From Isoptericola halotolerans (GTDB lineage Bacteria; Actinomycetota; Actinomycetes; Actinomycetales; Cellulomonadaceae): a DNA stretch of 64,000 nucleotides. A program made the translations under genes and the position numbers. The DNA is taken from positions 186,001 through 250,000 of the forward strand of contig NZ_PVTX01000002.1 of NCBI RefSeq assembly GCF_003003075.1, given 5' to 3'. Numbering within the stretch: the first letter of the stretch is position 1; the number at the start of each line of letters is the position of its first letter. Positions 1 to 64,000 of the stretch are shown in pieces. The notes below the pieces were generated by a model, which worked only from the letters and a program-made list of their open reading frames with translations, ran no database searches and had not been told where the DNA came from.

Positions 1-2
1 AG

Positions 3-929
3 AACTACCTCGAGGTGAGCCAGGGCGGCGCCGATCCGGTCACCTACCGCTACGCCTACTCCGCGCCGTCGAACACCGGGGTGCCGAGCGGGTTCGACCT
101 CAACAACGACGGCACGGTCGGCGGCGGGGACGACGCCTTCGGCTTCGGAGCGTTCGAGGGTCAGTACGGCATGGTCGTGCTCTCGAAGTACCCGATCGCC
201 ACGGACCGCGTGCGCACGTTCCAGCACTTCCTGTGGAAGGACATGCCGGGCGCGCTCCTGCCGGACGATCCGGCCACGCCCGCACCCGCCGACTGGTTCA
301 GCGCCGAGGAGCTCGACGTGGTGCGCCTGTCCAGCAAGTCGCACTGGGACGTCCCGATCCGCGTCGGGCGCCAGACGGTGCACGTGCTCGCCTCGCACCC
401 CACGCCACCCACCTTCGACGGCCCCGAGGACCGCAACGGCCGCCGCAACCACGACGAGATCCGCTTCTGGGCGGACTACGTCACCCCCGGCACGGCGTCG
501 CGCTACATCGAGGACGACGACGGCGGCCGCGGCGGTCTGCACCCCGGCGCACCCTTCGTGATCCTCGGCGACCAGAACGCCGACCCGCACGACGGCGACT
601 CCTACGACGTCGCGATCGACCAGCTCCTGGACCACCGGCGCATCGTCGACCCGCTGCCGACGTCGGCCGGTGCGGTCGAGGCGGCTGCGCTCCAGGGCGG
701 CGCCAACGACGCCCACACCGGCGACCCGGCCTACGACACCGCTGACTTCGCCGACACCGCGCCCGGCAACCTGCGCGCCGACTACGTGCTGCCGTCGAAG
801 CACCGGCTCCGGGTCCAGGACGCCGGGGTGTTCTGGCCCACCCAGGACGACCCGCTGTCCGCGCTGACCGGCACCTACCCGTTCCCGAGCAGCGACCACC
901 GGCTGGTCTGGGTCGACCTCACGGTCTGA
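3..929 (+). CDS. Endonuclease/exonuclease/phosphatase family protein (5' end cut by window)
   Basis: C-terminal part of an EEP-superfamily phosphodiesterase, probably secreted. The frame is open from the first base, so the true start lies upstream; the GTG at 15 is internal. Visible family motifs are YGMVVLSKYPI, then ILGDQNADP (the metal-binding GD.N motif) and near the end SSDHRLVWVDL, whose SDH is the catalytic histidine motif. An early DLNNDGTVGGGDDAFGFG stretch resembles a calcium-binding loop, which I associate with an actinobacterial subgroup of extracellular EEP enzymes. Substrate (DNA, sphingomyelin or another phosphodiester) cannot be told. It ends 11 bp before the convergent acetyltransferase gene. 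Confidence 0.85.
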   Translation, partial: NYLEVSQGGADPVTYRYAYSAPSNTGVPSGFDLNNDGTVGGGDDAFGFGAFEGQYGMVVLSKYPIATDRVRTFQHFLWKDMPGALLPDDPATPAPADWFSAEELDVVRLSSKSHWDVPIRVGRQTVHVLASHPTPPTFDGPEDRNGRRNHDEIRFWADYVTPGTASRYIEDDDGGRGGLHPGAPFVILGDQNADPHDGDSYDVAIDQLLDHRRIVDPLPTSAGAVEAAALQGGANDAHTGDPAYDTADFADTAPGNLRADYVLPSKHRLRVQDAGVFWPTQDDPLSALTGTYPFPSSDHRLVWVDLTV

Positions 930-940
930 CGGCGAGCGCG

Positions 941-1456
941 TCAGGCGACGGCGGCCCGGGCGTCGATCCAGTACCGGCGCTTGGGCGCCTCGCCCTCGAC
1001 GGCGCGCACGTCCTCCAGCACGCCGCCGCACGCCTCGATGACGGCGGCGGACCCCGCGTTGTCCTCGTCGCACGTCACCAGCACGCGGTCCACGCCGGCG
1101 TCGGCGAGCAGCGCCACCGACTGCCGCAGCATCTCGGTGGCGTACCCCCGACGGCGGTGCGCGGGCGCGACACCGTAGCCGACGTGCCCGCCGACCTCGC
1201 GCAGGTAGTCGTTGAGCGCGTACCGGATGGAGACGCGACCCACGGGTTCGCCGTCGACCTCGGCGACGAGGAAGTCGGCCCGCACCCGGCCGGGCGGCAG
1301 GTCCGTGCCGGCGGACTCGCGCCGGACCTGCGCGAGCACCTCGTCCCACGTGCCGTCGGCCAGCAAGAACGTGAAGCCGTCGGCAGCGAGCTCGTCGTGC
1401 AGACGGCGCAGCGCGGCCTCGTCGTCAGGGCGTGGTGGGCGGAGGTGCAGCGGCAT
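941..1456 (-). CDS. GNAT family N-acetyltransferase
   Basis: A 171-residue Gcn5-related acetyltransferase that would move an acetyl group from acetyl-CoA to an amine; substrate unknown. It starts MPLHLRPPRPDDEAALRRLH, typical of the beta1-alpha1 entry of GNAT proteins. The central acetyl-CoA binding motif A is GYGVAPAHRRRGYATEML (pattern V-P-x-x-R-R-x-G-x-A). A motif-B-like segment DEDNAGSAAVIEACGG follows and the end is KRRYWIDA. The open frame continues far upstream, but the ATG at 1456 begins the homologous region and nothing upstream looks like protein. Convergent with the preceding gene; 61 bp downstream of the HxlR regulator on the same strand, so cotranscription is possible. Confidence 0.85.
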   Translation of the reverse strand: MPLHLRPPRPDDEAALRRLHDELAADGFTFLLADGTWDEVLAQVRRESAGTDLPPGRVRADFLVAEVDGEPVGRVSIRYALNDYLREVGGHVGYGVAPAHRRRGYATEMLRQSVALLADAGVDRVLVTCDEDNAGSAAVIEACGGVLEDVRAVEGEAPKRRYWIDARAAVA

Positions 1457-1517
1457 CCCCGCATCCTGCCGTCCGGCAGGCCGACGGCGCACGTCCTTTC
1501 CGTGCAGTGGCCTGCGT

Positions 1518-1916
1518 TCACGCCTGGAGGGACCCGGCAGTCTCGGCCGCGTCGTCGAACTGCTCGCGTGCCCGCTCGATGCGAGCCCGGTGGGTGGTGA
1601 CCCAGGCGAGGACGACGTCGACCGGTTCGCGCAGGGTCTTGCCGAGGTCGCTGATCCGGTACTCGACGGCGACCGGGCGGTCCGCGACGACGCGCCGCTC
1701 CACGATCCCGTTCCGCTCCAGCCGTCGCAGCGTGGCGGTGAGCGACTTCTGCGTGATGCCCGGGATCGCCCGGCGCAGCACGTTGAACCGGCACGGCCGT
1801 TCGCACAGCTGGTCGAGGATGCTGACGGACCACTTGTCGAGCACCTGGTCGAGCACGTCCCGGTGCGAGGGGTCGATGCGCAGCTCGCCGGGTGGGGTGG
1901 CGGTGGTGTCGTCCAC
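1518..1916 (-). CDS. HxlR-family winged-helix transcriptional regulator
   Basis: A 132-residue HxlR/MarR-like winged-helix DNA-binding protein. The HxlR signature is clear: DKWSVSILDQLCERPCRFNVLRRAIPG, then ITQKSLTATLRRLERNGIVERRV (recognition helix) and VEYRISDLGKTL (wing and start of the dimer helix). I chose the GTG at 1916 because an AAGGAG ribosome site lies about 9 bp upstream and the conserved region begins soon after; there is no ATG in the usual range. The gene is divergent from the RidA gene across about 80 bp, so it probably controls RidA and itself. HxlR proteins often sense redox or electrophile stress, but no sensing cysteine arrangement can be asserted here. Confidence 0.88.
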   Translation of the reverse strand: MDDTTATPPGELRIDPSHRDVLDQVLDKWSVSILDQLCERPCRFNVLRRAIPGITQKSLTATLRRLERNGIVERRVVADRPVAVEYRISDLGKTLREPVDVVLAWVTTHRARIERAREQFDDAAETAGSLQA

Positions 1917-1919
1917 GAA

Positions 1920-1990
1920 ACCTGGTCTCCTTGAAGTGTCTGTGATGTACCTGGTATCCAGGGTATACCTAATTGATCGCTCACCCAGGA
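1920..1990. promoter_or_regulatory. Divergent hxlR/ridA promoter-operator region
   Basis: This short AT-richer stretch between the divergent regulator and RidA genes contains CTGGTATCCAG, an 11-bp near-palindrome, directly followed by the palindromic core GTATAC. HxlR-type dimers bind such paired GGTA/TACC half-sites. TAATTGATC next to it could be part of a -10 element. An AGGAG ribosome site precedes the RidA ATG. The regulatory role is inferred from position. Confidence 0.5.
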
Positions 1991-1997
1991 GACCACG

Positions 1998-2408
1998 ATG
2001 TCCGTTCAGCTCATGACCCCCGACGGCATGCTGCAGCCCACGCCGTATCACCACGTCGCCGTCGGGACAGGTAGCCGGCACGTCCATGTCGCCGGGCAGG
2101 TCGCACTCCAGGCCGACGGCACCCCGCTCGCCCCGGGCGACCTCGCCGGTCAGGTCGCGCACGCGCTGCGCGCCACGGCGCACGGGCTCACCGGTGCCGG
2201 TGCCACGTTCGACGACGTGCTGCGGCTGACCTTCTACGTCACCGCATGGGCGCCGGAGAAGATGGAGGCCTTCATGGCCGGCGTCGAGTCCGTCGCCGAC
2301 GAGGTCGGCCTGCGCCTGCCCATGCCGCCGGCCTCGCTTCTCGGCGTGGAAGCCCTCTTCGCACCGGACGTCCTCGTGGAGGTGGAGGCCACCGCGATCC
2401 TCGACTGA
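1998..2408 (+). CDS. RidA (YjgF/UK114) family protein
   Basis: A 136-residue member of the RidA/YjgF trimer family, whose classical members hydrolyse reactive enamine/imine intermediates made by PLP enzymes. Visible are HVHVAGQVALQADGTPLAP, the segment VLRLTFYVTAWAPEKMEAF and LLGVEALFAPDVLVEVEATA, matching the family beta-alpha pattern and C-terminal VEIEA strand. The catalytic arginine of archetypal RidA would lie in a (S)RxxxxV segment near the C-terminus; here PPASLLGVEAL has Ser instead, so it may belong to a non-deaminase Rid subgroup. A CAGGAG ribosome site lies 7 bp upstream. It faces the HxlR gene and is likely its target. Confidence 0.85.
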   Translation: MSVQLMTPDGMLQPTPYHHVAVGTGSRHVHVAGQVALQADGTPLAPGDLAGQVAHALRATAHGLTGAGATFDDVLRLTFYVTAWAPEKMEAFMAGVESVADEVGLRLPMPPASLLGVEALFAPDVLVEVEATAILD

Positions 2409-2523
2409 ACGTCTTCCGCTCCCCGGGACCACCGCTGCGGGTCGCGACGGAGACGTACCACGCCGGCGGGCGCCGACGCTCTTCGTCGTCGGTGGGCCCT
2501 CCTCGCTCGCGAGGTCCGGATGG

Positions 2524-3561
2524 TCAGGATGTCCCGCCGTAGTGCGCGGCCAGCCGCCGCATCCCTTCGTCGATCGACACCGCGGGGCGCCACCCGAGCT
2601 CGGCCCGCACGGCCCGCTGGTCGAACCAGTGCGCCGTCGACAGCTGCTCGGCGAGGAACCGCGTCATCGGCGGCTCGTCGGCACCGGGCCGCACGCGCCA
2701 CACGGCCTCGATCAGCCCGCCGGCCGTCCGCGCCAGGCCGGCGGGCACGCGCCACCGCGGTGGCTCGACGCCGCCGGCCCGGCAGATGCCGGCGAGCAGG
2801 TCGGCCACCGTGCGCGGTTCGCCGTTGGTCAGCACGTACGCCCGGCCCCGGACCGCCTCGGGCCGATCACCCAGCCGGTCGAGCGCCGCGACGATGCCGT
2901 CCGCCGCGTTGTCGAGGTACGTGGTGTCGATGAGCGCTGCCCCGTGACCCAGCAGCGGCAGCCGCCCGCTCGCCGCGCGGTCGATGACCCGCTCCACGAG
3001 CTGGGTGTCCCCCGGCCCCCACACGATGTGCGGCCGGACCGCCACGACGCGGAAGTCTCCGCGCCCGTCCGGGGTGCCGCCGTCGGCCCCTGGTCGCGAG
3101 GCACCGGCTCCCCGGTCCCGGGAGAGCGCCAGCACCTCCGACGCCGCCTTGGTCCGCGCGTACTCGCCGCGCGCCCGCGCCGGGTCGGCCGGCTCCGCGC
3201 CGACGCCCACCAGCGAGACCCCGGCGTGCGCCACCGACGGCGAGGACACCTGCACGAACCGCCGCACGCCGGCCCGCTCGGCGGCGTCCAGCAGCAGCTC
3301 GGTGCCGTGCACGTTGACGCGCTCGAACTCCGCCGGGTCCCCGGCCAGCGACACCTTCGCCGCGAGGTGCACGACGGCGTCGGCCCCGTCCACGGCCCGC
3401 GCCACCGTCGCGGCGTCGGTCACCGACCCGGCGACGTCCTCGGCCCCCGCCACGCCCGACGGGCTGCGCTGCAGCGTGCGCACCTGCTCCCCGCGCGCCA
3501 CGAGCACACGCGCCACCGCACCGCCGAGCAGCCCCGACGCGCCCGTGACCAGGACCGTCAC
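2524..3561 (-). CDS. oleD: OleD: NAD(P)-dependent 2-alkyl-3-oxoacid reductase (SDR, 3-beta-HSD-like)
   Basis: A 345-residue extended short-chain dehydrogenase. It starts at a GTG followed by TVLVTGASGLLGGAVARVL, the Rossmann GxxGxxG motif. The catalytic YxxxK is EYARTKAASE, preceded by the serine-rich VQVSSPSVAHAG. VRPHIVWGPGDTQLVERV and DTTYLDNAADGI match 3-beta-HSD/OleD proteins. In olefin synthesis OleD reduces the 2-alkyl-3-ketoacid made by OleA to the beta-hydroxy acid, the substrate of OleC. Its GTG overlaps the TGA of the upstream oleBC gene (GTGA), implying translational coupling and a single operon. The C-terminus TAHWFDQRAVRAELGWRP is usual for the family. Confidence 0.9.
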   Translation of the reverse strand: MTVLVTGASGLLGGAVARVLVARGEQVRTLQRSPSGVAGAEDVAGSVTDAATVARAVDGADAVVHLAAKVSLAGDPAEFERVNVHGTELLLDAAERAGVRRFVQVSSPSVAHAGVSLVGVGAEPADPARARGEYARTKAASEVLALSRDRGAGASRPGADGGTPDGRGDFRVVAVRPHIVWGPGDTQLVERVIDRAASGRLPLLGHGAALIDTTYLDNAADGIVAALDRLGDRPEAVRGRAYVLTNGEPRTVADLLAGICRAGGVEPPRWRVPAGLARTAGGLIEAVWRVRPGADEPPMTRFLAEQLSTAHWFDQRAVRAELGWRPAVSIDEGMRRLAAHYGGTS

Positions 3562-6416
3562 GGGGCGCCCACGCGCCCGCCGGCCAGCACGCCGTCGGCC
3601 CAGCGGGCCAGCCGCGCCCGGTCGATCTTCGAGTTGTGCCGCACGTCCGTGGGCATCCGCGGCACCACGAGCACCGCCGCGAGCGCCACCGACGACGCCG
3701 CCCGCACCGCCGCGTCGACGTCCCGCGGGGCGAGCCCCGGCCGCCGGGCCGCCTCCACCAGCTCGACCACGGCGACCGCCTGCTGCACCCCGGCGGGGCC
3801 GACGCCGACCACCGCGGCGCGTCGCACCGGCTCGGCCCGCTCGATCGACTGCTCCGGTCCCACCGGCGCCAGCGGCCCCTCGGCCGTGGTCAGCACGTGC
3901 GCGAGCCGCCCCTCGATCCACAGGCGCCCCGCGGCGTCCAGGTGCCCGACGTCCCCGGTGCGGTGCCAGTGCCCCGGCGGCGTGTCCCGCTCGGCGGCGG
4001 CGTCGGTGAGCCACAGCCGGTCGTAGCGCTCCTTGAGGTGCGGGGCATGCACGAGCACCTCGCCCAGCACACCGTGCACCTCGTTGCCCTCCATCCCGGT
4101 GCCCGACGACGGCGCCCCGGTCGCCGCGCCGTCGGCGTCCAGCGGGCTGATGGCCACCCCGCCCGCGGCCGCGTCGACGATCGGCCGGCCGACGCACACG
4201 CCGGTGTCCGGCGCGGACGCGGCCTCGCGGATGCCGTCCAGCGTGATGTCGGTGACCAGCAGGCACTCGGTCATGCCGTACGGGGTGTGCGCCTGCGCGC
4301 CCGGCATGAGCGACTGCGCCGATCCGAGCAGCTCGGCGCTGATCGGCGCCCCTGTGGACAGGAAGGTCTCGACACGCTGGAGGGCGGCCCGGTCCGCGGC
4401 GTCCAACGCTCCGGCGGTGTCGACGACGTGGAGGATCGCCGCCGGGGAGAGGAACACCATGCGTGCGTCGGAGGCGCGCACGGCGTCGGCCACCGCCCGG
4501 GCGGTCAGGGTGCGTGGCGCGGACACGTCCATGTCGGGCGTGACCGACCGCGTGCCCAACGCCGGGCCGAGCAGCGCGAACGGCGCGAACCCGGTGACCA
4601 GGCCCGTCCCGGCCGTCACCCCGAAGTGCTCGGCCAGCACGTCCCGCAGCGCGGAGAGCCGGGCGTGCGTGTAGACGACGCCCTTGGCCGGCCCGGTCGA
4701 GCCGGACGTGAAGAGCACGGCCGCCTCGTCGTCGGGACCCGGCTCGGGCGGCAGGTCGACGCCCTCGCCCGCACGGGCGACGTCGACCAGCTCGTGGTCC
4801 ACGCCGAGCGCGCGCCGGCGCACCGCGTCCAACGGGTCGGCAGCGATCCGCACCCCGGGCCAGCCGCACGCCCGGGCGGCCGCGAGCGCCGTCGTCTGCC
4901 CGATCAGGTACTGCGGCCACGCGCCACGCTGGGCGCGGGTCAGCCCGCGGACGCCGAGCCCGGCGTCCGCCACGACCACCACCGCACCGATGCGCAGGCA
5001 CCCGTAGACCAGGGCCGTGAGCGTCGGTCCGGGCCGGACCAGGAGGGAGACGCGGTCGCCGCGACGCACCCCGATCGAGTGCAGGCCCGCGGCGATCCGT
5101 CGCACCTGCCGGTCCAGCGCCCGCCAGGTCACCGTGGCCGGGCCGGAGCCCGACATGTCGAGCACGGCCGGGTCGGAGCGCGTCGCGTCGTCGGCGGCGC
5201 GCTCGTCGAGCCCTGCCCAGATCGGCCGGAACGCGGTACCCGACGGCGAGGCCGAACGGTCGCCGCGCGGCGGCACGGCGGCGGGGTCGGTCAGCGTGGC
5301 GCTTCGGCCGCTCGACCCGCGCGCAGATGCGTTCACGGGCCCCAGGGGGCCCTCCACTTCGGGATTGACATCTGCGCGCGGGTCGAGCGGCCGAATCTCG
5401 GTGTCCAGCCAGCCCAGCACGGGCCCCGCGTAGTCGACGTCCTCCGCGACCAGGTGCCCGGCGCCCTCGAACCGGTGCACGCGGGCGTGCGGCAGCCGGC
5501 CGACCAGGTCGTCGAGGTAGCGGTCGGAGAAGATCGGGTCGCGCGGCCCCCACAGCAGCAGCGCCGGCACCTGCAGCGCGGCGACGCCCGCCGCGATGCG
5601 GTCGAGCTCCGGCCTGCTCGGGTGCTCCGCCGTCGCGGGGATGTCCGCGACGAACCCCTCGATCCCCCCGCGGTCGGCAGCAGCCCGGTACGGCAGCCGG
5701 TAGGCGCCCGCCACGTCGGCGGGCAGGCGCGGGTGGGCCAGCGCCAGGGTGGTCTCGAGGAACGCCCGCGTGGTGCTGGTGCCCAGCCGGTGCACGGGCG
5801 GCGCCAGCGCGAGCCGCAGCGCCGCCGGGATCGGCACGCCGTCGGGCTGGTGCACCGCGGTGTTGAGCAGCGCGACGCCGGCCAGCAGGTCGGGGTGGTC
5901 CACGGCCCAGCCGAGGGAGACCACGCCGCCCCAGTCGTGCCCGAGCGTGACCACCGGGCCGTCCAGGCCGAGCGCGTCGGTGAAGGCGCCCAGGTCCGCC
6001 ACCCGCTCCGGCAGCGACCGCGCCCGCCCGCTGCGGGCCGACAGCCCCATCTCGAGCTGGTCGACGGCGACGACCCGCCACGCGTCCGGCACGCCGCCGG
6101 GACGCTCCCCCGTCGCCGCGGCCTCCGTGACGGCCGTCTCGGTCGCGAGGTTCAGCAGGTCGCGCCACAGGTAGGACCACGTCGGGTTGCCGTGCACGGC
6201 CAGCACCGTGCCCACCGGCTCGATCCCCCGGGCGGCCAGCTCCGGCCCGTTGTCCAGGTAGTGCCACTCGGTCACCGGCCCGCGCGCGGCCGGACCACCG
6301 CCGTCGGACGCCGGAACGCCCGCCGGGGTGCCGCCGTCGGGCACGCGCAGCACGTGGCTGAACCGTGGATCGAGGCCGGGCAGGCCCGGCGGGACGGTGC
6401 TGGCGCCCGAGCTCAC
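3558..6416 (-). CDS. oleBC: OleBC fusion: beta-lactone decarboxylase (alpha/beta hydrolase) + beta-lactone synthetase (acyl-adenylating)
   Basis: A 952-residue fusion. Residues about 1-335 are an alpha/beta hydrolase of the haloalkane-dehalogenase type: VLAVHGNPTWSYLWRDLLN (oxyanion loop), VVTLGHDWGGVVSLG with nucleophile Asp near residue 161, late histidine in EGAGHLVAED. This OleB part decarboxylates the cis-beta-lactone to an olefin. Residues about 385-952 are an AMP-forming ligase: AVLFTSGSTGPAKGVVYTH (A3), PYGMTECLL (A5), HRTGDVGHLDAAGRLWIEGR (A7/A8), NSKIDRARLAR with the catalytic lysine; OleC closes the hydroxyacid to the beta-lactone. Such fusion is known in actinobacteria, for example Micrococcus. 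The linker (about 341-372) is encoded by a 27-bp perfect inverted repeat. The GTG start overlaps the oleA stop (GTGA); a GTG one codon earlier is possible. Confidence 0.93.
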   Translation of the reverse strand: MSSGASTVPPGLPGLDPRFSHVLRVPDGGTPAGVPASDGGGPAARGPVTEWHYLDNGPELAARGIEPVGTVLAVHGNPTWSYLWRDLLNLATETAVTEAAATGERPGGVPDAWRVVAVDQLEMGLSARSGRARSLPERVADLGAFTDALGLDGPVVTLGHDWGGVVSLGWAVDHPDLLAGVALLNTAVHQPDGVPIPAALRLALAPPVHRLGTSTTRAFLETTLALAHPRLPADVAGAYRLPYRAAADRGGIEGFVADIPATAEHPSRPELDRIAAGVAALQVPALLLWGPRDPIFSDRYLDDLVGRLPHARVHRFEGAGHLVAEDVDYAGPVLGWLDTEIRPLDPRADVNPEVEGPLGPVNASARGSSGRSATLTDPAAVPPRGDRSASPSGTAFRPIWAGLDERAADDATRSDPAVLDMSGSGPATVTWRALDRQVRRIAAGLHSIGVRRGDRVSLLVRPGPTLTALVYGCLRIGAVVVVADAGLGVRGLTRAQRGAWPQYLIGQTTALAAARACGWPGVRIAADPLDAVRRRALGVDHELVDVARAGEGVDLPPEPGPDDEAAVLFTSGSTGPAKGVVYTHARLSALRDVLAEHFGVTAGTGLVTGFAPFALLGPALGTRSVTPDMDVSAPRTLTARAVADAVRASDARMVFLSPAAILHVVDTAGALDAADRAALQRVETFLSTGAPISAELLGSAQSLMPGAQAHTPYGMTECLLVTDITLDGIREAASAPDTGVCVGRPIVDAAAGGVAISPLDADGAATGAPSSGTGMEGNEVHGVLGEVLVHAPHLKERYDRLWLTDAAAERDTPPGHWHRTGDVGHLDAAGRLWIEGRLAHVLTTAEGPLAPVGPEQSIERAEPVRRAAVVGVGPAGVQQAVAVVELVEAARRPGLAPRDVDAAVRAASSVALAAVLVVPRMPTDVRHNSKIDRARLARWADGVLAGGRVGAP
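5303..5395. repeat. Long palindrome inside the oleB/oleC linker
   Basis: Arms 5303-5329 and 5369-5395 are perfect 27-bp inverted complements (TTCGGCCGCTCGACCC... / ...GGGTCGAGCGGCCGAA). The 39-bp loop contains a second perfect stem, GGGCCCC at 5337-5343 and GGGGCCC at 5346-5352. The element is read in frame and encodes the interdomain linker of OleBC. A structure of this size would normally be taken for a terminator between two genes. Confidence 0.9.
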
Positions 6417-7435
6417 CACGCAAGCTCCATCATCGCCGTGTTGATGCCCGAGCCGACGCCCATCAGCAGCACGCGGTCGCCCGCGGAGAGCGAGTCCTGC
6501 TGCTCGACCAGCGTGAGCGGCACGGACGCCGGCCCCACGTTGCCCAGGTGGCCGAACGTGGTCGGCACCGCCGAGCGGTCCAGGCCCACGGCCTCCACGA
6601 TCGCGTTGGTGTGCACGCGCGAGACCTGGTGGGTGATGTAGCGGTCCATCCCGCCCCAGCTCCAGTCCGCCGTCGCGTCCTTCCAGGCGTCGACCACCAG
6701 CTCCAGGCCACCCTCGAGCAGCCCCTGCGCGTCGGTGAACATCCCCTCCGTGCTGCCCACGCACAGCAGGTGGTGCTGCGTCGCGGCACGAGTCACGCCG
6801 CCCAGCACGCGGTGGCCCTCCGGGTGCTCGTCGGCCCGGCCCAGCACCGCCGCCGCGGAGCCCGAGCCGAGGGTCAGCGACGCGAACTCGGCCATGAAGT
6901 CCTCGCGCCCGACGTCGTCCCGCAGCAGCCGCTCGACCGTCACGTCCTGGATGTCGTCGGCGTCCTCGCCCGCCACCACCATCGCGTACCGCACCTGCCC
7001 CGACTCGATCATCCCCGCGGCGATGCTCATGCCGTTGATGAAGCCCAGGCAGGCGTTCGCGACGTCGAAGTTGACCGCCGAGCTCGGCAGCCCCAGCCCG
7101 TGGTGCAGACCGACCGCCACCGACGGCTCCAGGTGCTTGCGCGTCACGGACGTGTTGATGAGCAGGCCGACGTCGTCCGGCTCCACGCCCGCGCTGCCGA
7201 GCGCCTCGATCCCGGCCGCCACCGTCGCGGTGTTCGCGTCCTCGCCCGGGCCCCAGTTGCGCCGCGCCTCGACCCCCGCGACCCGCTCGAGCAGGCTGGT
7301 CGGGAGCTTGAGGCGCGACAGGGCGGGCGCCAGGCGCTCCTGCACGTCGGCCGAGGTCGTGACCCGCGACGGCAGCCGGCTCGTCACGGACAACAGCGCG
7401 ACGTTGGCGAACCTGGTGGTGGCGTTTCCAGACAC
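6413..7435 (-). CDS. oleA: OleA: thiolase-superfamily acyl-CoA condensing enzyme (3-oxoacyl-ACP synthase III-like)
   Basis: A 340-residue thiolase-fold enzyme. In this context it condenses two long-chain acyl-CoAs head-to-head to a 2-alkyl-3-ketoacid, the first step of olefin synthesis. The catalytic cysteine lies in NFDVANACLGFINGM (about Cys129), the histidine in MDRYITHQVSRVHTNAI and the asparagine in TFGHLGNVGPASVPL, giving the Cys-His-Asn triad of KASIII/OleA proteins. LLINTSVTRKHLEPS matches OleA rather than FabH. I prefer the GTG at 7435 (GGAG 5 bp upstream); an in-frame ATG lies at 7450. First gene of oleA-oleBC-oleD, all overlapping by 4 bp. Identity rests mainly on the complete gene set. 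Confidence 0.92.
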   Translation of the reverse strand: MSGNATTRFANVALLSVTSRLPSRVTTSADVQERLAPALSRLKLPTSLLERVAGVEARRNWGPGEDANTATVAAGIEALGSAGVEPDDVGLLINTSVTRKHLEPSVAVGLHHGLGLPSSAVNFDVANACLGFINGMSIAAGMIESGQVRYAMVVAGEDADDIQDVTVERLLRDDVGREDFMAEFASLTLGSGSAAAVLGRADEHPEGHRVLGGVTRAATQHHLLCVGSTEGMFTDAQGLLEGGLELVVDAWKDATADWSWGGMDRYITHQVSRVHTNAIVEAVGLDRSAVPTTFGHLGNVGPASVPLTLVEQQDSLSAGDRVLLMGVGSGINTAMMELAW

Positions 7436-7644
7436 TCGAGCTCCAGACATCCGGCCGCGCACTGCGCCGGAACGACGACGATTCGCCGGCTCCTGGGGCA
7501 GGACCCGGCGCGACGGGCATGTCGACACCCGCCCTTGAGGTTAAGACGCTCAGGCCCTCCTTGCCGTTCCGGCCGCACTGTGGATCTCGACACGTCACCC
7601 GGGCGGCGTCCCGGCGGGCGGGCGCCGGTGCCTACGCTGAGCGG
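7436..7644. promoter_or_regulatory. Divergent promoter region of the ole operon and the threonine aldolase-like gene
   Basis: No gene fits these 209 bp. Towards the + strand gene, TACGCT at 7633-7638 is a good -10 hexamer placed 6 bp before the GTG, as in leaderless actinobacterial transcripts. Towards oleA, GTCTTAACCTCAAG on the minus strand (about 7534-7548) is an AT-rich island that could hold its -10 element. Confidence 0.45.
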
Positions 7645-9021
7645 GTGACCAGCCTCCCCCCGTTCGCCTCCGACAACTACGCCGGCACCCATCCCGAGGT
7701 CCTCGCCGCGGTGGCCGCCGCCAACGACGGGTTCGCCGTCGCCTACGGTGACGACCCGTGGACCGCCCGGCTCGACGCCCGGGTCGCCGAGGTGTTCGGT
7801 CCCGGGGCGCTCGCGTACCCGCTGATCAACGGCACGGGCGCCAACGTCGTCTCCCTCATGGCGCTGTCCGAGCGCTGGGGCGGCGTGGTGACCTCCGACG
7901 TCGCGCACGTCAACACCGACGAGAACGGCGCGCCCGAGCGGGTCGGCGGGCTCAAGATGCTCCCCTGCCCCTCCGCCGACGGGCGGATCGAGCCGTTCCA
8001 CGTGGAACGGTGGGCCGGGCAGCGTCACGACGTGCACCGTGCCCACCCCGGCGTGCTGTCCCTGACGCAGTCCACCGAGCTCGGGACCGTCTACCCCGTC
8101 GAGGCGCTGCGGGCGCTCGTCGACACCGCGCACGGGCTCGGCATGGCCGTGCACGTCGACGGGTCGCGGCTCGCGAACGCCGCCGCCGCGCTCGGCTGCT
8201 CCCTGCGCGCGCTCACCACCGACCTCGGCGTCGATGTCGTCTCGCTCGGTGCCGCCAAGATCGGCGGCATGATCGGCGAGGCCGTCGTGGTGCTCGCGCC
8301 GCAGGACGCGCCCGTGGTGCCCGGCTCCGGGTACGACGGCGGAGCGTTGCGCGAGCGCGCGGCCGCTGCGGTCCCGTTCCTGCGCAAGTCGACGATGCAG
8401 CTGGCGTCCAAGACGCGGTTCGTCTCGGCACAGCTGCTCGCGCTGCTCGGGGAGCCGGGAGCGCCCGTGGGGGGCGGGGCGGCGGCCGCGCCGGTGACGC
8501 CGGGCGCCGCCGGGGCGGGCGCCGGTCCCGCGGCCGCAGGGTCGGGCGCCGGTCCCGCGGGCGCAGGGTCGGGCGCCCGGGCGGGCGCCGGTCCCGCCGG
8601 CGCCGGTCCCGCCGGCGCCGGTCCCGCGGGCGCAATAGCGCGTGCCGCCGCCGAGCCGCTGTGGTGGCGCAACGCGGTGCACGCCAACGCGATGGCCGCG
8701 CGACTGCGGGCCGGCCTGGAGTCGTCCGGGGTGCTCGCCCCGGCACCTGCCGAGGGGGATGCGCCCAGGGCAGGTGCCGCGCCCGAGGGTGGTGCCGCCG
8801 TCGGCGGCGTGCGCATCACGCGGCCCGTCGAGGCGAACGCCGTGTTCGCGACGCTCCCCAGGGCGGCGGCGGACCGGGTGCGCGAGCAGGCACGGTTCTA
8901 CGACTGGGCACCGGGGGAGACGCCCGATCGCGTCGAGGTCCGCTGGATGTGCTCCTGGGACACGCCGGCAGAGGCGGTCGACGCGTTTGTCGCCGCCGTC
9001 GCCGACGCCCTGGCCCGGTGA
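7645..9021 (+). CDS. Threonine aldolase / beta-eliminating lyase family PLP enzyme with Ala-Gly-Pro insert
   Basis: A 458-residue fold-type I PLP enzyme of the low-specificity threonine aldolase family (L-threonine to glycine and acetaldehyde). It opens TSLPPFASDNYAGTHPEVLA, and has FAVAYGDDPWTARLDARVAEVFG, AVHVDGSRLANAAAALG and the PLP-lysine region VVSLGAAKIGGMIGEAVVV. The family is usually about 340-360 residues. The excess is mainly an Ala/Gly/Pro segment (8461-8640, about 60 residues) built from tandem GGCGCCGGTCCCGC-like repeats, plus a second Gly/Ala-rich insert near 8740-8805. I start at GTG 7645, where a -10-like TACGCT 6 bp upstream suggests a leaderless mRNA; the longer upstream frame looks non-coding. 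The last base of the stop codon begins a long palindrome shared with the next convergent gene. Confidence 0.85.
   Translation: MTSLPPFASDNYAGTHPEVLAAVAAANDGFAVAYGDDPWTARLDARVAEVFGPGALAYPLINGTGANVVSLMALSERWGGVVTSDVAHVNTDENGAPERVGGLKMLPCPSADGRIEPFHVERWAGQRHDVHRAHPGVLSLTQSTELGTVYPVEALRALVDTAHGLGMAVHVDGSRLANAAAALGCSLRALTTDLGVDVVSLGAAKIGGMIGEAVVVLAPQDAPVVPGSGYDGGALRERAAAAVPFLRKSTMQLASKTRFVSAQLLALLGEPGAPVGGGAAAAPVTPGAAGAGAGPAAAGSGAGPAGAGSGARAGAGPAGAGPAGAGPAGAIARAAAEPLWWRNAVHANAMAARLRAGLESSGVLAPAPAEGDAPRAGAAPEGGAAVGGVRITRPVEANAVFATLPRAAADRVREQARFYDWAPGETPDRVEVRWMCSWDTPAEAVDAFVAAVADALAR
8461..8640 (+). repeat. In-frame tandem GC-rich repeats in the threonine aldolase-like gene
   Basis: Variants of the 15-bp unit GGCGCCGGTCCCGCG/C recur here, encoding GAGPA and similar pentapeptides. 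Repeat number could vary between strains by slippage. The segment lies between family-conserved regions, so it is probably a surface loop. Confidence 0.75.
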
Positions 9022-9088
9022 CTGATCGTCACTTCGGTTTCTGTCCGGCACTCCGGACTGCCGGACAGAAACCGAAGTGACGATCAGT
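9021..9088. repeat. 30-bp-stem palindrome between convergent genes (copy 1)
   Basis: Arms 9021-9050 and 9059-9088 are exact inverted complements starting ACTGATCGTCACTTCGG, with the 8-bp loop CTCCGGAC. The stop codon of the + gene overlaps its left edge and the TGA of the minus gene (9084-9086) lies inside the right arm. It can act as a bidirectional terminator. The core is clearly homologous to the palindrome at 10120-10177. Confidence 0.9.
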
Positions 9089-10034
9089 ACGAGGCGCCCG
9101 GAAGCGGGAGCAGCGGATTGACCTTCAGCGATCCCCGCAGCGGCACCGGGAACGCCCTCAGCAGGGTGGCCGTCGCGGCGGCCGGGTCCGGACCGTCCTT
9201 CGCCGTGAACCGCAGCGGCCGCACGCCCAGCCGCGCAGTGATGGCGTCCTCGCGCACCTTGTCCTCGAACCGCGCGCGATCCGCGTCGTAGCGGTCGCCG
9301 AAAGAGCCGTCCACGTACTTGACCCGGCCGTCGAACTCGACCAGCACCCGGTGCTCCGCCCAGCCCAGGTCCACGCGATAGCAGCGCCCGTCCACCTCGA
9401 CCGGGAGCTGCGTGCGGGGCCGGGGCAGCCCTGCCCGCAGGGCCAGGTAGCGGATCCACGTCTCCCACGGCGACTCGGCACCCGGGTCGGCATTCTCGAG
9501 GACCCATCGCGCCCGCGCCGTACCGTTGCGTCGCCGCGGCCGGGCCAACAGCTCGAGTGCCGCTTCGCGAGACAGCCCATCGGCCAGTGCCCAGTCCGCG
9601 ATCACCAGCGCGTCCAGCGGGTGGAGCGTCAGCGCGCAGTCGACGACCGTCCGGAGCAGCGGCGTCGCCGGCAGGCCTCGCAGCACCACGCGCTCGTCCG
9701 GGACCCCGCGCCGTCGCACGATGTCCGTCGCGGCGCGGCTGCTCGGGCTGGACGGCACCAGCACGTTCACCCGCCGTGGGAGCCGCCACAGCGGCGCGCC
9801 CCACAGGAAGGCCGCGCTCTCGTGGCTGAACACGTGGCGCGCACGGAGCTGCCGGTGGACCGCGTGGAGGCGGTCCAGCGTGAGCCGCCGCGCCGCCGCG
9901 AGACCGCTCTGGTCCGAGGTCGCCGCACGGTAGGCGCCCCGGCGCACCCGCTCCAGGTCGCCGCTCAGCAGCCCGCGCCGCAGGCCGCGGCGATCGTGCT
10001 CGCGGGCGATGAGCACTGCGTCGTCGTGGGTCAC
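9084..10034 (-). CDS. AbiEi-like winged helix + DUF559 (Vsr-like) nuclease-fold protein, paralog 1
   Basis: A 316-residue protein. The N-terminus resembles the AbiEi antitoxin-like winged helix domain (REHDRRGLRRGLLSGDLERVRRGAYRA). The middle has HVFSHESAAFLWGAPLWRLP and the C-terminus is DUF559/Vsr-like: YRVDLGWAEHRVLVEFDGRVKY. The D...EFDG..K spacing suggests a PD-(D/E)XK-type active site, but activity is inferred. Such genes occur as several paralogs in many actinobacteria without known function; a second copy is at 21829-22863. I chose GTG 10034, with a possible -10 (CAACCT, minus strand 10046-10041) 6 bp upstream. Its 3' end lies inside one palindrome and a homologous palindrome lies 86 bp upstream of its start, so the gene is bracketed by matching repeats. 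Confidence 0.75.
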   Translation of the reverse strand: MTHDDAVLIAREHDRRGLRRGLLSGDLERVRRGAYRAATSDQSGLAAARRLTLDRLHAVHRQLRARHVFSHESAAFLWGAPLWRLPRRVNVLVPSSPSSRAATDIVRRRGVPDERVVLRGLPATPLLRTVVDCALTLHPLDALVIADWALADGLSREAALELLARPRRRNGTARARWVLENADPGAESPWETWIRYLALRAGLPRPRTQLPVEVDGRCYRVDLGWAEHRVLVEFDGRVKYVDGSFGDRYDADRARFEDKVREDAITARLGVRPLRFTAKDGPDPAAATATLLRAFPVPLRGSLKVNPLLPLPGASY

Positions 10035-10119
10035 GCGACCAGGTTGCCGCGGCGCGCGGCACGGGCAGGGCCGCATGCCGACATCTGTGGACGGCCTGGA
10101 CCTGGGGAAACGGATGCAA

Positions 10120-10177
10120 TCGTCACTTCGTGTTCTGTCCGGCAGTCCGGACTGCCGGGCACAACACGAAGTGACGA
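10120..10177. repeat. Long palindrome (copy 2, homologous to 9021-9088)
   Basis: Outer arms 10120-10134 and 10163-10177 (TCGTCACTTCGTGTT and its complement) are perfect. After one mismatch and one G-T pair the pairing continues to the centre CCGG, giving about 29 paired positions. It shares TCGTCACTTCG, TTCTGTCCGGCA and CCGGACTGCCGG with the palindrome at 9021-9088, so both derive from one element. It lies upstream of the DUF559 gene and upstream of the divergent SRPBCC gene. Confidence 0.88.
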
Positions 10178-10298
10178 CCAGAGGATCAGCGCCAGTGGAG
10201 GCGACAGCCGATTCGGCCGGGTCTCGAGGCTCGCGTTACCGTCGTGCTGACAGGCCGCGACGGGGCGGCCCGCCCGCATGACCAGTCCAGGAGCCGCC

Positions 10299-10748
10299 AT
10301 GACCACCGAGCACACCACCGGGTTCACCGCCACCGCCACGACCCACGTCGCCGAGCCGCCGGAACGGGTCTGGAACGAGCTGATGCACCCCGGAGCCCGC
10401 TGGGTCCTCGGCGCCAACATCGAGACGGACTTCCGGCCCGGCAGCCCCATCACCTTCGAGGGACACTTCTTCGGCCGCCCGTTCGCCGACAAGGGCCAGG
10501 TCATCGCCGCTGAGCGCCCGCACCTGCTGCACTTCACGCACTACTCGCCGCTGAGCGAGCTCCCCGACGTCCCCGAGAGCTACCACGAGGTCCGCATCAC
10601 GCTCGTGGCCGACGACGGCGGCACCCAGGTCACGGTGGAGCAGCACAACATCGACACCGCCGACCACGCCACCCGCTCCGAGCAGCACTGGCGGGAGGCC
10701 CTGTCCACGCTCGCGCACCGGGACTCCGCGCCGACCTCCGGACCGTGA
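10299..10748 (+). CDS. SRPBCC (AHSA1-like) domain protein
   Basis: A 149-residue START/Bet v 1-like protein with a hydrophobic ligand pocket. TTGFTATATTHVAEPPERVWNE is the usual first strand plus helix, followed by ITFEGHFFGRPFADKGQVI, HYSPLSELPDVPESYHEVRI and GGTQVTVEQHNIDTADHATR, matching AHSA1-type SRPBCC proteins, which end in a helix where Trp is common (EQHWREAL here). The ATG at 10299 has AGGAG 7 bp upstream, better than the ATG at 10278. The stop overlaps the start of the GH3 gene (GTGA), so the two are coupled. Ligand and role are unknown. Confidence 0.82.
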   Translation: MTTEHTTGFTATATTHVAEPPERVWNELMHPGARWVLGANIETDFRPGSPITFEGHFFGRPFADKGQVIAAERPHLLHFTHYSPLSELPDVPESYHEVRITLVADDGGTQVTVEQHNIDTADHATRSEQHWREALSTLAHRDSAPTSGP

Positions 10749-11986
10749 CCCGGCGCCGGACCGTCACGCTCGTCGCGCTCACCTGCGCGGCCGTCACCGC
10801 CTGCAGCAGCCCGGGGAGCCAGCCCGCGCCGACGCCCGCCCCCGAGCGGCCCGCGACGGGCAGCGCGGCCGGCCCCTCGCCGTCGGGCACCCCGGGTGCG
10901 CGACCGTCGCCCGGCACGGAGCCCACCACGGTGCCCGACGGCGGCACCCCGGACGCGCTGGACCCTGCGGCCGGGTGGAGCCTGGAGCGCAAGGTGGGCC
11001 AGATGCTCATGGTGGGGACCCCCGCCGAGGCGGCGACGGTGGGCGACGCGACACGGACGGCCATCGAGGAGCACCACGTGGGCAACGTGTTCCTGCACGG
11101 CCGCAGCGAGGCGGGCGTCGAGGCGGCGCGCGCCCTCGTGGAGTCGGCGACCGGCCTGGCACGCGACGCCGACGCGACGCCGATGCTCGTCGCGACCGAT
11201 CAGGAGGGCGGATCGGTGCAGGTGCTGCGCGGGCCGGGGTTCTCGGAGCTTCCGCCCGCGACGGAGCAGGCGACGTGGGATCCCGACCGGCTGGAGGACG
11301 AGGCGACCGCGTGGGGCGCCGAGCTCGCGGACGCGGGCGTCAACCTCAACCTGGCGCCCGTGATGGACCTGGTGCCGGCGGACAACCAGTCGGCCAACGC
11401 GCCGATCGGCTACTTCTCGCGCAACTACGGCAACACCGCGCGGTCCGTGGTGCGCTCGGCGACCGCGTTCTCCGCCGGTATGCAGGCCTCCGGCGTGGAG
11501 CCCGTGATCAAGCACTTCCCCGGGCTGGGGTACGTCACCCAGAACACGGACACCACCGAGCGCGTCACCGACGACACGGTGACCGCGGACTCGGCCTCGG
11601 TCGAGGTGTTCGCCGAGGGGATCGACGCCGGAGCACGGTTCGTCATGCTCTCGAACGCCGTGTACACCCGGATCGACCCGGAAAACCCGGCGACGTTCTC
11701 GCCCGCGGTCGTGGATCTGCTGCGCGACGAGCTGGGATTCGACGGCGTCGTCGTCACCGACGACGTCTCGGCGGCCGCGGCGGTGGAGAACCTGGCCCCC
11801 GCCGAGCGAGCGGTGGAGGCGGTCGACGCCGGAGCGGACCTGATCCTGGCCTCCGCCGACCCGACGGTCGTGCCCGCGATGGCCGAGGCGCTGGTGGCCC
11901 GGGCCGAGGAGGACCGGGAGTTCGCCGCGACGGTGGACGCCGCCGTCGCGCGGGTGCTGGCCGCGAAGGCCGAGCTCCGCGGCTGA
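10745..11986 (+). CDS. Glycoside hydrolase family 3 lipoprotein, NagZ-like but with altered acid/base loop
   Basis: A 413-residue exported GH3 protein. The signal peptide TLVALTCAAVTACSS carries a lipobox before Cys. A Pro/Thr-rich linker leads to the TIM barrel: WSLERKVGQMLMVGTP, PMLVATDQEGGSVQ, NLNLAPVMDLVP, IKHFPGLGYVTQNTDTTERV, GFDGVVVTDDVSAAAA. The TDD aspartate is the GH3 nucleophile. NagZ enzymes normally carry KHFPGHG...DSH, whose histidine helps acid/base catalysis; here Leu replaces the first His and the DSH is replaced by DTT. It may therefore use another acid/base or act on a different glycoside. GTG start coupled to the upstream SRPBCC stop. Followed by a strong terminator hairpin. 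Confidence 0.85.
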   Translation: MTRRRTVTLVALTCAAVTACSSPGSQPAPTPAPERPATGSAAGPSPSGTPGARPSPGTEPTTVPDGGTPDALDPAAGWSLERKVGQMLMVGTPAEAATVGDATRTAIEEHHVGNVFLHGRSEAGVEAARALVESATGLARDADATPMLVATDQEGGSVQVLRGPGFSELPPATEQATWDPDRLEDEATAWGAELADAGVNLNLAPVMDLVPADNQSANAPIGYFSRNYGNTARSVVRSATAFSAGMQASGVEPVIKHFPGLGYVTQNTDTTERVTDDTVTADSASVEVFAEGIDAGARFVMLSNAVYTRIDPENPATFSPAVVDLLRDELGFDGVVVTDDVSAAAAVENLAPAERAVEAVDAGADLILASADPTVVPAMAEALVARAEEDREFAATVDAAVARVLAAKAELRG

Positions 11987-12003
11987 CCACCCGGCACGAG
12001 CGC

Positions 12004-12046
12004 GCGGGCCCGGGGCAGGTGCGGTGCGCTCCTGCCCCGGGCCCGC
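12004..12046. terminator. Bidirectional terminator hairpin
   Basis: A perfect 16-bp stem (GCGGGCCCGGGGCAGG at 12004-12019 and its complement at 12031-12046) with an 11-bp loop sits between the convergent GH3 gene and the secreted basic protein gene. Confidence 0.85.
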
Positions 12047-12079
12047 TCGCCGGGCGTGTCCGGTGTCAGGTGGCCGGGC

Positions 12080-12814
12080 TCAGAGGCGCGGCGTCCCCAC
12101 CGTCCGGCCGCCGACCACCGTGCTGCTCGGCGGCACGAGGACGCGGTACTTGTAGCGCTTGCCGGAGGAGAACTGGTAGGTCACCTGACCGTTCGACTTC
12201 AGCCGGACGATCTTCTTCGTCTTCCAGGTGCCGTTGGCCTTGTACTGGATCTTGACCTTCTTGCCGGCGTAGGGCTCCCAGGCCTTCGTGGCCGTGTACT
12301 GCTTGACCCCGACCTTGACGGTCTTGCGCTTGCCGTCGGCCCTGACCTGGATGACGTGGCCGTACTTGAGCTTGCCGGCGATCGCGGACTTCATCGTGAA
12401 CTTGCCGCCCGAGACGCTGGTGTCGCGATAGGTCTCACCCTCGTACACGACGCGGACGTTCTTCACCTGGAACGTGCCGCGGCCCCAGGACGACTTCGCC
12501 TTGATGTAGCCCGTGAGGCTCTTGCCGCCGGAGTAGGCGTAGCCGAGGTCCACCTTCGAGGCGACCTTCTTGCTGCCCCGGTAGACGTCACCGTAGATGT
12601 CGGCCCAGCCCGTGAGGGTGCCGACCCTCGCCCTGGTGGTGAACTGGTAGTACTTGGTCTTCGCGGAGATGGCGGCGCCGTCGTAGCTGGGCTTGACCGA
12701 CACCGAGGTGACGTCGATCGGCGAGCCGGCCGCGGCAGCCGGGGCCACCAGGGTGCCGAGCAGGAGAGACGCGGCCGCCACCGAGGTGGCGGCGAGCCGG
12801 AGAAGTGCGCGCAT
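12080..12814 (-). CDS. Secreted lysine-rich protein of unknown function
   Basis: A 244-residue exported protein. The signal peptide MRALLRLAATSVAAASLLLG...APAAAA is followed by a mature part of alternating Lys, Tyr, Thr, Gly and Val with repeated phrases such as YYQFTTRARVGTLTGWADIYG and KKVKIQYKANGTWKTKKIVR. The pattern is typical of beta-sandwich or SH3-like extracellular domains, and its basic charge would favour binding to acidic cell-wall polymers. No catalytic motif is seen. AAGGA lies 6 bp before the ATG. I do not recognise a named family. Confidence 0.7.
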   Translation of the reverse strand: MRALLRLAATSVAAASLLLGTLVAPAAAAGSPIDVTSVSVKPSYDGAAISAKTKYYQFTTRARVGTLTGWADIYGDVYRGSKKVASKVDLGYAYSGGKSLTGYIKAKSSWGRGTFQVKNVRVVYEGETYRDTSVSGGKFTMKSAIAGKLKYGHVIQVRADGKRKTVKVGVKQYTATKAWEPYAGKKVKIQYKANGTWKTKKIVRLKSNGQVTYQFSSGKRYKYRVLVPPSSTVVGGRTVGTPRL

Positions 12815-13102
12815 GGAGATCCTTCCAGAAGGTCGATTCCGATGTCGGCCCCGTGACGGGCGTCCCCCTGGGTGCGCGCGGTCGTGCAGGCAGGTCGCCG
12901 ACCCACCGGAAGAACCTGGTCCCACGCGCAGCTCGGTCGACGGCGTCGGACCCGGCTCCTGGCGCATGCACCATCGGCGAGGCCTGCGGCCTGACGCGCA
13001 GGATCATAGACGGACGCGAGCACGCCGTCGGCCCACGTCCCACGCCTCGGCGAGTCGTGGCGGGGACCGGCCGACGAGGCGCCGTCGGCCGCTCAGGCGC
13101 TG
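12815..13102. other. Non-coding 288 bp
   Basis: No convincing gene on either strand; the open frames here have arginine/proline-rich shadow composition. It should contain the promoter of the secreted basic protein (minus strand) and the 3' end of the pitA-partner transcript. No clear terminator stem was found. Confidence 0.5.
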
Positions 13103-13393
13103 CTAGCTGTGGCCGCCCGCGGCGAGGAAGACCAGACCGGCGCCCACGGCGCCCACGACCGTGCCGAAGCAGAGCAGGGCGCCCACGAGCCGGGCCGGCG
13201 ACGGCCGCGCGATGACGACCGGACCCTTGGTCTCACGGGGCGTGCCGCTGCTGCGCTCCGGGGCTTCCGGCGTCTCCGACGTCCCGGCCACGAGACGCAG
13301 GCCGAGCGCGAAGAGTGCGGGGATGCCCGCCCCGATGAGGAGGCCCGCCACGACCACCTGGCCGAGGGCGCTCCACTCGATGAGACCGTTCAT
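13103..13393 (-). CDS. Small membrane protein cotranslated with PitA
   Basis: A 96-residue protein with two predicted membrane helices: ALGQVVVAGLLIGAGIPALFALGL (about 9-32) and LVGALLCFGTVVGAVGAGLVFLAA (about 68-91), joined by a charged loop. Its ATG overlaps the pitA stop (TGATG), so it is translationally coupled and probably a partner or modulator of the phosphate transporter. The family is unnamed to me; similar short proteins follow pit genes in other actinobacteria, to my recollection. Confidence 0.75.
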   Translation of the reverse strand: MNGLIEWSALGQVVVAGLLIGAGIPALFALGLRLVAGTSETPEAPERSSGTPRETKGPVVIARPSPARLVGALLCFGTVVGAVGAGLVFLAAGGHS

Positions 13394-14673
13394 CACTGCT
13401 CTCCCTTGCCGCTGGTGCCCGGACCGCCCGGGGTCGTCGCCGAGATCACCGGGGTCATGGCCGAGGCGAGGCGCTCCTCGACGACGGGGCCGACCTGCGG
13501 CTCGCCGACCTCGCCCGTGGTCGCCACCGAGGTGCGCAGGCGGGCGCCCTTGGCCTCGTCCCACTCCTCGTTGACGTTGCTGTGGTCGACGGGCTTGCGC
13601 CGGGAGGCCACCCAGATGGCGATCGAGGTGCCGACCAGGAGCGCGAAGACCAGGAACGTGCCGAAGAACCCGCCGATGACGTGCTGGATCCAGTAGCAGA
13701 CGGCGCCGACGATGCCCGCAGCCGGCAGCGTCAGGCCCCAGGCGGCGAGCATCCGGCCGGCGACGCCCCAGCGCACCTTTGCACCGGGCATGCCGACGCC
13801 GGAGCCCAGGATCGACCCGGTGGCCACGTGGGTGGTGGACAACGAGAAGCCGAAGTGGCTCGAGAGCAGGATCACCGCGGCCGACGACGTCTCCGCGGCC
13901 ATGCCCTGGCGGCTGTCGATCTCGACGAGGCCCTTGCCGAGAGTGCGGATGATTCGCCAGCCGCCGAGGTAGGTGCCCAGCGCCATGAAGAACGCGCAGG
14001 AGATGATCACCCAGAACGGCACGCTGGAGTCCGCGGGAACGGCACCCGCGGTGATGAGCGCCAGCAGGATGATGCCCATCGACTTCTGCGCGTCGTTGGT
14101 GCCGTGCGCGAGCGAGACGAGCGAGGCCGAGCCGACCTGGCCCCAGCGGAAGCCGCGCGAGGTGACGTCCTGCGAGACGCCGCGCGTCAGCCGGGCCACG
14201 AGGAAGGTTCCCACCGAGGCGACGCCGATCGCGATGACCGGTGCCAGCAGCGCGGGCAGGAGCACCTTGGACAGCACGCCCGACCAGAGGACACCGGCGG
14301 TGCCTGCGGCGGCCAGGACGGAGCCGATCACGCCGCCGACGAGGGCGTGCGACGAGCTCGACGGCAACCCGAGCAACCAGGTGAGCAGGTTCCAGACGAT
14401 GCCGCCCACGAGTCCGGCGAACACCACCTCGAGGCTGATCGCGCCGGCGTCCACCAGCCCCTTGGCGATCGTCGCGGCGACCGCCAGGGACAGGAACGCG
14501 CCCGCCATGTTGAGCACGGCGGACAGCAGCACGGCCACCTTGGGCTTGAGCGCGCGGGTCGCGATGGAGGTGGCCATCGCGTTGCCGGTGTCATGGAAAC
14601 CATTCGTGAAGTCGAAGGCCAGAGCGGTCACGACGACGAGCACGAGGAGGAGCGTCTCGGTCACGGGTCCCAT
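13393..14673 (-). CDS. pitA: PitA-type inorganic phosphate transporter
   Basis: A 426-residue PiT-family permease, driven by H+ or Na+, importing metal-phosphate complexes. Both PiT signature repeats are visible: ALAFDFTNGFHDTGNAMATS near the N-terminus and SLVSLAHGTNDAQKSMGIIL in the second half (GFHDxxNA / AHGxNDxQ). About ten hydrophobic segments follow the family pattern. SSSHALVGGVIGSVLAA and LSTTHVATGSILGSGVG are the conserved SSSH/STTH loops. A cytoplasmic tail of about 80 residues is charged. Five 11-bp PHO-box units lie 42-97 bp upstream, so phosphate starvation control by PhoP is likely. The downstream small membrane gene overlaps its stop. Confidence 0.93.
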   Translation of the reverse strand: MGPVTETLLLVLVVVTALAFDFTNGFHDTGNAMATSIATRALKPKVAVLLSAVLNMAGAFLSLAVAATIAKGLVDAGAISLEVVFAGLVGGIVWNLLTWLLGLPSSSSHALVGGVIGSVLAAAGTAGVLWSGVLSKVLLPALLAPVIAIGVASVGTFLVARLTRGVSQDVTSRGFRWGQVGSASLVSLAHGTNDAQKSMGIILLALITAGAVPADSSVPFWVIISCAFFMALGTYLGGWRIIRTLGKGLVEIDSRQGMAAETSSAAVILLSSHFGFSLSTTHVATGSILGSGVGMPGAKVRWGVAGRMLAAWGLTLPAAGIVGAVCYWIQHVIGGFFGTFLVFALLVGTSIAIWVASRRKPVDHSNVNEEWDEAKGARLRTSVATTGEVGEPQVGPVVEERLASAMTPVISATTPGGPGTSGKGEQ

Positions 14674-14714
14674 GGTGGGGCCCGCGCTCGTCCGATTCGG
14701 TCCGTCAGGTGGCT

Positions 14715-14770
14715 TCCAGGTGAACTGTTCGGTGAGAGTTCACCTGATGTTCACCTGTGGTTCGAGTGCT
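14715..14770. promoter_or_regulatory. PHO-box array upstream of pitA
   Basis: Three consecutive 11-bp units run on the + strand: GTTCACCTGAT (14738-14748), GTTCACCTGTG (14749-14759) and GTTCGAGTGCT (14760-14770). Two more run on the minus strand: GTTCACCTGGA (14725-14715) and CTCACCGAACA (14736-14726). The 11-bp period and GTTCACC core match the PhoP-binding PHO boxes described in Streptomyces. Confidence 0.8.
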
Positions 14771-14808
14771 CGAACCTGGCGCTCGAACGGCTCGAACGGC
14801 TCGGTCGG

Positions 14809-17031
14809 TCAGACGTGGTCGGCGAGCCCCAGCGTCTCCAGCGTCCAGGCGTGCTCGAACGCGATCTCTTCCCAGCGCGCGTAGCGCCCCGACACCCCGC
14901 CGTGGCCCGCGGACATCTCGATCTTGAGCAGCGCGGGCGCCCCGGCCGCCCGCAGGCGCGCCACCCACTTGGCCGGCTCGACGTACAGCACGCGCGTGTC
15001 GTGCAACGACGTGACCGCCAGGATCCGCGGGTAGTGCGAGGCGTCGTCGGGCACGTTCTCGTACGGCGAGTACGAGCGCATGTACGCGTACACCTCCGGG
15101 TCGGCGAGCGGGTTGCCCCACTCCTCCCACTCCACGACCGTCAGCGGCAGCGACGGGTCGAGGATCGAGGTGAGCGCGTCGACGAACGGCACCCCGGCGA
15201 GCACGCCCGCGAACATCTCCGGCGCCAGGTTCGCCACCGCGCCCATGAGGAGCCCGCCGGCGCTGCCGCCGTCGGCCACCATGCGCTCCGGCGTGGTCCA
15301 CCCCGTGCCGACCAGGTGCTTCGCGCACGCCACGAAGTCGGTGAACGTGTTGCGCTTGCGGTCCAGCCGGCCGCCCTCGTACCAGGCGCGCCCCATCTCG
15401 CCGCCGCCCCGCACGTGCGCGACGGCGAACACGACACCGCGGTCGAGCAGCGACAGGCGCGGCACGCTGAAGTACGGGTCCATGCTGATCTCGTAGGCGC
15501 CGTAGCCGTAGAGCAGCAGCGGGGCCGGGTCCGCCCCGGTGCCCGCGGCGTCCAGCGTGACGGCGTCCCGCTTCCACACGAGCGAGATGGGCACGCGGGT
15601 GCCGTCCTCGGCCGTGGCCCACTCGCGGCTCTGCGCGTAGTCGCCCGGGTCGTAGCCGCCGAGGACCTCCTGCCGCTTGCGCACCACCCGCTCGCCGGTG
15701 GCCAGGTCGACGTCGTAGACCGTGGCCGGCGTGACGAACGACGTGCCGTGCACGCGCAGCGCCGGCGTCGCGAACTCGGGGTTGGCGCCCAGCGCCGCGG
15801 AGTGCAGCGGCTCGTCGAACTCGAGCTCGCGAGCGGTCCACGGGACGCCCGGCACGAGCCCGTCGAGCGCGACGACGGCGACCCGGGGCGTGGCGTCGCG
15901 GCGCACGCCCAGCACCACGTGCGTCGCGAACGCGTCCACGGACTCGAGGCGCACGTCCGGGTCGTGGGGCACGACGACGGCGCCTGCCGCCGGGTCCGCC
16001 GGCCCGGCACCCGGTGCGGGCACGTCCGCGGCGACCAGCTCGAAGTTCTGCGCCCGCTCGTTGTGCAGGATCAGCAGCGCCGGGCCTCGACCCGGCAGCA
16101 CGGCGGGCTCGACCGTGTACTCGACGCCCTCGCGGCGCTCCCACACGACCCGGAACTCCCCCGTCGGGTCGTCCGCCTCGAGGATCCAGGACTCGCTCGT
16201 GTTCTTGGAGCCCAGCTCGATCTGCAGGAACCGGTCGTCGCGCGAGAGCCCGACGCCGACCCAGAAGCGTTCGTCGGGCTCGGAGAAGACCATGACGTCG
16301 TCGCTCGCCGGGGAGCCGACCTCGTGCCGCCAGATCCGGTACGGCCGCCACGCGTCGTCGACGGTCGGGTAGAAGACGTAGCGCCCGTCCGGGCTGATGA
16401 CCGCGCCGGGGAACGTCTGCTCGATCGTGTCCGGCAGGTCCGCGCCGGTCACCAGGTCCCGCACCCGCACGGTGTAGCGCTCGTCGCCCGTGGTGTCCAC
16501 GGCGTACGCCAGGCGCGTCCCGTCCCCGGAGACCGCGAAGGAGCCGAGCGAGAAGAAGTCGTGGCCCTCGGCCTCCGCGTTCTGGTCCAGGAGGAGCTGC
16601 TCGCCGGCGGGCACCTCGCCCGGCGTGAGCGCCGGCGGGGTCCAGTCCTCCGGCCCGGAGACCGGCACACGGGCGTTCAGGGGGTACTGCCTGCCCTCGA
16701 CGGTGCGCACGTAGTACCAGTGGCCGCCCTGGCGGACCGGCACCGACAGGTCCGACTCCAGGGTGCGGTCCTTGATCTCCTGGAAGACCCGGTCGCGCAG
16801 GGGCGCCAGGTGCGCGAGCTGCGCCTGCGTCCAGGCGTTCTCGGCCTCCAGGTGGGTGATCACCTCCGGGTCGTCCTTGGCGCGCAGCCACTCGTACTCG
16901 TCGACGAACGTGTGGCCGTGGTGCGTGCGCTCCGCCGGACGGCGGTCGGCGACCGGTGCGCTCACGGCGGGACGGACGAGGTTCTCGGGGGCGGCGGGCT
17001 CGGTCTGGGCGGCGGTGGCGTCGTCGGGCAC
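14809..17031 (-). CDS. S9 family prolyl oligopeptidase (oligopeptidase B-like)
   Basis: A 740-residue cytosolic serine peptidase that cleaves short peptides. The N-terminal beta-propeller (about 30-440) begins with FVDEYEWLRAKDDPEVITHL, the usual opening of oligopeptidase B (D.Y.W.....P.V). The C-terminal alpha/beta hydrolase has LLLYGYGAYEISMDPYFS, VFAVAHVRGGGEMGRAWYE, the nucleophile VADGGSAGGLLMG, and the His in EMSAGHGGVSGRY. The PHDPDV and GGGEMGR features fit oligopeptidase B, which prefers basic residues at P1. No signal peptide. The start ATG at 17031 faces the liv operon across 321 bp. 3' end is followed by the pitA control region. Confidence 0.92.
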   Translation of the reverse strand: MPDDATAAQTEPAAPENLVRPAVSAPVADRRPAERTHHGHTFVDEYEWLRAKDDPEVITHLEAENAWTQAQLAHLAPLRDRVFQEIKDRTLESDLSVPVRQGGHWYYVRTVEGRQYPLNARVPVSGPEDWTPPALTPGEVPAGEQLLLDQNAEAEGHDFFSLGSFAVSGDGTRLAYAVDTTGDERYTVRVRDLVTGADLPDTIEQTFPGAVISPDGRYVFYPTVDDAWRPYRIWRHEVGSPASDDVMVFSEPDERFWVGVGLSRDDRFLQIELGSKNTSESWILEADDPTGEFRVVWERREGVEYTVEPAVLPGRGPALLILHNERAQNFELVAADVPAPGAGPADPAAGAVVVPHDPDVRLESVDAFATHVVLGVRRDATPRVAVVALDGLVPGVPWTARELEFDEPLHSAALGANPEFATPALRVHGTSFVTPATVYDVDLATGERVVRKRQEVLGGYDPGDYAQSREWATAEDGTRVPISLVWKRDAVTLDAAGTGADPAPLLLYGYGAYEISMDPYFSVPRLSLLDRGVVFAVAHVRGGGEMGRAWYEGGRLDRKRNTFTDFVACAKHLVGTGWTTPERMVADGGSAGGLLMGAVANLAPEMFAGVLAGVPFVDALTSILDPSLPLTVVEWEEWGNPLADPEVYAYMRSYSPYENVPDDASHYPRILAVTSLHDTRVLYVEPAKWVARLRAAGAPALLKIEMSAGHGGVSGRYARWEEIAFEHAWTLETLGLADHV

Positions 17032-17352
17032 CCGGCCAGCCTACGGCGCGGCACGGACAGCGGGGCTGGGCCTCCGCCGTCCGGCCCGGGCCGGACGATG
17101 GTCACGTCTCTGCAACGGTTTCCGCCCGTTGCACCGCCAGACCCGCACGTTGCCCCGATATCGCCCGTTCGCGTGATGCGCGTGTGACACGGGGGTGTCG
17201 TCCACGTCACAGTGCGCCGTTACACTTCCCGCACGTTCGTACCGCTCGCCGGTCAATGGGGGCTTCAGCATGCCTACATGGTCGAGGTCGGTGCGGCCGG
17301 TCCCGGGGTGACCCGGGGCATCTGACCATGACCCGACGGAGGACCCCGTCCG
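17032..17352. promoter_or_regulatory. Divergent regulatory region, S9 peptidase / livHMGF
   Basis: No gene fits these 321 bp. Toward liv, TTACACT at 17220-17226 is a plausible extended -10 element, and GTGTGACACGGGGGTGTCGTCCACGTCAC at 17182-17210 holds paired TGTGAC/GTGTCG/GTCAC half-sites that could bind a regulator. GGAGG precedes the livH ATG by 11 bp. All are inferences from position and sequence. Confidence 0.4.
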
Positions 17353-18774
17353 ATGACAGCGGACCGACCCACCACCACGAGCCGATGGAGCCGCCTGCTC
17401 GCGGCGATCGCGCTCGTGCTCCTGCCGGCGATGCTCGTCGCACCACCAGCGACGGCGAGCACCGACGAGCCACCCTGCGAACCCGACAACGAGACAGCCT
17501 GCATAGCCGTCCTGGTGCTGAACGCGGACAACGACCGCATCAGCGACGTGGCGATCACCGTCGCCGGAGCCGGATTCACCGCGGACCTGACCACCAACGC
17601 CGACGGTCCCGCGACCGTCGCCGCCCCCGAGGTCGGTCAGTACACGGTCACCATCGACCCGGCCACGCTGCCCGACGACCAGCAGCTCCCCGAGGGCGCC
17701 GAGACCGAGGTGACCGTCACCGCGCAGTCCGGCGGCACCGCTCGCGCCGCGTTCCGGGTCGGGCCCGGCGCCGAGGCGCCGGCCACCCCGTCGGGCGAGG
17801 CGTCCGACGGCGCCCCCGCCGACTCGACCACCACCGACGACGGCGACGGGGTGGCGGCAGCGCCCGAGGGCGACGCGTCCGAACGGGCGCTCACCTTCGC
17901 GCAGGTCTGGCAGCAGATCGGCTCCGGGCTCCGGTTCGGGCTGCTCCTCGCGCTCGCCTCCATCGGGCTGAACCTCGTGTTCGGCACGACCGGGCTGTCG
18001 AACTTCGCGCACGGCGAGCAGTTCGCGCTCGGTGCCGCGGTCGGCTTCATCACCATCAATCAGATGGGCATGTCGATCTGGGTCGGCGGGCTCCTGACCC
18101 TGGCGGTCTGCGCGCTGACCGGCCTCGCGCAGGACTCTGCGATCTGGCGCCCGCTGCGCAAGCGCAACGTGCCGGTGATGCAGCTGATGATCGTCTCCAT
18201 CGGGCTCTCGATCACGCTGCAGTACGTCATCCAGCTGATGATCGGCGGCGGTTCCGAGCGGATCCTCTCGCGGAACCCGCAGCCGCTGACGATCGCCGGC
18301 ATCACGCTCAGCACCGCGTCCTGGCTGTCGATGGTCGTCGCGCTCGTGTGCGTCCTCGGCATCGCGTGGTTCCTCACCCGCACCCGCATCGGGCGGGCGA
18401 CGCGCGCCGTGTCGGACAACCCCGCCCTGGCCTCGGCCACCGGGATCGACCCCGACCGGATCATCCGCATCGTGTGGATCATGGCGACCGGATTCGCCGC
18501 ACTGGCGGGCCTGATGTGGGGCGTGTCCTTCGGCTCCTTCAACTGGCAGCTCGGCGTGCAGCTCCTGCTGCTCATGTTCGCCGCGGTCACCCTCGGCGGA
18601 CTCGGCACCGCGCTCGGCGCGTTCGTCGGGTCGCTGCTCATCGGACAGGTGGTCGAGCTGTCGAACCTGTTCATCCCCAGCGACCTGCGGTACGCCTCCG
18701 CGCTGGTGATCCTCATTCTCGTGCTCCTGTTCAGGCCGCAGGGCATTCTCGGCCGCCGCGAGCGGATCGGCTGA
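17353..18774 (+). CDS. livH: LivH-type branched-chain amino acid ABC permease with N-terminal exported domain
   Basis: A 473-residue inner-membrane permease of a hydrophobic amino acid uptake system. Residues from about 190 on are a standard LivH: GLLLALASIGLNLVFGTTGL, NFAHGEQFALGAAVGF, RNVPVMQLMIVSIGLSITLQ and the end LFRPQGILGRRERIG. Unusually, a signal peptide (about 12-36, ending PPATAS) and about 140 residues with a beta-sandwich look come first, including DRISDVAITVAGAGFTADLTTN and GQYTVTIDPATLP, as in carboxypeptidase-regulatory-like or CNA-B-like domains, then an acidic linker. Ordinary LivH has about 290-310 residues. The extra domain should face the outside and might dock the binding protein. 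First gene of livHMGF. Confidence 0.9.
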   Translation: MTADRPTTTSRWSRLLAAIALVLLPAMLVAPPATASTDEPPCEPDNETACIAVLVLNADNDRISDVAITVAGAGFTADLTTNADGPATVAAPEVGQYTVTIDPATLPDDQQLPEGAETEVTVTAQSGGTARAAFRVGPGAEAPATPSGEASDGAPADSTTTDDGDGVAAAPEGDASERALTFAQVWQQIGSGLRFGLLLALASIGLNLVFGTTGLSNFAHGEQFALGAAVGFITINQMGMSIWVGGLLTLAVCALTGLAQDSAIWRPLRKRNVPVMQLMIVSIGLSITLQYVIQLMIGGGSERILSRNPQPLTIAGITLSTASWLSMVVALVCVLGIAWFLTRTRIGRATRAVSDNPALASATGIDPDRIIRIVWIMATGFAALAGLMWGVSFGSFNWQLGVQLLLLMFAAVTLGGLGTALGAFVGSLLIGQVVELSNLFIPSDLRYASALVILILVLLFRPQGILGRRERIG

Positions 18775-18787
18775 AGGGAGACGCATC

Positions 18788-19789
18788 ATGGAAGAATTCC
18801 TCCGCATCCTCACGCAGTCGATGGGCGAGCTGCTCGCCCCGACGACCGCGGCCTACGCGATGGCCGCCATCGGCCTCAACCTGCACTTCGGGTACACGGG
18901 TCTGCTCAACATGGGCCAGGCAGGCTTCATGCTGCTCGGCGCCTACGGGTTCGGCATCACCCTCACCACGGGTGGTTCGTTCTGGCTGGCACTGCTGGTC
19001 GCGATCGCGGCCGGCGTGCTGTTCGCCCTCATCCTCGGTATGCCGACGCTGCAGCTCCGCGGCGACTATCTGGCCATCGTGACCATCTCCGCCGCGGAGA
19101 TCGTCCGCTGGTTCGGCCGCTCCACCCTGTGGCAGGAGTGGACGGGCGGCGCGTCCGGCCTCCAGGGTCGCTACTACAAGGAACCGTTCCAGGAGCTCTC
19201 GTTCCTTCCTGAGGGCAGGTTCGCCCTGGGCCCGCTGGAGTACATCAACACCGGTTCCGACTCCTGGTGGACGCGCATCGTGGCCTGGGGCCTCGTCGCC
19301 CTCGTGCTCGTGTTCGTCTGGCTCATCACCCGCAGCCCGTGGGGCCGCGTGCTCAAGGGCATCCGCGAGGACGAGGACGCCGTGCGCGCGCTCGGCAAGA
19401 ACGTCTACTCCTACAAGCTGCAGGCACTGGTCATCGGTGGTGCCATCGGCGCGCTCGGTGGCGTGATCTTCGCGCTGCCCGCGGCGATCGTGCCCGACTC
19501 GATGGGTCGCACCATGACGTTCTTCGTCTGGACGATCCTGCTGCTGGGTGGCGCGGCCACCGTGTTCGGGCCCGTGCTCGGATCGATGATCTTCTTCGCG
19601 GCCTACATGTTCATGCGCACCGGCATGCGGGCGCTGGCCGAGAACACCGGCGTCGGTGACGTCATCACGACCACCAACGTCGAGCAGATCGGCGGCATGC
19701 TCGTCGGTGTGACCCTGATGCTTCTGGTCATCTTCCGACCACAGGGCATCCTCGGGAACAAGAAGGAGCTGGCGTTCAATGTCCGTTGA
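18788..19789 (+). CDS. livM: LivM-type branched-chain amino acid ABC permease
   Basis: A 333-residue membrane protein, partner permease of LivH. It shows MAAIGLNLHFGYTGLLNMGQAGFMLLGAYG, the LivM LNxxxGYTGLxxxGQA motif, then MPTLQLRGDYLAIVTISAAEIV and the EAA-like cytoplasmic loop SPWGRVLKGIREDEDAVRALGKN. It ends VIFRPQGILGNKKEL. About eight to nine hydrophobic segments are seen. It follows livH by 13 bp with AAGGGAG upstream, and its last 11 bp overlap livG, so translation is coupled. Confidence 0.93.
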   Translation: MEEFLRILTQSMGELLAPTTAAYAMAAIGLNLHFGYTGLLNMGQAGFMLLGAYGFGITLTTGGSFWLALLVAIAAGVLFALILGMPTLQLRGDYLAIVTISAAEIVRWFGRSTLWQEWTGGASGLQGRYYKEPFQELSFLPEGRFALGPLEYINTGSDSWWTRIVAWGLVALVLVFVWLITRSPWGRVLKGIREDEDAVRALGKNVYSYKLQALVIGGAIGALGGVIFALPAAIVPDSMGRTMTFFVWTILLLGGAATVFGPVLGSMIFFAAYMFMRTGMRALAENTGVGDVITTTNVEQIGGMLVGVTLMLLVIFRPQGILGNKKELAFNVR

Positions 19790-20686
19790 CGACACCACGA
19801 CAGCTGCAGCCGAGGTGCTGCGCTCCGTCGAGCACGTCCCCGGCGCGGCCAAGCCGAACCCCCTCGTGGTGGCCGACCACGTCACCCGGAAGTTCGGCGG
19901 CATGACCGCCGTCGACGTCGACCACCTCGAGGTCCAGGAGGGCGTCATCACGGCCCTCATCGGGCCCAACGGCGCCGGCAAGACCACGCTGTTCAACCTG
20001 CTCACCGGGTTCGACCGCCCCAACACGGGCGAGTGGAGCTTCCAGGGCAGGTCGCTCAGCGGCAAGAGCGGCGCCGCCGTGGCGAAGGCCGGCATGGTCC
20101 GCACGTTCCAGCTCACCAAGGCGCTCTCGCGCCTCACGGTGCTGCAGAACATGCTGCTGGCCTCGCCGTCGAACCCCGGCGAGAAGCTCGCGCTCTCCTG
20201 GCTGCCGTTCCTGTGGAAGAAGCACGAGGCCGAGACGACCGCCAAGGCGATGGAGATCCTCGCCCGGTTCAAGCTCGACACCAAGGCCGCCGACTACGCG
20301 GGCTCCCTGTCGGGCGGTCAGCGCAAGCTGCTCGAGATGGCTCGGGCGCTGATGACCGACCCGACGATCATCATGCTCGACGAGCCGATGGCCGGCGTGA
20401 ACCCGGCGCTCGTGCAGTCGCTCCTGGGACACGTCCAGGCACTGCGCGACGAGGGCATGACCGTGCTGTTCGTCGAGCACGACATGCACGCGGTGCGCCA
20501 CATCTCGGACTGGGTCGTCGTCATGGCCGAGGGCCGCATCGTGGCCGAGGGGCCGCCCGGCAGCGTGATGAAGGACCAGGCCGTGGTGGACGCCTACCTC
20601 GGCGCCCACCACGACACCGACCTCGGGGACGACGCCCTGCTGGACCCCGAGGTCCTGGCCCGGCTCGAGGCAGAGGAGGAGAAGCG

Positions 20687-20690
<4 letters not shown>
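19779..20690 (+). CDS. livG: LivG-type branched-chain amino acid ABC ATPase
   Basis: A 303-residue ABC ATPase. Walker A is GPNGAGKTTLF, the signature SGGQRKLLEMARALM, Walker B IIMLDEPMAGVNP and the H-loop VLFVEHDMHAV. LivG proteins have the GLARTFQ-type motif, here GMVRTFQLTKALSRLTVLQN, and a C-terminal extension ending DAYLG, both present. The first 30 residues are an extra low-complexity leader. ATG overlaps livM by 11 bp, and its TGA overlaps the livF ATG. It pairs with LivF on the LivHM permeases. Confidence 0.94.
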
Positions 20691-21580
<890 letters not shown>

Positions 21581-21589
<9 letters not shown>

Positions 21590-21630
21590 TAGCGGCCGCG
21601 CCGAGGTAGTAGCGGCCACGCCGAGGTAGT
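21581..21630 (+). repeat. 20-bp repeat array 1 (3 units)
   Basis: GAG(A/G)TAGT cores begin at 21583, 21603 and 21623, exactly 20 bp apart, each preceded by GCC. The first copy (GAGATAGT) supplies the livF TAG stop. The array reads in the same direction as livF. Confidence 0.9.
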
Positions 21631-21637
21631 ACGGCGC

Positions 21638-21675
21638 GACGGCGGACGTCCCGGGACACCGGGGCGTCCGCCGTC
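21638..21675. terminator. Hairpin downstream of livF
   Basis: GACGGCGGACGTCCCGG (21638-21654) pairs with CCGGGGCGTCCGCCGTC (21659-21675), 17 bp with one G-T pair and a 4-bp loop. It is the likely livHMGF terminator, between repeat arrays 1 and 2. Confidence 0.75.
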
Positions 21676-21750
21676 GTCGTTCCGCGGCCCGACGACGGCG
21701 CACCCGCGCGTGCGTTCTGCGCGGTTCGGCGTTCCCCGGTAGGCATTCGC

Positions 21751-21826
21751 GCGCCGAGGTAGTGCGGGCACCGCCGAGGTAGTGCGGGCACCGCCGAGGT
21801 AGTACGTGCACCGGCGAGGTAGTCGG
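21751..21826 (+). repeat. 20-bp repeat array 2 (4 units)
   Basis: GAGGTAGT begins at 21756, 21776, 21796 and 21816, exactly 20 bp apart. Full units read GCCGAGGTAGTGCGGGCACC with variation only in the last bases; GTGCGGGCAC is itself a mini-hairpin. The array abuts the 3' end of the DUF559 gene that follows on the minus strand. Confidence 0.92.
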
Positions 21827-21828
21827 CC

Positions 21829-22863
21829 TCACGCTGCCCGACGGCGCCACAGCGCAGCCCAGTAGGCCGCGCGCACGCGCGCTCCCAGCTCGTCGAGGTC
21901 TGCCAGGTCCTCCCAACGGACGCGGATCACGATCCAGCCCTCCCGCTCCAGCGCCCGCTGGCGCGCCAGCTCGGCCCGCCGCGCTGCCTCCGGATCGCCG
22001 TACTCACCGCCGCTGTACTTGACGTCGCCGTCGAACTCCACCGCGACCTTCAGGTCCTCCCAACCGAGGTCCACGTAGTAGCTCCCCGACCTGGTCGGCG
22101 CTTCGATCTGGCACTCCGGCCGCGGGAGGCCGGCATCGACGGCGGCAAGCCGCGCGACCGACTCCCCGGGGGACCCTGCACGAGGGTCGCACAGCTCGAG
22201 GATGCGCCGCGCCTGGACGATGCCGCGCTTTCCCTTGGATGTGGACATGAGGCGGTCGACCTCGCGAGGGTCGGCCCCGCCCCGGAACAGGGAGTCACAG
22301 ACCACCAGGGCGGCCGCTGTCGGGAGGGTCCGAACACAGTCGACCAGAGTGCGCTCCTTCGTCGTCACCGGGACGCCGCCCACCTGGTCGCGGTCTCGCT
22401 GCGGCAGGCTCGTGTGGTGCCGTCGGACGATCGACGCCTCGTCGCTGTCGACGTGGGGGTTCACCGCGTGGGTGACATGCACCAGTCGCGGCATCCGGTA
22501 CGTCCAGGCGCCGTGAAGCAGCGCGGCGGTCGAGTGGGAGAACCATGCTGACCCGCAACCGTTCTCCAGGACGCGCCGGACCTCCCGCAGGATCGACTGC
22601 TCGTACTGCTCGTGGTCGCCACCTGCCGTGGCGTCGCGCCTCTCGATGTAGAGCGAGCGCCCCAGGCGCTCGATCCGCCCCTGTGCGACGTGCCTCGACA
22701 ACGCCTCGCCGTCGGTGTGCGTGATGTCCAGAGCAGGGGGCGGCGCCGGTGCCTCTGCCCGGTTCGCCGAGTGCATCGCACGCACCGGCGAGCCCGGGGC
22801 TCTCATCGTGGCCAAGATCCGGGTGATCCGCCGGATCGCTGCGGTGTGGATCTCTTCGTTCAT
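21829..22863 (-). CDS. AbiEi-like winged helix + DUF559 (Vsr-like) nuclease-fold protein, paralog 2
   Basis: A 344-residue protein with the same order as paralog 1. The N-terminal helix-turn-helix-like part ends LSRHVAQGRIERLGRSLYIER, the middle has SAWFSHSTAALLHGAWTYRMP, and the C-terminal nuclease-like domain has YYVDLGWEDLKVAVEFDGDVKY, then REGWIVIRVRWEDLADLDEL. The shared VDLGW...VEFDG.VKY core may hold the metal-binding Asp/Glu/Lys; catalysis is unproven. I start at ATG 22863; a longer frame to 22962 exists. It sits inside the liv locus, between livF and the binding-protein gene, and is bracketed by 20-bp repeat arrays in inverted orientation (21756-21823 and 23005-23093). This suggests the gene and repeats arrived or spread together. 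Confidence 0.75.
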   Translation of the reverse strand: MNEEIHTAAIRRITRILATMRAPGSPVRAMHSANRAEAPAPPPALDITHTDGEALSRHVAQGRIERLGRSLYIERRDATAGGDHEQYEQSILREVRRVLENGCGSAWFSHSTAALLHGAWTYRMPRLVHVTHAVNPHVDSDEASIVRRHHTSLPQRDRDQVGGVPVTTKERTLVDCVRTLPTAAALVVCDSLFRGGADPREVDRLMSTSKGKRGIVQARRILELCDPRAGSPGESVARLAAVDAGLPRPECQIEAPTRSGSYYVDLGWEDLKVAVEFDGDVKYSGGEYGDPEAARRAELARQRALEREGWIVIRVRWEDLADLDELGARVRAAYWAALWRRRAA

Positions 22864-22983
22864 GCGGCGAGGCTCGCGCGCGACGACCCACCGGTGTGCC
22901 GCCGTCGGGCCTGGATGTGGACCGTGCAACCTGGGGGTGCGGTCGGAGCGACACCTCTCCACGGCGCGACCGCAGCGCGGCCG

Positions 22984-23097
22984 CGCTACTGCGGCGAGCG
23001 GGGCACTACCTCGGCGAGCCAGGCACTACCTCGGCGAGCGGGGCACTACCTCGGGGAGCGGGGGCACTACCTCGGCGAGCGGGGCACTACCTCGGGG
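22984..23097 (-). repeat. 20-bp repeat array 3 (5 units plus a degenerate one)
   Basis: ACTACCTC (GAGGTAGT on the minus strand) begins at 23005, 23025, 23045, 23066 and 23086, spaced 20, 20, 21 and 20 bp; a decayed unit (GCTACTGCGGCGAG) starts near 22985. Orientation is opposite to arrays 1 and 2, so arrays 2 and 3 form an inverted pair around the DUF559 gene. Confidence 0.92.
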
Positions 23098-23108
23098 GAC
23101 GACGACGA

Positions 23109-23139
23109 CGGCCCGGTCATCGCGTAGATGACCGGGCCG
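23109..23139. terminator. Terminator hairpin of the liv binding-protein gene
   Basis: CGGCCCGGTCAT (23109-23120) pairs perfectly with ATGACCGGGCCG (23128-23139) around a 7-bp loop, just downstream of the minus-strand binding-protein gene. Confidence 0.75.
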
Positions 23140-23178
23140 CCGTCGCACCTCGCCGACCCAGGGGTCAGCCGTGAAGCG

Positions 23179-24480
23179 TCACTCGATCGAGCCCTCGATC
23201 TCCCGGACGAAGGAGTACTCGTTCGAGTCGTCGTACTCGTAGATGCCGATGAACGCGGACGACGGGTCGTTCGCCTCGTTCAGCGGGCCGGTGCCGGACA
23301 TGCCCTGGTAGTTGATCTCTTCACCGGCCTCGAGTGCGGCGACCGCGTCGGCGAAGGAGCTCACCTCCGTGCCACCCTCGGACCCGGAGACCGCACGGAT
23401 GTTGTCGGCGATGGTCCGGCCGTCCGTCGCTCCGCCCTTGACCGCGGCCAGCGCGGCGAGCATCGTCGCGTCGTACGACTCGGCGGAGTAGGAGAAGTCG
23501 GCCAGCTCGCCGCCCTCGTTCTCCGAGTACCAGGTGGTGAGGCGCTCCTTGAAGTCGTCCTCGGCCTGGGCGCCGGGCAGCGTGCCCTGGACACCGGCCA
23601 GCGTGCCCTCGTCGAACTGGTCGCCGTAGTTGGACAGGTTGCCGTCGCAGAAGTACGTGGTCCCGTCGAACTCCCAGCCCTGCGCCACGAGCTCGTTGAC
23701 GATCGCCACGGTCTCCTCGAAGGCGATGATGACGATCGCGTCCGGCTCGGTGGCCAGCGCAGCCGTCACCTGGGCACCGAAGTTGGTCTCACCGGGAGGG
23801 AACTCCTCGCCGCCACCGGTGGCGCCGTACACGACGGAGCCGCCGCCGGCCTCGATGGCCGACTGGGTGTGGTCGCGCAGGCCGGTGCCGTAGGCCTCGT
23901 TCTGCACGAGCATCGCGACGTCCATGTGGCCGCCGTCGAGGATCAGCGAACCGAGGGCGGCGCCCTGGACGGTGTCCGGCGGGGCGGTGCGGGCGAAGAA
24001 GTCGCCGTAGCCGGAGAGGTCGGCCGCCGTGTTGGCGGGCGAGATCTGCATGACCTCGGCCTCGGCGAACGTGTCGACGACCGACAGGGAGACGCCGGAG
24101 GATGCGGCACCGATGACGGCCGAGACGCCGTTGCTGATGAGGTCGGTCGCCGTCGAGCTGGCCACCGAGGGGTCGGTGGTGTCGCCGGAGTCGCCCCACT
24201 CGACGGAGACGTCGTTGCCGAGCACGCCACCCGCCTCGTTGATGTCGGCGACGGCGAGGCCCACGCCGGCGATCTCGGGCGGGCCGAGGAACGCGAGGGT
24301 GCCCGTGACCGGCAGGATCGTGCCGATCGTCAGGGGCTCGGCGTCAGCCATCTCCTCGTCGGACATCTCGTCGGCGGTGGACTCGCCCTCCGGCTCCGTG
24401 TCGGAGCTGCAGGCCGCCAGGCCCAGGCTGAGGACTGCCGCAAAGGCGATGCCCTTGGCAGCCGTCATGCGTCGATTCAT
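23179..24480 (-). CDS. livK: Branched-chain amino acid ABC transporter substrate-binding lipoprotein
   Basis: A 433-residue periplasmic-binding-type lipoprotein (type I fold). The signal peptide MTAAKGIAFAAVLSLGLAACSS has an LAAC lipobox. An acidic linker leads to LTIGTILPVTGTLAFLGPPE, the usual LivJ/LivK opening, followed by GVLGNDVSVEWGDSGDTTDP, AVIGAASSGVSLSVVDTFAE and ISPANTAADLSGYGDFF, which line the ligand cleft. GNLSNYGDQFDEGTLAGVQG and SYDATMLAALAAVKGG are typical lobe-2 motifs. AAGGGGAAG lies just upstream of the ATG. It is transcribed toward livHMGF and is separated from it only by the DUF559 gene and repeat arrays. Exact ligand is not certain. Confidence 0.92.
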   Translation of the reverse strand: MNRRMTAAKGIAFAAVLSLGLAACSSDTEPEGESTADEMSDEEMADAEPLTIGTILPVTGTLAFLGPPEIAGVGLAVADINEAGGVLGNDVSVEWGDSGDTTDPSVASSTATDLISNGVSAVIGAASSGVSLSVVDTFAEAEVMQISPANTAADLSGYGDFFARTAPPDTVQGAALGSLILDGGHMDVAMLVQNEAYGTGLRDHTQSAIEAGGGSVVYGATGGGEEFPPGETNFGAQVTAALATEPDAIVIIAFEETVAIVNELVAQGWEFDGTTYFCDGNLSNYGDQFDEGTLAGVQGTLPGAQAEDDFKERLTTWYSENEGGELADFSYSAESYDATMLAALAAVKGGATDGRTIADNIRAVSGSEGGTEVSSFADAVAALEAGEEINYQGMSGTGPLNEANDPSSAFIGIYEYDDSNEYSFVREIEGSIE

Positions 24481-24657
24481 GTGCTTCCCCTTCGGGGTCG
24501 GACTTCCCTACGGCCACTCAATGCCGCATGTAGTGGCGCTGAACCTAACCCGATTGTGTGACGGCGATGTGTCAGATGCGCCACATCCGATGGATCGTGA
24601 CGAACCTGTTATGTGCCTCACATCGTCGGGCCCGGCCCCGGCGGTCGGCCCCCGTGC
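24481..24657. promoter_or_regulatory. Promoter region of the liv binding-protein gene
   Basis: These 177 bp contain an AT-richer stretch; on the minus strand CACACAATCGGGTTAGGTT (about 24566-24548) could carry its -10 element. TGTGAGGCACATAACA on the minus strand near 24623-24608 is a possible regulator half-site pair. No gene is seen. Confidence 0.35.
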
Positions 24658-25503
24658 TCAGGCGCGGAACTGGGTGAAGTCCGCGGTCGCCGGGTCGGAT
24701 CCGGTGCGACCGGCCACGCCGGAGTCGAGCCCCGACACGGCAGCCATCTGCTCCTCATTCAGCTCGAACGAGAACACGTCGATGTTGGCGGCCTGACGCT
24801 CGGCGGAGAGCGACTTCGGGATGACGATCGTGCCCTGCTGGACGTGCCAGCGCAGCACCACCTGGGCAGGCGTCACGCCGAGCGCGGAGGCGGTCGACTC
24901 GACCGCGGAGGCCTCCAGATCGGCGCCACGGCCGAGCGGCGAGTAGGCCTCGACGGCGATCCCGTGCTTGCGGCACGCCGCCTGCACGTCGAGCTGCTGG
25001 AAGGTGGGGTGCACCTCGATCTGGTTGACCGCGGGCACGACGTCCGACTCGCTGACCAGGCGGTCCAGATGCTCCGGCAGGAAGTTCGAGACCCCGACGG
25101 CCCGCACCGCGCCATCGGCCAGGAGCTTCTCGAACGCCTTCCAGGTCTCGACGTAGAGGTCCTTGCTCGGCACGGGCCAGTGGATCAGGTAGAGGTCGAC
25201 GACGTCGAGCCCCAGCGCGCGCCGCGAGTCCTCGAACGCCCGCAGCGCCGAGTCGTAGCCCTGGTCCCCGTTGCGGAGCTTCGTGGTGACGAACAGCTCC
25301 TCGCGCGGGAGGCCGGACGCGCGCAGCGCGGCACCCACGCCGTCTTCGTTGTAGTAGCCCGCGGCGGTGTCGATGTGCCGGTAGCCCCGCTCCAGCGCCT
25401 GCTCCACGTTGGCCTGCGTGCCGTCGTCGGGCACCTGGAAGACTCCGAGGCCGACCTGCGGGACCGTGACACCGTTGTTCAGGGTGATACTGGGAACAGT
25501 CAT
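24658..25503 (-). CDS. Aldo/keto reductase (2,5-diketo-gluconate reductase-like, AKR5 type)
   Basis: A 281-residue NADPH-dependent (beta/alpha)8 reductase. The catalytic tetrad is visible: Asp45 and Tyr50 in YRHIDTAAGYYNEDGVG, Lys75 in LFVTTKLRNGDQG and His108 in LYLIHWPVP. Signature VRAVGVSNFLPEHLDRL and the C-terminal cofactor loop TIVIPKSLSAERQAANIDVF (IPKS) are present, with no long C-terminal steroid loop. Such enzymes reduce alpha-ketoaldehydes and sugar ketoacids. The ATG at 25503 lacks a ribosome site, but CACAAT lies 7 bp upstream on the minus strand, suggesting a leaderless transcript. Confidence 0.92.
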   Translation of the reverse strand: MTVPSITLNNGVTVPQVGLGVFQVPDDGTQANVEQALERGYRHIDTAAGYYNEDGVGAALRASGLPREELFVTTKLRNGDQGYDSALRAFEDSRRALGLDVVDLYLIHWPVPSKDLYVETWKAFEKLLADGAVRAVGVSNFLPEHLDRLVSESDVVPAVNQIEVHPTFQQLDVQAACRKHGIAVEAYSPLGRGADLEASAVESTASALGVTPAQVVLRWHVQQGTIVIPKSLSAERQAANIDVFSFELNEEQMAAVSGLDSGVAGRTGSDPATADFTQFRA

Positions 25504-25504
25504 G

Positions 25505-25516
25505 CACAACATTGTG
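25505..25516 (-). promoter_or_regulatory. Leaderless -10/operator candidate of the aldo/keto reductase
   Basis: CACAACATTGTG (25505-25516 on the + strand, shift of one base possible) is an inverted repeat CACAA-CA-TTGTG that also supplies the CACAAT -10 hexamer on the minus strand. A repressor bound here would block the promoter. Confidence 0.35.
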
Positions 25517-25626
25517 TCTTGTGCTGGTGCGATGGCGCGCGCTCGCGTACGGTTGAGCCTGTTGCAGTGTGTTGCTCGTACCGGGACGGTCACCCGTCCT
25601 GCGTCGACGAGGTTGTGTCGTCAGGA

Positions 25627-25730
25627 TTGACGCAGCCAGTCGGCGGACCTTGGTCTTTCAAGAGTTGACGACGAACACCGTGATGAGCGCCCCCGACAGT
25701 CGGGGTCGCCGACTCTTGAAGGAGTACCCC
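25627..25730 (+). promoter_or_regulatory. Structured 5' leader of the cold-shock gene
   Basis: TTGACG at 25627-25632 is a possible -35 element. Further on, TCAAGAGT (25658-25665) pairs with ACTCTTGA (25712-25719), whose 3' edge touches the AAGGAG ribosome site. A smaller stem CCCCG/CGGGG (25691-25695 / 25701-25705) lies inside. This layout could gate translation by temperature, as in cspA leaders; untested. Confidence 0.45.
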
Positions 25731-25934
25731 ATGGCCACCGGAACTGTGAAGTGGTTCAACAGCGAAAAGGGCTACGGCTTCATCGCCCCCGAGGACGGCA
25801 CCGCTGACGTGTTCGTTCACTTCTCCGCGATCCAGTCGCAGGGCTACCGCTCGCTGGAGGAGGAGCAGAAGGTCGAGTTCGACGTCACGCAGGGCCCGAA
25901 GGGCCCGCAGGCGGAGAACGTTCGCCCCGTCTGA
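25731..25934 (+). CDS. cspA: Cold-shock protein (CspA family)
   Basis: A 67-residue single cold-shock domain that binds single-stranded RNA/DNA and acts as an RNA chaperone. It begins [20 protein letters not shown], containing RNP1 (KGYGFI), with RNP2 in DVFVHFSAI. Length is exactly that of CspA-type proteins. AAGGAG lies 6 bp before the ATG. The leader is long and can fold. A clear hairpin terminator with a short T tract follows. Confidence 0.97.
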
Positions 25935-25978
25935 TCTCGCGTGTGACGGTCGCCTGACGGCGGCCCTCTCCTCGTGCG

Positions 25979-26023
25979 AACGGCCCGCACCCGTTGCCTC
26001 ACGGCAGCAGGTGCGGGCCGTTT
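25979..26023 (+). terminator. Terminator of the cold-shock gene
   Basis: AACGGCCCGCAC (25979-25990) pairs perfectly with GTGCGGGCCGTT (26011-26022), followed by T. The loop holds a further CCGT/ACGG stem. A classic rho-independent arrangement. Confidence 0.85.
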
Positions 26024-26095
26024 CTCGTCCCCGCGGCGGTCCCAGCCCGTCCGCCCGGCCGGGAACCGCGGCGTCGTACCGGTCGTTCCACCGAC

Positions 26096-26896
26096 ATGGG
26101 CTTCCTCGACCGACTCCTCGGCAGGTCACGCGACGAGCGTCCCGACATCCCCGGCATGACCGGTGGCGGGACCCCGCGGGGCTACCAGTCCCCCACCCAG
26201 GCCTACCAGGCCGGGTCCTCCCAGCAGCGGCCGACGACGGCACGCAGCACGACGCCGTCCGGCCCGGCCGCGTCGGGCCCGGCGACCGAACGCCACCCTG
26301 ACGACGTGGCGATCGACCGTTACCGCTACCTGCTCCGCACCGCCCCGCCGGACGCCGTCGAGCAGGCGCACGCCGAAGCGTTCTCGCAGCTCACGCCCGA
26401 GCAGCGGCAGCGCGTGCTGGCCGAGGTCGGGGCGACGGTGCCGGCGTCGGAGCGCGCCACGTCCGACGACCCGCAGGCCCTGGCCCGGATGGCGACCCGC
26501 GCGGAGATGCGCAGCCCGGGCACGCTCGAGAAGACCTTCCGCGGGCAGGGCGGCGCGGGAGCGCCCGGGTTCGGCGCGATGGTCGGTTCGAGCCTGCTCG
26601 GGACGGTGGCCGGCGTGGTCATCGGCTCCGCTGTCGCGAACGCGATGTTCGGCCCGATGTTCGGCGACCCCACGACACCTGTCGCCGAGGATGCGGCTGC
26701 CGGTGACGACGCCGGGGCCGAGGGCGGCGACGCCGGAGCCGAGGGCGCGGATCCCGGTACCACCGAGGCCGGGGCGGACGCGGGTGGTGCCGAGGCGGCC
26801 GGTGACGAAGGGCTCTTCGGGGGCTTCTTCGGAGGAGACGGCGGAGGCTTCTTCGGTGGCGACGGCGGCGGGTTCGACGGCGGGTTCGACATCTGA
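26096..26896 (+). CDS. Hypothetical protein with Gly/Asp-rich C-terminus
   Basis: A 266-residue protein of unknown function. The N-terminus MGFLDRLLGRSRDERPDIPG is followed by a Ser/Thr/Pro/Gln-rich linker. Residues about 66-150 look folded and helical (DDVAIDRYRYLLRTAPPDAV, QLTPEQRQRVLAEVGATVP, DPQALARMATRAEMRSPGTL). A glycine-rich hydrophobic stretch GAMVGSSLLGTVAGVVIGSAVANAMFG may insert in a membrane. The tail is acidic, then repeats of GGFFGGDGGG. Similar unnamed proteins occur in actinobacteria. No ribosome site stands out. Its stop is followed immediately by repeat array 4. Confidence 0.65.
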   Translation: MGFLDRLLGRSRDERPDIPGMTGGGTPRGYQSPTQAYQAGSSQQRPTTARSTTPSGPAASGPATERHPDDVAIDRYRYLLRTAPPDAVEQAHAEAFSQLTPEQRQRVLAEVGATVPASERATSDDPQALARMATRAEMRSPGTLEKTFRGQGGAGAPGFGAMVGSSLLGTVAGVVIGSAVANAMFGPMFGDPTTPVAEDAAAGDDAGAEGGDAGAEGADPGTTEAGADAGGAEAAGDEGLFGGFFGGDGGGFFGGDGGGFDGGFDI

Positions 26897-26904
26897 ACGG
26901 CAGC

Positions 26905-27000
26905 GGCACTACCTCGGCGTGCGCCGCACTACCTCGGCGCGTGACCCACTACCTCGGCGCGTGACCCACTACCTCGGCGTGAGCCGCACTACCTCGGCGT
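26905..27000 (-). repeat. 20-bp repeat array 4 (5 units)
   Basis: ACTACCTC begins at 26908, 26928, 26948, 26968 and 26988, exactly every 20 bp. On the minus strand each unit reads GCCGAGGTAGTG plus 8 variable bases. The unit at 26988 supplies the TAG stop (26989-26991) of the nuclease-helicase gene. Direction is that of this gene, as with array 1 and livF. Confidence 0.93.
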
Positions 27001-30000
27001 GAGGAGGCGGAGGAACGCGCCGAGCTGTTCGAGATCCCGCACGGACGTCGGCAGGTAGTCCGTCAGCCGTGGTGAGCGGACCACGATCGCGCACCACTGC
27101 CCGCGCGAGACCGCCACGTTGACCCGGTTCCGGCTCAGCAGGAACCCCATGCCGCGTGGCACGTCCTCCGGGGACGACGCCGCCATCGACAGGATCGCCA
27201 CCGGCGCCTCCTGCCCCTGGAACTTGTCGACCGTGCCGACGGGGACGTCCTCGAGGCCGGCGGCCTCGAGCGCGCGCCGCACCACCCAGACCTGCGCGTT
27301 GTAGGCCGCGACCACGATGACGTCCGCCGGCCCGAGCTGCCGCGGCGCACCGCCCGCGGCCTCGACCCAGCTCCGCCCGAGGACGGCGCGCACCTGCCGC
27401 ACCACCTCGTCCGCCTCCTCCCGGGAGGCCACCGCGCGACCCTCGTGGGCCACGAGCACCTCGTGCACCCCGGGCGCGATGCCCTCGAGGGATCGGCCGC
27501 GCGCGGTGGCGTGGGCGTGCAGCCGGCCGTCGTAGGCCAGGTCGGAGACGCCTTCGCACAGGTCCGGGTGCATCCGGCGCGAGGCCGGCAGGAAGTACCC
27601 GAGCCCCTCCGGGAGCGTCTCGTGCCCGTCGGCGAGCCATCCGAGCGCCGACCCCCCGACGGCGGGGTCGGGGTGCGTGCCCTGGGTGACCTGCGGGAGC
27701 TGTTGCGGGTCGCCGAGCAGCAGCAGCCGTGAGGCGGCGCGTGCCACCGCGACGGTGTTCGCGACGGCGAACTGGCCCGCCTCGTCGATCACCAGCAGGT
27801 CCAGCCCGGAGTCCGGCCAGCGCTCGTGCGCGAAGTCCCATGCCGTCCCGCCGACCACGCAGCCGTCTCCCGCCTCGCCGGCGGACGCAGAGAACCGCTC
27901 CAGCGGCTCCGGCGACATCGCCTGCCAGGGCACGTCGTCCGGGTCCCCCGACGACGACTTCTTGGCGACCTGCTCGGCCGGCACGCCCGCCCGGAGCACC
28001 CCGCGCAGCAGGTTGCCCACCACGGCGTGCGACTGCGCCACCACGCCGATGCGCCAGCCGCTGCGCACCAGCGCCGCGATGACGTGCGACGCCAGGTAGG
28101 TCTTGCCCGTCCCGGGCGGCCCCTGCACCGCGAGGTAGGACCGGTCGAGCCGGCGCACGGCCTCCTCGACCGCCGCCACGACGTCGGGCTCCCCGTCGGC
28201 GGCGAGCGCCGGCACCGGCAGGCCACCGGTGACCCGCGGGACGCGCCGCTGGAGCAGGTCGGTCATGGGGCCGGGCGGCAGCCGGTCGGCCATCGCCATG
28301 CCGTCCGCCTCCCCGGCCTGCCACGCAGCGAGGGCCGCTCCTGCCGCCTCGGCGGTCGCAGCCTCCTGCGGCTTCGCCTGGACGAACCCGTTGACGGAGA
28401 TCGCCGACGGTGCCTCCGCGTACGGCTCGTGTCCGCGGCCCACGGCCTCCCGCACGGTGAAGACGTCCCGCTCGCCGCCGTCGTCGGACACCCGGCGCAC
28501 CGCGGTGATCTCGACCCTGCCGTGGCAGCCCCGCACCGCGCGCGGCCCGAGCTCCCCGACGGCGGCGGGCCCGGGCGCCTCGTACAGCAGGAACGCGCCG
28601 ACGCCCACGCGCAGCTCGGAGCCCTCCACCGCCGGGCAGGTCAGCTCGAGCACGCGCGACGGCGTCCTGCGGCCGGGCTCGACCTCCCAGTCGCGCAGCA
28701 CCCGGCACGCCGCTACCACCGATGCCGACCGGCGGCCCGGCCACTCGTCGGGCGGCAGCTCGAGCCGCGCGAAGTGCGCGTGCCAGAACGGCTTGCCCTC
28801 GCGCCGGTGGTACCCGACGCTCGCGCCGAGCAGGTTGAGCGCCCGGACGGCCGCGACGTCCCCCGGGTCGTGCGGGTGCGCGTGCTCGACGGCGGCACGG
28901 ACGTCGGCCTCGAGCCGGTCGCGGGCGGCACGGGCGTCGTCGACCGCGATCTCCTCCGGGACGGCGAGCGGGGCCGCCACCGGCACCTGGACCGGCCCCA
29001 CCACCTCGTCGTGCGCGCGGCGCAGCCACTCGAGCAGCCGGAGGGTCGAGAGGCAGTCGTACCGGTTGTAGTCGAGGATCTCCGCCCGCCGTGCGGCGGC
29101 CTCGTCCCGGGCGCCCGCGGCGACGAGGTCGCAGTACTCCGCGTACTCCACCACGGAGGTGGCCGCGTCGGTGACGCCGGAGCGTGCCGCCTCGTCACCC
29201 ATGTACAGCGGCTCGAGCTTCTTGATGGACCGGGAGCGGTGGGAGATCCGCAGGCCGGCCCGCACCGTGGCGTACAGGTCCACGAGCACGCCGGCCCGCA
29301 GCAGCTCGTCGACCTCTTCCTCGTAGACGCCGTGCCGCGCGGCGATCGAGAGCAGGTGCGTCCGCTCGTAGGCGGCATAGTGGTAGATGTGCATGTCCGG
29401 CCACCGGCGGCGACGCTCGGCCATGTCGTCCACGAACTCGACGAGCGCGCGGGCCTCCTCGGCCAGCGAGTCCGCCCACAGGGCGTGGAACGCCGGCCGA
29501 CCCTCGGCGTCGAGGTCCCGGGTGACCCAGCCGAACAGGTAGTCGATGCCGGACGCCGCCGGGGCACCCGCGCCGTCCGACGGCGTCCACAGGGGGTCGC
29601 CCTCGAAGTCGAAGAAGACGTCGCCCTCGCTGGGCGGAGGCAGTCGCTCGACGGAGCGCGGATCGGTCAACGCCCACCGCAGCTCGTCGGGGCCGTCGTC
29701 GGTCTCGATCTTCACCGAACCGTGCCCGGGCTCGCTGCCGAGCTGCAGCCCGGCCTGGAACCGGAGCCCGGCGAACCGGTCGGCGCTCATCCCGTCCGGC
29801 GGCGACGTCGCCGCGGCGAGCGCCTCCATCGTGGTGATGCCGGCCTCCCCCAGCCGGGCACGCTGCGTCCCGTAGACCCCGGCGACGAGCAGGACGTCGG
29901 AGTGCGCCTCGGCCGCCGCCGCGCAGTCCGGGCACTGGCCCAGCCGACGGCAGGCCGTGTGGCCCGGCGCGTCCCACTCGACCGGGGCGTCGGCGGCCAC

Positions 30001-30669
30001 GTGCCGTTCCACCACCTCGAGCAGCCGTTCGCGACGCGCCCGGAACACGGGCAGCACCTCGGCGAGCAGGTGGTCCGTGACCTCCCCGGTACCCAGGACC
30101 AGGTGGGCGTGCGGCGTCGGGTCGACGCCGGCCGCGAGAAGCTGGTCGGCGTAGGCCGCGAGCTGCAGCACGGCGCGGACCTTCTCACGCCGGGCCAGCT
30201 TGGTGTCCCACACCGCGTAGCGGGGCCCGCCGTCGCGCACGAGGAAGTCCGCCCGGCCGTGGAACCGGCCGTCGAAGAACGACGCCTGGAAGACGACGTC
30301 GGCGTCCCGCCCCAGGGCGGCGAGGGTGCGTGCGTGCGCGGCGACGAGCTCGTCGTGCTCCATGCGGCCCGGCGGCGCGATCGCCACCACACCACCAGGG
30401 CCGTCGCCCGACGCCCAGCCGAACCGGTCGACGAACTCGTCGAGCACGGCCCGCTCGTGCGACTCACCCAGCGCTGCCGTGCGTTCGAGCATCTCGTCGC
30501 GCTCGCGCCGTCGTCCGGGCGTACGACCGAGCACCTCGTCGAGGCGCCGCAGCAGCGCGTGCTCGCACTCCGCGGCGACCACGAGGTCGCTCGCCGAGTG
30601 CACGAGCCGCGGCTCCGCGCCGCCCGTCGGCGGTACCTCAGCGCCGTCGCCGTCGCTCAGCAGGAACAT
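26989..30669 (-). CDS. TM0106-type RecB-like nuclease fused to SF1 helicase
   Basis: A 1226-residue nucleic-acid enzyme. Residues about 25-240 are a RecB/Cas4-like PD-(D/E)XK nuclease: GRADFLVRDG, YAVWDTKLARREKVRAVLQL and AAYADQLL give the D, DxK and QxxxY motifs; CRRLGQCPDC may bind metal. The middle (about 340-540) has FFDFEGDPLW, ILDYNRYDCLSTLRLLEWLR, an RNase H-like exonuclease fold with an acidic triad. The C-terminal half is an SF1/UPF1-like helicase: VQGPPGTGKTYLA (Walker A), LLVIDEAGQF (Walker B), LLGDPQQLPQV, VGTVDKFQGQEAPVAILSMA and NRVNVAVSRGQW. Likely DNA repair or defence; exact substrate unknown. The stop codon lies in a repeat unit of array 4. Confidence 0.9.
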   Translation of the reverse strand: MFLLSDGDGAEVPPTGGAEPRLVHSASDLVVAAECEHALLRRLDEVLGRTPGRRRERDEMLERTAALGESHERAVLDEFVDRFGWASGDGPGGVVAIAPPGRMEHDELVAAHARTLAALGRDADVVFQASFFDGRFHGRADFLVRDGGPRYAVWDTKLARREKVRAVLQLAAYADQLLAAGVDPTPHAHLVLGTGEVTDHLLAEVLPVFRARRERLLEVVERHVAADAPVEWDAPGHTACRRLGQCPDCAAAAEAHSDVLLVAGVYGTQRARLGEAGITTMEALAAATSPPDGMSADRFAGLRFQAGLQLGSEPGHGSVKIETDDGPDELRWALTDPRSVERLPPPSEGDVFFDFEGDPLWTPSDGAGAPAASGIDYLFGWVTRDLDAEGRPAFHALWADSLAEEARALVEFVDDMAERRRRWPDMHIYHYAAYERTHLLSIAARHGVYEEEVDELLRAGVLVDLYATVRAGLRISHRSRSIKKLEPLYMGDEAARSGVTDAATSVVEYAEYCDLVAAGARDEAAARRAEILDYNRYDCLSTLRLLEWLRRAHDEVVGPVQVPVAAPLAVPEEIAVDDARAARDRLEADVRAAVEHAHPHDPGDVAAVRALNLLGASVGYHRREGKPFWHAHFARLELPPDEWPGRRSASVVAACRVLRDWEVEPGRRTPSRVLELTCPAVEGSELRVGVGAFLLYEAPGPAAVGELGPRAVRGCHGRVEITAVRRVSDDGGERDVFTVREAVGRGHEPYAEAPSAISVNGFVQAKPQEAATAEAAGAALAAWQAGEADGMAMADRLPPGPMTDLLQRRVPRVTGGLPVPALAADGEPDVVAAVEEAVRRLDRSYLAVQGPPGTGKTYLASHVIAALVRSGWRIGVVAQSHAVVGNLLRGVLRAGVPAEQVAKKSSSGDPDDVPWQAMSPEPLERFSASAGEAGDGCVVGGTAWDFAHERWPDSGLDLLVIDEAGQFAVANTVAVARAASRLLLLGDPQQLPQVTQGTHPDPAVGGSALGWLADGHETLPEGLGYFLPASRRMHPDLCEGVSDLAYDGRLHAHATARGRSLEGIAPGVHEVLVAHEGRAVASREEADEVVRQVRAVLGRSWVEAAGGAPRQLGPADVIVVAAYNAQVWVVRRALEAAGLEDVPVGTVDKFQGQEAPVAILSMAASSPEDVPRGMGFLLSRNRVNVAVSRGQWCAIVVRSPRLTDYLPTSVRDLEQLGAFLRLLTPR

Positions 30670-30755
30670 GTGACAGGTCTACCAGTGGCCCCCGACATGG
30701 ACCTCGGGCGGTCGCGTCCGCCATAGTAGGGGCCGCGCGATCTCGAAGGAGTCCC

Positions 30756-31703
30756 ATGTCCGTGCGGTTCAACCCCCCTCCAGGCTGGCAGGTCCCTCCC
30801 GGGTTCCGGCCCGACGCCGGCTGGTCTCCAGACCCTTCCTGGCCCCCTGCACCGCCGGGCTGGGAGTACTGGATCGAGGAGCCGACGGCGGCCGCACCCG
30901 CTCCGTCGTTCGCCCCCGCCGCCTCCGCCACGCACGACGTCGGCGCGACGACCGTGATCGCGCCGGTCGCGACGGCGTCGCCGGCATCCGCACCCGCACC
31001 CGCCGTGCGGCCCGCCGCACAGCCACCGGCGCCCGCCCCGGCCGCACCCACAGCGCCGCCGCCCGGCCCGCCCGCGGGAGGACCGCACCCGGTCGAGCAC
31101 GCCACGACGCCGGTGCCGCCTCTCGGCACGCCCGCGCCCGGCCGTCCGGCCGGCAGCCCCGCCCCGACCCGGGGTGCCGGCGACGGTGCCACCGGGAGGC
31201 CGGCCCGCCGGCGGCGCCCACCGTCCCTGATGGTCGCGGGTGTGGCCGTGGCCTGCCTGGCGCTCGGGATCATCCTGGGCGTCATGTTCTCGATGGTGCA
31301 GACGTCGGACGCCCGGCAGGCGGTCGCCGACGCGACCCGGGATGTCGAGGCGGCCGAGATCGCCCAGGAACAGGTCGAGGCCGACCGCGCCGCGCTCGAG
31401 GAGCGCGCCAAGGCTCTCGACAGCCTCGAGAAGGACCTCCAGAAGCGGGAGACGGCGGTCGCGGACCGCGACGCCGAGCTCACGAACCGGGAGAACCAGA
31501 TCGCCGACGCCGAGCAGCAGGCCCAGGAGCAGCAGGCTCAGCAGCAGCAGCAGCAAGAGCAGCAGGGCGGCGGCCAGTGGTGGTACTGGGACTGCAACGG
31601 CGCGCGAGACGCCGGTGCGGCCCCCATCCAGCAGGGCCAGCCCGGCTACCGCAACGGTCTGGACCCCAACGGCAACGGCGTCGCCTGCGAGGCCGGGGAG
31701 TAG
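30756..31703 (+). CDS. Membrane-anchored coiled-coil protein with C-terminal Excalibur domain
   Basis: A 315-residue protein. The N-terminus (PPGWQVPPGFRPDAGW, then WPPAPPGWEYW) resembles DUF2510-like Trp/Pro segments found in actinobacterial membrane proteins. A long Ala/Pro-rich disordered region leads to one membrane helix (about 157-178, SLMVAGVAVACLALGIILGVM), then a heptad-like coiled coil (about 185-260, DRAALEERAKALDSLEKDLQ) ending in a Gln-rich run. The C-terminal 35 residues form an Excalibur calcium-binding domain: DCNGARDAGAAPI...GYRNGLDPNGNGVACE. Inside-out topology would place the coiled coil and Excalibur domain outside. GAAGGAG lies 5 bp upstream. Role probably in the cell envelope; unknown in detail. 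Confidence 0.85.
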   Translation: MSVRFNPPPGWQVPPGFRPDAGWSPDPSWPPAPPGWEYWIEEPTAAAPAPSFAPAASATHDVGATTVIAPVATASPASAPAPAVRPAAQPPAPAPAAPTAPPPGPPAGGPHPVEHATTPVPPLGTPAPGRPAGSPAPTRGAGDGATGRPARRRRPPSLMVAGVAVACLALGIILGVMFSMVQTSDARQAVADATRDVEAAEIAQEQVEADRAALEERAKALDSLEKDLQKRETAVADRDAELTNRENQIADAEQQAQEQQAQQQQQQEQQGGGQWWYWDCNGARDAGAAPIQQGQPGYRNGLDPNGNGVACEAGE

Positions 31704-31766
31704 CCGCGGGCTGTCGCACCCGGCGCCTGCTCGCGAGGGTCTCCCGCGGCACCGTCGACGAGGGAA

Positions 31767-31795
31767 CCGGCTGACCGGCAGAGCCGGTCAGCCGG
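31767..31795. terminator. Bidirectional terminator hairpin
   Basis: CCGGCTGACCGGC (31767-31779) and GCCGGTCAGCCGG (31783-31795) form a perfect 13-bp stem with a 3-bp AGA loop between convergent genes. Confidence 0.88.
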
Positions 31796-31815
31796 GGTGG
31801 CCCCTTGCGACGCGC

Positions 31816-32295
31816 TCAGACGCCGTACCCGGCGAGGTCGGAGCCCACCATCCCCAGCACGCCGAACACGACGCCCCACAGGATGATCGAGACGATCTGC
31901 CAGCCGATCACCGCGTTGCGCGAGGCGCCGAACGAGACCATGGCGGCGGCGGTGATCTGGCTGGGCAGCACCGTCTGGCCGAGCAGGCTCACGCCCGGCA
32001 CCCCGAACCGGTCGAACCGCTCGCGCAGCTTCGCGCGGCGCGGCGAGTCCGGCTTGTCCCGCCGCGCGACGGCGGCGGTCCGCACGCGGGAGGTCGTCAG
32101 CACGAAGATCAGCATGGAGATCACGTTGCCGACGATGGCGGCCGCGATCGCGACCACGGGGTTCACCCCGGCGAGGATGCCGAGCACGGAGCCGCCGTAG
32201 GACTCGACGAACGGGATCGCCCCGGCCAGCATCACGCCGACCCACTGGAGCAGCGGGGGCAGGGACTCGGTGAAGGACTGCAGGTTCTCGATCAT
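31816..32295 (-). CDS. Small multidrug export-like membrane protein (COG2426 type)
   Basis: A 159-residue membrane protein with four or so helices: [40 protein letters not shown], a basic cytoplasmic loop [19 protein letters not shown], then [20 protein letters not shown] and [20 protein letters not shown]. The [12 protein letters not shown] and G..LLP..ITAA segments match the small multidrug exporter family (Sm_multidrug_ex). Start at ATG 32295 is supported by GGGAG 7 bp upstream; the longer frame to 32334 is less likely. Substrate unproven. Confidence 0.75.
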
Positions 32296-32516
32296 CAGGT
32301 GCTCCCAGGTCGTGGCGTGCGGACGTGATCCCATCTTCGGGGCGCTCTCGCGCGATGGGCAGTGCCTGGGTGCACCGGTTCACGTGGCCCCCTCACGGGC
32401 CTGCCATGACATCCGTCATCACGGCTCGCCCCGACGCCCGCGGGCCCGCGTCCTACCGTCTCCTGACGGCTGCCTGCCTGCGGTCTCCCGGCGCGCCCGT
32501 CGACCCGCCGCCGCCC

Positions 32517-32522
32517 TAGGCT
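32517..32522 (+). promoter_or_regulatory. Leaderless -10 element of the response regulator gene
   Basis: TAGGCT is placed exactly 6 bp before the ATG at 32529, with no ribosome site, the geometry of leaderless actinobacterial promoters. Confidence 0.5.
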
Positions 32523-32528
32523 GGGCGG

Positions 32529-33254
32529 ATGGTCCGGGTCCTCGTGGTCGACGACGACGCCACCGTCGCCGACGTGGTGGTGGCCTACCTGGAGCGCGCC
32601 GGTCTGTCGGCCGAGCGCGCCGTGGACGGCCTCGACGCCCTCGCGGCCGCGACCACCCGCCCGCCCGACGCCGTCGTGCTCGACCTGATGCTCCCCGGCC
32701 TGGACGGCATCGAGGTGTGCCGGCGGCTGCGCGCGGACCGCCCCGGGCTGCCGATCCTCATGCTGACCGCCCGCGGCGAGGAGGAGGACCGGATCGCCGG
32801 GCTCGAGGTCGGCGCCGACGACTACGTCACCAAGCCGTTCAGCCCCCGCGAGCTGACGCTGCGCGTGCAGTCCGTGCTGCGCCGCGCCGGCGCGCTGGCG
32901 CCGCACCCGGCCGGGCCCGGCAGCGCGCCCCCCGAGCCGCCGTCGGGCACCCTGCGCGACGGCGACCTGGAGCTGGACGTCGCCGCCCACCGGGTGCTGC
33001 GCCGCGGCGCGGAGCTGCCCGTCACCGCCCGCGAGTTCGACCTGCTCGCCTGGTTCCTCGCGCACCCCGGCCAGGTGCACGACCGCGAGACCCTGCTGCG
33101 CGAGGTGTGGGGCTGGGAGTTCGGGGACCGCTCCACCGTGACGGTGCACGTGCGCCGGCTGCGCGAGAAGGTCGAGGCGGACCCGTCCCGGCCGGTCCGG
33201 CTGGTGACCGTGTTCGGCGTCGGCTACCGCTGGGACACCGGGAGCACCGCATGA
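32529..33254 (+). CDS. OmpR-family response regulator
   Basis: A 241-residue two-component regulator. The receiver has the acidic pocket VLVVDDD, phospho-acceptor Asp52 in [12 protein letters not shown], the Thr in LMLTARGEE and Lys in [10 protein letters not shown]. After a Pro-rich linker (about 122-140) comes a winged-helix DNA-binding domain: [40 protein letters not shown] and the C-terminal VFGVGYRWD. No ribosome site; a -10 6 bp upstream suggests leaderless mRNA. Its TGA overlaps the kinase ATG (ATGA), so the pair is coupled. The stimulus is unknown. Confidence 0.95.
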
Positions 33255-34330
33255 CGCCGCTCGCCGGCGTCGCGCTCGCCGCCGGGGTGGCGGCGGCCGT
33301 GGGCGCTCTCGGTGCGGCGGCGGTCGTCGCGGTGGGACGACGACGGCCCTCCGTCGCGGCGGTCCTGGCACCCCTGGTGGTGGTCGCCTCCGTCGCGGCC
33401 GGCGTGTACGCCAGCGCGCGGGCGATGTTCCTCTCGGAGGCCGACTCCGTGACCGTGCTGTGGCTGCTGCTCGCCACGGTCCCGGTGGCGCTCGGCGTCG
33501 GGGCGGCCCTCGCGGTGCGCACCCACCGGCTCACCGCCGAGCGCACGGCCGCGCTGGCCGCCCGCCGTCGGGACCGCGAGGTCGAGGAGCGGCGGCGCGA
33601 GCTCGTCGCCTGGGTCTCCCATGACCTGCGCACGCCGCTCGCCGCCGTCCGGGCGCTGGCCGAGGCGATGGAGGACGAGGTGACCTCCCCCGCCGACGCG
33701 GCCGCCGGGATCCTCGCGGAGAACGGCCGCATGAGCGACATGGTGGACGACCTCCTCGCGCTGTCGCGCCTGCAGTCCGGGACGCTCGAGCTCCGGCGCG
33801 AGCCGACGGACGTGGGCGACCTCGCGTCGGACACCCTGGCCGCGGCCGGGACGCTGGCGGGCGCCGCCGGCGTCCGGCTGACCGGCGAGGTCACCGAGCA
33901 GGTCGTCGCGGACGTGGACGCCCGCGAGGTGTCACGGGCCCTGGGGAACCTGGTCGGCAACGCCGTGCGGCACACCCCGCGCGGCGGCACGGTGTGCGTC
34001 CGGGTCTCGACGGGCGGGCCCGGCGAGGACGCCGTCGTCGTCCAGGTGACCGACGCCTGCGGGGGCATCCCCGACGCCGACCTGCCCCGCGTCTTCGAGG
34101 CCGGCTGGCGCGGCACCGCCGCCCGCACGCCCGGCGGGGGCGGCGCGGGGATCGGACTGTCCATCGTGCGCTCCGTCGCCGAGGCGCACGGCGGCCGCGT
34201 GGACGTGGACAACGTCGTCCTGCCCGACGGCGGACGCGGCTGCCGCTTCACGCTCACGCTGCCGCGGTCGGCTCCCACGGCGCGGCCGCCACGAGACACC
34301 GCCCCCGTGGCGGACGGAGCCCGGCCATGA
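33251..34330 (+). CDS. Sensor histidine kinase
   Basis: A 359-residue membrane kinase. Two to three hydrophobic stretches (about 4-27, 34-55 and 67-88) leave almost no outside sensor loop, so it may sense within the membrane. The H-box is [20 protein letters not shown] (His124), the N-box [14 protein letters not shown], the G1 box VTDACGGIP and the G2 box [20 protein letters not shown]. No clear HAMP domain. ATG overlaps the response regulator stop and its own TGA overlaps the next gene, so three genes are translationally linked. Confidence 0.94.
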
Positions 34331-35049
34331 ACCACGAGATCGAGACCGGGCGAGGAACGATGCCGGTCTACTGCGCGACCCCGGACGTGCCACCGCCCTG
34401 GCCCGGGGTGGTGGTCGTCCACGACGTCACCGGGATGAGCGACGACCTCCGTGCCCAGGCCGACTGGTTGGCGGGCGAGGGTTTTCTGGCCGTGGCGCCC
34501 GACCTCTACTACTGGGGCAGCCGACTCGGCTGCCTCCGCACCGTCATGCGAGACCTGGTCCGCCGCAGGGGCCGCTCGTTCGACGACATCGAAGCGGCCC
34601 GGGGATGGCTGAGCGACCACGAGGCGTGCACGGGAGTCGTCGGGGTCATCGGCTTCTGCATGGGTGGCGGGTACGCCCTCGCGCTGGCCGCCCACCGCGG
34701 GTTCGCGGGTGCCAGCGTGAACTACGGCGGGTGCCCGTCCGACGCCGCGGACTGGCTGGCCGAGGCCTGCCCGATCGTGGGGAGCTTCGGTGGTGCAGAC
34801 CGCTCCCCGCTGGGTGGCCGGGCCGGCGCGCGGCTCGACCGGCTGCTGACCGGGCTCGACGTCCCCCACGACGTCAAGATCTATCCCGGTGTCGGGCACG
34901 GCTTCATGAACGACCACGACCCCACGGACCAGACGTTGCTGCTGAGGTTCCTGGCCCGCGTCTCGGGGACCGGGTACGACGAGGACGCCACCCGCGACGC
35001 CCGACGACGGATCGTCGCGTTCTTCAGGCGCCACCTGGCCTCCCCGTGA
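34327..35049 (+). CDS. Dienelactone hydrolase family protein
   Basis: A 240-residue alpha/beta hydrolase. The nucleophile Cys111 is in [16 protein letters not shown] (G-x-C-x-G-G), the histidine in [13 protein letters not shown], and the Asp is probably that of [30 protein letters not shown] and [13 protein letters not shown] are typical DLH features. Canonical members open dienelactones in chlorocatechol breakdown, but many act on unknown esters. ATG overlaps the kinase stop (ATGA), an unusual link of a hydrolase to a two-component system; it may modify the signal or be a chance insertion. Confidence 0.9.
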
Positions 35050-35090
35050 GCCGGGGCCCGGTGGCCCGGGCCGGCACCCGGACGCCCCCG

Positions 35091-35876
35091 CTACCCGACG
35101 ACGACCTGCGCCGTCGTGCCGTCCGCGTAGGTGACCTCGGCGCTCGTCGCGAGCGCGGACCCGCCCGGTGCCCACACCGCCCACCAGCCGTCGGTGACGG
35201 AGGCCTCGACGGCCTCGCCGGTGGTCAGGGTCAGCTCGACGGCCGTGACGTCCTCGCCCACCTGGCCGAACGCGGACGTCAGCGCGCCCTCCGTGCCGTC
35301 CCCCTCGGACCAGGAGGCCGTCCCGCTCTGCAGGGTCGTCAGCTCGCGCGCGTCCGGTGCGGGCAGGTCGACGCCGGCGGCGCTCGAGGTGACGACCATC
35401 GGGGGCTCGCCGTCGGTGCTCGTGACGAAGCACTCGGAGTAGGCACCGTCCCCGGCCAGCACCACGTAGGTGTAGTCGCCGCGCACGTCGGTCAGCACCG
35501 GCTCGACGGGCGACTCCTGCACAACGGGGCCGTCGGGGCCCTCGACGATCTCGGCCGCGCCGGTGCCGCACTGCTCGGCGCGCAGCTCCTGCTCCGCCGC
35601 GGGCAGCGCGGCGGGCACCGGCGTCCACGACGCGTACGCGGCCGGGGAGTCGAGGGTGACCGTGGTGACCACGACGGCGACCGCGACGGCGGCTGCGGCG
35701 CTCGCGACGGCGGCCGCACGCCCCGGACGGCGGGCCCCCGGGCGACGCTCCCCCGCGGGGGCCACACGCGACTGCGCGAGGATCTGCGCCAGGGCGTCGT
35801 CCTCGGCGCTGCCCGGGGCGTGCAGCTCACGCGCGGGGTCCAGCTCGGCGAGGTCGGCCAGCATCGGGGACCTCAT
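35091..35876 (-). CDS. Probable anti-sigma factor / membrane protein of ECF sigma pair
   Basis: A 261-residue protein translated from an ATG overlapping the stop of the upstream ECF sigma gene (ATGA). The N-terminus (MRSPMLADLAELDPARELHA) and basic loop [12 protein letters not shown] are cytoplasmic; one membrane helix follows (about 54-72, AAAVASAAAAVAVAVVVTTV). The outside part (about 75-261) has no known catalytic motif and is rich in Thr, Val and acidic residues, with SYASWTPVPAALPAAEQELR-like start. Position implies that it holds the sigma factor at the membrane, but no zinc-binding ZAS motif (HxxxCxxC) is present, so it is an atypical anti-sigma factor or a secreted sensor. Confidence 0.7.
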   Translation of the reverse strand: MRSPMLADLAELDPARELHAPGSAEDDALAQILAQSRVAPAGERRPGARRPGRAAAVASAAAAVAVAVVVTTVTLDSPAAYASWTPVPAALPAAEQELRAEQCGTGAAEIVEGPDGPVVQESPVEPVLTDVRGDYTYVVLAGDGAYSECFVTSTDGEPPMVVTSSAAGVDLPAPDARELTTLQSGTASWSEGDGTEGALTSAFGQVGEDVTAVELTLTTGEAVEASVTDGWWAVWAPGGSALATSAEVTYADGTTAQVVVG

Positions 35877-36430
35877 CGCGCCTCCTGGAGCTTCTGCAGG
35901 ACCTCGGCCGTCTCGCTGGGCACCTCGGAGAACGCGAGCAGACGCTTGCGGGCCCTGGTGAGGCGCACGGAGAACGTGGTGGGCCGGCAGCCGAGCACGC
36001 GGGCGGCCTCGACCGTCGTCAGCCCGTCCCAGGCGACCAGCGCGATGACCTCGCGGTCGCCGTCGGAGAGCAGCTCCCACGCCTGGCGCAGGTCCGCGCG
36101 GTCCGCGGCGACGTCGTCGGTCCCCTCCTGGGTCGGGGTGGGCTGCTGCTCGATGCGCACGGTGAGCGCGCGCCAGCGGCCGTGCGTGCGCAGGTGCGTC
36201 GCCAGGACGTTGCGCGCCACCCCGAAGAGCCAGGGGCGAGGATCGGCCGGGACGTCGTCGAGTCGGCGCCACGCCACGAGGAACGCCTCGGAGACGACGT
36301 CGTCGACCAGCTCGGGCGCGACGCGGCGCGCCACGAACCGCGTGACCTGCTCGTGGTGATCGACCCACAGCCCGGTCAGCCGCTCCTGCGCCTCGGCGTC
36401 CTCCACGCTCCGCAACCTTCTTTCACCCAT
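35873..36430 (-). CDS. ECF-type RNA polymerase sigma factor
   Basis: A 185-residue sigma-70 family factor with regions 2 and 4 only. Region 2 runs RFVARRVAPELVDDVVSEAFLVAWRRLDDV with the following WLFGVARNVLATHLR. Region 4 has LLSDGDREVIALVAWDGLTT, then VEAARVLGCRPTTFSVRLTRARKRL, the helix-turn-helix for -35 recognition. ATG at 36430; its stop overlaps the start of the putative anti-sigma gene. Divergent from a secreted-protein gene 210 bp away, which may be a target. Confidence 0.93.
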   Translation of the reverse strand: MGERRLRSVEDAEAQERLTGLWVDHHEQVTRFVARRVAPELVDDVVSEAFLVAWRRLDDVPADPRPWLFGVARNVLATHLRTHGRWRALTVRIEQQPTPTQEGTDDVAADRADLRQAWELLSDGDREVIALVAWDGLTTVEAARVLGCRPTTFSVRLTRARKRLLAFSEVPSETAEVLQKLQEAR

Positions 36431-36640
36431 CACCCTGTCATTGCCGGCAGGGCTGCGATGCCTACACGGTAGGGCACGATCTGTTGCGGTGGAGGGCCCG
36501 GCCGGTACGCTCTCACCCAACTCGTGCACGCCGGACCACCACCCGTCAGCGTCTTCCGGGCCCGACGTCGAGGCGACGACGCCCCGGACGACGCCGGAGA
36601 CGACGCGCTCGACGACGCCCGACAGGGCGAGGAGAACGAC

Positions 36641-37393
36641 ATGAGCCGATGCAGGACCGTCCACCGCCGCGCCGGCGTGCTCCTCGGCGCCGCCGCCCTC
36701 GTGCTGGGGCTGGCCCTCGCGCCGACGTCGGCACCCGCCGCCGTCGCCGCGAGCGAGAACCTGCCGGGCGTGCCGGAACCGGGCAGCCCCGACCACGTCT
36801 GGGAGTCCTGGGCGGCCGAGGAACGGGCGCAGGCCGAGGCCACCGACTGGGACGCGGACGCCGCGACACGTGGCTGCGAGCTGCAGGAGGTAGAGATCTC
36901 CGACGAGGTCGACGTCGACTACAACCGCGCCATGGGCGCGCCCGACGACCTGGCCACCCATCGCGTGGACCTCGTGGAGGACTGCTCGTCCCCGGAGGCG
37001 GAGCGCCTCATGGGGACGGCCGAGGACGGCGCGGCCGACGCCCCGGCCGGCGACGTCCGGACCCTGGCGCTGTCGAGCGGCACGTCGTGCAGCAGCACCC
37101 ACGGCCCCGGCACCGCCTGCGTGTACAAGAGCAGCGGGCGGATCTACGCCTCGTGGAAGTACCGGGGCTCCGGCAGCGTCTCGGGGTTCCTGCGGATCTA
37201 CCAGATCTCGTCGTCCGCCTCGGGCTGCTACCGCGGCAGCACCTGGCTGACCGGACCGTCCTCCACCTGGAGCAGCGGGATGACGCGCAGCATCTCCAAG
37301 ACGAAGACCACCAGCACCGGGTACTCGGGCCACATCTGGAAGAAGGTCACGTTCGGGCACACCGACTGGGGCTCGGCCTGCTCACGCCTCTGA
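36641..37393 (+). CDS. Secreted protein of unknown function, cysteine- and serine-rich
   Basis: A 250-residue exported protein. The signal peptide is MSRCRTVHRRAGVLLGAAAL...APAAVAAS. The N-terminal mature part is acidic; the C-terminal 120 residues are Ser/Thr/Tyr/Gly-rich with six spaced cysteines (GTSCSSTHGPGTACVYKSSG, SASGCYRGSTW, GSACSRL), suggesting a small disulfide-bonded beta domain. AGGAG lies 6 bp upstream of ATG 36641. It is divergent from the ECF sigma gene. I do not recognise the family. Confidence 0.75.
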   Translation: MSRCRTVHRRAGVLLGAAALVLGLALAPTSAPAAVAASENLPGVPEPGSPDHVWESWAAEERAQAEATDWDADAATRGCELQEVEISDEVDVDYNRAMGAPDDLATHRVDLVEDCSSPEAERLMGTAEDGAADAPAGDVRTLALSSGTSCSSTHGPGTACVYKSSGRIYASWKYRGSGSVSGFLRIYQISSSASGCYRGSTWLTGPSSTWSSGMTRSISKTKTTSTGYSGHIWKKVTFGHTDWGSACSRL

Positions 37394-37420
37394 CGGGCGC
37401 TGCCGGCCGGGACGACGACC

Positions 37421-38208
<788 letters not shown>

Positions 38209-38212
<4 letters not shown>

Positions 38213-39159
38213 GGGGTCACCTCGGCAAACGGGTCGTCACGGGTGGTGCCGGCCGCGCGGATCGCGGCCTGCCTGCTCGGCCGTCGGTTCCGCCGTCGGC
38301 CGCCGGGACCGCCGGCGACCCCGCGCCCGTAGTACCGCTCCAGGTAGTGCTGGCCGACCATGAGCACGGAGGTGATCAGCAGGTACCACAGGGCTGCCAC
38401 GATGAGGAGCGGGATCGGCTCGAACGTGCGCGAACCGATCGCGCTGGTGGCGTAGGTGATCTCCAGCGTGAACGGGACGGCGACCACCAGGGAGGTGGTC
38501 TTGAGCATCGAGATCGTCTCGTTGCCGGTGGGCGGCACGATGACGCGCATCGCCTGCGGCAGCACGATCCGCCGCAGGATCTTGCTCTCCGGCATGCCGA
38601 GGGCGCGGGCCGCCTCGGCCTGGCCGGCGTCGACCGACCCCAGCCCGGCCCGCACGATCTCTGCGAGGTAGGCGGCCTCGTTGAGGGCCAGCCCGACCAG
38701 GGCCGCCCAGAACGCCGTGATCACCGTGCGGGTGTCGAAGACCAGCAGCTCGGGGCCGAACGGCACCCCGAGGCTCAGCCGCGGGTACAGCACCGAGATC
38801 AGGCCCCAGAACACGAGCTGGGTGTAGATGGGGGTGCCACGGAAGAACCAGATGTAGCACCAGGCGACCCACCGCATCACGGGGTTGTCGCTGCGGCGCA
38901 TCACGGCGAGCAGCACCGCCAGCACGACGGCGATGGCCATGGACCCGAAGGTCAGCACGAGGGTCCAGCCGACACCGCGCACCACGTTGACGTCGCGCAG
39001 GTACAGCCAGACGGTGTCCCACCGGAAGTTCGGGTTGGTGACCAGGGCGTTGACGACCATCGCGGCGAGCACGAGGACGATCGCCCCGGACACCCAGCGG
39101 CCAGGCCGGGGCACCGGCCGGGCGCGCAGCGGTTCGGGCAGCGCGGTCTGGGCGGGCAC
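38209..39159 (-). CDS. Polar amino acid ABC transporter permease
   Basis: A 316-residue HisMQ/GlnP-type permease. Hydrophobic segments begin at about 26 ([17 protein letters not shown]), then 64-88, and the family motifs [38 protein letters not shown] and the EAA loop [33 protein letters not shown] are present. A basic C-terminal tail ends the protein. Only one permease is encoded, so it should act as a homodimer. It lies directly after the binding-protein gene (1-bp gap) and overlaps the ATPase gene. Confidence 0.95.
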
Positions 39160-39160
39160 G

Positions 39161-40102
39161 TCAGACGCCGGGGTCGAGCTCGGCGGTGGCCAGCGCGCCG
39201 TCGGCGTTGCCCCACTCCTCGAGGATCGCCGTCAGCGTGCCGTCGTCCATGAGCTGCTGCAGCGCGGCCCGGACGGCCTCGGCCAGCTCGGTGTCGTCCT
39301 GCGCCACGACGACGCCGTACGGGGCGGCGTCGGTGATGTCGCCGAGCGTCTCGAGCTCGCCGTCCGCCTGGTCCACGGCGTACGCGGTGACGGGCGAGTC
39401 GGCGTACATCGCCTGCACCTTGCCGCCCACGAGGTTCGTGGTCACGTCGGCCTGCGAGTCGTAGGGCAGCACCTCGACGGCCTCGGAGCCGGCGGCCTCG
39501 CAGTCGGCCGAGACGGTCTCGAGCTCGCCCTGCTGGACGGTGCCGGTCTGCACGCCGACGACGACGCCGCACAGGTCGGCCGGGTCGATGCCGTCCGGGT
39601 TGCCGGCCGCCACGGCGAGCTGGGAGCCCGCGTCGAAGTAGCTGACCATGTGCGCGACCTGCAGGCGCTCGGCGTCGATCGTGAAGCCCGAGACGCCGAC
39701 CTCGTACTTGGTGCCGACGGCGGGGATGATCGCGTCGAACGTCGACGGCTCCACCTCGGCCTCGAGCCCCAGCGTCGCGGCGACCGCGCCGGCGATGTCG
39801 ACGTCGAACCCGACCGGGGTGACGCCGTCGGCCGCGACGAACTCCGCCGGTGCGTAGGAGAGCTCGGCGCCCACGGTCAGCACGCCGTCCTCGGCGACGT
39901 CCGCCGGGACCAGGGCGGCCAGGTCGGCGTCGGCCTCGACGCCGGAGACGTCGAAGCCCTGGACGGCGGCGCCGTCCTGCGCCGCGGCGTCGCCCGACGC
40001 GGACCCGAGATCCTCCGAGGCGGTGGTGCAGCCGGTCAGCAGGGCGGCGCCGAGGACGCCGACGGCGAGCGCGGACAGGGACGTGACGGGGCGGGCGCGC
40101 AT
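39161..40102 (-). CDS. Polar amino acid ABC transporter substrate-binding lipoprotein
   Basis: A 313-residue type II binding protein with lipoprotein signal (ALAVGVLGAALLTGCTTAS). The mature part has DGVLTVGAELSYAPAEFVAADG, PVGFDVDIAGAVAATLGLEA and SGFTIDAERLQVAHMVSYFD, the usual SBP_bac_3 ligand-cleft segments, then LCGVVVGVQTGTVQQGELE and VGGKVQAMYADSPVTAYAV. Ligand cannot be assigned. GGAGACC is the likely ribosome site. An AT-rich TATGCA-containing stretch lies 65-90 bp upstream. Confidence 0.93.
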   Translation of the reverse strand: MRARPVTSLSALAVGVLGAALLTGCTTASEDLGSASGDAAAQDGAAVQGFDVSGVEADADLAALVPADVAEDGVLTVGAELSYAPAEFVAADGVTPVGFDVDIAGAVAATLGLEAEVEPSTFDAIIPAVGTKYEVGVSGFTIDAERLQVAHMVSYFDAGSQLAVAAGNPDGIDPADLCGVVVGVQTGTVQQGELETVSADCEAAGSEAVEVLPYDSQADVTTNLVGGKVQAMYADSPVTAYAVDQADGELETLGDITDAAPYGVVVAQDDTELAEAVRAALQQLMDDGTLTAILEEWGNADGALATAELDPGV

Positions 40103-40160
40103 GACGGTCTCCGAAGGGTCGCGGGAGGGGACGACGCCGGGACCCGGTCGGGCGGTCGGC

Positions 40161-40195
40161 GTCTATGCAGGAGTATGCATACCTATTCCTACGGC
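40161..40195 (-). promoter_or_regulatory. AT-rich promoter/operator of the amino acid ABC operon
   Basis: CTATGCAGGAGTATGCATAC contains TATGCA twice, 11 bp apart, the second as palindrome TATGCATA. On the minus strand this gives TATGCATAC and TGCATAGAC, candidates for -10 elements or operator half-sites in otherwise GC-rich DNA. Confidence 0.4.
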
Positions 40196-40241
40196 GACCA
40201 AACCGGCGGGGCATGAGGTGCGTCACGCCGGCACGGAAAGA

Positions 40242-40311
40242 GCCGACGCCGGGGGTCCGTGTCGAGATGGCAGCGTGCACTGCCACCTCGGCACGGACCC
40301 CCGGCGTCGGC
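40242..40311. terminator. Long hairpin after the metPS genes
   Basis: GCCGACGCCGGGGGTCCGTG (40242-40261) pairs perfectly with 40292-40311. After one G-T pair and two mismatches the pairing continues to about 40273/40280, giving roughly 30 pairs around a tiny loop. It lies between tandem minus-strand operons and is probably the metPS terminator. Confidence 0.85.
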
Positions 40312-40336
40312 GGAACGGTCCGGGGCGGGTGAGGGC

Positions 40337-40504
40337 CTACGTGTCGTGCTCGATGATCCCCGCGTCCTGGCGGTGGTCGTCCACGCCGCCCGGCGGGAGG
40401 TCGTCGCGCTCGGGACGGGCGCGCAACGCCACGATGCTGACGATCAGGCCGCCCCAGATGATCACCATGGCCACGGCCATCATGAGGATCGATTCGGTGG
40501 TCAT
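40337..40504 (-). CDS. metS: MetS: small subunit of NSS-type methionine/alanine importer
   Basis: A 55-residue protein with one membrane helix (ILMMAVAMVIIWGGLIVSIVAL) and a short charged tail ending IIEHDT. In Corynebacterium glutamicum a similarly small MetS is needed for MetP transport, and this size, topology and position after a MetP-type gene fit. Its ATG overlaps the metP stop by 4 bp (ATGA). Confidence 0.88.
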   Translation of the reverse strand: MTTESILMMAVAMVIIWGGLIVSIVALRARPERDDLPPGGVDDHRQDAGIIEHDT

Positions 40505-42078
40505 CGGATGAACCCCTTCTGCTCGGTGGCGGCGTCGACCGGCGGGTACGGCGGCCACGCGGTGAACTCCTCACGGCTCCGCCAGCGCGGCAGCGAGAAC
40601 ACGATCGCACCGACGAACAGCAGCGCCACCGAGCCCCAGCCCGCGTACAGCAGGTACGTGGTGTCGTAGTCCTCGTACGGCTCGTTGATCCGCGTGATGA
40701 CGTACTGCACGAGCATCACGATGAGCATGACCGGGACGATCGCACCGACGCAGACGTACCACCAGCGACCGACCTGGAACGTCGAGACCGTGTTGAGGTG
40801 GTGGCGCAGCTCCGGCCCGCTGCGGTAGAGCCAGATCACGAACACGCACATGAAGATCGCCGAGGCGACGATCCCGATGTTGTTGACGAACGCGTCCACC
40901 GTGTCGAGCAGGATCAGGCCCGTCGTGGTGCTGAACCCGAGCACGGAGACGACGCCGAGGGTGAGCCCCATCCCGAGCGTCGCCGCCCGGCGGGACAGCG
41001 CGAACTTCTCCTGGACGGCGGCCGAGACCACCTGCAGGATCGACACCAGCGAGGTGAATCCGGCCATCACCAGCGACCCGAAGAACAGCGCGCCGAAGAA
41101 CGCGCCGCCCGGCATCTCGGTGACGATCGTCGGGAACGTCACGAACGCCAGCAGCACGCCCTGGAAGTTGAGGTCGGCGACCGTCACGCCCTGCTGCGAC
41201 GCGAGGAACCCGAGTGCCGAGAACACGCCGATCCCCGCGAGCAGCTCGAACCCGGAGTTCGAGAACGCCACGACCAGCCCCGGGCCGGTCATGTTGGAGC
41301 GGCGACGGCGGTACGAGGCGTAGGTGATCATGATGCCGAACGCCACGGAGAGCGAGAAGAAGATCTGACCGTAGGCGGCGATCCACACCGACGGGTCGCC
41401 GAGCGCGCTCCAGTCCGGGGTGAACAGCACGTTGAGGCCGTCGACCGCGCCCTCGAGGAACAGCGAGCGGACCACGAGGATGCCGAACGCGACGATCAGC
41501 AGGGGGATGAAGACGACGTTGGCCCGCTGCACGCCCTTGACCACGCCGGCGGCCAGCACGGCGACCACGGCGACCCACACCAGGACGAGCGGGATGAGGA
41601 CGGCGGCCACGAAGTCGAACGTGAGCCACGGGTCGGCCCCGCCGACGTCGGCGAGCTGGAGGTGCTCGCCCACGAAGAACGCCGCGGCGTCGTCGCCCCA
41701 GTCCAGGCCGAACGAGTAGACGAAGAAGCTCGCGGCCCAGGCGACCACGGCGGCGTAGTAGACGGCGATGAGCACGCAGATCATCACCTGGAACCAGCCG
41801 AGGCTCTCCAGCCACCCCTTCACGCGGCGGAACGCCTGCGGCGCGCCCCCGCGGAACCGGTGGCCCAGCGCGTAGTCCAGGAAGAGGATCGGGATGCCCG
41901 CCGTCAGCAGGGCGACGAGATACGGGACCATGAAGGCGCCCCCGCCGTTCTCGTACGCCACGCCGGGGAAGCGCCAGATGTTGCCCAGCCCCACCGCCGA
42001 ACCGATCGCCGACAGGATGAAGCCGACCTGCCCGGTGAACTGCTCGCGTGGTGCCGCAGTCGTGTTGTCAGTGCTCAC
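40501..42078 (-). CDS. metP: MetP: sodium-dependent NSS-family amino acid (methionine/alanine) transporter
   Basis: A 525-residue neurotransmitter:sodium symporter with about 12 helices. The Na+/substrate-binding first helix reads GFILSAIGSAVGLGNIWRFPGVAYENGGGAF, a textbook NSS motif; helix 6/8 segments SLSVAFGIMITYASYRRR and GSLVMAGFTSLVSILQV are also conserved. I choose GTG 42078 because homology begins soon after it; the open frame reaches 42126. Coupled to metS. Function by analogy with MetPS of C. glutamicum. Confidence 0.92.
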   Translation of the reverse strand: MSTDNTTAAPREQFTGQVGFILSAIGSAVGLGNIWRFPGVAYENGGGAFMVPYLVALLTAGIPILFLDYALGHRFRGGAPQAFRRVKGWLESLGWFQVMICVLIAVYYAAVVAWAASFFVYSFGLDWGDDAAAFFVGEHLQLADVGGADPWLTFDFVAAVLIPLVLVWVAVVAVLAAGVVKGVQRANVVFIPLLIVAFGILVVRSLFLEGAVDGLNVLFTPDWSALGDPSVWIAAYGQIFFSLSVAFGIMITYASYRRRRSNMTGPGLVVAFSNSGFELLAGIGVFSALGFLASQQGVTVADLNFQGVLLAFVTFPTIVTEMPGGAFFGALFFGSLVMAGFTSLVSILQVVSAAVQEKFALSRRAATLGMGLTLGVVSVLGFSTTTGLILLDTVDAFVNNIGIVASAIFMCVFVIWLYRSGPELRHHLNTVSTFQVGRWWYVCVGAIVPVMLIVMLVQYVITRINEPYEDYDTTYLLYAGWGSVALLFVGAIVFSLPRWRSREEFTAWPPYPPVDAATEQKGFIR

Positions 42079-42179
42079 GAGTCCCACAGCCTCCGCGTCG
42101 ATCGCCCTCGAGTCAAACCACGTCACCTGCGATCATGCGCGATGCCGCACGCACAGGCAACGTGTCGGCGGTCCAGCGG

Positions 42180-43436
42180 TCAGCCGAGCAACCGGCCGAG
42201 GTAGCCGCCCTGCAGCCGCCCGCCCGGGTCGAACCGCTCGGTCAGCGCCTTGAAGTCCCCGAACCGCGGGTAGAGGGCGCCGAGCTCGGCCGGGTCGATC
42301 GCGAAGACCTTGCCCCAGTGCGGCCGGGCGCCCAGCGGCAGCAGGAGCTCCTCGATCGCGGGCAGCACCGCCGCCACCTCGGCGCCGCGCGGGTGCCAGG
42401 TGAAGTGCAGCGCCACGGAGTCCTCGTCGAACGGGCTGAGCCACAGGTCGTCAGGGGCGACGGTGCGGATCTCGCAGGTCTGCAGCAGCGGCGCGACCCG
42501 GGGCGCCAGCCCGAGCATGCCCTCGATCGCCGCGACCGCGTGGCGCCGCGGCAGCAGGTACTCGGTCTGCAGCTCCGCGCCGGACGACGGCGTGAACTCG
42601 AGCCGGAAGTGGCTGAGCCGCTCGTGCCACGGCCCCGGCACGCCGAGCTGTTCGGTGCAGGCGGCGGCGTCGACGCCGGGCAGCGGGTGCACCGGTTCCG
42701 TCGCCCACCGCAGGCCCGGCACCGCCGCGGGGCGCTCGCCCACGGTGCCCGCGGGCACCAGCGACTTGAACAGCACGTGGCGCACCGCCGCCGCCTCCCA
42801 GCTGGTGAAGAGGCTGACGGAGTAGGCGGCGCCGCTCACGGCGTCGAAGCTGCCGAGGACCGTCTCCCACGGCACGTCGACGGCCACGTCCTGGCGGACG
42901 TCGAAGCTCGGCATGGTCTCCAGCTCGACCCGGGTGACGATCCCCAGCGCACCGAGCGAGACGACGGCGCCCGGGAACACCTCCGGGTCGTCGGCCCGGC
43001 TGACCCGGCGCAGCTCCCCCGCGGTGGTCATGATCTCGAGCGCCACGACGGGGCCGGCGAGCGACTGGTTGCTGTCGCCGGACCCGTGCGTCCCGGTGGC
43101 GACGGCCCCGGCCACGGAGATGTGCGGCAGCGAGGCCAGGCTGCCCAGGCCACGGCCCTGGAGCTGCAGCGCGCGCGAGACCTCCCCGTAGCGCAGCCCG
43201 GCGTTGACCGAGACGACGCCGGTGGCGGGGTCGAGGTCGACGGCCGGGCGTCCGTCGTCGAGCCGGTCCACCTGGACGTGCGTGCCGGGTGTGTCGGCGA
43301 TGTCGTTGAACGAGTGCCGCGACCCGAGGGGCCGGACCGGGCCCGCGGCGGCGAGCACCGTCGCGAGCTCGTCGAGGGTGGACGGGCGCGCCAGGGTGTG
43401 CGCCGCGTAGTCGAGGTTGCCTGCCCAGTTCTGCAC
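42180..43436 (-). CDS. aldO: Alditol oxidase (AldO/xylitol oxidase-like flavoprotein)
   Basis: A 418-residue VAO-type FAD oxidase, same length as Streptomyces coelicolor AldO. It begins VQNWAGNLDYAAHTLARPST. PLGSRHSFNDIADTPG holds the histidine that binds FAD covalently in AldO (GSGHSFNEIA); SLASLPHISVAGAVATGTHG is the FAD-binding loop. The substrate domain has YSVSLFTSWEAAAVRH, CTEQLGVPGPWHERL, FRLEFTPSSGAELQTEYLLP and TCEIRTVAPDDLWLSP, close to AldO. It would oxidise the terminal CH-OH of xylitol or sorbitol to an aldose, with H2O2. GTG start at 43436; 4 bp from the AlkZ-like gene upstream, so probably cotranscribed. Confidence 0.93.
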   Translation of the reverse strand: MQNWAGNLDYAAHTLARPSTLDELATVLAAAGPVRPLGSRHSFNDIADTPGTHVQVDRLDDGRPAVDLDPATGVVSVNAGLRYGEVSRALQLQGRGLGSLASLPHISVAGAVATGTHGSGDSNQSLAGPVVALEIMTTAGELRRVSRADDPEVFPGAVVSLGALGIVTRVELETMPSFDVRQDVAVDVPWETVLGSFDAVSGAAYSVSLFTSWEAAAVRHVLFKSLVPAGTVGERPAAVPGLRWATEPVHPLPGVDAAACTEQLGVPGPWHERLSHFRLEFTPSSGAELQTEYLLPRRHAVAAIEGMLGLAPRVAPLLQTCEIRTVAPDDLWLSPFDEDSVALHFTWHPRGAEVAAVLPAIEELLLPLGARPHWGKVFAIDPAELGALYPRFGDFKALTERFDPGGRLQGGYLGRLLG

Positions 43437-43440
43437 CCGC

Positions 43441-44628
43441 CTAGCCTGCCACGGCTGCGTCCAGGTACGCCGCGAGCGCCGTCGCCGCCTGCCGGACGGC
43501 GGCACGCTCGGACGGCTCCGGGTCGCGCTGCCACTGCACCTCGACCTCGCCGTCGTGCGGGGGCCGGGCGGGCCAGCGCCAGCGGGCGGCCAGCAGCCCG
43601 TCCACGGCGACGGTGTGGACGAACGCGCCGATGCGGCCGGGTTCGGGCGCTCGCGGGTCGCCGAGCACGCCGCGCGTCTCCCGGTAGGAGGCCAGGACCT
43701 CGTCGTACCCGCACAGCAGGTCCACCACGGGGCCCGACGGCGGCGCCGCGGCGGGGAGCGCCACGTCCTGCTGCGGGACGGTCGGGCGGGTGGCGGCGTC
43801 GTGCAGCTCCGGCGTGCTGACGAGCGCCGCGCCGTCGAGGCCGTCGCGCCCCGGGACCAAGACGGCCTCGCCGGTGTCGAGGAGGACGGCGAGCCCGGCG
43901 CGCAGCTCGGCGAGCGTGAGCCCGCACCACTGCCCGAGGTCCTTGGCCGTCGCGTAGGCACGGCCGGGCAGGTACCGCCGCCACAGCTCCAGCACGGCGG
44001 CCTCGCGGTCGAACCGTCCGCCGAGGGGCCCGTACCCGGGCGGGACGCGCTCGTCGAAGGGCACGTACGTGTGCTGGCCCTGCGCCGTCGGGCCGCTGAC
44101 GACCACGCACCGCAGCTCGGCGTGCATGAGCACGTGCGTGACCACGATGCCGGGGGCGTCGTCGGCGACCAGCCCACGCGCGACCAGCGCCGCGGCGAGC
44201 TCGGGGCGGGTGCGCGCCCCGAGGGCGACCTCGTCGGCCACGGCGTCGATCGCGGCCGTCGGGTCGCCGAGGCCCCACTGCTTCTCCGTGGAGGCCATGG
44301 TGCGCGCCACGCGGGGTGCGGTGAGCTCGAGGAGCCAGCGGGCGTCGTCGGGCCGCACGAGGTGCCAGGTCGGGCGCAGGACGTGGGTGCGCAGGAACGC
44401 GCCCTCGTCGAGCGCCCGGAGCGCCACGGGCTCCGTGACCTGCGGGGCCTCGCCGGTGCGCGCGCCGGGCGCGAGGCGGCGGCTGAGCCCCCAGAGCGTC
44501 GGGCGCAGCTCCTGCCCCTGCACGGCGAGCAGGTGCCCGACGGCGGACGGCAGGTCGGGCAGGTCCGGCTCGCGCAGGCGCTGGGCCCGCAGACGGGCGG
44601 CGCGGACCGTGACGGCGTCGACGCTCAT
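43441..44628 (-). CDS. AlkZ/YcaQ-like DNA glycosylase (HTH_42 winged-helix family)
   Basis: A 395-residue member of the HTH_42/AlkZ family. The family's catalytic Q-x-Q motif is seen in GHLLAVQGQELRPTLWGLSRR near residue 37. Also visible are RTHVLRPTWHLVRPDDARWL, typical of the family, and LLCGYDEVLASYRETRGVL plus AVDGLLAARWRWP near the C-terminus. Characterised relatives remove interstrand crosslinks or alkylated bases; some serve as self-resistance proteins in toxin clusters. No toxin gene is next to it. ATG 44628; 4 bp from the aldO start. Confidence 0.85.
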   Translation of the reverse strand: MSVDAVTVRAARLRAQRLREPDLPDLPSAVGHLLAVQGQELRPTLWGLSRRLAPGARTGEAPQVTEPVALRALDEGAFLRTHVLRPTWHLVRPDDARWLLELTAPRVARTMASTEKQWGLGDPTAAIDAVADEVALGARTRPELAAALVARGLVADDAPGIVVTHVLMHAELRCVVVSGPTAQGQHTYVPFDERVPPGYGPLGGRFDREAAVLELWRRYLPGRAYATAKDLGQWCGLTLAELRAGLAVLLDTGEAVLVPGRDGLDGAALVSTPELHDAATRPTVPQQDVALPAAAPPSGPVVDLLCGYDEVLASYRETRGVLGDPRAPEPGRIGAFVHTVAVDGLLAARWRWPARPPHDGEVEVQWQRDPEPSERAAVRQAATALAAYLDAAVAG

Positions 44629-44666
44629 GCCGGCATGCTGCCACCCGACCCCGACATCCCGCCGCT

Positions 44667-44738
44667 GTGGTGGGCGCGATCTCTGGGCCGGAGATGCCGC
44701 TCACAAGGACGAATCGGGCCAGAGATCGCGCCCACCAC
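44667..44738. terminator. Long hairpin after the GH51 gene
   Basis: GTGGTGGGCGCGATCTCT (44667-44684) pairs perfectly with 44721-44738; pairing extends through GG/CC and, after one mismatch, CCG/CGG, about 23 pairs with a loop near 24 bp. Lies between tandem minus-strand genes, directly before the AlkZ-like gene. Confidence 0.82.
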
Positions 44739-44746
44739 CGCGCGGG

Positions 44747-46276
44747 TCAGGCGAGGGTGAGGCTCACCGTGACGTAGGAGTGCGCCGGGAGGGTCACCTC
44801 CAGGCCGCGGTCGTGCGGGCGGACGGCGTCGAGCGTCACCGGAGCGACGGCGTCGGGCGCCTCGGGGGTGTTGTGCGTGGCGAGACCGGGAGCGCTGAGC
44901 ACCCGGGCGGAGTGGCCGACGACGTCGCGACCGCGCAGGTCGAGCACGACCGTGCGCCCGGCCTGGGCGTCGAGGTTGGTCAGCGAGACCAGCGCGGTGC
45001 CGCCGCGCGTGGACGCCGACGCCGAGACCAGCGGCAGCTCGCTCTTCTCCCCGGTCCGGGTGGGGACGCCCTGCAGGTGCACGTCGAGGGAGTCGGCGTC
45101 GTGGTGGCCCGTGTTCATCTCGAACACGTGATAGCTCGGGGTCCTGACCAGCGCGCCGGACTCCGGGTCGGTGAGCAGCATCGCCTGCAGCACGTTGACG
45201 GTCTGGGCGATGTTCGCCATCACCACCCGCTCGGCGTGCCGGTGGAACGCGTCGAGGTGGACGCTGGCCACCAGCGCGTCGCGCAGGGTGTTCTGCTGGT
45301 ACAGGAACCCCGGGTTCGTGCCCGGCTCCACGTTCCACCAGGTGCCCCACTCGTCCACCACGAGGCCCACGCGCCGGTGCGGGTCGTAGCGGTCCATGAC
45401 CTGCCCGTGCCGGGTCAGCAGCTGGTCCATGTAGCCGGCCCGCTCCAGCGCGAGGTACCACTCGTCCTCGCTGAACTCGGTCGCCGAGCCCTTGTCCGCC
45501 CACGGGCCGGTCATCGTGTAGTAGTGCAGCGAGACCGCTTGGAACGGCCCGGCAGGGGCGTCCGCCTCCTCGGCGCGGTCGAGCGCGTCGAACGACTGCA
45601 TGAGCACCTCGGTCCAGTGCAGGTCGGCGTCCGAGGCCCCGGCCGCGATCCGGTACACCTCGTTGCCCGCGTGGTTGCGCACATAGGTCGAGTACTGCCG
45701 CGCCAGCGACGCGAACTGCTCCACGCGCAGGTTGCCGCCGCAGCCCCACGCCTCGTTGCCGATGCCGAAGAACGGCACCTTCCACGGTTCGTCGCGCCCG
45801 TTCCGACGCCGCAGGTCGGCCATCGGCGAGTCGTCGGCACGGGTGAGGTACTCGATCCACTCGCTCATCTCGGCCACCGAGCCCGAGCCCACGTTGCCCG
45901 AGATGTAGGCGTCCGTGCCGAGCAGCTCGCACAGGTCCATGAACTCGTGGGTGCCGAACGAGTTGTCCTCGACCACGTCGCCCCAGTGCGAGTTGACCAT
46001 GCGGGGCCGCTGGTCCCGCGGGCCGATGCCGTCACGCCAGTGGTAGTCGTCGGCGAAGCACCCTCCCGGCCACCGCAGGTTCGGGATGCTCAGCGCGCGC
46101 AGGGCCTCGACGACGTCGGTACGGATGCCCCGCTCGTTCGGCACGTCGGAGTCCTCGCCCACGAAGAAGCCGCCGTAGATGCACCGGCCCAGGTGCTCGG
46201 CGAAGTGCCCGTAGACGTGCCGGGAGATGCGCGGGCCCGGCAGGTCGAGGTCGATGATCGCTGTCGTCTGATCCAT
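44747..46276 (-). CDS. abfA: Alpha-L-arabinofuranosidase, GH51
   Basis: A 509-residue intracellular GH51 enzyme that releases L-arabinose from arabinoxylan or arabinan oligomers. It starts [21 protein letters not shown], family-typical. The acid/base Glu175 is in [13 protein letters not shown], the nucleophile Glu309 in [27 protein letters not shown] lines the pocket. The C-terminal beta-sandwich carries the usual NxDxx segment [19 protein letters not shown]. No signal peptide. Divergent from a LacI regulator across 41-53 bp with a shared operator-like palindrome, so arabinose-responsive repression is likely. Confidence 0.96.
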
Positions 46277-46285
46277 GGGCAGGAG

Positions 46286-46299
46286 TTTATCGATATAAT
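46286..46299. promoter_or_regulatory. LacI-type operator overlapping a consensus -10
   Basis: TTATCGATATAA (46287-46298) has a perfect CG-centred core TATCGATA and includes TATAAT (46294-46299), a consensus -10 for the lacI-like gene. A repressor bound here would block both divergent genes. Confidence 0.65.
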
Positions 46300-46329
46300 C
46301 GCGCTGGACGGAAGGGGTTGACCGATACC

Positions 46330-47376
46330 GTGACGGGCGTGAGGCCGACCATGAGCGACGTGGCGCACGCCGCGGGCGTCTCCACCATGACCGTCTCGAA
46401 CGTCCTCACCGGACGGCGCCGTGTCAGCACGCAGACCCGGACCCGTGTGGAGCGGGCCGCCGCCGACCTCGGCTACGAGCTCAACCTCACCGCCCGCCAC
46501 CTGCGGGCCGGGCGCACGGACACCGTGGCGCTCGCCGTGCCCTTCTTCGACCACCCGTACTTCGGCGAGCTCGCCGCCCGGCTCGCCCGGCTCCTCGCGC
46601 CGGAGGGCCGCCACCTCGTCGTCGAGCAGACCGGACCCAGCCGCGAGGCCGAGCTCGCCGCCGTCACCCGGGCGCGCTGGCAGCTCTACGACGGCGTGCT
46701 GCTGTCGGTGGTCGGGATGACCGCCGCGGACCTCGACGACCTGCGCACGTCCGTGCCCCTGGTGCTCCTCGGGGAGCAGCAGATGCCCGCCCGCTACGAC
46801 CACGTCCGGATGGACAACGTCGGCGGCGCCCGCCTCGCCACCGCCCACCTGCTGGCCACCGGGGCACGCCGGATCGCCGTCGTCGGCGGCGCCGAACCCT
46901 CCGCCGACGCCGGCATGATGCCGGCGCGCACCCTCGGCTGGGCGCTCGCCCACGAGGACGCCGGGGCGGCGGCCGAGCCCGGGCTGGTCGTCCGCGCGCC
47001 GGCCGACCTCGCCTCCGGCCGCGAGGCCGTCCGCAGGATCGTGCGGGACGGGATCGCGTTCGACGCCGTCCTCGCCGTCACGGACACGCTCGCCGCCGGC
47101 GTCCTCGCAGGCCTCGCCGAAGCCGGCCTGCGGGTGCCCGACGACGTCCAGGTGGTCGGGTTCGACAACCTGGCCTCGTCCGAGCTCACCGTGCCCGCGC
47201 TGTCCACGGTGGACCCCGGCCACGAGCACCTGGCCACCGAGGCGCTGCGCCTCCTCGACGTGGCCGTCGCACGCGGCCCCGGGCGAGGGGCCGACGGCGC
47301 GGCGGACGCTCCCCGGCACGTCACCGCACCGGCGGAGCTCGTCCTGCGGGCCACCACCCGGGAGCGGCGCGGCTGA
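46330..47376 (+). CDS. LacI-family transcriptional regulator
   Basis: A 348-residue repressor. The LacI helix-turn-helix is [23 protein letters not shown] with hinge [21 protein letters not shown]. The sugar-binding domain shows [58 protein letters not shown], and [24 protein letters not shown]-type ending typical of the family. Start is uncertain: TTG 46318, GTG 46330, GTG 46339 and ATG 46351 are in frame; GGAAGGGG at 46310-46317 fits 46330 best. Divergent from the GH51 gene, its likely target. Confidence 0.94.
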
Positions 47377-47400
47377 GCGCGGGGTGCCCCCACCGGCCGG

Positions 47401-47772
47401 TCAGGTACCGGCGGGCTGCTCCTGGCGGATGATCGGGATGCGCCCGCCCATCCCGACCATGTCGAGGACCTCGGTCACGGCGGCGGAGGGCTCGAGCAGC
47501 TGGACCGGCGAACCGGTCTCCTGGCCGAGCATGTAGATCTGCAGGATGAAGGCGACGCCCGACGAGTCGAGGAACGTCACGTCGCGGACGTCGAGGACGA
47601 TGGGGATGCCCGGCGGGCGAGCCACCACGGTGGACATCGCGTCGCTCGCCGCCTCACGCAGCGCGGCGTCCACCTCGCCCCACAGGGTCAGGTAGGTGCT
47701 GTCCTCCTGGTGCTGGCAGGAGATGCCGGACCCGGGATCGTGCTCGAGCTCGGTGGTGTGGTCGGTATCCAT
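47401..47772 (-). CDS. STAS-domain anti-sigma factor antagonist
   Basis: A 123-residue single STAS domain. STYLTLWGEVDAALREAASDAM, GIPIVLDVRDVTFLDSSGVAFI and the following VQLLEPSAAVTEVLDMVGM match SpoIIAA-like antagonists. DSSG contains the serine that an RsbW-type kinase would phosphorylate; unphosphorylated protein frees a sigma factor. No partner kinase lies nearby. I start at ATG 47772; an in-frame ATG at 47838 would add 22 residues of low-complexity sequence. Confidence 0.85.
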   Translation of the reverse strand: MDTDHTTELEHDPGSGISCQHQEDSTYLTLWGEVDAALREAASDAMSTVVARPPGIPIVLDVRDVTFLDSSGVAFILQIYMLGQETGSPVQLLEPSAAVTEVLDMVGMGGRIPIIRQEQPAGT

Positions 47773-47889
47773 GGGGTTGCTGGCTCCCGTAGTGCCGTCG
47801 GCGACCGATGTGGCCCTTCTACCCCCGTCGAAGGCCATGGTCGAGTGTTCACCGGTCTGATGGATTCGTCCAGTGCTGCCGGACGATCG

Positions 47890-48396
47890 TTACCCGCGGT
47901 CCTCCGACCCGGGTGGTGGGTCCGGGTCGGTGACGTCGGCGACCTCGGCGCCGAGCACCCGGACCAGGTCGTCGGCGTCCAGCGTCGCGGCGACGCCGTG
48001 ACCCCCTGCGCCGACGGACACGCGCCCCGCACCGGCGACGGACGCGTCGGCGACCACCGGCCAGTCCGTGGTCGCGCCGAAGGGAGTGATGGTTCCGCGC
48101 TCGTATCCCGTGACCTCCCGGGCCACGTCGGCGTCCGGCATCGACAACCGGTTCGCGCCGAGCAGCGACCGCAGCTTCGGCCAGGCGATGGTGCGCCCGC
48201 CCGGGACGAGCACGAACAGGAAATCGCCGTCCCCCCGGCGCACCACGAGCGTCTTGAGGACCTGGTGCGGCTCCAGCCCACGGGCCGCGGCGGCCTCGGC
48301 GAGCGAGCCGACCCGGCCGTGCCGCGTGATCTCGAAGTCGACACCGGCCGCCTCGAGACCGCGGCGGGCGCGCTCCTGCGCCTCCGGCCCGGTCAA
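47890..48396 (-). CDS. YbaK/EbsC-type aminoacyl-tRNA deacylase
   Basis: A 168-residue trans-editing deacylase of the YbaK/ProX family, which clears mischarged tRNA such as Cys-tRNA(Pro). ARRGLEAAGVDFEITRHGRV, then EPHQVLKTLVVRRGDGDFLF holds the conserved lysine, VLVPGGRTIAWPKLRSLLGA follows, and TGYERGTITPFGATTDWPVV contains the GxxxPFG motif. The start is TTG at 48396, overlapping the TGA of the upstream DUF2087 gene (TTGA), which supports this rare start codon and translational coupling. Confidence 0.9.
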   Translation of the reverse strand: MTGPEAQERARRGLEAAGVDFEITRHGRVGSLAEAAAARGLEPHQVLKTLVVRRGDGDFLFVLVPGGRTIAWPKLRSLLGANRLSMPDADVAREVTGYERGTITPFGATTDWPVVADASVAGAGRVSVGAGGHGVAATLDADDLVRVLGAEVADVTDPDPPPGSEDRG

Positions 48397-48731
48397 CGGT
48401 CCTCCCCCAGCACGCGCTGCGCCGTGGCCGCGGCGTCCGACGTCTCGTCGTGCTCCGTCCGCTCCGTGCGCCAGTACTCGGCGCCGTCCCGCGTCCGGGA
48501 GACCAGGCCCAGGTCCACCATGGCACGGCGCAGGCCGACCGGGTCGTCGGCGAGGTCAGCGAGCCGGTCCGTCAGCTCGCGCTCGGTGAGCGGCTCGAGG
48601 AGGTGCGGCATGGCGAGCGTCGCGAGATAGCGCGTGACGGCCTGCTTGTCGCGCCATCGCCGCGGGCTGCGCCGCAGGCGCCCCTCGTCCAGGAACCGGC
48701 GGGGGTCGCCGGAGGACTGCTGTCCGGTCAC
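48393..48731 (-). CDS. DUF2087-domain protein
   Basis: A 112-residue basic protein. RRFLDEGRLRRSPRRWRDKQ, then LATLAMPHLLEPLTERELTDRLADL and DPVGLRRAMVDLGLVSRTRDGAEYWR match the DUF2087 pattern (FxxGrLxxxPxkxkkrlavL ... R.LVdyGfl.R..dG..Y). It looks like a small winged-helix DNA or RNA binder. GTG start overlaps the stop of the VanY-like gene (GTGA), its own stop overlaps the YbaK start: a three-gene coupled unit. Confidence 0.85.
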   Translation of the reverse strand: MTGQQSSGDPRRFLDEGRLRRSPRRWRDKQAVTRYLATLAMPHLLEPLTERELTDRLADLADDPVGLRRAMVDLGLVSRTRDGAEYWRTERTEHDETSDAAATAQRVLGEDR

Positions 48732-51010
48732 TGGTCGCCCGGTTCCTCGTCCGCGCCGGAGTCGCCCTCCGGGTCGTCGTCCTTGGCACCGAGCAGTTCC
48801 AGTGCCGGGTCGAGAAGGGCCGTGGACGTCGGCTCCGAGGTCGGCTCCGTCGTCGTGGGCGCAGACTTCGTCGGTTCCGGGGCCGGCTCTTGAGTCGGGT
48901 CGGTCGGCTCGGTCGGCTCCGCCGGTTCCGTCGTTTCCGTCGGCTCGGGCTCCGGCTCGGACGGCTCCGGCGTCGGCGTCGGCTCGGGCGGCGTGCTCGG
49001 CGACGGTTCGGGCGTCGGCTTGGGCGACGGGCTCGGCGAGGGCTTGGGTGTCGGGCTCGGCTCGGACGGCTCCGACGGGCCCGGGGACGGCTTCGGGCTC
49101 GGCTTGGGGCTCGGGGACGGCTTCGAGTCGCCACCGTCCTTGCCACCCTTGCCGCCGGTACCGGTCTTGTCGCCGGTGCCGTTCGTGCCGCCGTCCTTCT
49201 TCTTGCCGTCCTTGGAGTCCGCCGAGCCCCCGCCCGCGCCCTGACCGTCGCCCGCACCGCCCTTCGAGCCGCCGCCGGACGACCCACCGGTGGCGGACCC
49301 CCCGGTGGACGCTCCACCGTCGGTGTCGAAGTCGTCGGTCGACGTCGCACGGTCCGGGATCGGGCCGGCGGCGAAGAACTCGAAGTGCCACGGCTCGGGC
49401 TTGCTGCCGTCCAGCCGTGCCCACGCCGGGTTGTCCCAGCCGTAGTCGGGACCGTTGACCCGCAGCCACGCGTACTCGGCGGACCGGCCGCCGGAGATCG
49501 GGGTCGAGAGGTCGAGCGCCAGTCCCCAGCCGTGGTTCGACGTGCCCGGCACCGCGGCCAGGTGCGGCTTCGCGGCCCGGACCGCGACCTGGGCGGCGTA
49601 GGAGCGGTAGGAGTCCGTGATGGGGATGTCGGTGCCGAACCGCGCCCGGTACTCCTCGTTGAGCGCCTCGAGCTGGAGGGCGGCGTCGCACCGGAGCATG
49701 TGACCGGGCGCCCACGGGATCGCGCACAGCACCGAGGCCGGGATCATGCCGTTGCTGTAGCCCGCCGTCGAGGACGCGTGCTGGTCGACGACCGAGCGCA
49801 GCGCCGCCGACAACGAGCTCGTCACGGCGTCCAGCGGCAGCCCGTCCGCGGTGGCCGGGGTGCCGTCGTTCAGCACGAACGTCCCGTCGGCCAGCTCGGT
49901 GACCGGCGGGCGGATGTCGACGACGTAGCCCGCCGACGCCGGGTCGAGGAGCGTCGACAGGCGCGTCGCCGCGACGACCACGTCGTCGAACGTCACGGCG
50001 TCGTGCACGTGCTCGTGACCGGCGCCGTCCGGGGCACCGTGGGCCTCGTCGTCGGGGCCGTCGGTGGCGTCGGGGCCTGCCGAGGGTGTCCCTGGCACTT
50101 CCGGGGCGCTCGCGCGGTCGGACGGGTCGCCCTCGTCCGCGGCGCCGGCGTCGTCCGGGAGGACGGGGCTCGCGACGCGGAGCGCCTCGTCACCGTCGCC
50201 CGTGCCGTCGCCGTCGAGGAGCTCGTCCAGCGTGGGGAGCTGCAGGCTCGGCACGTCGACGGGCTCGATCGGCTCGAGCTCCGCCGTCGGCCGCGGCTCG
50301 TCGGCGTCGTCCTGCGTGGCGTCCGAGTACTCGACCTGGGGCGTCCCCACGTCTGCGACGTCCTGCGGGCGCACCGAGCCGCCGTCGTCGCCCGCGGGCT
50401 CGTCGGCCTCGGCGGGCGGGCGCAGCTCGCCGTCGCCGAGGTCCGGGTCGACGATCGGCTCGCCGCCGTCGGGCTGGCCGGGCTCGTCCGCCGGGTCCGG
50501 CGCGGCGGGCTCGTCGGTGTCGGTGTCGCCCGGCACGGGACCCGCGACGTCGTCACGCTGCTCCGGTGCGCCGGCGCGCGGCGCGACGGCGGCGTCCCGC
50601 TGGGCGACGTAGATGCTCAGCAGGGAGCCCAGCTCGGCCGCGGCCTGCTGCACCTCGGGGTCGAGCGCACGACCTGAGTCGACGGCGGCCAGCTCGGCGC
50701 GCTCAACGATGTCGAGGAGCTGACCCAGCGTCGTCGGGCCGGTCGAGGTGGAGGCGCCGACGACGCCCACGACCACAGGGTCCGCCTCGACGGGCGCGGA
50801 GAACGCGGGGTGCTCGGCGAAGTCGTTCCAGGGGAGGTCGGCCACCGAGCCGGCCATGATGCCGGCCGCCAGGGTGAGCGCCGCCGCGCCTGCGCCGAGG
50901 GTGCGGAGCATCGGGTGGACGCGCTGGGCGGGCGTGGCGCGTCGCGGCACGGAGCCGTCGACGCCGTGGGCGTCACGTTCTCCCAGGTCACCGTTCTTCT
51001 CGACCGCCAC
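48728..51010 (-). CDS. VanY-type D-alanyl-D-alanine carboxypeptidase with long disordered regions
   Basis: A 760-residue exported protein. An N-terminal membrane segment or signal (about 38-58, [18 protein letters not shown]) is followed by about 270 acidic Pro/Asp/Glu-rich residues. The peptidase domain (about 430-545) has the zinc motifs of M15B/Van[32 protein letters not shown] (SxHxxGxAxD) and [10 protein letters not shown] Gly/Ser/Asp linker and a long [12 protein letters not shown] tail (about 600-740) follow, with no LPxTG anchor. It would trim D-Ala from peptidoglycan stem peptides; the tail may span the wall. First gene of the coupled VanY-DUF2087-YbaK unit. Confidence 0.88.
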
Positions 51011-51178
51011 GCGGAAACCCTTCTACCAGCCGCTGTGCTGCACGACGCATCCTTGCACATCCACGTGTCCAGATGCTGCGGGCAACGTCCCCCGGGGTCC
51101 ACTCTGCGGCACCGCGGCGTGCCCCGCCAGTGCTCCGGAGCAAGTCCACCCGGTCACCTCGAACCGGCGGGCAGCGGG

Positions 51179-51184
51179 CAGACT
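51179..51184 (+). promoter_or_regulatory. Leaderless -10 element of pxpA
   Basis: CAGACT lies exactly 6 bp before ATG 51191 and no ribosome site is present, the same spacing as at other probable leaderless genes in this window. Confidence 0.45.
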
Positions 51185-51190
51185 GGACCC

Positions 51191-51982
51191 ATGACGGTCC
51201 ACCCTGCGACGACGCCTCCGCGCATCGACCTGAACAGCGATCTGGGCGAGAGCTTCGGGCGGTCGAGCCTCGGCGACGACGCCCGGATGCTCGCCGTCGT
51301 CTCCAGCGCCAACGTGGCGTGCGGGTTCCATGCGGGCGACCCGGCGACCATGCGCAGCACCGTCCGCGAGGCGGTCGTGCGCGGGGTCATGGTCGGGGCG
51401 CACGTCGCCTACCGGGACCTCGCGGGCTTCGGTCGCCGGGCGATGGACGTCCCCAGCGACGAGCTGCGCGCCGACGTGGTCTACCAGCTCGGCGCGCTGC
51501 AGGCCGTCGCCGTCGCCGAGGGCACCCGGGTGCGGTACGTCAAGCCTCACGGGGCGCTGTACAACACGGCGGCCACGGACGAGCGGGTCGCGGTGGACGT
51601 CGCGGCGGCGGTCGCCGCGGTGGACCCGGGCCTGGTGATGCTCGGCCTGCCGGGCAGCGTCGCCCTGGCCGCGGCGGCCGCGGCGGGCCTGCCGACGGCG
51701 GCCGAGGCGTTCGCCGACCGCGCGTACACCGCGGCCGGGACGCTCGTGCCGCGCGGGGAGCCCGGTGCGGTGCTCGACGACGCCGAGGAGGTCGCCGCGC
51801 GCATGCTGCGGATGGTCACCACCGGCCTCGTCACCGCGGTGGACGGCACCGACGTGGCCGTGCGGGCCGACTCGGTGTGCGTGCACGGCGACACCCCCGG
51901 TGCGGCCGCCATCGCCGAGCGCGTGCGGGACGCGCTCGTCGGCGCCGGCGTCCGGCTCCGGCCGTTCGTCCACGACGCATGA
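51191..51982 (+). CDS. pxpA: PxpA: 5-oxoprolinase subunit A (LamB/YcsF family)
   Basis: A 263-residue LamB/YcsF protein. It opens [20 protein letters not shown], the family signature, and has [75 protein letters not shown] and [19 protein letters not shown]. Together with PxpB and PxpC it forms the bacterial ATP-dependent 5-oxoprolinase that opens pyroglutamate to glutamate. Its TGA overlaps the ATG of the pxpBC fusion. The mRNA looks leaderless. Confidence 0.95.
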
Positions 51983-53586
51983 GCGTGCGGGTGCGGGTCG
52001 CCCGGGACGACGCGCTCCTCGTCGAGGTCGACGACCTGCGCGCCGCCGCCGCGCTGGACCGCTCGCTGGCGGCCGACCCGGTGCCCGGCGTCGGGCAGCC
52101 GGTGCCGGGCGCCCGGACGGTGCTGGTGCCGTTCGACCCCCGGGTCGTGCCCGCCGCCACGCTCGCCGCCGAGCTGCGCGCGCGGGCTGCGGTCCCGCCG
52201 TCGGGCGCGCAGGGTGCAGGGCACCTGGTGGTGGTCCCCACGGTGTACGACGGCGCCGACCTGGACGACGTCGCGGCGCACCTGGCGTGCAGCCCGGCCG
52301 AGGTGGTGCGCCGGCACACCGACGCCCGGTGGACGGTGGGGTTCGTGGGGTTCGCGCCCGGGTTCGGCTATCTGGTGAGCGACGACCCGGGGCTCGTGGT
52401 CCCGCGCCGGACCACGCCCCGCACCCGCGTGCCGGCGGGTGCGGTGGCCCTCGCCGGGGAGCACTCGGGCGTCTACCCGCGCGAGAGCCCGGGCGGGTGG
52501 CAGCTCGTGGGGCGCACCGCCGTCGTCACCTGGGACGTGCGGCGCGACCCGCCGGCGCTGTGGGTCCCCGGCGACCGGGTGCGGTTCGAGGCGGTGCGGG
52601 AGTCGGTGCGCGGCGCCGGTGCCGCGTTCGGCACTTCCCGCCTGGTTCGGCAGCTCGAGGTGCCGAACCAGGCGGGAAGTGCCGAACGCGGCGGCCTCGA
52701 GGTGGTCGGGCCAGGCCTCCAGACGCTCGTGCAGGATCTCGGCCGGCCCGGCCACGCCGACCTCGGCGTCGCGGCCTCCGGAGCCGCCGACCCCCGCAGC
52801 CTGCGCGCCGCCAACCGCGCCGTCGGCAACCCCGTCGGTGCCGCCGCCCTCGAGACGCTCGGTGGCCTGCGCCTGCGGGCCCACGGCGCGGTCGTCGTCG
52901 CCGTCACCGGCGCGCCGGCCCCGCTGATCACGGTGCCCGACGGCGGAGGTCCGGCCCGGCCGCACCACCTCGGCCGGGCGTTCGCGCTCGCCGACGGCGA
53001 CGAGCTGTCGATCGGGACCCCGCCGCGCGGGCTGCGCAGCTACGTGGCCGTGCGGGGCGGTCTCGAGGTGCCGGCCGTGCTTGGCTCGCGCGCCACCGAC
53101 GTCCTCGCCGGGCTCGGGCCCGATCCGCTGCGTGCCGGGACGCTGCTGCCGGCCGGACCGCCGCCGTCGGCCGCCGTGGAGACCGGGGAGACCGGGGCGC
53201 CCGACCCTGCCGCGCTGCCGGCACCGGGAGAGGTCGTGACGCTGCCGCTGGTGCTCGGCCCGCGCGACGACTGGTTCACCGCCGGCGCACTGCGACTGCT
53301 CACGCAGCAGGAGTGGGAGGTCACACCGCGGTCCAACCGGGTCGGGCTCCGGCTGGCCGGCGACACCCCGCTCGACCGGCGACCCGCTCTGGTCGACGCC
53401 GAGCTGCCCAGCGAGGGCTGCGTCACCGGGGCCCTGCAGGTGCCGCCCGACGGCCGGCCGGTGCTCTTCCTCGCCGACCACCCGCTCACCGGCGGCTACC
53501 CCGTCGTGGCGGCGGTGCCCGCGGCCGCCCTGTGGCTCGCCGGCCAGGTGCCGCCCGGCGCCCGCCTCCGCTTCCGTGTGACGTGA
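51979..53586 (+). CDS. pxpBC: PxpB-PxpC fusion: 5-oxoprolinase subunits B and C
   Basis: A 535-residue fusion. Residues 1-212 are PxpB (KipI/allophanate hydrolase subunit 1): [59 protein letters not shown] and [15 protein letters not shown]. Residues about 240-535 are PxpC (KipA/subunit 2): [59 protein letters not shown] and [19 protein letters not shown]. The junction (about 215-238) is encoded by a perfect 32-bp-stem palindrome read in frame. Split or fused forms exist in nature. ATG overlaps the pxpA stop (ATGA). Confidence 0.94.
52621..52692. repeat. Long palindrome at the pxpB/pxpC junction
   Basis: Arms 52621-52652 and 52661-52692 are perfect 32-bp inverted complements (GCCGCGTTCGGCACTTCCCG... 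and its complement), with the 8-bp loop GCTCGAGG. It is translated in frame as the linker between the two 5-oxoprolinase subunits. CACTTC and the apex CGGCA occur at like positions in the stems at 9021-9088 (both) and 10120-10177. Confidence 0.92.
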
Positions 53587-53660
53587 GTGTGCGCAAGATC
53601 TCCACCGACTCTGTGGCCACGACCACACACAATGCGCGACTCGCCGGGCACAATCGGGGC

Positions 53661-54131
53661 ATGACGTCAACGACGACCAGCACCACGACCGGTCGAGCAC
53701 CGGGCCGCGCCGCCGCGGCAGGACTGCTCGCCGTCACCCTCACCCTCGGCGCCTGCTCCGTCCCGAACGACGTCGAGCAGTACATCGCCGACGCCCAGGT
53801 CCAGGCCGACAGCCTCGACGCAGACCTCCAGCAGCTCGCGGACCAGACCTCCGAGCTCACCTCAGGACTCGGGGAGGACGTCACGAACGCCGTCGACTCT
53901 GCACAGGCCGCCACCGACGAGGCCCGCGCGGCCCTGGACAAGGCCGCCGAGTCGTCCGACGGTGCCGTCGTGGCCCTCGCGGACGCCCAGGTCGCGCTGG
54001 AGGCCGCCTCCGCCGAGGTGAGCTACGTCATCGAGAACGCCGACGCCAGCCCCGAGGTCGTCACCGCGCTCACCGAGCTGCACGAGCAGATCGAGGCGCT
54101 GCGCGGCCAGACGGAGAACGCCGGCGAGTAG
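53661..54131 (+). CDS. Small lipoprotein with coiled-coil helix
   Basis: A 156-residue lipoprotein. The signal AAAAGLLAVTLTLGACSVP has an LGAC lipobox. The mature part is almost wholly helical and heptad-like (YIADAQVQADSLDADLQQLA, DEARAALDKAAESSDG, ALTELHEQIEALRGQ), low in aromatics. It may act as a spacer or tether at the membrane-wall interface. CACAAT 6 bp before the ATG suggests a leaderless mRNA. Family not recognised. Confidence 0.75.
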   Translation: MTSTTTSTTTGRAPGRAAAAGLLAVTLTLGACSVPNDVEQYIADAQVQADSLDADLQQLADQTSELTSGLGEDVTNAVDSAQAATDEARAALDKAAESSDGAVVALADAQVALEAASAEVSYVIENADASPEVVTALTELHEQIEALRGQTENAGE

Positions 54132-54135
54132 GAGC

Positions 54136-55422
54136 TCAGGCCGGCCGCTGCCGGCCGAGCCACTCCCGCGCCGCGGCGACGAGGAGGTCCACGCCCAGCT
54201 CGAGCGTCGGCGCAGGCACCGGCGCGAAGAACGGTGAGTGGTTCGGCGCCACCGCCTCGGGCAGGTTGCCCATGCTGGCCGTCGACGGGTCGAACCCCTC
54301 GAACAGCGCGGCGTCGGACCCGCCCAGGAACCAGTACACGAGCGGGACGCCCGCCGCGGTCGCGAGCTCGCCGACGTCCTCCGAGCCGGCCAACGGCGGG
54401 AGCGCGACGACGGCGGGACGGCCGCCCGCCGCCTCGATCGTCGTCCGGCGCGCCTCCAGGGTGCGCTCGAGCGCGGCTCCCGTCCGCGCGGCGGCCCCCG
54501 GGTCGTTGACCGTGGGCCCGAACGTCGAGACCTGCTCGTACTCCGGCGACCGCGGAGCGCCCGACGCCACCGCCTCGGCGTCCACGATGCGGTGGATGGC
54601 GGCCAGCACCCGCTCGCGCACGGCCTCGTCGAACGTGCGGACGTTGACCAGCAGCTCCGCGCGGTCCGGGATGATGTTGGCCTGCGTGCCCGCACGGACC
54701 GAACCGACGGTGACCACCGCCGCCTCCCGTGCCCCCACCTCGCGGGAGACGATGCCCTGCAACCGCTGGATCGTCGCGGCCGCCATCAGCACCGGGTCGA
54801 CCGCACCCTCCGGGCTGGACCCGTGGCCGCCCTTGCCGTGCAGCACGATCCGCATCGAGTCGGCGGCCGCCATGGCGGTGCCGGGCGTGAGGTTGACCGT
54901 CCCGACCGGGAGCGGCATGACGTGCTGCCCGAGCACGACGTCGGGCGTGCCGACGCGCTCGTAGAGGCCGTCCTCGACCATGGCGGCCGCGCCGGCGCCG
55001 ACCTCCTCCGCCGGCTGGAAGAGCACCTGGAGCGTGCCCGACCACTCCTCGCGGTGCGCGGCCAGGTGCGCGGCCGCGCCCAGCAGGCACGTGACGTGCA
55101 CGTCGTGCCCGCAGGCGTGCATCGTCCGCGTCTCGTGCCCGTCCGGCAGGGTGGCGGTGTCCGTCGACGCGTACGGCAGGCCGGTGCGCTCGGCGACGGG
55201 CAGCCCGTCCATGTCGGCGCGGAGCAGCACGGTCGGGCCGTCGCCGTTCGCCAGGACGCCGACGACGCCGGTCCCGCCGATCCGCTCGTGCACCGCGTAT
55301 CCCGCCGCGCCCAGCCGCTCGGCGACTAGGCCCGCCGTGCGGTGCTCGGCGAACGCGAGCTCGGGGTGGGCGTGCAGGTCGGTGTAGACCGCGGTGAGCT
55401 CGGCGGCGGTGAGGGTGCTCAT
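54136..55422 (-). CDS. M20-family amidohydrolase (hippurate hydrolase/IAA-amino acid hydrolase-like)
   Basis: A 428-residue metallo-amidohydrolase. VLLRADMDGLPVAERTGLPYAS, THACGHDVH-type motif MHACGHDVHVTCLLGAA, FQPAEEVGAGAAAMVEDGLY and late NHSPFFAPV are the metal-site motifs. The lid domain GKGGHGSSPEGAVDPVLMAA lies between. Members release amino acids from N-acyl or aryl conjugates. Starts at ATG 55422 or 55431; both fit. A GGCCGGC-CGCT-GCCGGCC hairpin (54139-54156) lies in its 3' end and can terminate the convergent lipoprotein transcript. Confidence 0.9.
   Translation of the reverse strand: MSTLTAAELTAVYTDLHAHPELAFAEHRTAGLVAERLGAAGYAVHERIGGTGVVGVLANGDGPTVLLRADMDGLPVAERTGLPYASTDTATLPDGHETRTMHACGHDVHVTCLLGAAAHLAAHREEWSGTLQVLFQPAEEVGAGAAAMVEDGLYERVGTPDVVLGQHVMPLPVGTVNLTPGTAMAAADSMRIVLHGKGGHGSSPEGAVDPVLMAAATIQRLQGIVSREVGAREAAVVTVGSVRAGTQANIIPDRAELLVNVRTFDEAVRERVLAAIHRIVDAEAVASGAPRSPEYEQVSTFGPTVNDPGAAARTGAALERTLEARRTTIEAAGGRPAVVALPPLAGSEDVGELATAAGVPLVYWFLGGSDAALFEGFDPSTASMGNLPEAVAPNHSPFFAPVPAPTLELGVDLLVAAAREWLGRQRPA
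54139..54156. terminator. Hairpin at the convergent lipoprotein/M20 gene ends
   Basis: GGCCGGC and GCCGGCC form a 7-bp perfect stem with a CGCT loop. It overlaps the last codons of the M20 gene. Confidence 0.5.
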
Positions 55423-55479
55423 GCCGCCCATCCTGCCCCCTCGGATGCGTCCAGGAAGGTCGGTGACGAGAGTGGGAGC

Positions 55480-55761
55480 ATGCCCGACGACGACCACAGC
55501 CTCCGCCTGCGTCTCGGTGGCGACGAGCTGATCGTCCGCCACCGCTACGAGTCCGCCAGCATCGCCAACGACATCCTCATCGGTCTCTGGTTCGTGGTGG
55601 GCAGCGTCCTGTTCTTCAGCCCGTCCACCGAGACCGTGGGCATCGTGCTCTTCCTGCTCGGGAGCCTGCAGATGCTGGCCCGGCCGATGATCCGCCTCGC
55701 CCGCCGCGTGCACCTGCGGCGCATCGGCTCCTCGGACGCGGAGACGGCCCGCGACTTCTGA
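55480..55761 (+). CDS. Small membrane protein, YrhK-like
   Basis: A 93-residue protein with two membrane helices: ILIGLWFVVGSVLFFSPST (about 32-50) and VGIVLFLLGSLQMLARPMI (about 53-71), flanked by charged ends LIVRHRYESASIANDI and RRVHLRRIGSS. Two-helix layout with NDxxxGxWFxxGSxLFF resembles YrhK-domain proteins. GGGAG precedes the ATG closely. Function unknown. It lies between the M20 gene (divergent) and hsp20. Confidence 0.7.
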   Translation: MPDDDHSLRLRLGGDELIVRHRYESASIANDILIGLWFVVGSVLFFSPSTETVGIVLFLLGSLQMLARPMIRLARRVHLRRIGSSDAETARDF

Positions 55762-55787
55762 GCGCCGTCCCGCGAGCCCCGGGGCGG

Positions 55788-55806
55788 ACGGCGGACCGTC
55801 CGCCGT
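55788..55806 (+). terminator. Short hairpin after the YrhK-like gene
   Basis: ACGGCGGAC and GTCCGCCGT (55788-55796 / 55798-55806) pair perfectly, shortly after the stop codon. Confidence 0.5.
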
Positions 55807-55820
55807 GGGCGAACCCGGAA

Positions 55821-55841
55821 ATTGAGTCGGCACGACTCAAG
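55821..55841 (+). promoter_or_regulatory. HAIR element (HspR operator) upstream of hsp20
   Basis: ATTGAGT-N7-ACTCAAG (55821-55827 and 55835-55841) matches the HspR-associated inverted repeat CTTGAGT-N7-ACTCAAG in 13 of 14 arm bases with exact spacing. It lies 37 bp before the hsp20 ATG, so heat-shock control by HspR is expected. Confidence 0.9.
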
Positions 55842-55878
55842 TTGCACCCCTCAGCAGCACCCACCCTGAGGAGGAAGC

Positions 55879-56310
55879 ATGATCACCACCCTGAACCGTC
55901 CGACGTTCGCCGACGTCCGGATCCGCGACCCGCGCCGGCTGCCGCTGGCCACGGCGGAGCGCCGGACGCCCGAGCGTCAGACCGCACCCGCCGACGTCTA
56001 CCGCGAGGGCGAGGACCTCGTGGCCCGCTTCGACCTGCCGGGCATCGACCCGGCCGAGGACGTCACCGTCGAGGTCGAGGGCCGCCAGCTCGTCGTGCGC
56101 GGCGAGCGCAAGGACCACCGCGACGAGGACGCCGAGGGCCGCCGCTACTCGGAGGTCCGCTACGGCGAGTTCCGCCGCGTCGTCCCGCTGCGCAAGGCCG
56201 TGGACGGCGCTGCCGTGACGGCCTCCTACGAAGCCGGTGTCCTGACGGTCACCGTCGCCGGCGTGTTCGCGGGCACGACGCCGCAGCGCATCGAGGTCAC
56301 CACGGCCTGA
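55879..56310 (+). CDS. hsp20: Hsp20/alpha-crystallin small heat-shock protein
   Basis: A 143-residue small heat-shock chaperone that holds unfolding proteins. The alpha-crystallin domain covers about 38-130: ADVYREGEDLVARFDLPGID, DVTVEVEGRQLVVRGERK, YGEFRRVVPLRKAVDGAAVT and YEAGVLTVTVAG (the conserved A-x-x-x-n-GVL motif). AGGAGG lies 7 bp upstream of the ATG. A HAIR operator upstream implies HspR control. A strong hairpin follows. Confidence 0.95.
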   Translation: MITTLNRPTFADVRIRDPRRLPLATAERRTPERQTAPADVYREGEDLVARFDLPGIDPAEDVTVEVEGRQLVVRGERKDHRDEDAEGRRYSEVRYGEFRRVVPLRKAVDGAAVTASYEAGVLTVTVAGVFAGTTPQRIEVTTA

Positions 56311-56334
56311 GCCGCCCCACCCCGCCGCACGCGG

Positions 56335-56396
56335 GCCGAACGTCACGGTTCGGACCGGTATCGCGCCCCAAACCGGTCCGAACCGTGACGTTCGGC
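56335..56396. terminator. 25-bp-stem palindrome between convergent genes
   Basis: GCCGAACGTCACGGTTCGGA... at 56335-56359 and its exact complement at 56372-56396 form a perfect 25-bp stem with a 12-bp loop between hsp20 and the second M20 gene; likely bidirectional terminator. Confidence 0.9.
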
Positions 56397-56414
56397 GCCC
56401 AGGGTTGGCCGTGC

Positions 56415-57776
56415 TCAGTCGAAGTAGCGGGGCACGTCGATCGCGCCGCCGGCAGCCGCGAACTCCTCGTCGACGGCCTCGCGCAGCGCGGCATCGCACA
56501 GGTAGTCGAGCGCGGTCTGCGCGAGCCCCGCGGCGCCGTCGACGGCGGCTCGTTCGGCGGCCGGCCCGCCCGCCGCCGCGGCGAACGCCTCCGTGTGCAA
56601 CGCCACCGAGGGGTCGGACACCTGGATCAGCGGGTGGATGCCCGGCACGCGGAAGCTGACGTTGCCGAAGTCCGTCGACGCGGCCAACGTCTCGGACACC
56701 ACGCCACCCGGCAGCACGTCGCGGCCCCGCGCCTCCTGGGCCGCCACCCACCGCCGGGTGAGCGCCTGGTTGGTGCGCACGGGCAGCGACGGGTGGGCGC
56801 CGTCGTCCCACTCGATCTGCACGTCGGTCCCCGTCATGAGGGCGGCGCCCCGGGCGACGTCGTCCAGACGGCGCGACAGGTCGCGCAGCGTGTCCGGATA
56901 CTTAGAGCGGGCGTAGAGGTGCATCACCGCACGCTCGGTGATGATGCTGGGCCGCGTGCCGCCCTCCACGATCGTGGCGTGCACACGGTCCGACGGCGGC
57001 ATCTGCTGCCGCAGCAGGCCGACGCCCTGGTAGGCCAGGTTCGCCGCGTCCAGGGCGTTGCGCCCCATGAACGGCTGCGCCGAGGCGTGCGCCGCCCGTC
57101 CCGTGAAGGTCCAGGTCAGCAGCCGCCGACCCAGCCACACCTGGTCCGCGACGTCGACGCCGTACGGGTGCACCATGATCGCGGCGTCGACGTCGTCGAA
57201 CGCCCCGGCACGCGCCATGACCTCCTTGCCGCTGCGCCCCTCCTCGGCGGGCGTGCCGAGCAGCACCACCCGGCCCGACGGCGCGTCCGGGCCGGACATC
57301 ACGCCGTGCAGCGCGAGGAACGCCCCCACCCCGGCCGCCGCGATCACGTTGTGGCCGCAGGCGTGACCGATCACCGGCAGCGCGTCGTACTCGGCGCAGA
57401 TCGCGATCGTCGGCCCGACGGCCGGGCCAGGGCCCGTCAGCTCGGCGCGGAACGCGGTGTCGGCGCCGTGCACGCCGAGCTGCGCCGCGATGCCGTGCTG
57501 CGCGAGGAGATCCACGAGCAGCCGGGCGCTCTCGTGCTCCTGGAACGCGGTCTCGGGGTTCGCGTGCAACGTCTGCACGACCCTGGTCAGGTCGTCCCCC
57601 AGCGAGGCGACCGCCTCCTCCACCGCGGCCCGCAGCGCGGGCGGCGCCCCGCCGTCGTCCACGGACACGGGGTACGCGGCCTGCGCGGCGAGGGCGACGC
57701 GACGGCGCTCCTCGGTCTCGTCGACGACGTGGTCGAGGTACGCGGTGCTGGGCGGGGGCGGTCCATCCACAGGCAT
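56415..57776 (-). CDS. M20-family amidohydrolase (AbgB/PM20D2-like)
   Basis: A 453-residue M20 hydrolase of a different branch from its neighbour. Visible are LHANPETAFQEHESARLLVD, ICAEYDALPVIGHACGHNVIAAAG, LLGTPAEEGRSGKEVMARAG, and the lid GRAAHASAQPFMGRNALDAANLAYQ. EYDALP-IGHACGHN typifies the aminobenzoyl-glutamate/N-acyl dipeptide hydrolase subgroup. It would be cytosolic and zinc- or manganese-dependent. ATG 57776. 204 bp separate it from the divergent toxin-like gene. Confidence 0.9.
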   Translation of the reverse strand: MPVDGPPPPSTAYLDHVVDETEERRRVALAAQAAYPVSVDDGGAPPALRAAVEEAVASLGDDLTRVVQTLHANPETAFQEHESARLLVDLLAQHGIAAQLGVHGADTAFRAELTGPGPAVGPTIAICAEYDALPVIGHACGHNVIAAAGVGAFLALHGVMSGPDAPSGRVVLLGTPAEEGRSGKEVMARAGAFDDVDAAIMVHPYGVDVADQVWLGRRLLTWTFTGRAAHASAQPFMGRNALDAANLAYQGVGLLRQQMPPSDRVHATIVEGGTRPSIITERAVMHLYARSKYPDTLRDLSRRLDDVARGAALMTGTDVQIEWDDGAHPSLPVRTNQALTRRWVAAQEARGRDVLPGGVVSETLAASTDFGNVSFRVPGIHPLIQVSDPSVALHTEAFAAAAGGPAAERAAVDGAAGLAQTALDYLCDAALREAVDEEFAAAGGAIDVPRYFD

Positions 57777-57966
57777 GCCGTCATCGTACGGATCCGTCCA
57801 CCGGCGGGCGTTCCTCCGGTCTCGATTGCCGGTCCGGCTCCACGCCCAGTTCACAGGACTCCGCCGCCCGGACGCCGCACTCCCACACAGCCAGCTCCAC
57901 GCGCGATGCCACAGCATCCCGAAGACACCTGCCATACCACGTCATGCCTGTACGACAGAGAGTGGC

Positions 57967-57982
57967 TGTAGTAGTTTGTAGT
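57967..57982 (+). promoter_or_regulatory. TGTAGT direct repeats at the toxin-antitoxin-like operon
   Basis: TGTAGT occurs at 57967-57972 and 57977-57982, 10 bp apart, in an AT-rich patch that also offers TAGTTT as -10. Phased half-sites next to the start are typical of autoregulated ribbon-helix-helix antitoxin operons. Confidence 0.4.
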
Positions 57983-58328
57983 GCATGTGGTGATCCTCCC
58001 CGACTGGCGGCACGCAACCGAGCACATCCGCGACCGCCAGGGCCGCAAAGGCCAGACACGGGAAACGAACATCGAGCCTGACTGGGCGAACGAGGCATAC
58101 AGCGATCCCGAGGCCGTGTGGTTCGTCCCTGACCCCAAGGGGAGGAAGGGCATGTCGAACCGGACCATCGGGTGGTCCGAGACCGCGGGGTTCGTCATCA
58201 CGGTGGTCACCGTTCCTGACCCTGAGGGCTCCGGGTTCGTGTGGGGCGCGAGCGCGTGGCGCTCGAACCCCGACGAGGTGGCCGTGTACGAGAGCAAGGA
58301 CCGAGAGGTAAACAAGGAGAAGCGATGA
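57981..58328 (+). CDS. Putative toxin of a type II toxin-antitoxin pair
   Basis: A 115-residue protein. HVVILPDWRHATEHIRDRQG, then IEPDWANEAYSDPEAVWFVP, DPKGRKGMSNRTIGWSETAG, FVITVVTVPD and WGASAWRSNPDEVAVYE show a small alpha-beta protein resembling BrnT/RelE-like toxins in layout; I recall similar actinobacterial proteins next to ribbon-helix-helix partners, but no toxin active site can be proved. GTG starts at 57981, 57987 and 57990 are all possible. The stop overlaps the antitoxin ATG (ATGA). Base composition is lower in GC than the neighbours, suggesting transfer. Confidence 0.6.
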   Translation: MHVVILPDWRHATEHIRDRQGRKGQTRETNIEPDWANEAYSDPEAVWFVPDPKGRKGMSNRTIGWSETAGFVITVVTVPDPEGSGFVWGASAWRSNPDEVAVYESKDREVNKEKR

Positions 58329-58732
58329 GCGACAACGTGCGCGACCTCATCAAGGAGGTAGCAGCCGAGGCTGAGCAGACACGCCACGAGCCGCTGCCTA
58401 CCGATGCCGTGGGCGCCCGCCCGCACAGTGAGGGCATCGCTCCACGCGTGCTGTCGGTGCGCCTGAGCGGCGAACAGTTCGACGAGTTGTCCGCCGAGGC
58501 GGAGAATGCGGGCCTCGCGGTCTCGACGCTCGCGCGGGTGTTGATCCTGCGGGGCCTGGCCTCTCGCACGGCGGATGCTGCGGAACTGGAGAACCGGCCC
58601 GAGATCCTGGAGCACCTGTACCTGTTGGTACGCGACACCCTGGGTGCGGAGATGCAAGGCGTGGTGCGTGCGAGCCTGCACGACGAGCTGACCAGGGTTG
58701 TCCGTCCAGAGTTTCTCCGAGAGCCGGCGTGA
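58325..58732 (+). CDS. Putative ribbon-helix-helix antitoxin
   Basis: A 135-residue protein. Residues about 40-72, RVLSVRLSGEQFDELSAEAE then NAGLAVSTLARVLILRGL, match a CopG/Arc-type ribbon-helix-helix (beta strand, helix A, turn, helix B). N-terminal MSDNVRDLIKEVAAEAEQTR and the C-terminal half (LEHLYLLVRDTLGAEMQGVV) are helical and may wrap the toxin. Starts by overlapping the toxin-like gene, with AAGGAGAAG as ribosome site. Confidence 0.65.
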   Translation: MSDNVRDLIKEVAAEAEQTRHEPLPTDAVGARPHSEGIAPRVLSVRLSGEQFDELSAEAENAGLAVSTLARVLILRGLASRTADAAELENRPEILEHLYLLVRDTLGAEMQGVVRASLHDELTRVVRPEFLREPA

Positions 58733-58824
58733 GTCCTGGAAGCCATCAATTGCCTGGCCAGGACGCGGCGCAGCCCGAGCACGGTCGGTCGGCGGCGCCG
58801 GGGGGCCGCGACGAGAGCGACGCT

Positions 58825-58839
58825 TGCCGGTCCGGCAAC
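58825..58839. promoter_or_regulatory. Palindromic operator candidate upstream of the methyltransferase
   Basis: TTGCCGGTCCGGCAA is a perfect 7-1-7 palindrome in the 169-bp gap before the methyltransferase gene, without nearby stop codon, so an operator is more likely than a terminator. Confidence 0.4.
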
Positions 58840-58901
58840 ACCGTTTCCTCGCTGCGGGTCCGCAGAGGAGCATGGGACCGCCCGCACCCTCTGGAGGCCT
58901 G

Positions 58902-59648
58902 ATGCCCCGCGAAGTCCGCATGCTCGACGACGTCCGCCCGGACGAGTCCGACCACGAGTTCCTGCCCGGCATGTCCCGCGGCTGGCTGATGCCCTGGTAC
59001 GACCTCACCGCCCGGTTCCGCCGCCTGGACCGTCTGTACCGCCGGACGGTCGAGCTCGCCGCGATCGGCCCCGGTCAGCGAGTGCTCGACGTCGGCTGCG
59101 GCACCGGCAACCTGTCCCGCGCGGTCCTGCGCGCCGTCCCGGACGCGGCCGTCACGGGGCTGGACCCCGACGGCGAGTCCCTGCGCCGCGCGGCCCGCAA
59201 GCTCCGCCGTCGGCGCAGCGGCGACGTCACGCTGGTGCGCGGGTTCGCCCACCGCCTGCCCGTGCCGGACGCCAGCCAGGACCACGTCGTCTCGTCCCTG
59301 GCGCTGCACCACGTGCCCGCGGAGGAGAAGGAGCGTCTCGCCGCGGAGGTCGCTCGGGTGCTACGGCCGGGCGGGCGCGTGACCGTCACCGACTTCGGTG
59401 GCGACCACGCCAGCGCGCACGGGCACGGGCCCTCCTCGGCGCGCGACGGCGGGCGCGACCGGCACCGGCCGGGCACGCACGGACGCCGGCCCGGCCACGG
59501 ACCGGGCAGCGGCACCCACGACGCGGACAACGCCGACGGCGGCATCGAGCGACTCCTCACGGAGGCCGGGCTCGCCGACGCGCGCACGCTCGAGCGGATG
59601 CCGATCCTGGGCGACTCGGTGGTGTTCGTGCAGGCCCGTCGCCCCTGA
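58902..59648 (+). CDS. Class I SAM-dependent methyltransferase with His-rich insert
   Basis: A 248-residue methyltransferase of the UbiE/Methyltransf_11 type. Motif I is VLDVGCGTGNLSRAVLRAVP, motif II/post-I AAVTGLDPDGESLRRAARKL, motif IV DHVVSSLALHHVPAEEKERL, then VLRPGGRVTVTDFGGDH. An insert of about 45 residues (DHASAHGHGPSSARDGGR to GTHDADNADGG), rich in His, Gly and Asp, follows at about 165-210 and may bind metal or be disordered. Substrate unknown; the N-terminal MPWYDLTARFRRLDRLYRR resembles lipid or arsenite methyltransferase relatives. GGAGG lies 6 bp upstream. Confidence 0.88.
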   Translation: MPREVRMLDDVRPDESDHEFLPGMSRGWLMPWYDLTARFRRLDRLYRRTVELAAIGPGQRVLDVGCGTGNLSRAVLRAVPDAAVTGLDPDGESLRRAARKLRRRRSGDVTLVRGFAHRLPVPDASQDHVVSSLALHHVPAEEKERLAAEVARVLRPGGRVTVTDFGGDHASAHGHGPSSARDGGRDRHRPGTHGRRPGHGPGSGTHDADNADGGIERLLTEAGLADARTLERMPILGDSVVFVQARRP

Positions 59649-59660
59649 CGGACTCCCGGC

Positions 59661-60518
59661 TCAGGCGCCGTCCGGCGCGCTGAACTGCGACAGCACGAGC
59701 ACGGCACCCTGCGGGTCGCGGACCTCCGCGTCCCTGGTCCACGGCGTCTCCGTGGTGGACAGCACGGTCGCCCCGGCGTCCTCGGCCACCGCCACGGCGG
59801 CGTCCCGGTCCTCGACCGCGAACGCCACCGACCAGCGGGCCGGGCCGTCGTCGGACTCGATCGGTGCGACGGCGTCTGCGAAGCCGGGCGGGGCGAACGC
59901 CTGCCGCTCGAAGATGTCGGGGTCGCTCGTGCCGGCCAGGTGCCGGCCGTACCCGGGCACGCGCGCCATGCCCGCCGCCAGCTCCGGGTCGACCTCCCAG
60001 CCCAGCAGGGGCCCGTAGAACGCGAGCGCGGCGGCCGGGTCGGGCGTGATCAGGACGCTGAAGTTCCATGTGCCCGGGGCGTTGACCACCTGCGCCCCGA
60101 GCCGGGTGCCGGCCTCCCACAGCCTGCTCGGGAGGCCCTGCGGGTCGCGGACGCGGGCCATCCGGCCGGCGGGCCGGTCCGGCGGGCCGACCGTCTCCGG
60201 CGGCGTGACGACCGTCCCGCCCAGCTCGGCCACCCGCGCCGCCGCCGCGGCCACGTCGTCCACCGCCAGGTAGGTGTTCCAGGCGAGCGCGCCGTCGGCG
60301 GGGACGTGCGTCGCGACGGCGGCGACGGCGGTGGCGTCCGTCCCGTCGAGGGACGCGACCACGTAGCGGCCGGGGACGCCGGGCGGCAGCTTCTCCGTGA
60401 AGGTCCAGCCGAACAGCGCCCCGTAGAACGCGAGCGCCGCATCCACGTCCGGCGGTTCGAGATCGATCCAGCAGGGCACGCCGTGCGGGTACGTGCGTGG
60501 TGCGGTCGAGTGCTCCAT
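59661..60518 (-). CDS. Tandem VOC (glyoxalase-like) domain protein
   Basis: A 285-residue protein of two vicinal-oxygen-chelate modules, about 12-130 and 148-275. Each starts with a motif such as PCWIDLEPPDVDAALAFYGALFGW and NFSVLITPDPAAALAFYGPLLGW, and ends with RVRDPQGLPSRLWEA / EVRDPQGAVLVLSQF. It resembles hydroxylase-like VOC proteins used in binding or antibiotic sequestration. Metal ligands are not evident. 44 bp from the upstream siderophore-interacting gene. Confidence 0.88.
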   Translation of the reverse strand: MEHSTAPRTYPHGVPCWIDLEPPDVDAALAFYGALFGWTFTEKLPPGVPGRYVVASLDGTDATAVAAVATHVPADGALAWNTYLAVDDVAAAAARVAELGGTVVTPPETVGPPDRPAGRMARVRDPQGLPSRLWEAGTRLGAQVVNAPGTWNFSVLITPDPAAALAFYGPLLGWEVDPELAAGMARVPGYGRHLAGTSDPDIFERQAFAPPGFADAVAPIESDDGPARWSVAFAVEDRDAAVAVAEDAGATVLSTTETPWTRDAEVRDPQGAVLVLSQFSAPDGA

Positions 60519-60562
60519 GCCTCCAGCATGCGGCCACCCACCGACACCCGCCGTGCGCCCGG

Positions 60563-61411
60563 TCAGTCCGGGTCCGCGGGGTCCAGCGGCTGGTCGTGGT
60601 CGAGGTTGACGGTGCCGCGGCGCCAGTACCCGGCGATCACGAGCTGATCCGGGCGCGCGCCGGCCTCGTGCCGCAGGTGGCGGCGCACGGGCACCAGCTC
60701 GTCCGCCTCGCCGAGCGCGACCAGCAGCTCACCGTCCTCGAGGCCGCCCAGCGAGCGCACCGCCTCGGCGAGCTGCCCCGGGCCGTCGGTGCGGTAGAGG
60801 ATCTCGACGTCCGCGTGGCCCAGCTCGGCCTCCACGAAGGACTCGTCGACGTCGTCGCCGATCTCCACGACCGCTGTCACGCGGACGTCCGGCCCGAGGG
60901 CCGCCACCCAGCGGGCCGCGGCGGGCAGGCCGGTCTCGTCGACGACGACGGTCAGCCGGTCGACGCCGTCCGGCACGCCCGTGCTGACGCTCGGGCCGAC
61001 GAGCACCACCTCGTCGCCGACGGCGGCCCGGGACGCCCAGGCCGACGCCGGACCGTCGTCGCCGTGGAGCACCCAGTCGACGTCCGCCTCGGCGACCCCG
61101 TCGACCGTCCGCTGGGCGCGCACGGTGAGCTCGCGCGAGATCGACACGACGCCAGCGGGGCGCTGGATCCCGCCGTCCGCGGCGACGGTCGGCGGGTGCA
61201 GCCGGCCGGTGGCCGGGTCGGGCAGGAAGACCTTGACGTGGTCGTCGGGACCCGGCGCTCGCAGCGCGGCGAGGGACGACGGCGCCGCCGGGTCCGCGCC
61301 GTCGACGTCCCGGAACGTGGTGCGCACCATCGAACCGGTGAGCTGCCGGACGGCGTGCACGCGGACACGGCGCGGGAACAGGTCGAGCGGGGTGCGAGGT
61401 CGCGAGAACAC
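60563..61411 (-). CDS. Siderophore-interacting protein (FAD/NAD(P)H ferric reductase)
   Basis: A 282-residue SIP-family flavoreductase that releases iron from ferric siderophores in the cytosol. DHVKVFLPD and the region ISRELTVRAQR replace the usual RxYTxR FAD motif, VDWVLHGDDGPASAWASRAAVGDEVVLVGP fits the FAD/NAD domain border, LTVVVDETGLPAAARWVAAL the NAD-binding core, and the end has AGYWRRG, the SIP signature. The Thr/Tyr change in the FAD motif is atypical. No siderophore transport gene lies in the window. Confidence 0.9.
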   Translation of the reverse strand: MFSRPRTPLDLFPRRVRVHAVRQLTGSMVRTTFRDVDGADPAAPSSLAALRAPGPDDHVKVFLPDPATGRLHPPTVAADGGIQRPAGVVSISRELTVRAQRTVDGVAEADVDWVLHGDDGPASAWASRAAVGDEVVLVGPSVSTGVPDGVDRLTVVVDETGLPAAARWVAALGPDVRVTAVVEIGDDVDESFVEAELGHADVEILYRTDGPGQLAEAVRSLGGLEDGELLVALGEADELVPVRRHLRHEAGARPDQLVIAGYWRRGTVNLDHDQPLDPADPD

Positions 61412-61490
61412 CCGTCGATCCCATCACGGATGTGCTGAGTGGTGAAGACTGCCCCTGGTGCGCGCGCCCTCGGTCCGGGAGGATGGCCTG

Positions 61491-61982
61491 ATGACCGACC
61501 CGTACCAGCCGCCGCAGCCGTACTCGACCCCCGACTCCTCGGGCACGCCCGCCGGGGAGCCGCAGGGCGGCACACCGCACCACGACCCGTCGCAGCCCGG
61601 CACCGAGCAGGGCTACGGGCAGCAGCCCGGATACGGCCAGCAGCAGCCGTACGGCCAGCCCGGCTACCCGCCTGAGGGCTACGCGGCGCCCGGCTACCCG
61701 GCGGGGTACCAGCCGGCCTACGCCCCGGACCCGCCCGGCAAGACGATGGGGATCATCGGGTTCGTGCTGGCGTTCGTCATCGCGCCCGCCGGGATCGTGG
61801 TCTCGGCCATGGCCCTGTCGGAGTCGAAGAAGGTCGGCTACGACAACGCCCTGGGCAAGTGGGGGCTGTGGCTGTCGATCATCTTCACGGCGCTCGGCGT
61901 CCTGGCGGTCCTCGCCTACGTGCTGTTCTTCGTCTTCTTCATCGGCGCGATGGGCCTGTCCGCCGGCAGCTACTCCTACTGA
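61491..61982 (+). CDS. Proline/tyrosine/glutamine-rich membrane protein (DUF4190-like)
   Basis: A 163-residue protein. The first 80 residues are disordered and repetitive (EQGYGQQPGYGQQQPYGQ, then PGYPPEGYAAPGYPAGYQPA), followed by two membrane helices: MGIIGFVLAFVIAPAGIVVSAMAL (about 86-109) and LWLSIIFTALGVLAVLAYVLFFV. Layout is typical of actinobacterial DUF4190 proteins. AGGA lies about 7 bp upstream of the ATG. Role unknown. Confidence 0.8.
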   Translation: MTDPYQPPQPYSTPDSSGTPAGEPQGGTPHHDPSQPGTEQGYGQQPGYGQQQPYGQPGYPPEGYAAPGYPAGYQPAYAPDPPGKTMGIIGFVLAFVIAPAGIVVSAMALSESKKVGYDNALGKWGLWLSIIFTALGVLAVLAYVLFFVFFIGAMGLSAGSYSY

Positions 61983-61992
61983 ACCGCCCGCC

Positions 61993-63120
61993 TCAGGCGA
62001 AGAACGCCCGCAGGTCGGCGACGACGTCGTCCGGCACCTCGAGCGCTGCGAAGTGGCCCCCGCGCGGGAGCTCCGACCAGTGCTCGATGCGGGCGTTGTC
62101 CCGCTCGGCGAGGCTGCGGATCGTCTGGAAGTCGTCGGCGAACACGGCCACCCCGATCCGGCCGGTGCTGACCACGGGCTCCGCCTGGGCGCGCTGCTCG
62201 GCGTGGTACTGGCGCACCGCCGTCGCGTAGGTGTTGGTCAACCAGTAGAGCGTCGCCTGGGCCAGCACCTGCTCGGGCCGCACGAGCGACGTGCCGTTGC
62301 CGAAGCTCTCGAAGAGCTCGTGGTAGGCCAGCACCGCGACCGGCGAGTCCGCGAGACCCGCGGCGACCGTCTGCGGCCGCGACGCGTTCATGGTGTTGTA
62401 GGCGCCCACCGACCGGAACCACTGCATGTGCTCCAGCGCCGCGTACTCCCGCGGGCCGAAGGAGTCCATCTCGCCCTCGGCCCCGGACGGGAACGAGAAG
62501 AGCTGGAGCACGTGCGCCCCGAGGAACCCCTCCGGGTCGACGACGGCGAGCTCCCGGCCGACGAGCGCGCCGTTGTCGCTGCCGTGCACCCCGTACGCGT
62601 CGTAGCCGAGCGCGCGCATGAGGGTGTCGTACGCCCGCGCGACCTGCGCCGTCGTCCAGCTCTCGCCGACCAGGGGCGTCGAGAAGCCGAACCCGGGCAC
62701 GGACGGGATCACCAGGTGGAAGGCGTCCTCGGCCCGGCCGCCGTGGGCGACCGGGTCGACCAGCGGGTCGATCATGTCGAGGAAGTCGAGCACGGAGCCC
62801 GGGTAGGTGTGGGCGAGCAGCAGCGGCGTCGCGTCCGCGTGCTCGGAACGGACGTGCAGGAAGTGGATCGGCTGGCCGTCGATCTCCGTGCGGAAGCCCG
62901 GGTAGGCCGCCAGGAGGGCCTCGACGGCGCGCCAGTCGAAGTCCTTCCACCGCTCGACCATGTCGCGCAGGTAGGACTCCGGCGTGCCGTACTCCCACGA
63001 GTCGCCGGGGGCGGCGGGGGCGAAGCGGGTGCGCTCGAGGCGCTCGTGCAGGTCGTCCAGGTCCGCCTGCGGGACCTCGACGGCGAAGGGGCGGATCGTG
63101 AGCTCGGTGGTGGTGTCCAT
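61993..63120 (-). CDS. Epoxide hydrolase family protein
   Basis: A 375-residue alpha/beta hydrolase with an N-terminal EHN segment (IRPFAVEVPQADLDDLHERL, TRFAPAAPGDSWEYGTPESYLRDM). Oxyanion loop is HTYPGSVLDFLDMIDPL (family norm HGWPGS), nucleophile Asp172 in YGVHGSDNGALVGRELA (norm GGDWG), histidine in LPRGGHFAALEVPDDV, and SVPGFGFSTP is the usual Pro-Gly-Phe-Gly segment. It would hydrolyse epoxides to diols. ATG 63120 has GGGAG upstream. Divergent from a regulator gene 121 bp away. Confidence 0.92.
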   Translation of the reverse strand: MDTTTELTIRPFAVEVPQADLDDLHERLERTRFAPAAPGDSWEYGTPESYLRDMVERWKDFDWRAVEALLAAYPGFRTEIDGQPIHFLHVRSEHADATPLLLAHTYPGSVLDFLDMIDPLVDPVAHGGRAEDAFHLVIPSVPGFGFSTPLVGESWTTAQVARAYDTLMRALGYDAYGVHGSDNGALVGRELAVVDPEGFLGAHVLQLFSFPSGAEGEMDSFGPREYAALEHMQWFRSVGAYNTMNASRPQTVAAGLADSPVAVLAYHELFESFGNGTSLVRPEQVLAQATLYWLTNTYATAVRQYHAEQRAQAEPVVSTGRIGVAVFADDFQTIRSLAERDNARIEHWSELPRGGHFAALEVPDDVVADLRAFFA

Positions 63121-63241
63121 GGCGACTCTCCCGGTGTCGGCGCGGGGCTCGTGCCCTGCTGCTGTCTCCGACGCTAGAAGGGATTCAGGAACGTTTCGCT
63201 CCGGTATTCTGCACCGGTCGCGATGATCTCGGAGGAACCTC
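63121..63241. promoter_or_regulatory. Divergent promoter of epoxide hydrolase and WYL-type regulator
   Basis: TATTCT at 63205-63210 is a likely -10 for the + strand gene; GGAGGA precedes its ATG. The stretch ATTCAGGAACGTTTC is AT-rich relative to the surroundings and may carry regulator sites for both genes. Confidence 0.4.
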
Positions 63242-64000
63242 ATGACGGCCACCTCGGCCCGCCTGCTCGCGCTGCTCGGCCTGCTCCAGTCCCGCCCGGA
63301 CTGGAGCGGCGCCGAGCTCGCCGCACGCCTCGGTGTCACCGACCGCACCGTCCGCCACGACGTCGCCCGGCTGCGCGAGCTCGGCTACCCCGTGGACTCG
63401 GTACGCGGCCCCGGCGGCCGGTACCGGCTCGGCGCCGGCGCGCGCCTGCCCCCGCTCCTGCTGGACGACGCCGAGGCCGTCGCCGTCGCCGTCGGCCTCC
63501 GCTCCGCGACAGGGACCGCCGGGTTCGAGGAGTCCGGCCAGTCCGCCCTGACGAAGCTGGAGCAGGTCATGCCGGACCGCCTGCGACGCCGGCTCGCCGC
63601 CCTGCGCTCGGCCAGCACGGCCGGCCCCGCCAACACCGACTCCGACGTCGAGGACCCGCCGGTCGATCCCGACACCCTGACCGCCGTCGCCGACGCGATC
63701 CGCGACCACCGAGGGCTGCGGGCCTTCTACCAGGGCGAGCCCGTCGAGCTCGAGCCGTACCACCTCGTCGCGTGGCAGCGGCGGTGGTTCCTGGTGGCCC
63801 GCGCCGCCACCGGCGACGGCTGGGCTCCGTACCGCGTCGACTGGCTCCGGCTGCGCACCCCCGGCGGGCGCAGGTTCACCCCGGCACCGTTCCCGGGCGA
63901 CCTCACCGAGTTCGTGGTCCGCGAGGTCGCCCGGACCGGGTGGGCCGTGCACGCCCGCATCGTCGTGGACGCCACGGCGGAGCAGGTGCTGGCCCGCATC
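63242..64000 (+). CDS. HTH/WYL-domain transcriptional regulator (3' end cut by window)
   Basis: First 253 residues of a DeoR-like/WYL regulator. The N-terminal winged helix is RLLALLGLLQSRPDWSGAEL, AARLGVTDRTVRHDVARLREL, GYPVDSVRGPGGRYRLG. A linker with LLLDDAEAVAVAVGLRSATG (YafY-like) leads to the WYL domain: LRAFYQGEPVELEPYHLVAW, QRRWFLVARAATGDGWAPYRVDWL. WYL domains sense nucleic acid or small ligands in phage-defence and other regulators. GGAGG lies 6 bp upstream of ATG 63242. Divergent from the epoxide hydrolase gene, its probable target. Confidence 0.92.
   Translation, partial: MTATSARLLALLGLLQSRPDWSGAELAARLGVTDRTVRHDVARLRELGYPVDSVRGPGGRYRLGAGARLPPLLLDDAEAVAVAVGLRSATGTAGFEESGQSALTKLEQVMPDRLRRRLAALRSASTAGPANTDSDVEDPPVDPDTLTAVADAIRDHRGLRAFYQGEPVELEPYHLVAWQRRWFLVARAATGDGWAPYRVDWLRLRTPGGRRFTPAPFPGDLTEFVVREVARTGWAVHARIVVDATAEQVLARI

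What the first reader, a model, noticed from the sequence alone, without database searches (positions are those of the whole stretch)
9021..23097. Both DUF559 nuclease-like genes are bracketed by symmetric repeats: possible nuclease-repeat system
Paralog 1 (9084-10034) has homologous palindromes at both ends (9021-9088 and 10120-10177). Paralog 2 (21829-22863) has array 2 on one side and array 3, inverted, on the other. Two independent paralogs each flanked by matching symmetric DNA is unlikely by chance. The proteins combine an AbiEi-like winged helix with a Vsr/DUF559 nuclease-like domain (VDLGW...EFDG.VKY). I infer that such proteins may recognise and spread, or be carried by, palindromic repeats, much as RAYT proteins act on REP elements, though with an unrelated fold. 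Function is untested.
Basis: inference. Interest (0 to 1): 0.85.

Follow-up and report, generated by a model that had tools for sequence, protein, structure and literature searches.

The report
Nuclease genes bracketed by own repeats
In Isoptericola and other actinobacteria a family of nuclease genes usually sits between two copies of its own private DNA repeat, and where the gene's repeat type differs between species the copies scattered through the genome differ with it, which points to an undescribed nuclease-and-repeat system that resembles, but is unrelated to, the known REP/RAYT systems.

Summary
The window lies in an Isoptericola genome. Over 18 genomes of the genus, AbiEi–Vsr/DUF559 nuclease genes have matching repeats on both sides in 63 of 65 close and 30 of 41 distant members, against 7 of 203 ordinary genes; in a motif-selected set outside the genus, in 58 of 76. 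Repeats are mostly 50–85 bp palindromes or arrays of ~20-bp units; the two copies of a gene match each other although palindromes differ between species at the same site. One array-type gene lies between livF and livK in 12 genomes (probably 13): CGAGGTAG pairs occur genome-wide (46–286) in all 10 genomes whose gene has that unit and in 1 of 8 others (14); CGAGTCAG pairs occur in exactly the 3 genomes predicted beforehand and in none of 15 others. Gene loci, and one dispersed array, are absent at the same place in relatives. A confident model shows an AbiEi-type part plus a Vsr-like domain with invariant acidic residues. Best reading: a REPtron-like system with a non-HUH nuclease that binds and nicks its cognate repeat and so spreads it. 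Binding, cleavage and movement are inferred. Ten open-access text searches found no description.

The parts
9084..10034 (-). Paralog 1: AbiEi-like DNA-binding part plus Vsr/DUF559-type nuclease domain, 316 aa (GTG start at 10034; an in-frame ATG lies at 10076)
   Evidence: AbiEi profiles of PADLOC; AlphaFold2 pLDDT 94.3, Foldseek to Rv2827c and AbiEi
9195..9473 (-). Nuclease part of paralog 1 (residues 188-280) with invariant E191, D222, E233, D235, G236
   Evidence: invariant in 52 of 52 aligned proteins
9021..9088 (.). Downstream palindrome of paralog 1; overlaps the stop codons of both convergent genes
   Evidence: I2, 34-nt arms, 97%
10119..10181 (.). Upstream palindrome of paralog 1
   Evidence: D2, 87% identity to the other copy; I4, 29-nt arms
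21829..22863 (-). Paralog 2 (array type), 344 aa, between livF and livK
21579..21635 (-). Array 1 of 20-bp units; its first unit contains the TAG stop codon of livF
21752..21823 (-). Array 2 of 20-bp units, directly behind the stop of paralog 2
22992..23097 (+). Array 3, inverted with respect to arrays 1 and 2, upstream of paralog 2
26906..27001 (+). Array 4, a dispersed copy without nuclease gene, at the 3' end of the minus-strand reading frame 26989-30669
7519..9021 (+). Left neighbour of paralog 1 (beta-eliminating lyase family); flank of the empty site
10299..10748 (+). Right neighbour of paralog 1 (AHSA1 family); flank of the empty site
20687..21589 (+). livF-like ABC ATPase, conserved neighbour of paralog 2
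23179..24480 (-). livK-like periplasmic binding protein, conserved neighbour of paralog 2

Best explanation
Each gene encodes a sequence-specific nuclease: the N-terminal AbiEi-type part binds the unit of its own repeat family (a long palindrome, or an array of ~20-bp units) and the Vsr-like C-terminal domain nicks or cuts at or near it. Repair or strand transfer at such cuts copies the repeat into new places, chiefly just behind stop codons, homogenises the copies, and keeps the pair that brackets the gene alike. Gene plus two flanking repeats is thus a REPtron-like source locus, mostly inherited in place and often lost, and the dispersed palindromes or array pairs are its non-autonomous progeny. 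SHOWN here: flanking pairs, genome-wide dispersal of array units, co-change of gene-flanking and dispersed repeat type, presence/absence of the gene at two sites and of a dispersed array at one site, fold and invariant acidic residues. INFERRED: binding, cleavage, spread, and the route of copying.
For: Matching repeats on both sides: up/down flank similarity of at least 20 in 63 of 65 close and 30 of 41 distant genus members, 58 of 76 outside the genus; nulls: 99th percentile 19.4 of 212 within-locus comparisons, 2 of 226, ordinary genes 7 of 203. Both flanks with a strong hairpin in 23 of 66 and 8 of 43, ordinary genes 0 of 203. The own downstream palindrome is the best match of the own upstream one in 28 of 33 palindrome-type genes. 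Repeat type in the genome follows the gene: CGAGGTAG pairs in 10 of 10 genomes whose livF-livK gene has that unit on both sides and in 1 of 8 others (Fisher 2.5e-4); CGAGTCAG pairs in 3 of 3 predicted and 0 of 15 others (Fisher 1.2e-3), the prediction being written down before. Species are not independent, but G013 (CGAGTCAG) is sister to G006 (CGAGGTAG) on the LivK tree. At one intergenic site the six relatives that have an array there carry the unit of a gene they possess. Empty sites. Fold; invariant residues. AbiEi and Rv2827c bind 23-bp inverted repeats (PMC7319586, passages).
Against: No biochemistry. No target-site duplication or base-exact junction could be read. The palindrome of paralog 1 has few solitary copies (two clear ones), and it also occurs in G012 (3 places) and G014 (2 weak places), where its orthologue was not found (orthologue in G007 only, 82%); spreading is shown well only for array families. 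Genes sit at conserved sites and no recent jump of a gene was seen. G011 has 14 CGAGGTAG pairs without such a gene, and G012 has 46 with a broken one; both may be relics. Six of 16 relatives have no array or family palindrome at the ccsB site, among them G004, G016 and G017, which have many elsewhere. A 100-kb sample of G009 had no GAGATAGA unit although its gene carries them. 2 of 65 and 11 of 41 genus members and 18 of 76 others fall below the flank threshold (one of the two, L123, nevertheless has CGAGGTAG units on both sides). Counts include orthologues.
Confidence: 0.66

Rival explanations
1. Homing-type element: the nuclease cuts chromosomes that lack the gene, and repair copies gene plus both repeats into the break. 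The dispersed repeats are by-products or decoys.
For: The nuclease domain resembles the homing endonuclease I-Bth0305I (TM 0.71 of the target) and Vsr; empty sites at the paralog 1 locus in 8 genomes and at the L040 locus in 5; patchy presence at fixed sites.
Against: Homing does not predict 46-286 mostly gene-less array pairs per genome or their co-change with the gene. Foldseek E-value to the homing enzyme is only 0.74. The six empty alleles of the paralog 1 site that were aligned show no palindrome of its family.
Confidence: 0.15
2. DNA-binding regulator or nucleoid protein: the protein uses the upstream repeat as autoregulatory operator and the dispersed repeats as genome-wide binding sites or as terminators; the nuclease fold is only structural.
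For: AbiEi and Rv2827c autoregulate through inverted repeats in their promoters (PMC7319586, passages); arrays lie at 3' ends of genes, as terminators would.
Against: An operator does not explain the matched downstream copy near the stop codon. Of 29 own-genome array clusters examined none lies in a divergent, promoter-bearing gap. E191, D222, E233, D235 are invariant in 52 of 52, as for an active nuclease.
Confidence: 0.12
3. The repeats are moved by another enzyme (for example a RAYT or IS transposase) and the nuclease genes merely collect them because their surroundings tolerate insertions.
For: RAYT-driven REP elements show a similar layout (PMC6006769, passages); the RAYT content of these genomes was not tested.
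Against: Ordinary genes have matched flanks in 7 of 203. It does not explain why each nuclease gene has its own family, or why dispersed unit type follows the livF-livK gene.
Confidence: 0.05
4. Plain bidirectional terminators and chance repeats in high-GC DNA.
For: Some downstream hairpins lie between convergent genes, and some relatives have unrelated hairpins at the same places.
Against: Upstream copies, matching pairs, solitary homologous copies, and arrays that are not hairpins; nulls.
Confidence: 0.02

Closest known systems
REP sequences and TnpA-REP (RAYT), the REPtron (PMC6006769, passages; PMC8266576, abstract and outline)
   Same: One gene per repeat family, gene flanked by its repeats, dispersed extragenic copies, repeats that co-evolve with the protein, patchy presence with loss, several families per genome.
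   Different: Enzyme is an AbiEi-type part plus Vsr-like nuclease, not HUH/Y1. Repeats are mostly 50-85 bp near-perfect palindromes or arrays of ~20-bp units in inverted pairs, not 20-40 bp REPs (length from the abstract of PMC3733652, search listing).
AbiEi antitoxins of type IV toxin-antitoxin systems (S. agalactiae AbiEi, Rv2827c)
   Same: N-terminal part: Foldseek E 5.6e-5 and 2.8e-5; these relatives bind inverted repeats (PMC7319586, passages).
   Different: Carries a nuclease domain, no AbiEii partner among the five neighbour proteins of paralogs 1 and 2 that were scanned, and the repeats lie on both sides of the gene and elsewhere.
Vsr / EDxHD homing endonucleases (I-Bth0305I) and DUF559/MTES_1575 REase domains
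   Same: C-terminal domain by fold (below significance), by sequence (3hrl, E 7.5e-5) and by Pfam in 17 (MTES_1575) and 11 (DUF559) of 52 members.
   Different: Fused to an AbiEi part and bracketed by repeats; not in an intron or intein at the loci read. In PMC3710099 (passages) the MTES_1575 REase is one domain of a long multidomain protein.

Membership tests
REP/RAYT (REPtron) | HUH/Y1 catalytic domain | tested here: not met
   Pfam finds only AbiEi_4, MTES_1575, DUF559, AbiEi_1 in 52 members at E<=0.001; fold is AbiEi plus Vsr-like
REP/RAYT (REPtron) | gene flanked by its repeats | tested here: met
   63 of 65, 30 of 41, 58 of 76
REP/RAYT (REPtron) | repeats dispersed in intergenic DNA, each family tied to one protein type | tested here: met
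   array families; for the paralog 1 palindrome only few solitary copies, some in genomes without the orthologue
REP/RAYT (REPtron) | GT[AG]G foot next to a hairpin | tested here: not met
   GTAG is inside CGAGGTAG units, but CGAGTCAG and GAGATAGA units and most palindromes listed have no such foot (read by eye)
AbiE type IV toxin-antitoxin | AbiEi-fold antitoxin | tested here: met
AbiE type IV toxin-antitoxin | adjacent AbiEii (DUF1814) toxin gene | tested here: not met
   five neighbour proteins of paralogs 1 and 2 are lyase, AHSA1, GH3, ABC ATPase, periplasmic binding protein; other loci not tested
Homing endonuclease gene | alleles lacking the gene at the same site | tested here: met
Homing endonuclease gene | cleaves the empty allele | not testable with these tools
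   needs protein
Insertion sequence | known transposase domain | tested here: not met
   no transposase family in 52 members
Insertion sequence | target-site duplication | tested here: inconclusive
   junctions too diverged to read
Active PD-(D/E)xK/Vsr-type nuclease | conserved acidic active-site residues | tested here: met
   E191, D222, E233, D235 in 52 of 52; assignment of roles is recalled, activity untested

The most novel reading that the evidence does not exclude
A second, independently evolved kind of bacterial nuclease-repeat system, spread over Actinomycetota: AbiEi-Vsr nucleases each create and maintain a private family of palindromes or ~20-bp arrays, and a change in the protein's specificity rewrites the repeat population of a whole genome.
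Probability: 0.6. Interest if true: 0.93.

Novelty: categorically new. Interest (0 to 1): 0.88.

Why it matters
REP families are the classic abundant bacterial repeats, and as far as I recall only HUH enzymes are known to go with them. A non-homologous enzyme with the same genomic behaviour would show that protein-driven repeat families arose more than once, would explain many unannotated palindromes and short arrays behind stop codons in actinobacteria, and would give a large natural set of nucleases each labelled in its own genome with its likely target (CGAGGTAG, CGAGTCAG, GAGATAGA, TTCGGCA- and TGTGGGC-type families). Orthologues with different units (the livF-livK gene) make specificity directly testable.

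Tried and rejected
Plain terminators or chance: rejected on the nulls. The first up/down null by swapping loci was contaminated by orthologous loci, whose neighbouring genes match; the within-locus null and later 203 ordinary genes were used instead. A matrix at shared sites was confounded for the same reason and because the gene is flipped in three genomes (there the own copy was best in 5 of 8, 2 of 3 and 9 of 12, and in 31 of 65 of the close class); redone on the palindromes alone. The pattern was mis-spaced (period 19) and wasted a search; repeated with period 20. Rfam on a dispersed array element: nothing near a gathering score. Plasmids: 3 weak matches; phages: none; viral contigs: none with single-protein patterns, which reach close relatives only. 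Residues that separate the CGAGGTAG and CGAGTCAG proteins were listed, but three against nine sequences prove nothing; the livF frame used in that script was wrong and was redone. Thresholds (flank score 20, hairpin 14) were chosen after seeing the first data; the out-of-genus set and the 203 genes were scored afterwards with the same values, the latter with a crude gene caller. Rows dropped: L148, L169 (no open frame matched), L083, L138, L164 (short flanks) within the genus; L206 (short) and the three Isoptericola records L190, L191, L207 outside it.
Full report
WHAT IS IN THE WINDOW. The palindromes at 9021-9088 and 10119-10181 and the arrays at 21579-21635, 21752-21823, 22992-23097 and 26906-27001 are present as described. 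The palindrome at 9021-9088 begins at the stop codon of a beta-eliminating lyase gene and covers the stop codon of paralog 1; the first unit of array 1 contains the TAG stop of livF. Residues 15-179 of paralog 1 (316 aa) match AbiEi models of PADLOC; Pfam finds only a weak AbiEi_4 match. Paralog 2 matches REase_MTES_1575, AbiEi and DUF559, all below Pfam's cut-offs.

OTHER MEMBERS IN THE SAME GENOME. The genome (G000, 3.85 Mb, 22 contigs) has five matches to paralog 1 and seven to a five-member profile. Besides the two in the window, the genes in L025, L040 and L041 each have a palindrome pair of their own, of different sequence: 2850-2913 and 3936-4003 in L025; 2362-2437 and 3505-3562 in L040; 2684-2759 and 3716-3789 in L041. 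A sixth member (L119) also has a pair. The seventh (L169) matched no open frame and was not tested.

GENUS-WIDE TEST. The profile found 114 matches at E<=1e-8 in 18 of 18 genomes, held as 111 loci; genes were located by HMMER in 109, a close class (66 genes, over 150 bits) and a distant class (43 genes, under 100 bits). A hairpin score of 14 or more lies upstream in 26 of 66 and 9 of 43, downstream in 37 of 66 and 16 of 43; stretches about 900 bp away gave 1 of 63, 2 of 65, 0 of 41 and 0 of 43, and gene interiors 0 of 66 and 0 of 43. Local alignment of 450 bp upstream with 450 bp downstream scored 20 or more in 63 of 65 and 30 of 41, and 25 or more in 59 of 65 and 26 of 41; comparisons within the same loci had a 99th percentile of 19.4 and a maximum of 40 (n=212). 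Among 203 ordinary genes from 20 stretches of 20 kb the score reached 20 in 7 and 25 in none, hairpins lay upstream in 11 and downstream in 13, and no gene had both. Fisher tests against that background give 1e-50 and 9e-23, overstated because orthologues are counted.

OUTSIDE THE GENUS. One scan of named genomes gave 80 loci, which also named the genus: three records are Isoptericola, with contig lengths equal to those of G007, G001 and G006. Of the 77 others 76 could be tested (among them Promicromonospora, Cellulomonas, Curtobacterium, Blastococcus, Geodermatophilus, Mycobacterium, Nocardioides, Kribbella): 58 have matching flanks against 2 of 226 null comparisons; hairpins 30 of 76 upstream and 26 of 76 downstream, controls 0 and 1 of 76.

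THE TWO COPIES EVOLVE TOGETHER. Palindrome sequences differ greatly between genes, but in 33 palindrome-type genes the own downstream copy is the best match of the own upstream copy in 28 (ties counted); median normalised score 0.69 against 0.12 for other pairs. Among seven genes at one shared site (L040 site) each matches its own partner best (0.44-1.00 against at most 0.36). At the paralog 1 site G012 has a related gene (L084, 53% identity) with an unrelated palindrome pair.

DISPERSED COPIES FOLLOW THE GENE. The array-type gene lies between livF and livK in the own genome and 11 others, and probably in a twelfth (L096, G015) at a contig end, so it is one inherited locus. Units within about 600 bp on both sides are CGAGGTAG in ten of these genomes and CGAGTCAG in three. 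Tandem pairs of CGAGGTAG at period 20 number 226 in G000, 121 in G001, 140 in G004, 98 in G005, 171 in G006, 163 in G010, 46 in G012 (gene broken), 114 in G015, 179 in G016, 286 in G017, 14 in G011 (no such gene found), and 0 in the other seven; reversed control 0 everywhere. I then wrote down the prediction that CGAGTCAG pairs would occur in G003, G008 and G013 only; the count was 249, 201 and 55, and 0 in the other 15. On a tree of the neighbouring LivK protein G013 is sister to G006, which has the other unit, so kinship alone does not explain it; the gene tree joins the three CGAGTCAG proteins only weakly (support 0.25). For the palindrome of paralog 1 the tie is looser: places in G000 (4), G007 (6), G012 (3) and G014 (2, weak), none in 14 others, while the orthologue is in G000 and G007.

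ONE SITE, MANY FAMILIES. A dispersed array of the own genome behind a ccsB-like gene (L018; naming by eye, about 430 bp) was compared in 16 relatives. The same gap holds CGAGGTAGGC arrays in G001 and G006, GTCAG-type arrays in G013, GAGATAGA units in G009, G010 and G011 (whose genes L109, L112, L077 have GAGATAGA units on both sides), a TGCGAGCGCGATTTCGG-type palindrome in G014, one or two leftover units in G012 and G007, plain hairpins in G002, G003 and G008, and nothing similar in G004, G016 and G017; G005 gave no readable junction. In G012 the alignable gap is 28 bp against 387 in the own genome. A 100-kb sample of G009 elsewhere showed no GAGATAGA unit, G011 showed 5.

POSITION. Of 29 array clusters in 31 own-genome loci (contigs C1-C4 only) 11 lie in convergent and 15 in codirectional gaps, none in divergent ones; two were called inside genes and one is at an edge. 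Several start at the stop codon. Where both strands occur the order is the same as around the gene in 12 of 15 (crude gene caller).

EMPTY SITES AND TURNOVER OF GENES. At the paralog 1 site the alignable parts of the two neighbours are 36-154 bp apart in G001, G003, G006, G008, G013, G015, G016 and G017, against about 1.2-1.3 kb in the own genome; G002 has 242 bp, G004 and G005 have other, longer inserts, G007 has the orthologue (six empty alleles aligned). At the L040 site eight genomes have a gene of the family; it is missing in G012 (with a palindrome relic), G008, G004 (one palindrome left), G009 and G014, and lies flipped relative to its neighbours in G002, G010 and G011. Insertion and loss cannot be told apart everywhere; the relics speak for loss at the L040 site. 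No target duplication was readable.

PROTEIN. An alignment of 52 members has five invariant columns, E191, D222, E233, D235, G236. The AlphaFold2 model has mean pLDDT 94.3. Foldseek finds Rv2827c (E 2.8e-5) and AbiEi (5.6e-5) and, below significance, PvuRts1I, I-Bth0305I (TM 0.71 of the target) and Vsr; the profile finds an endonuclease-like protein of known structure (3hrl, E 7.5e-5). So: AbiEi-type DNA-binding part plus Vsr/DUF559-type nuclease. In print, AbiEi and Rv2827c bind 23-bp inverted repeats of their promoters (PMC7319586, passages).

INTERPRETATION. The pattern is that of a REPtron as described for RAYT (PMC6006769, passages): one gene per repeat family, flanking copies, dispersed extragenic copies, co-evolution, gene loss. 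Membership fails on the catalytic domain, so it is not a RAYT but works, as far as genomes can show, like one. I hold it most likely that the protein binds and nicks its cognate repeat and thereby spreads and homogenises it. Homing of the gene, or a regulator with dispersed sites, are the main rivals. Spread is well supported for array families and thinly for palindrome families.

NOVELTY. Ten text searches of open-access papers gave in their listings no description of repeats tied to DUF559 or AbiEi-nuclease genes; no paper held both DUF559 and AbiEi. A genome paper on Isoptericola sp. AK164 counts tandem repeats without identifying them in the passages seen (PMC10425560). Most subscription journals and bioRxiv are not in the library.

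Noticed in passing
L018:2412-2504; similar stretch at window 5316-5382 (79% over 67 bp): A separate palindromic repeat (core of about 56 bp, often 85-95% identical) sits inside some dispersed array pairs and has copies in many genomes of the genus, also ones without CGAGGTAG arrays.
   Followed up: partly
L040 site in G002, G010, G011: The palindrome-bracketed gene lies in the opposite orientation relative to the same neighbours in 3 of 8 genomes that have a gene there, as recombination between the flanking repeats would give.
   Followed up: partly
L133, L134, L135, L142, L147: In one distant clade the palindromes share outer stems (with CGTCTCTG) and a similar loop but have a different inner stem in each species, matching on both sides of the gene: a variable middle in a constant frame.
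   Followed up: no
G012:C3:223309 (L123): The livF-livK gene of G012 is broken and its genome has the fewest CGAGGTAG pairs (46) of the ten with such a gene, as if the family decays after the gene.
   Followed up: partly
G000:C6:72666-73517 (L119): A further own-genome member with TGTGGGTGCACGA-type palindromes at both ends, found only with the profile.
   Followed up: partly
window 48894-49193: Low-complexity tandem repeats (9-, 18-, 24-, 36-, 39-bp periods), within a predicted gene, not related by eye to the arrays.
   Followed up: no
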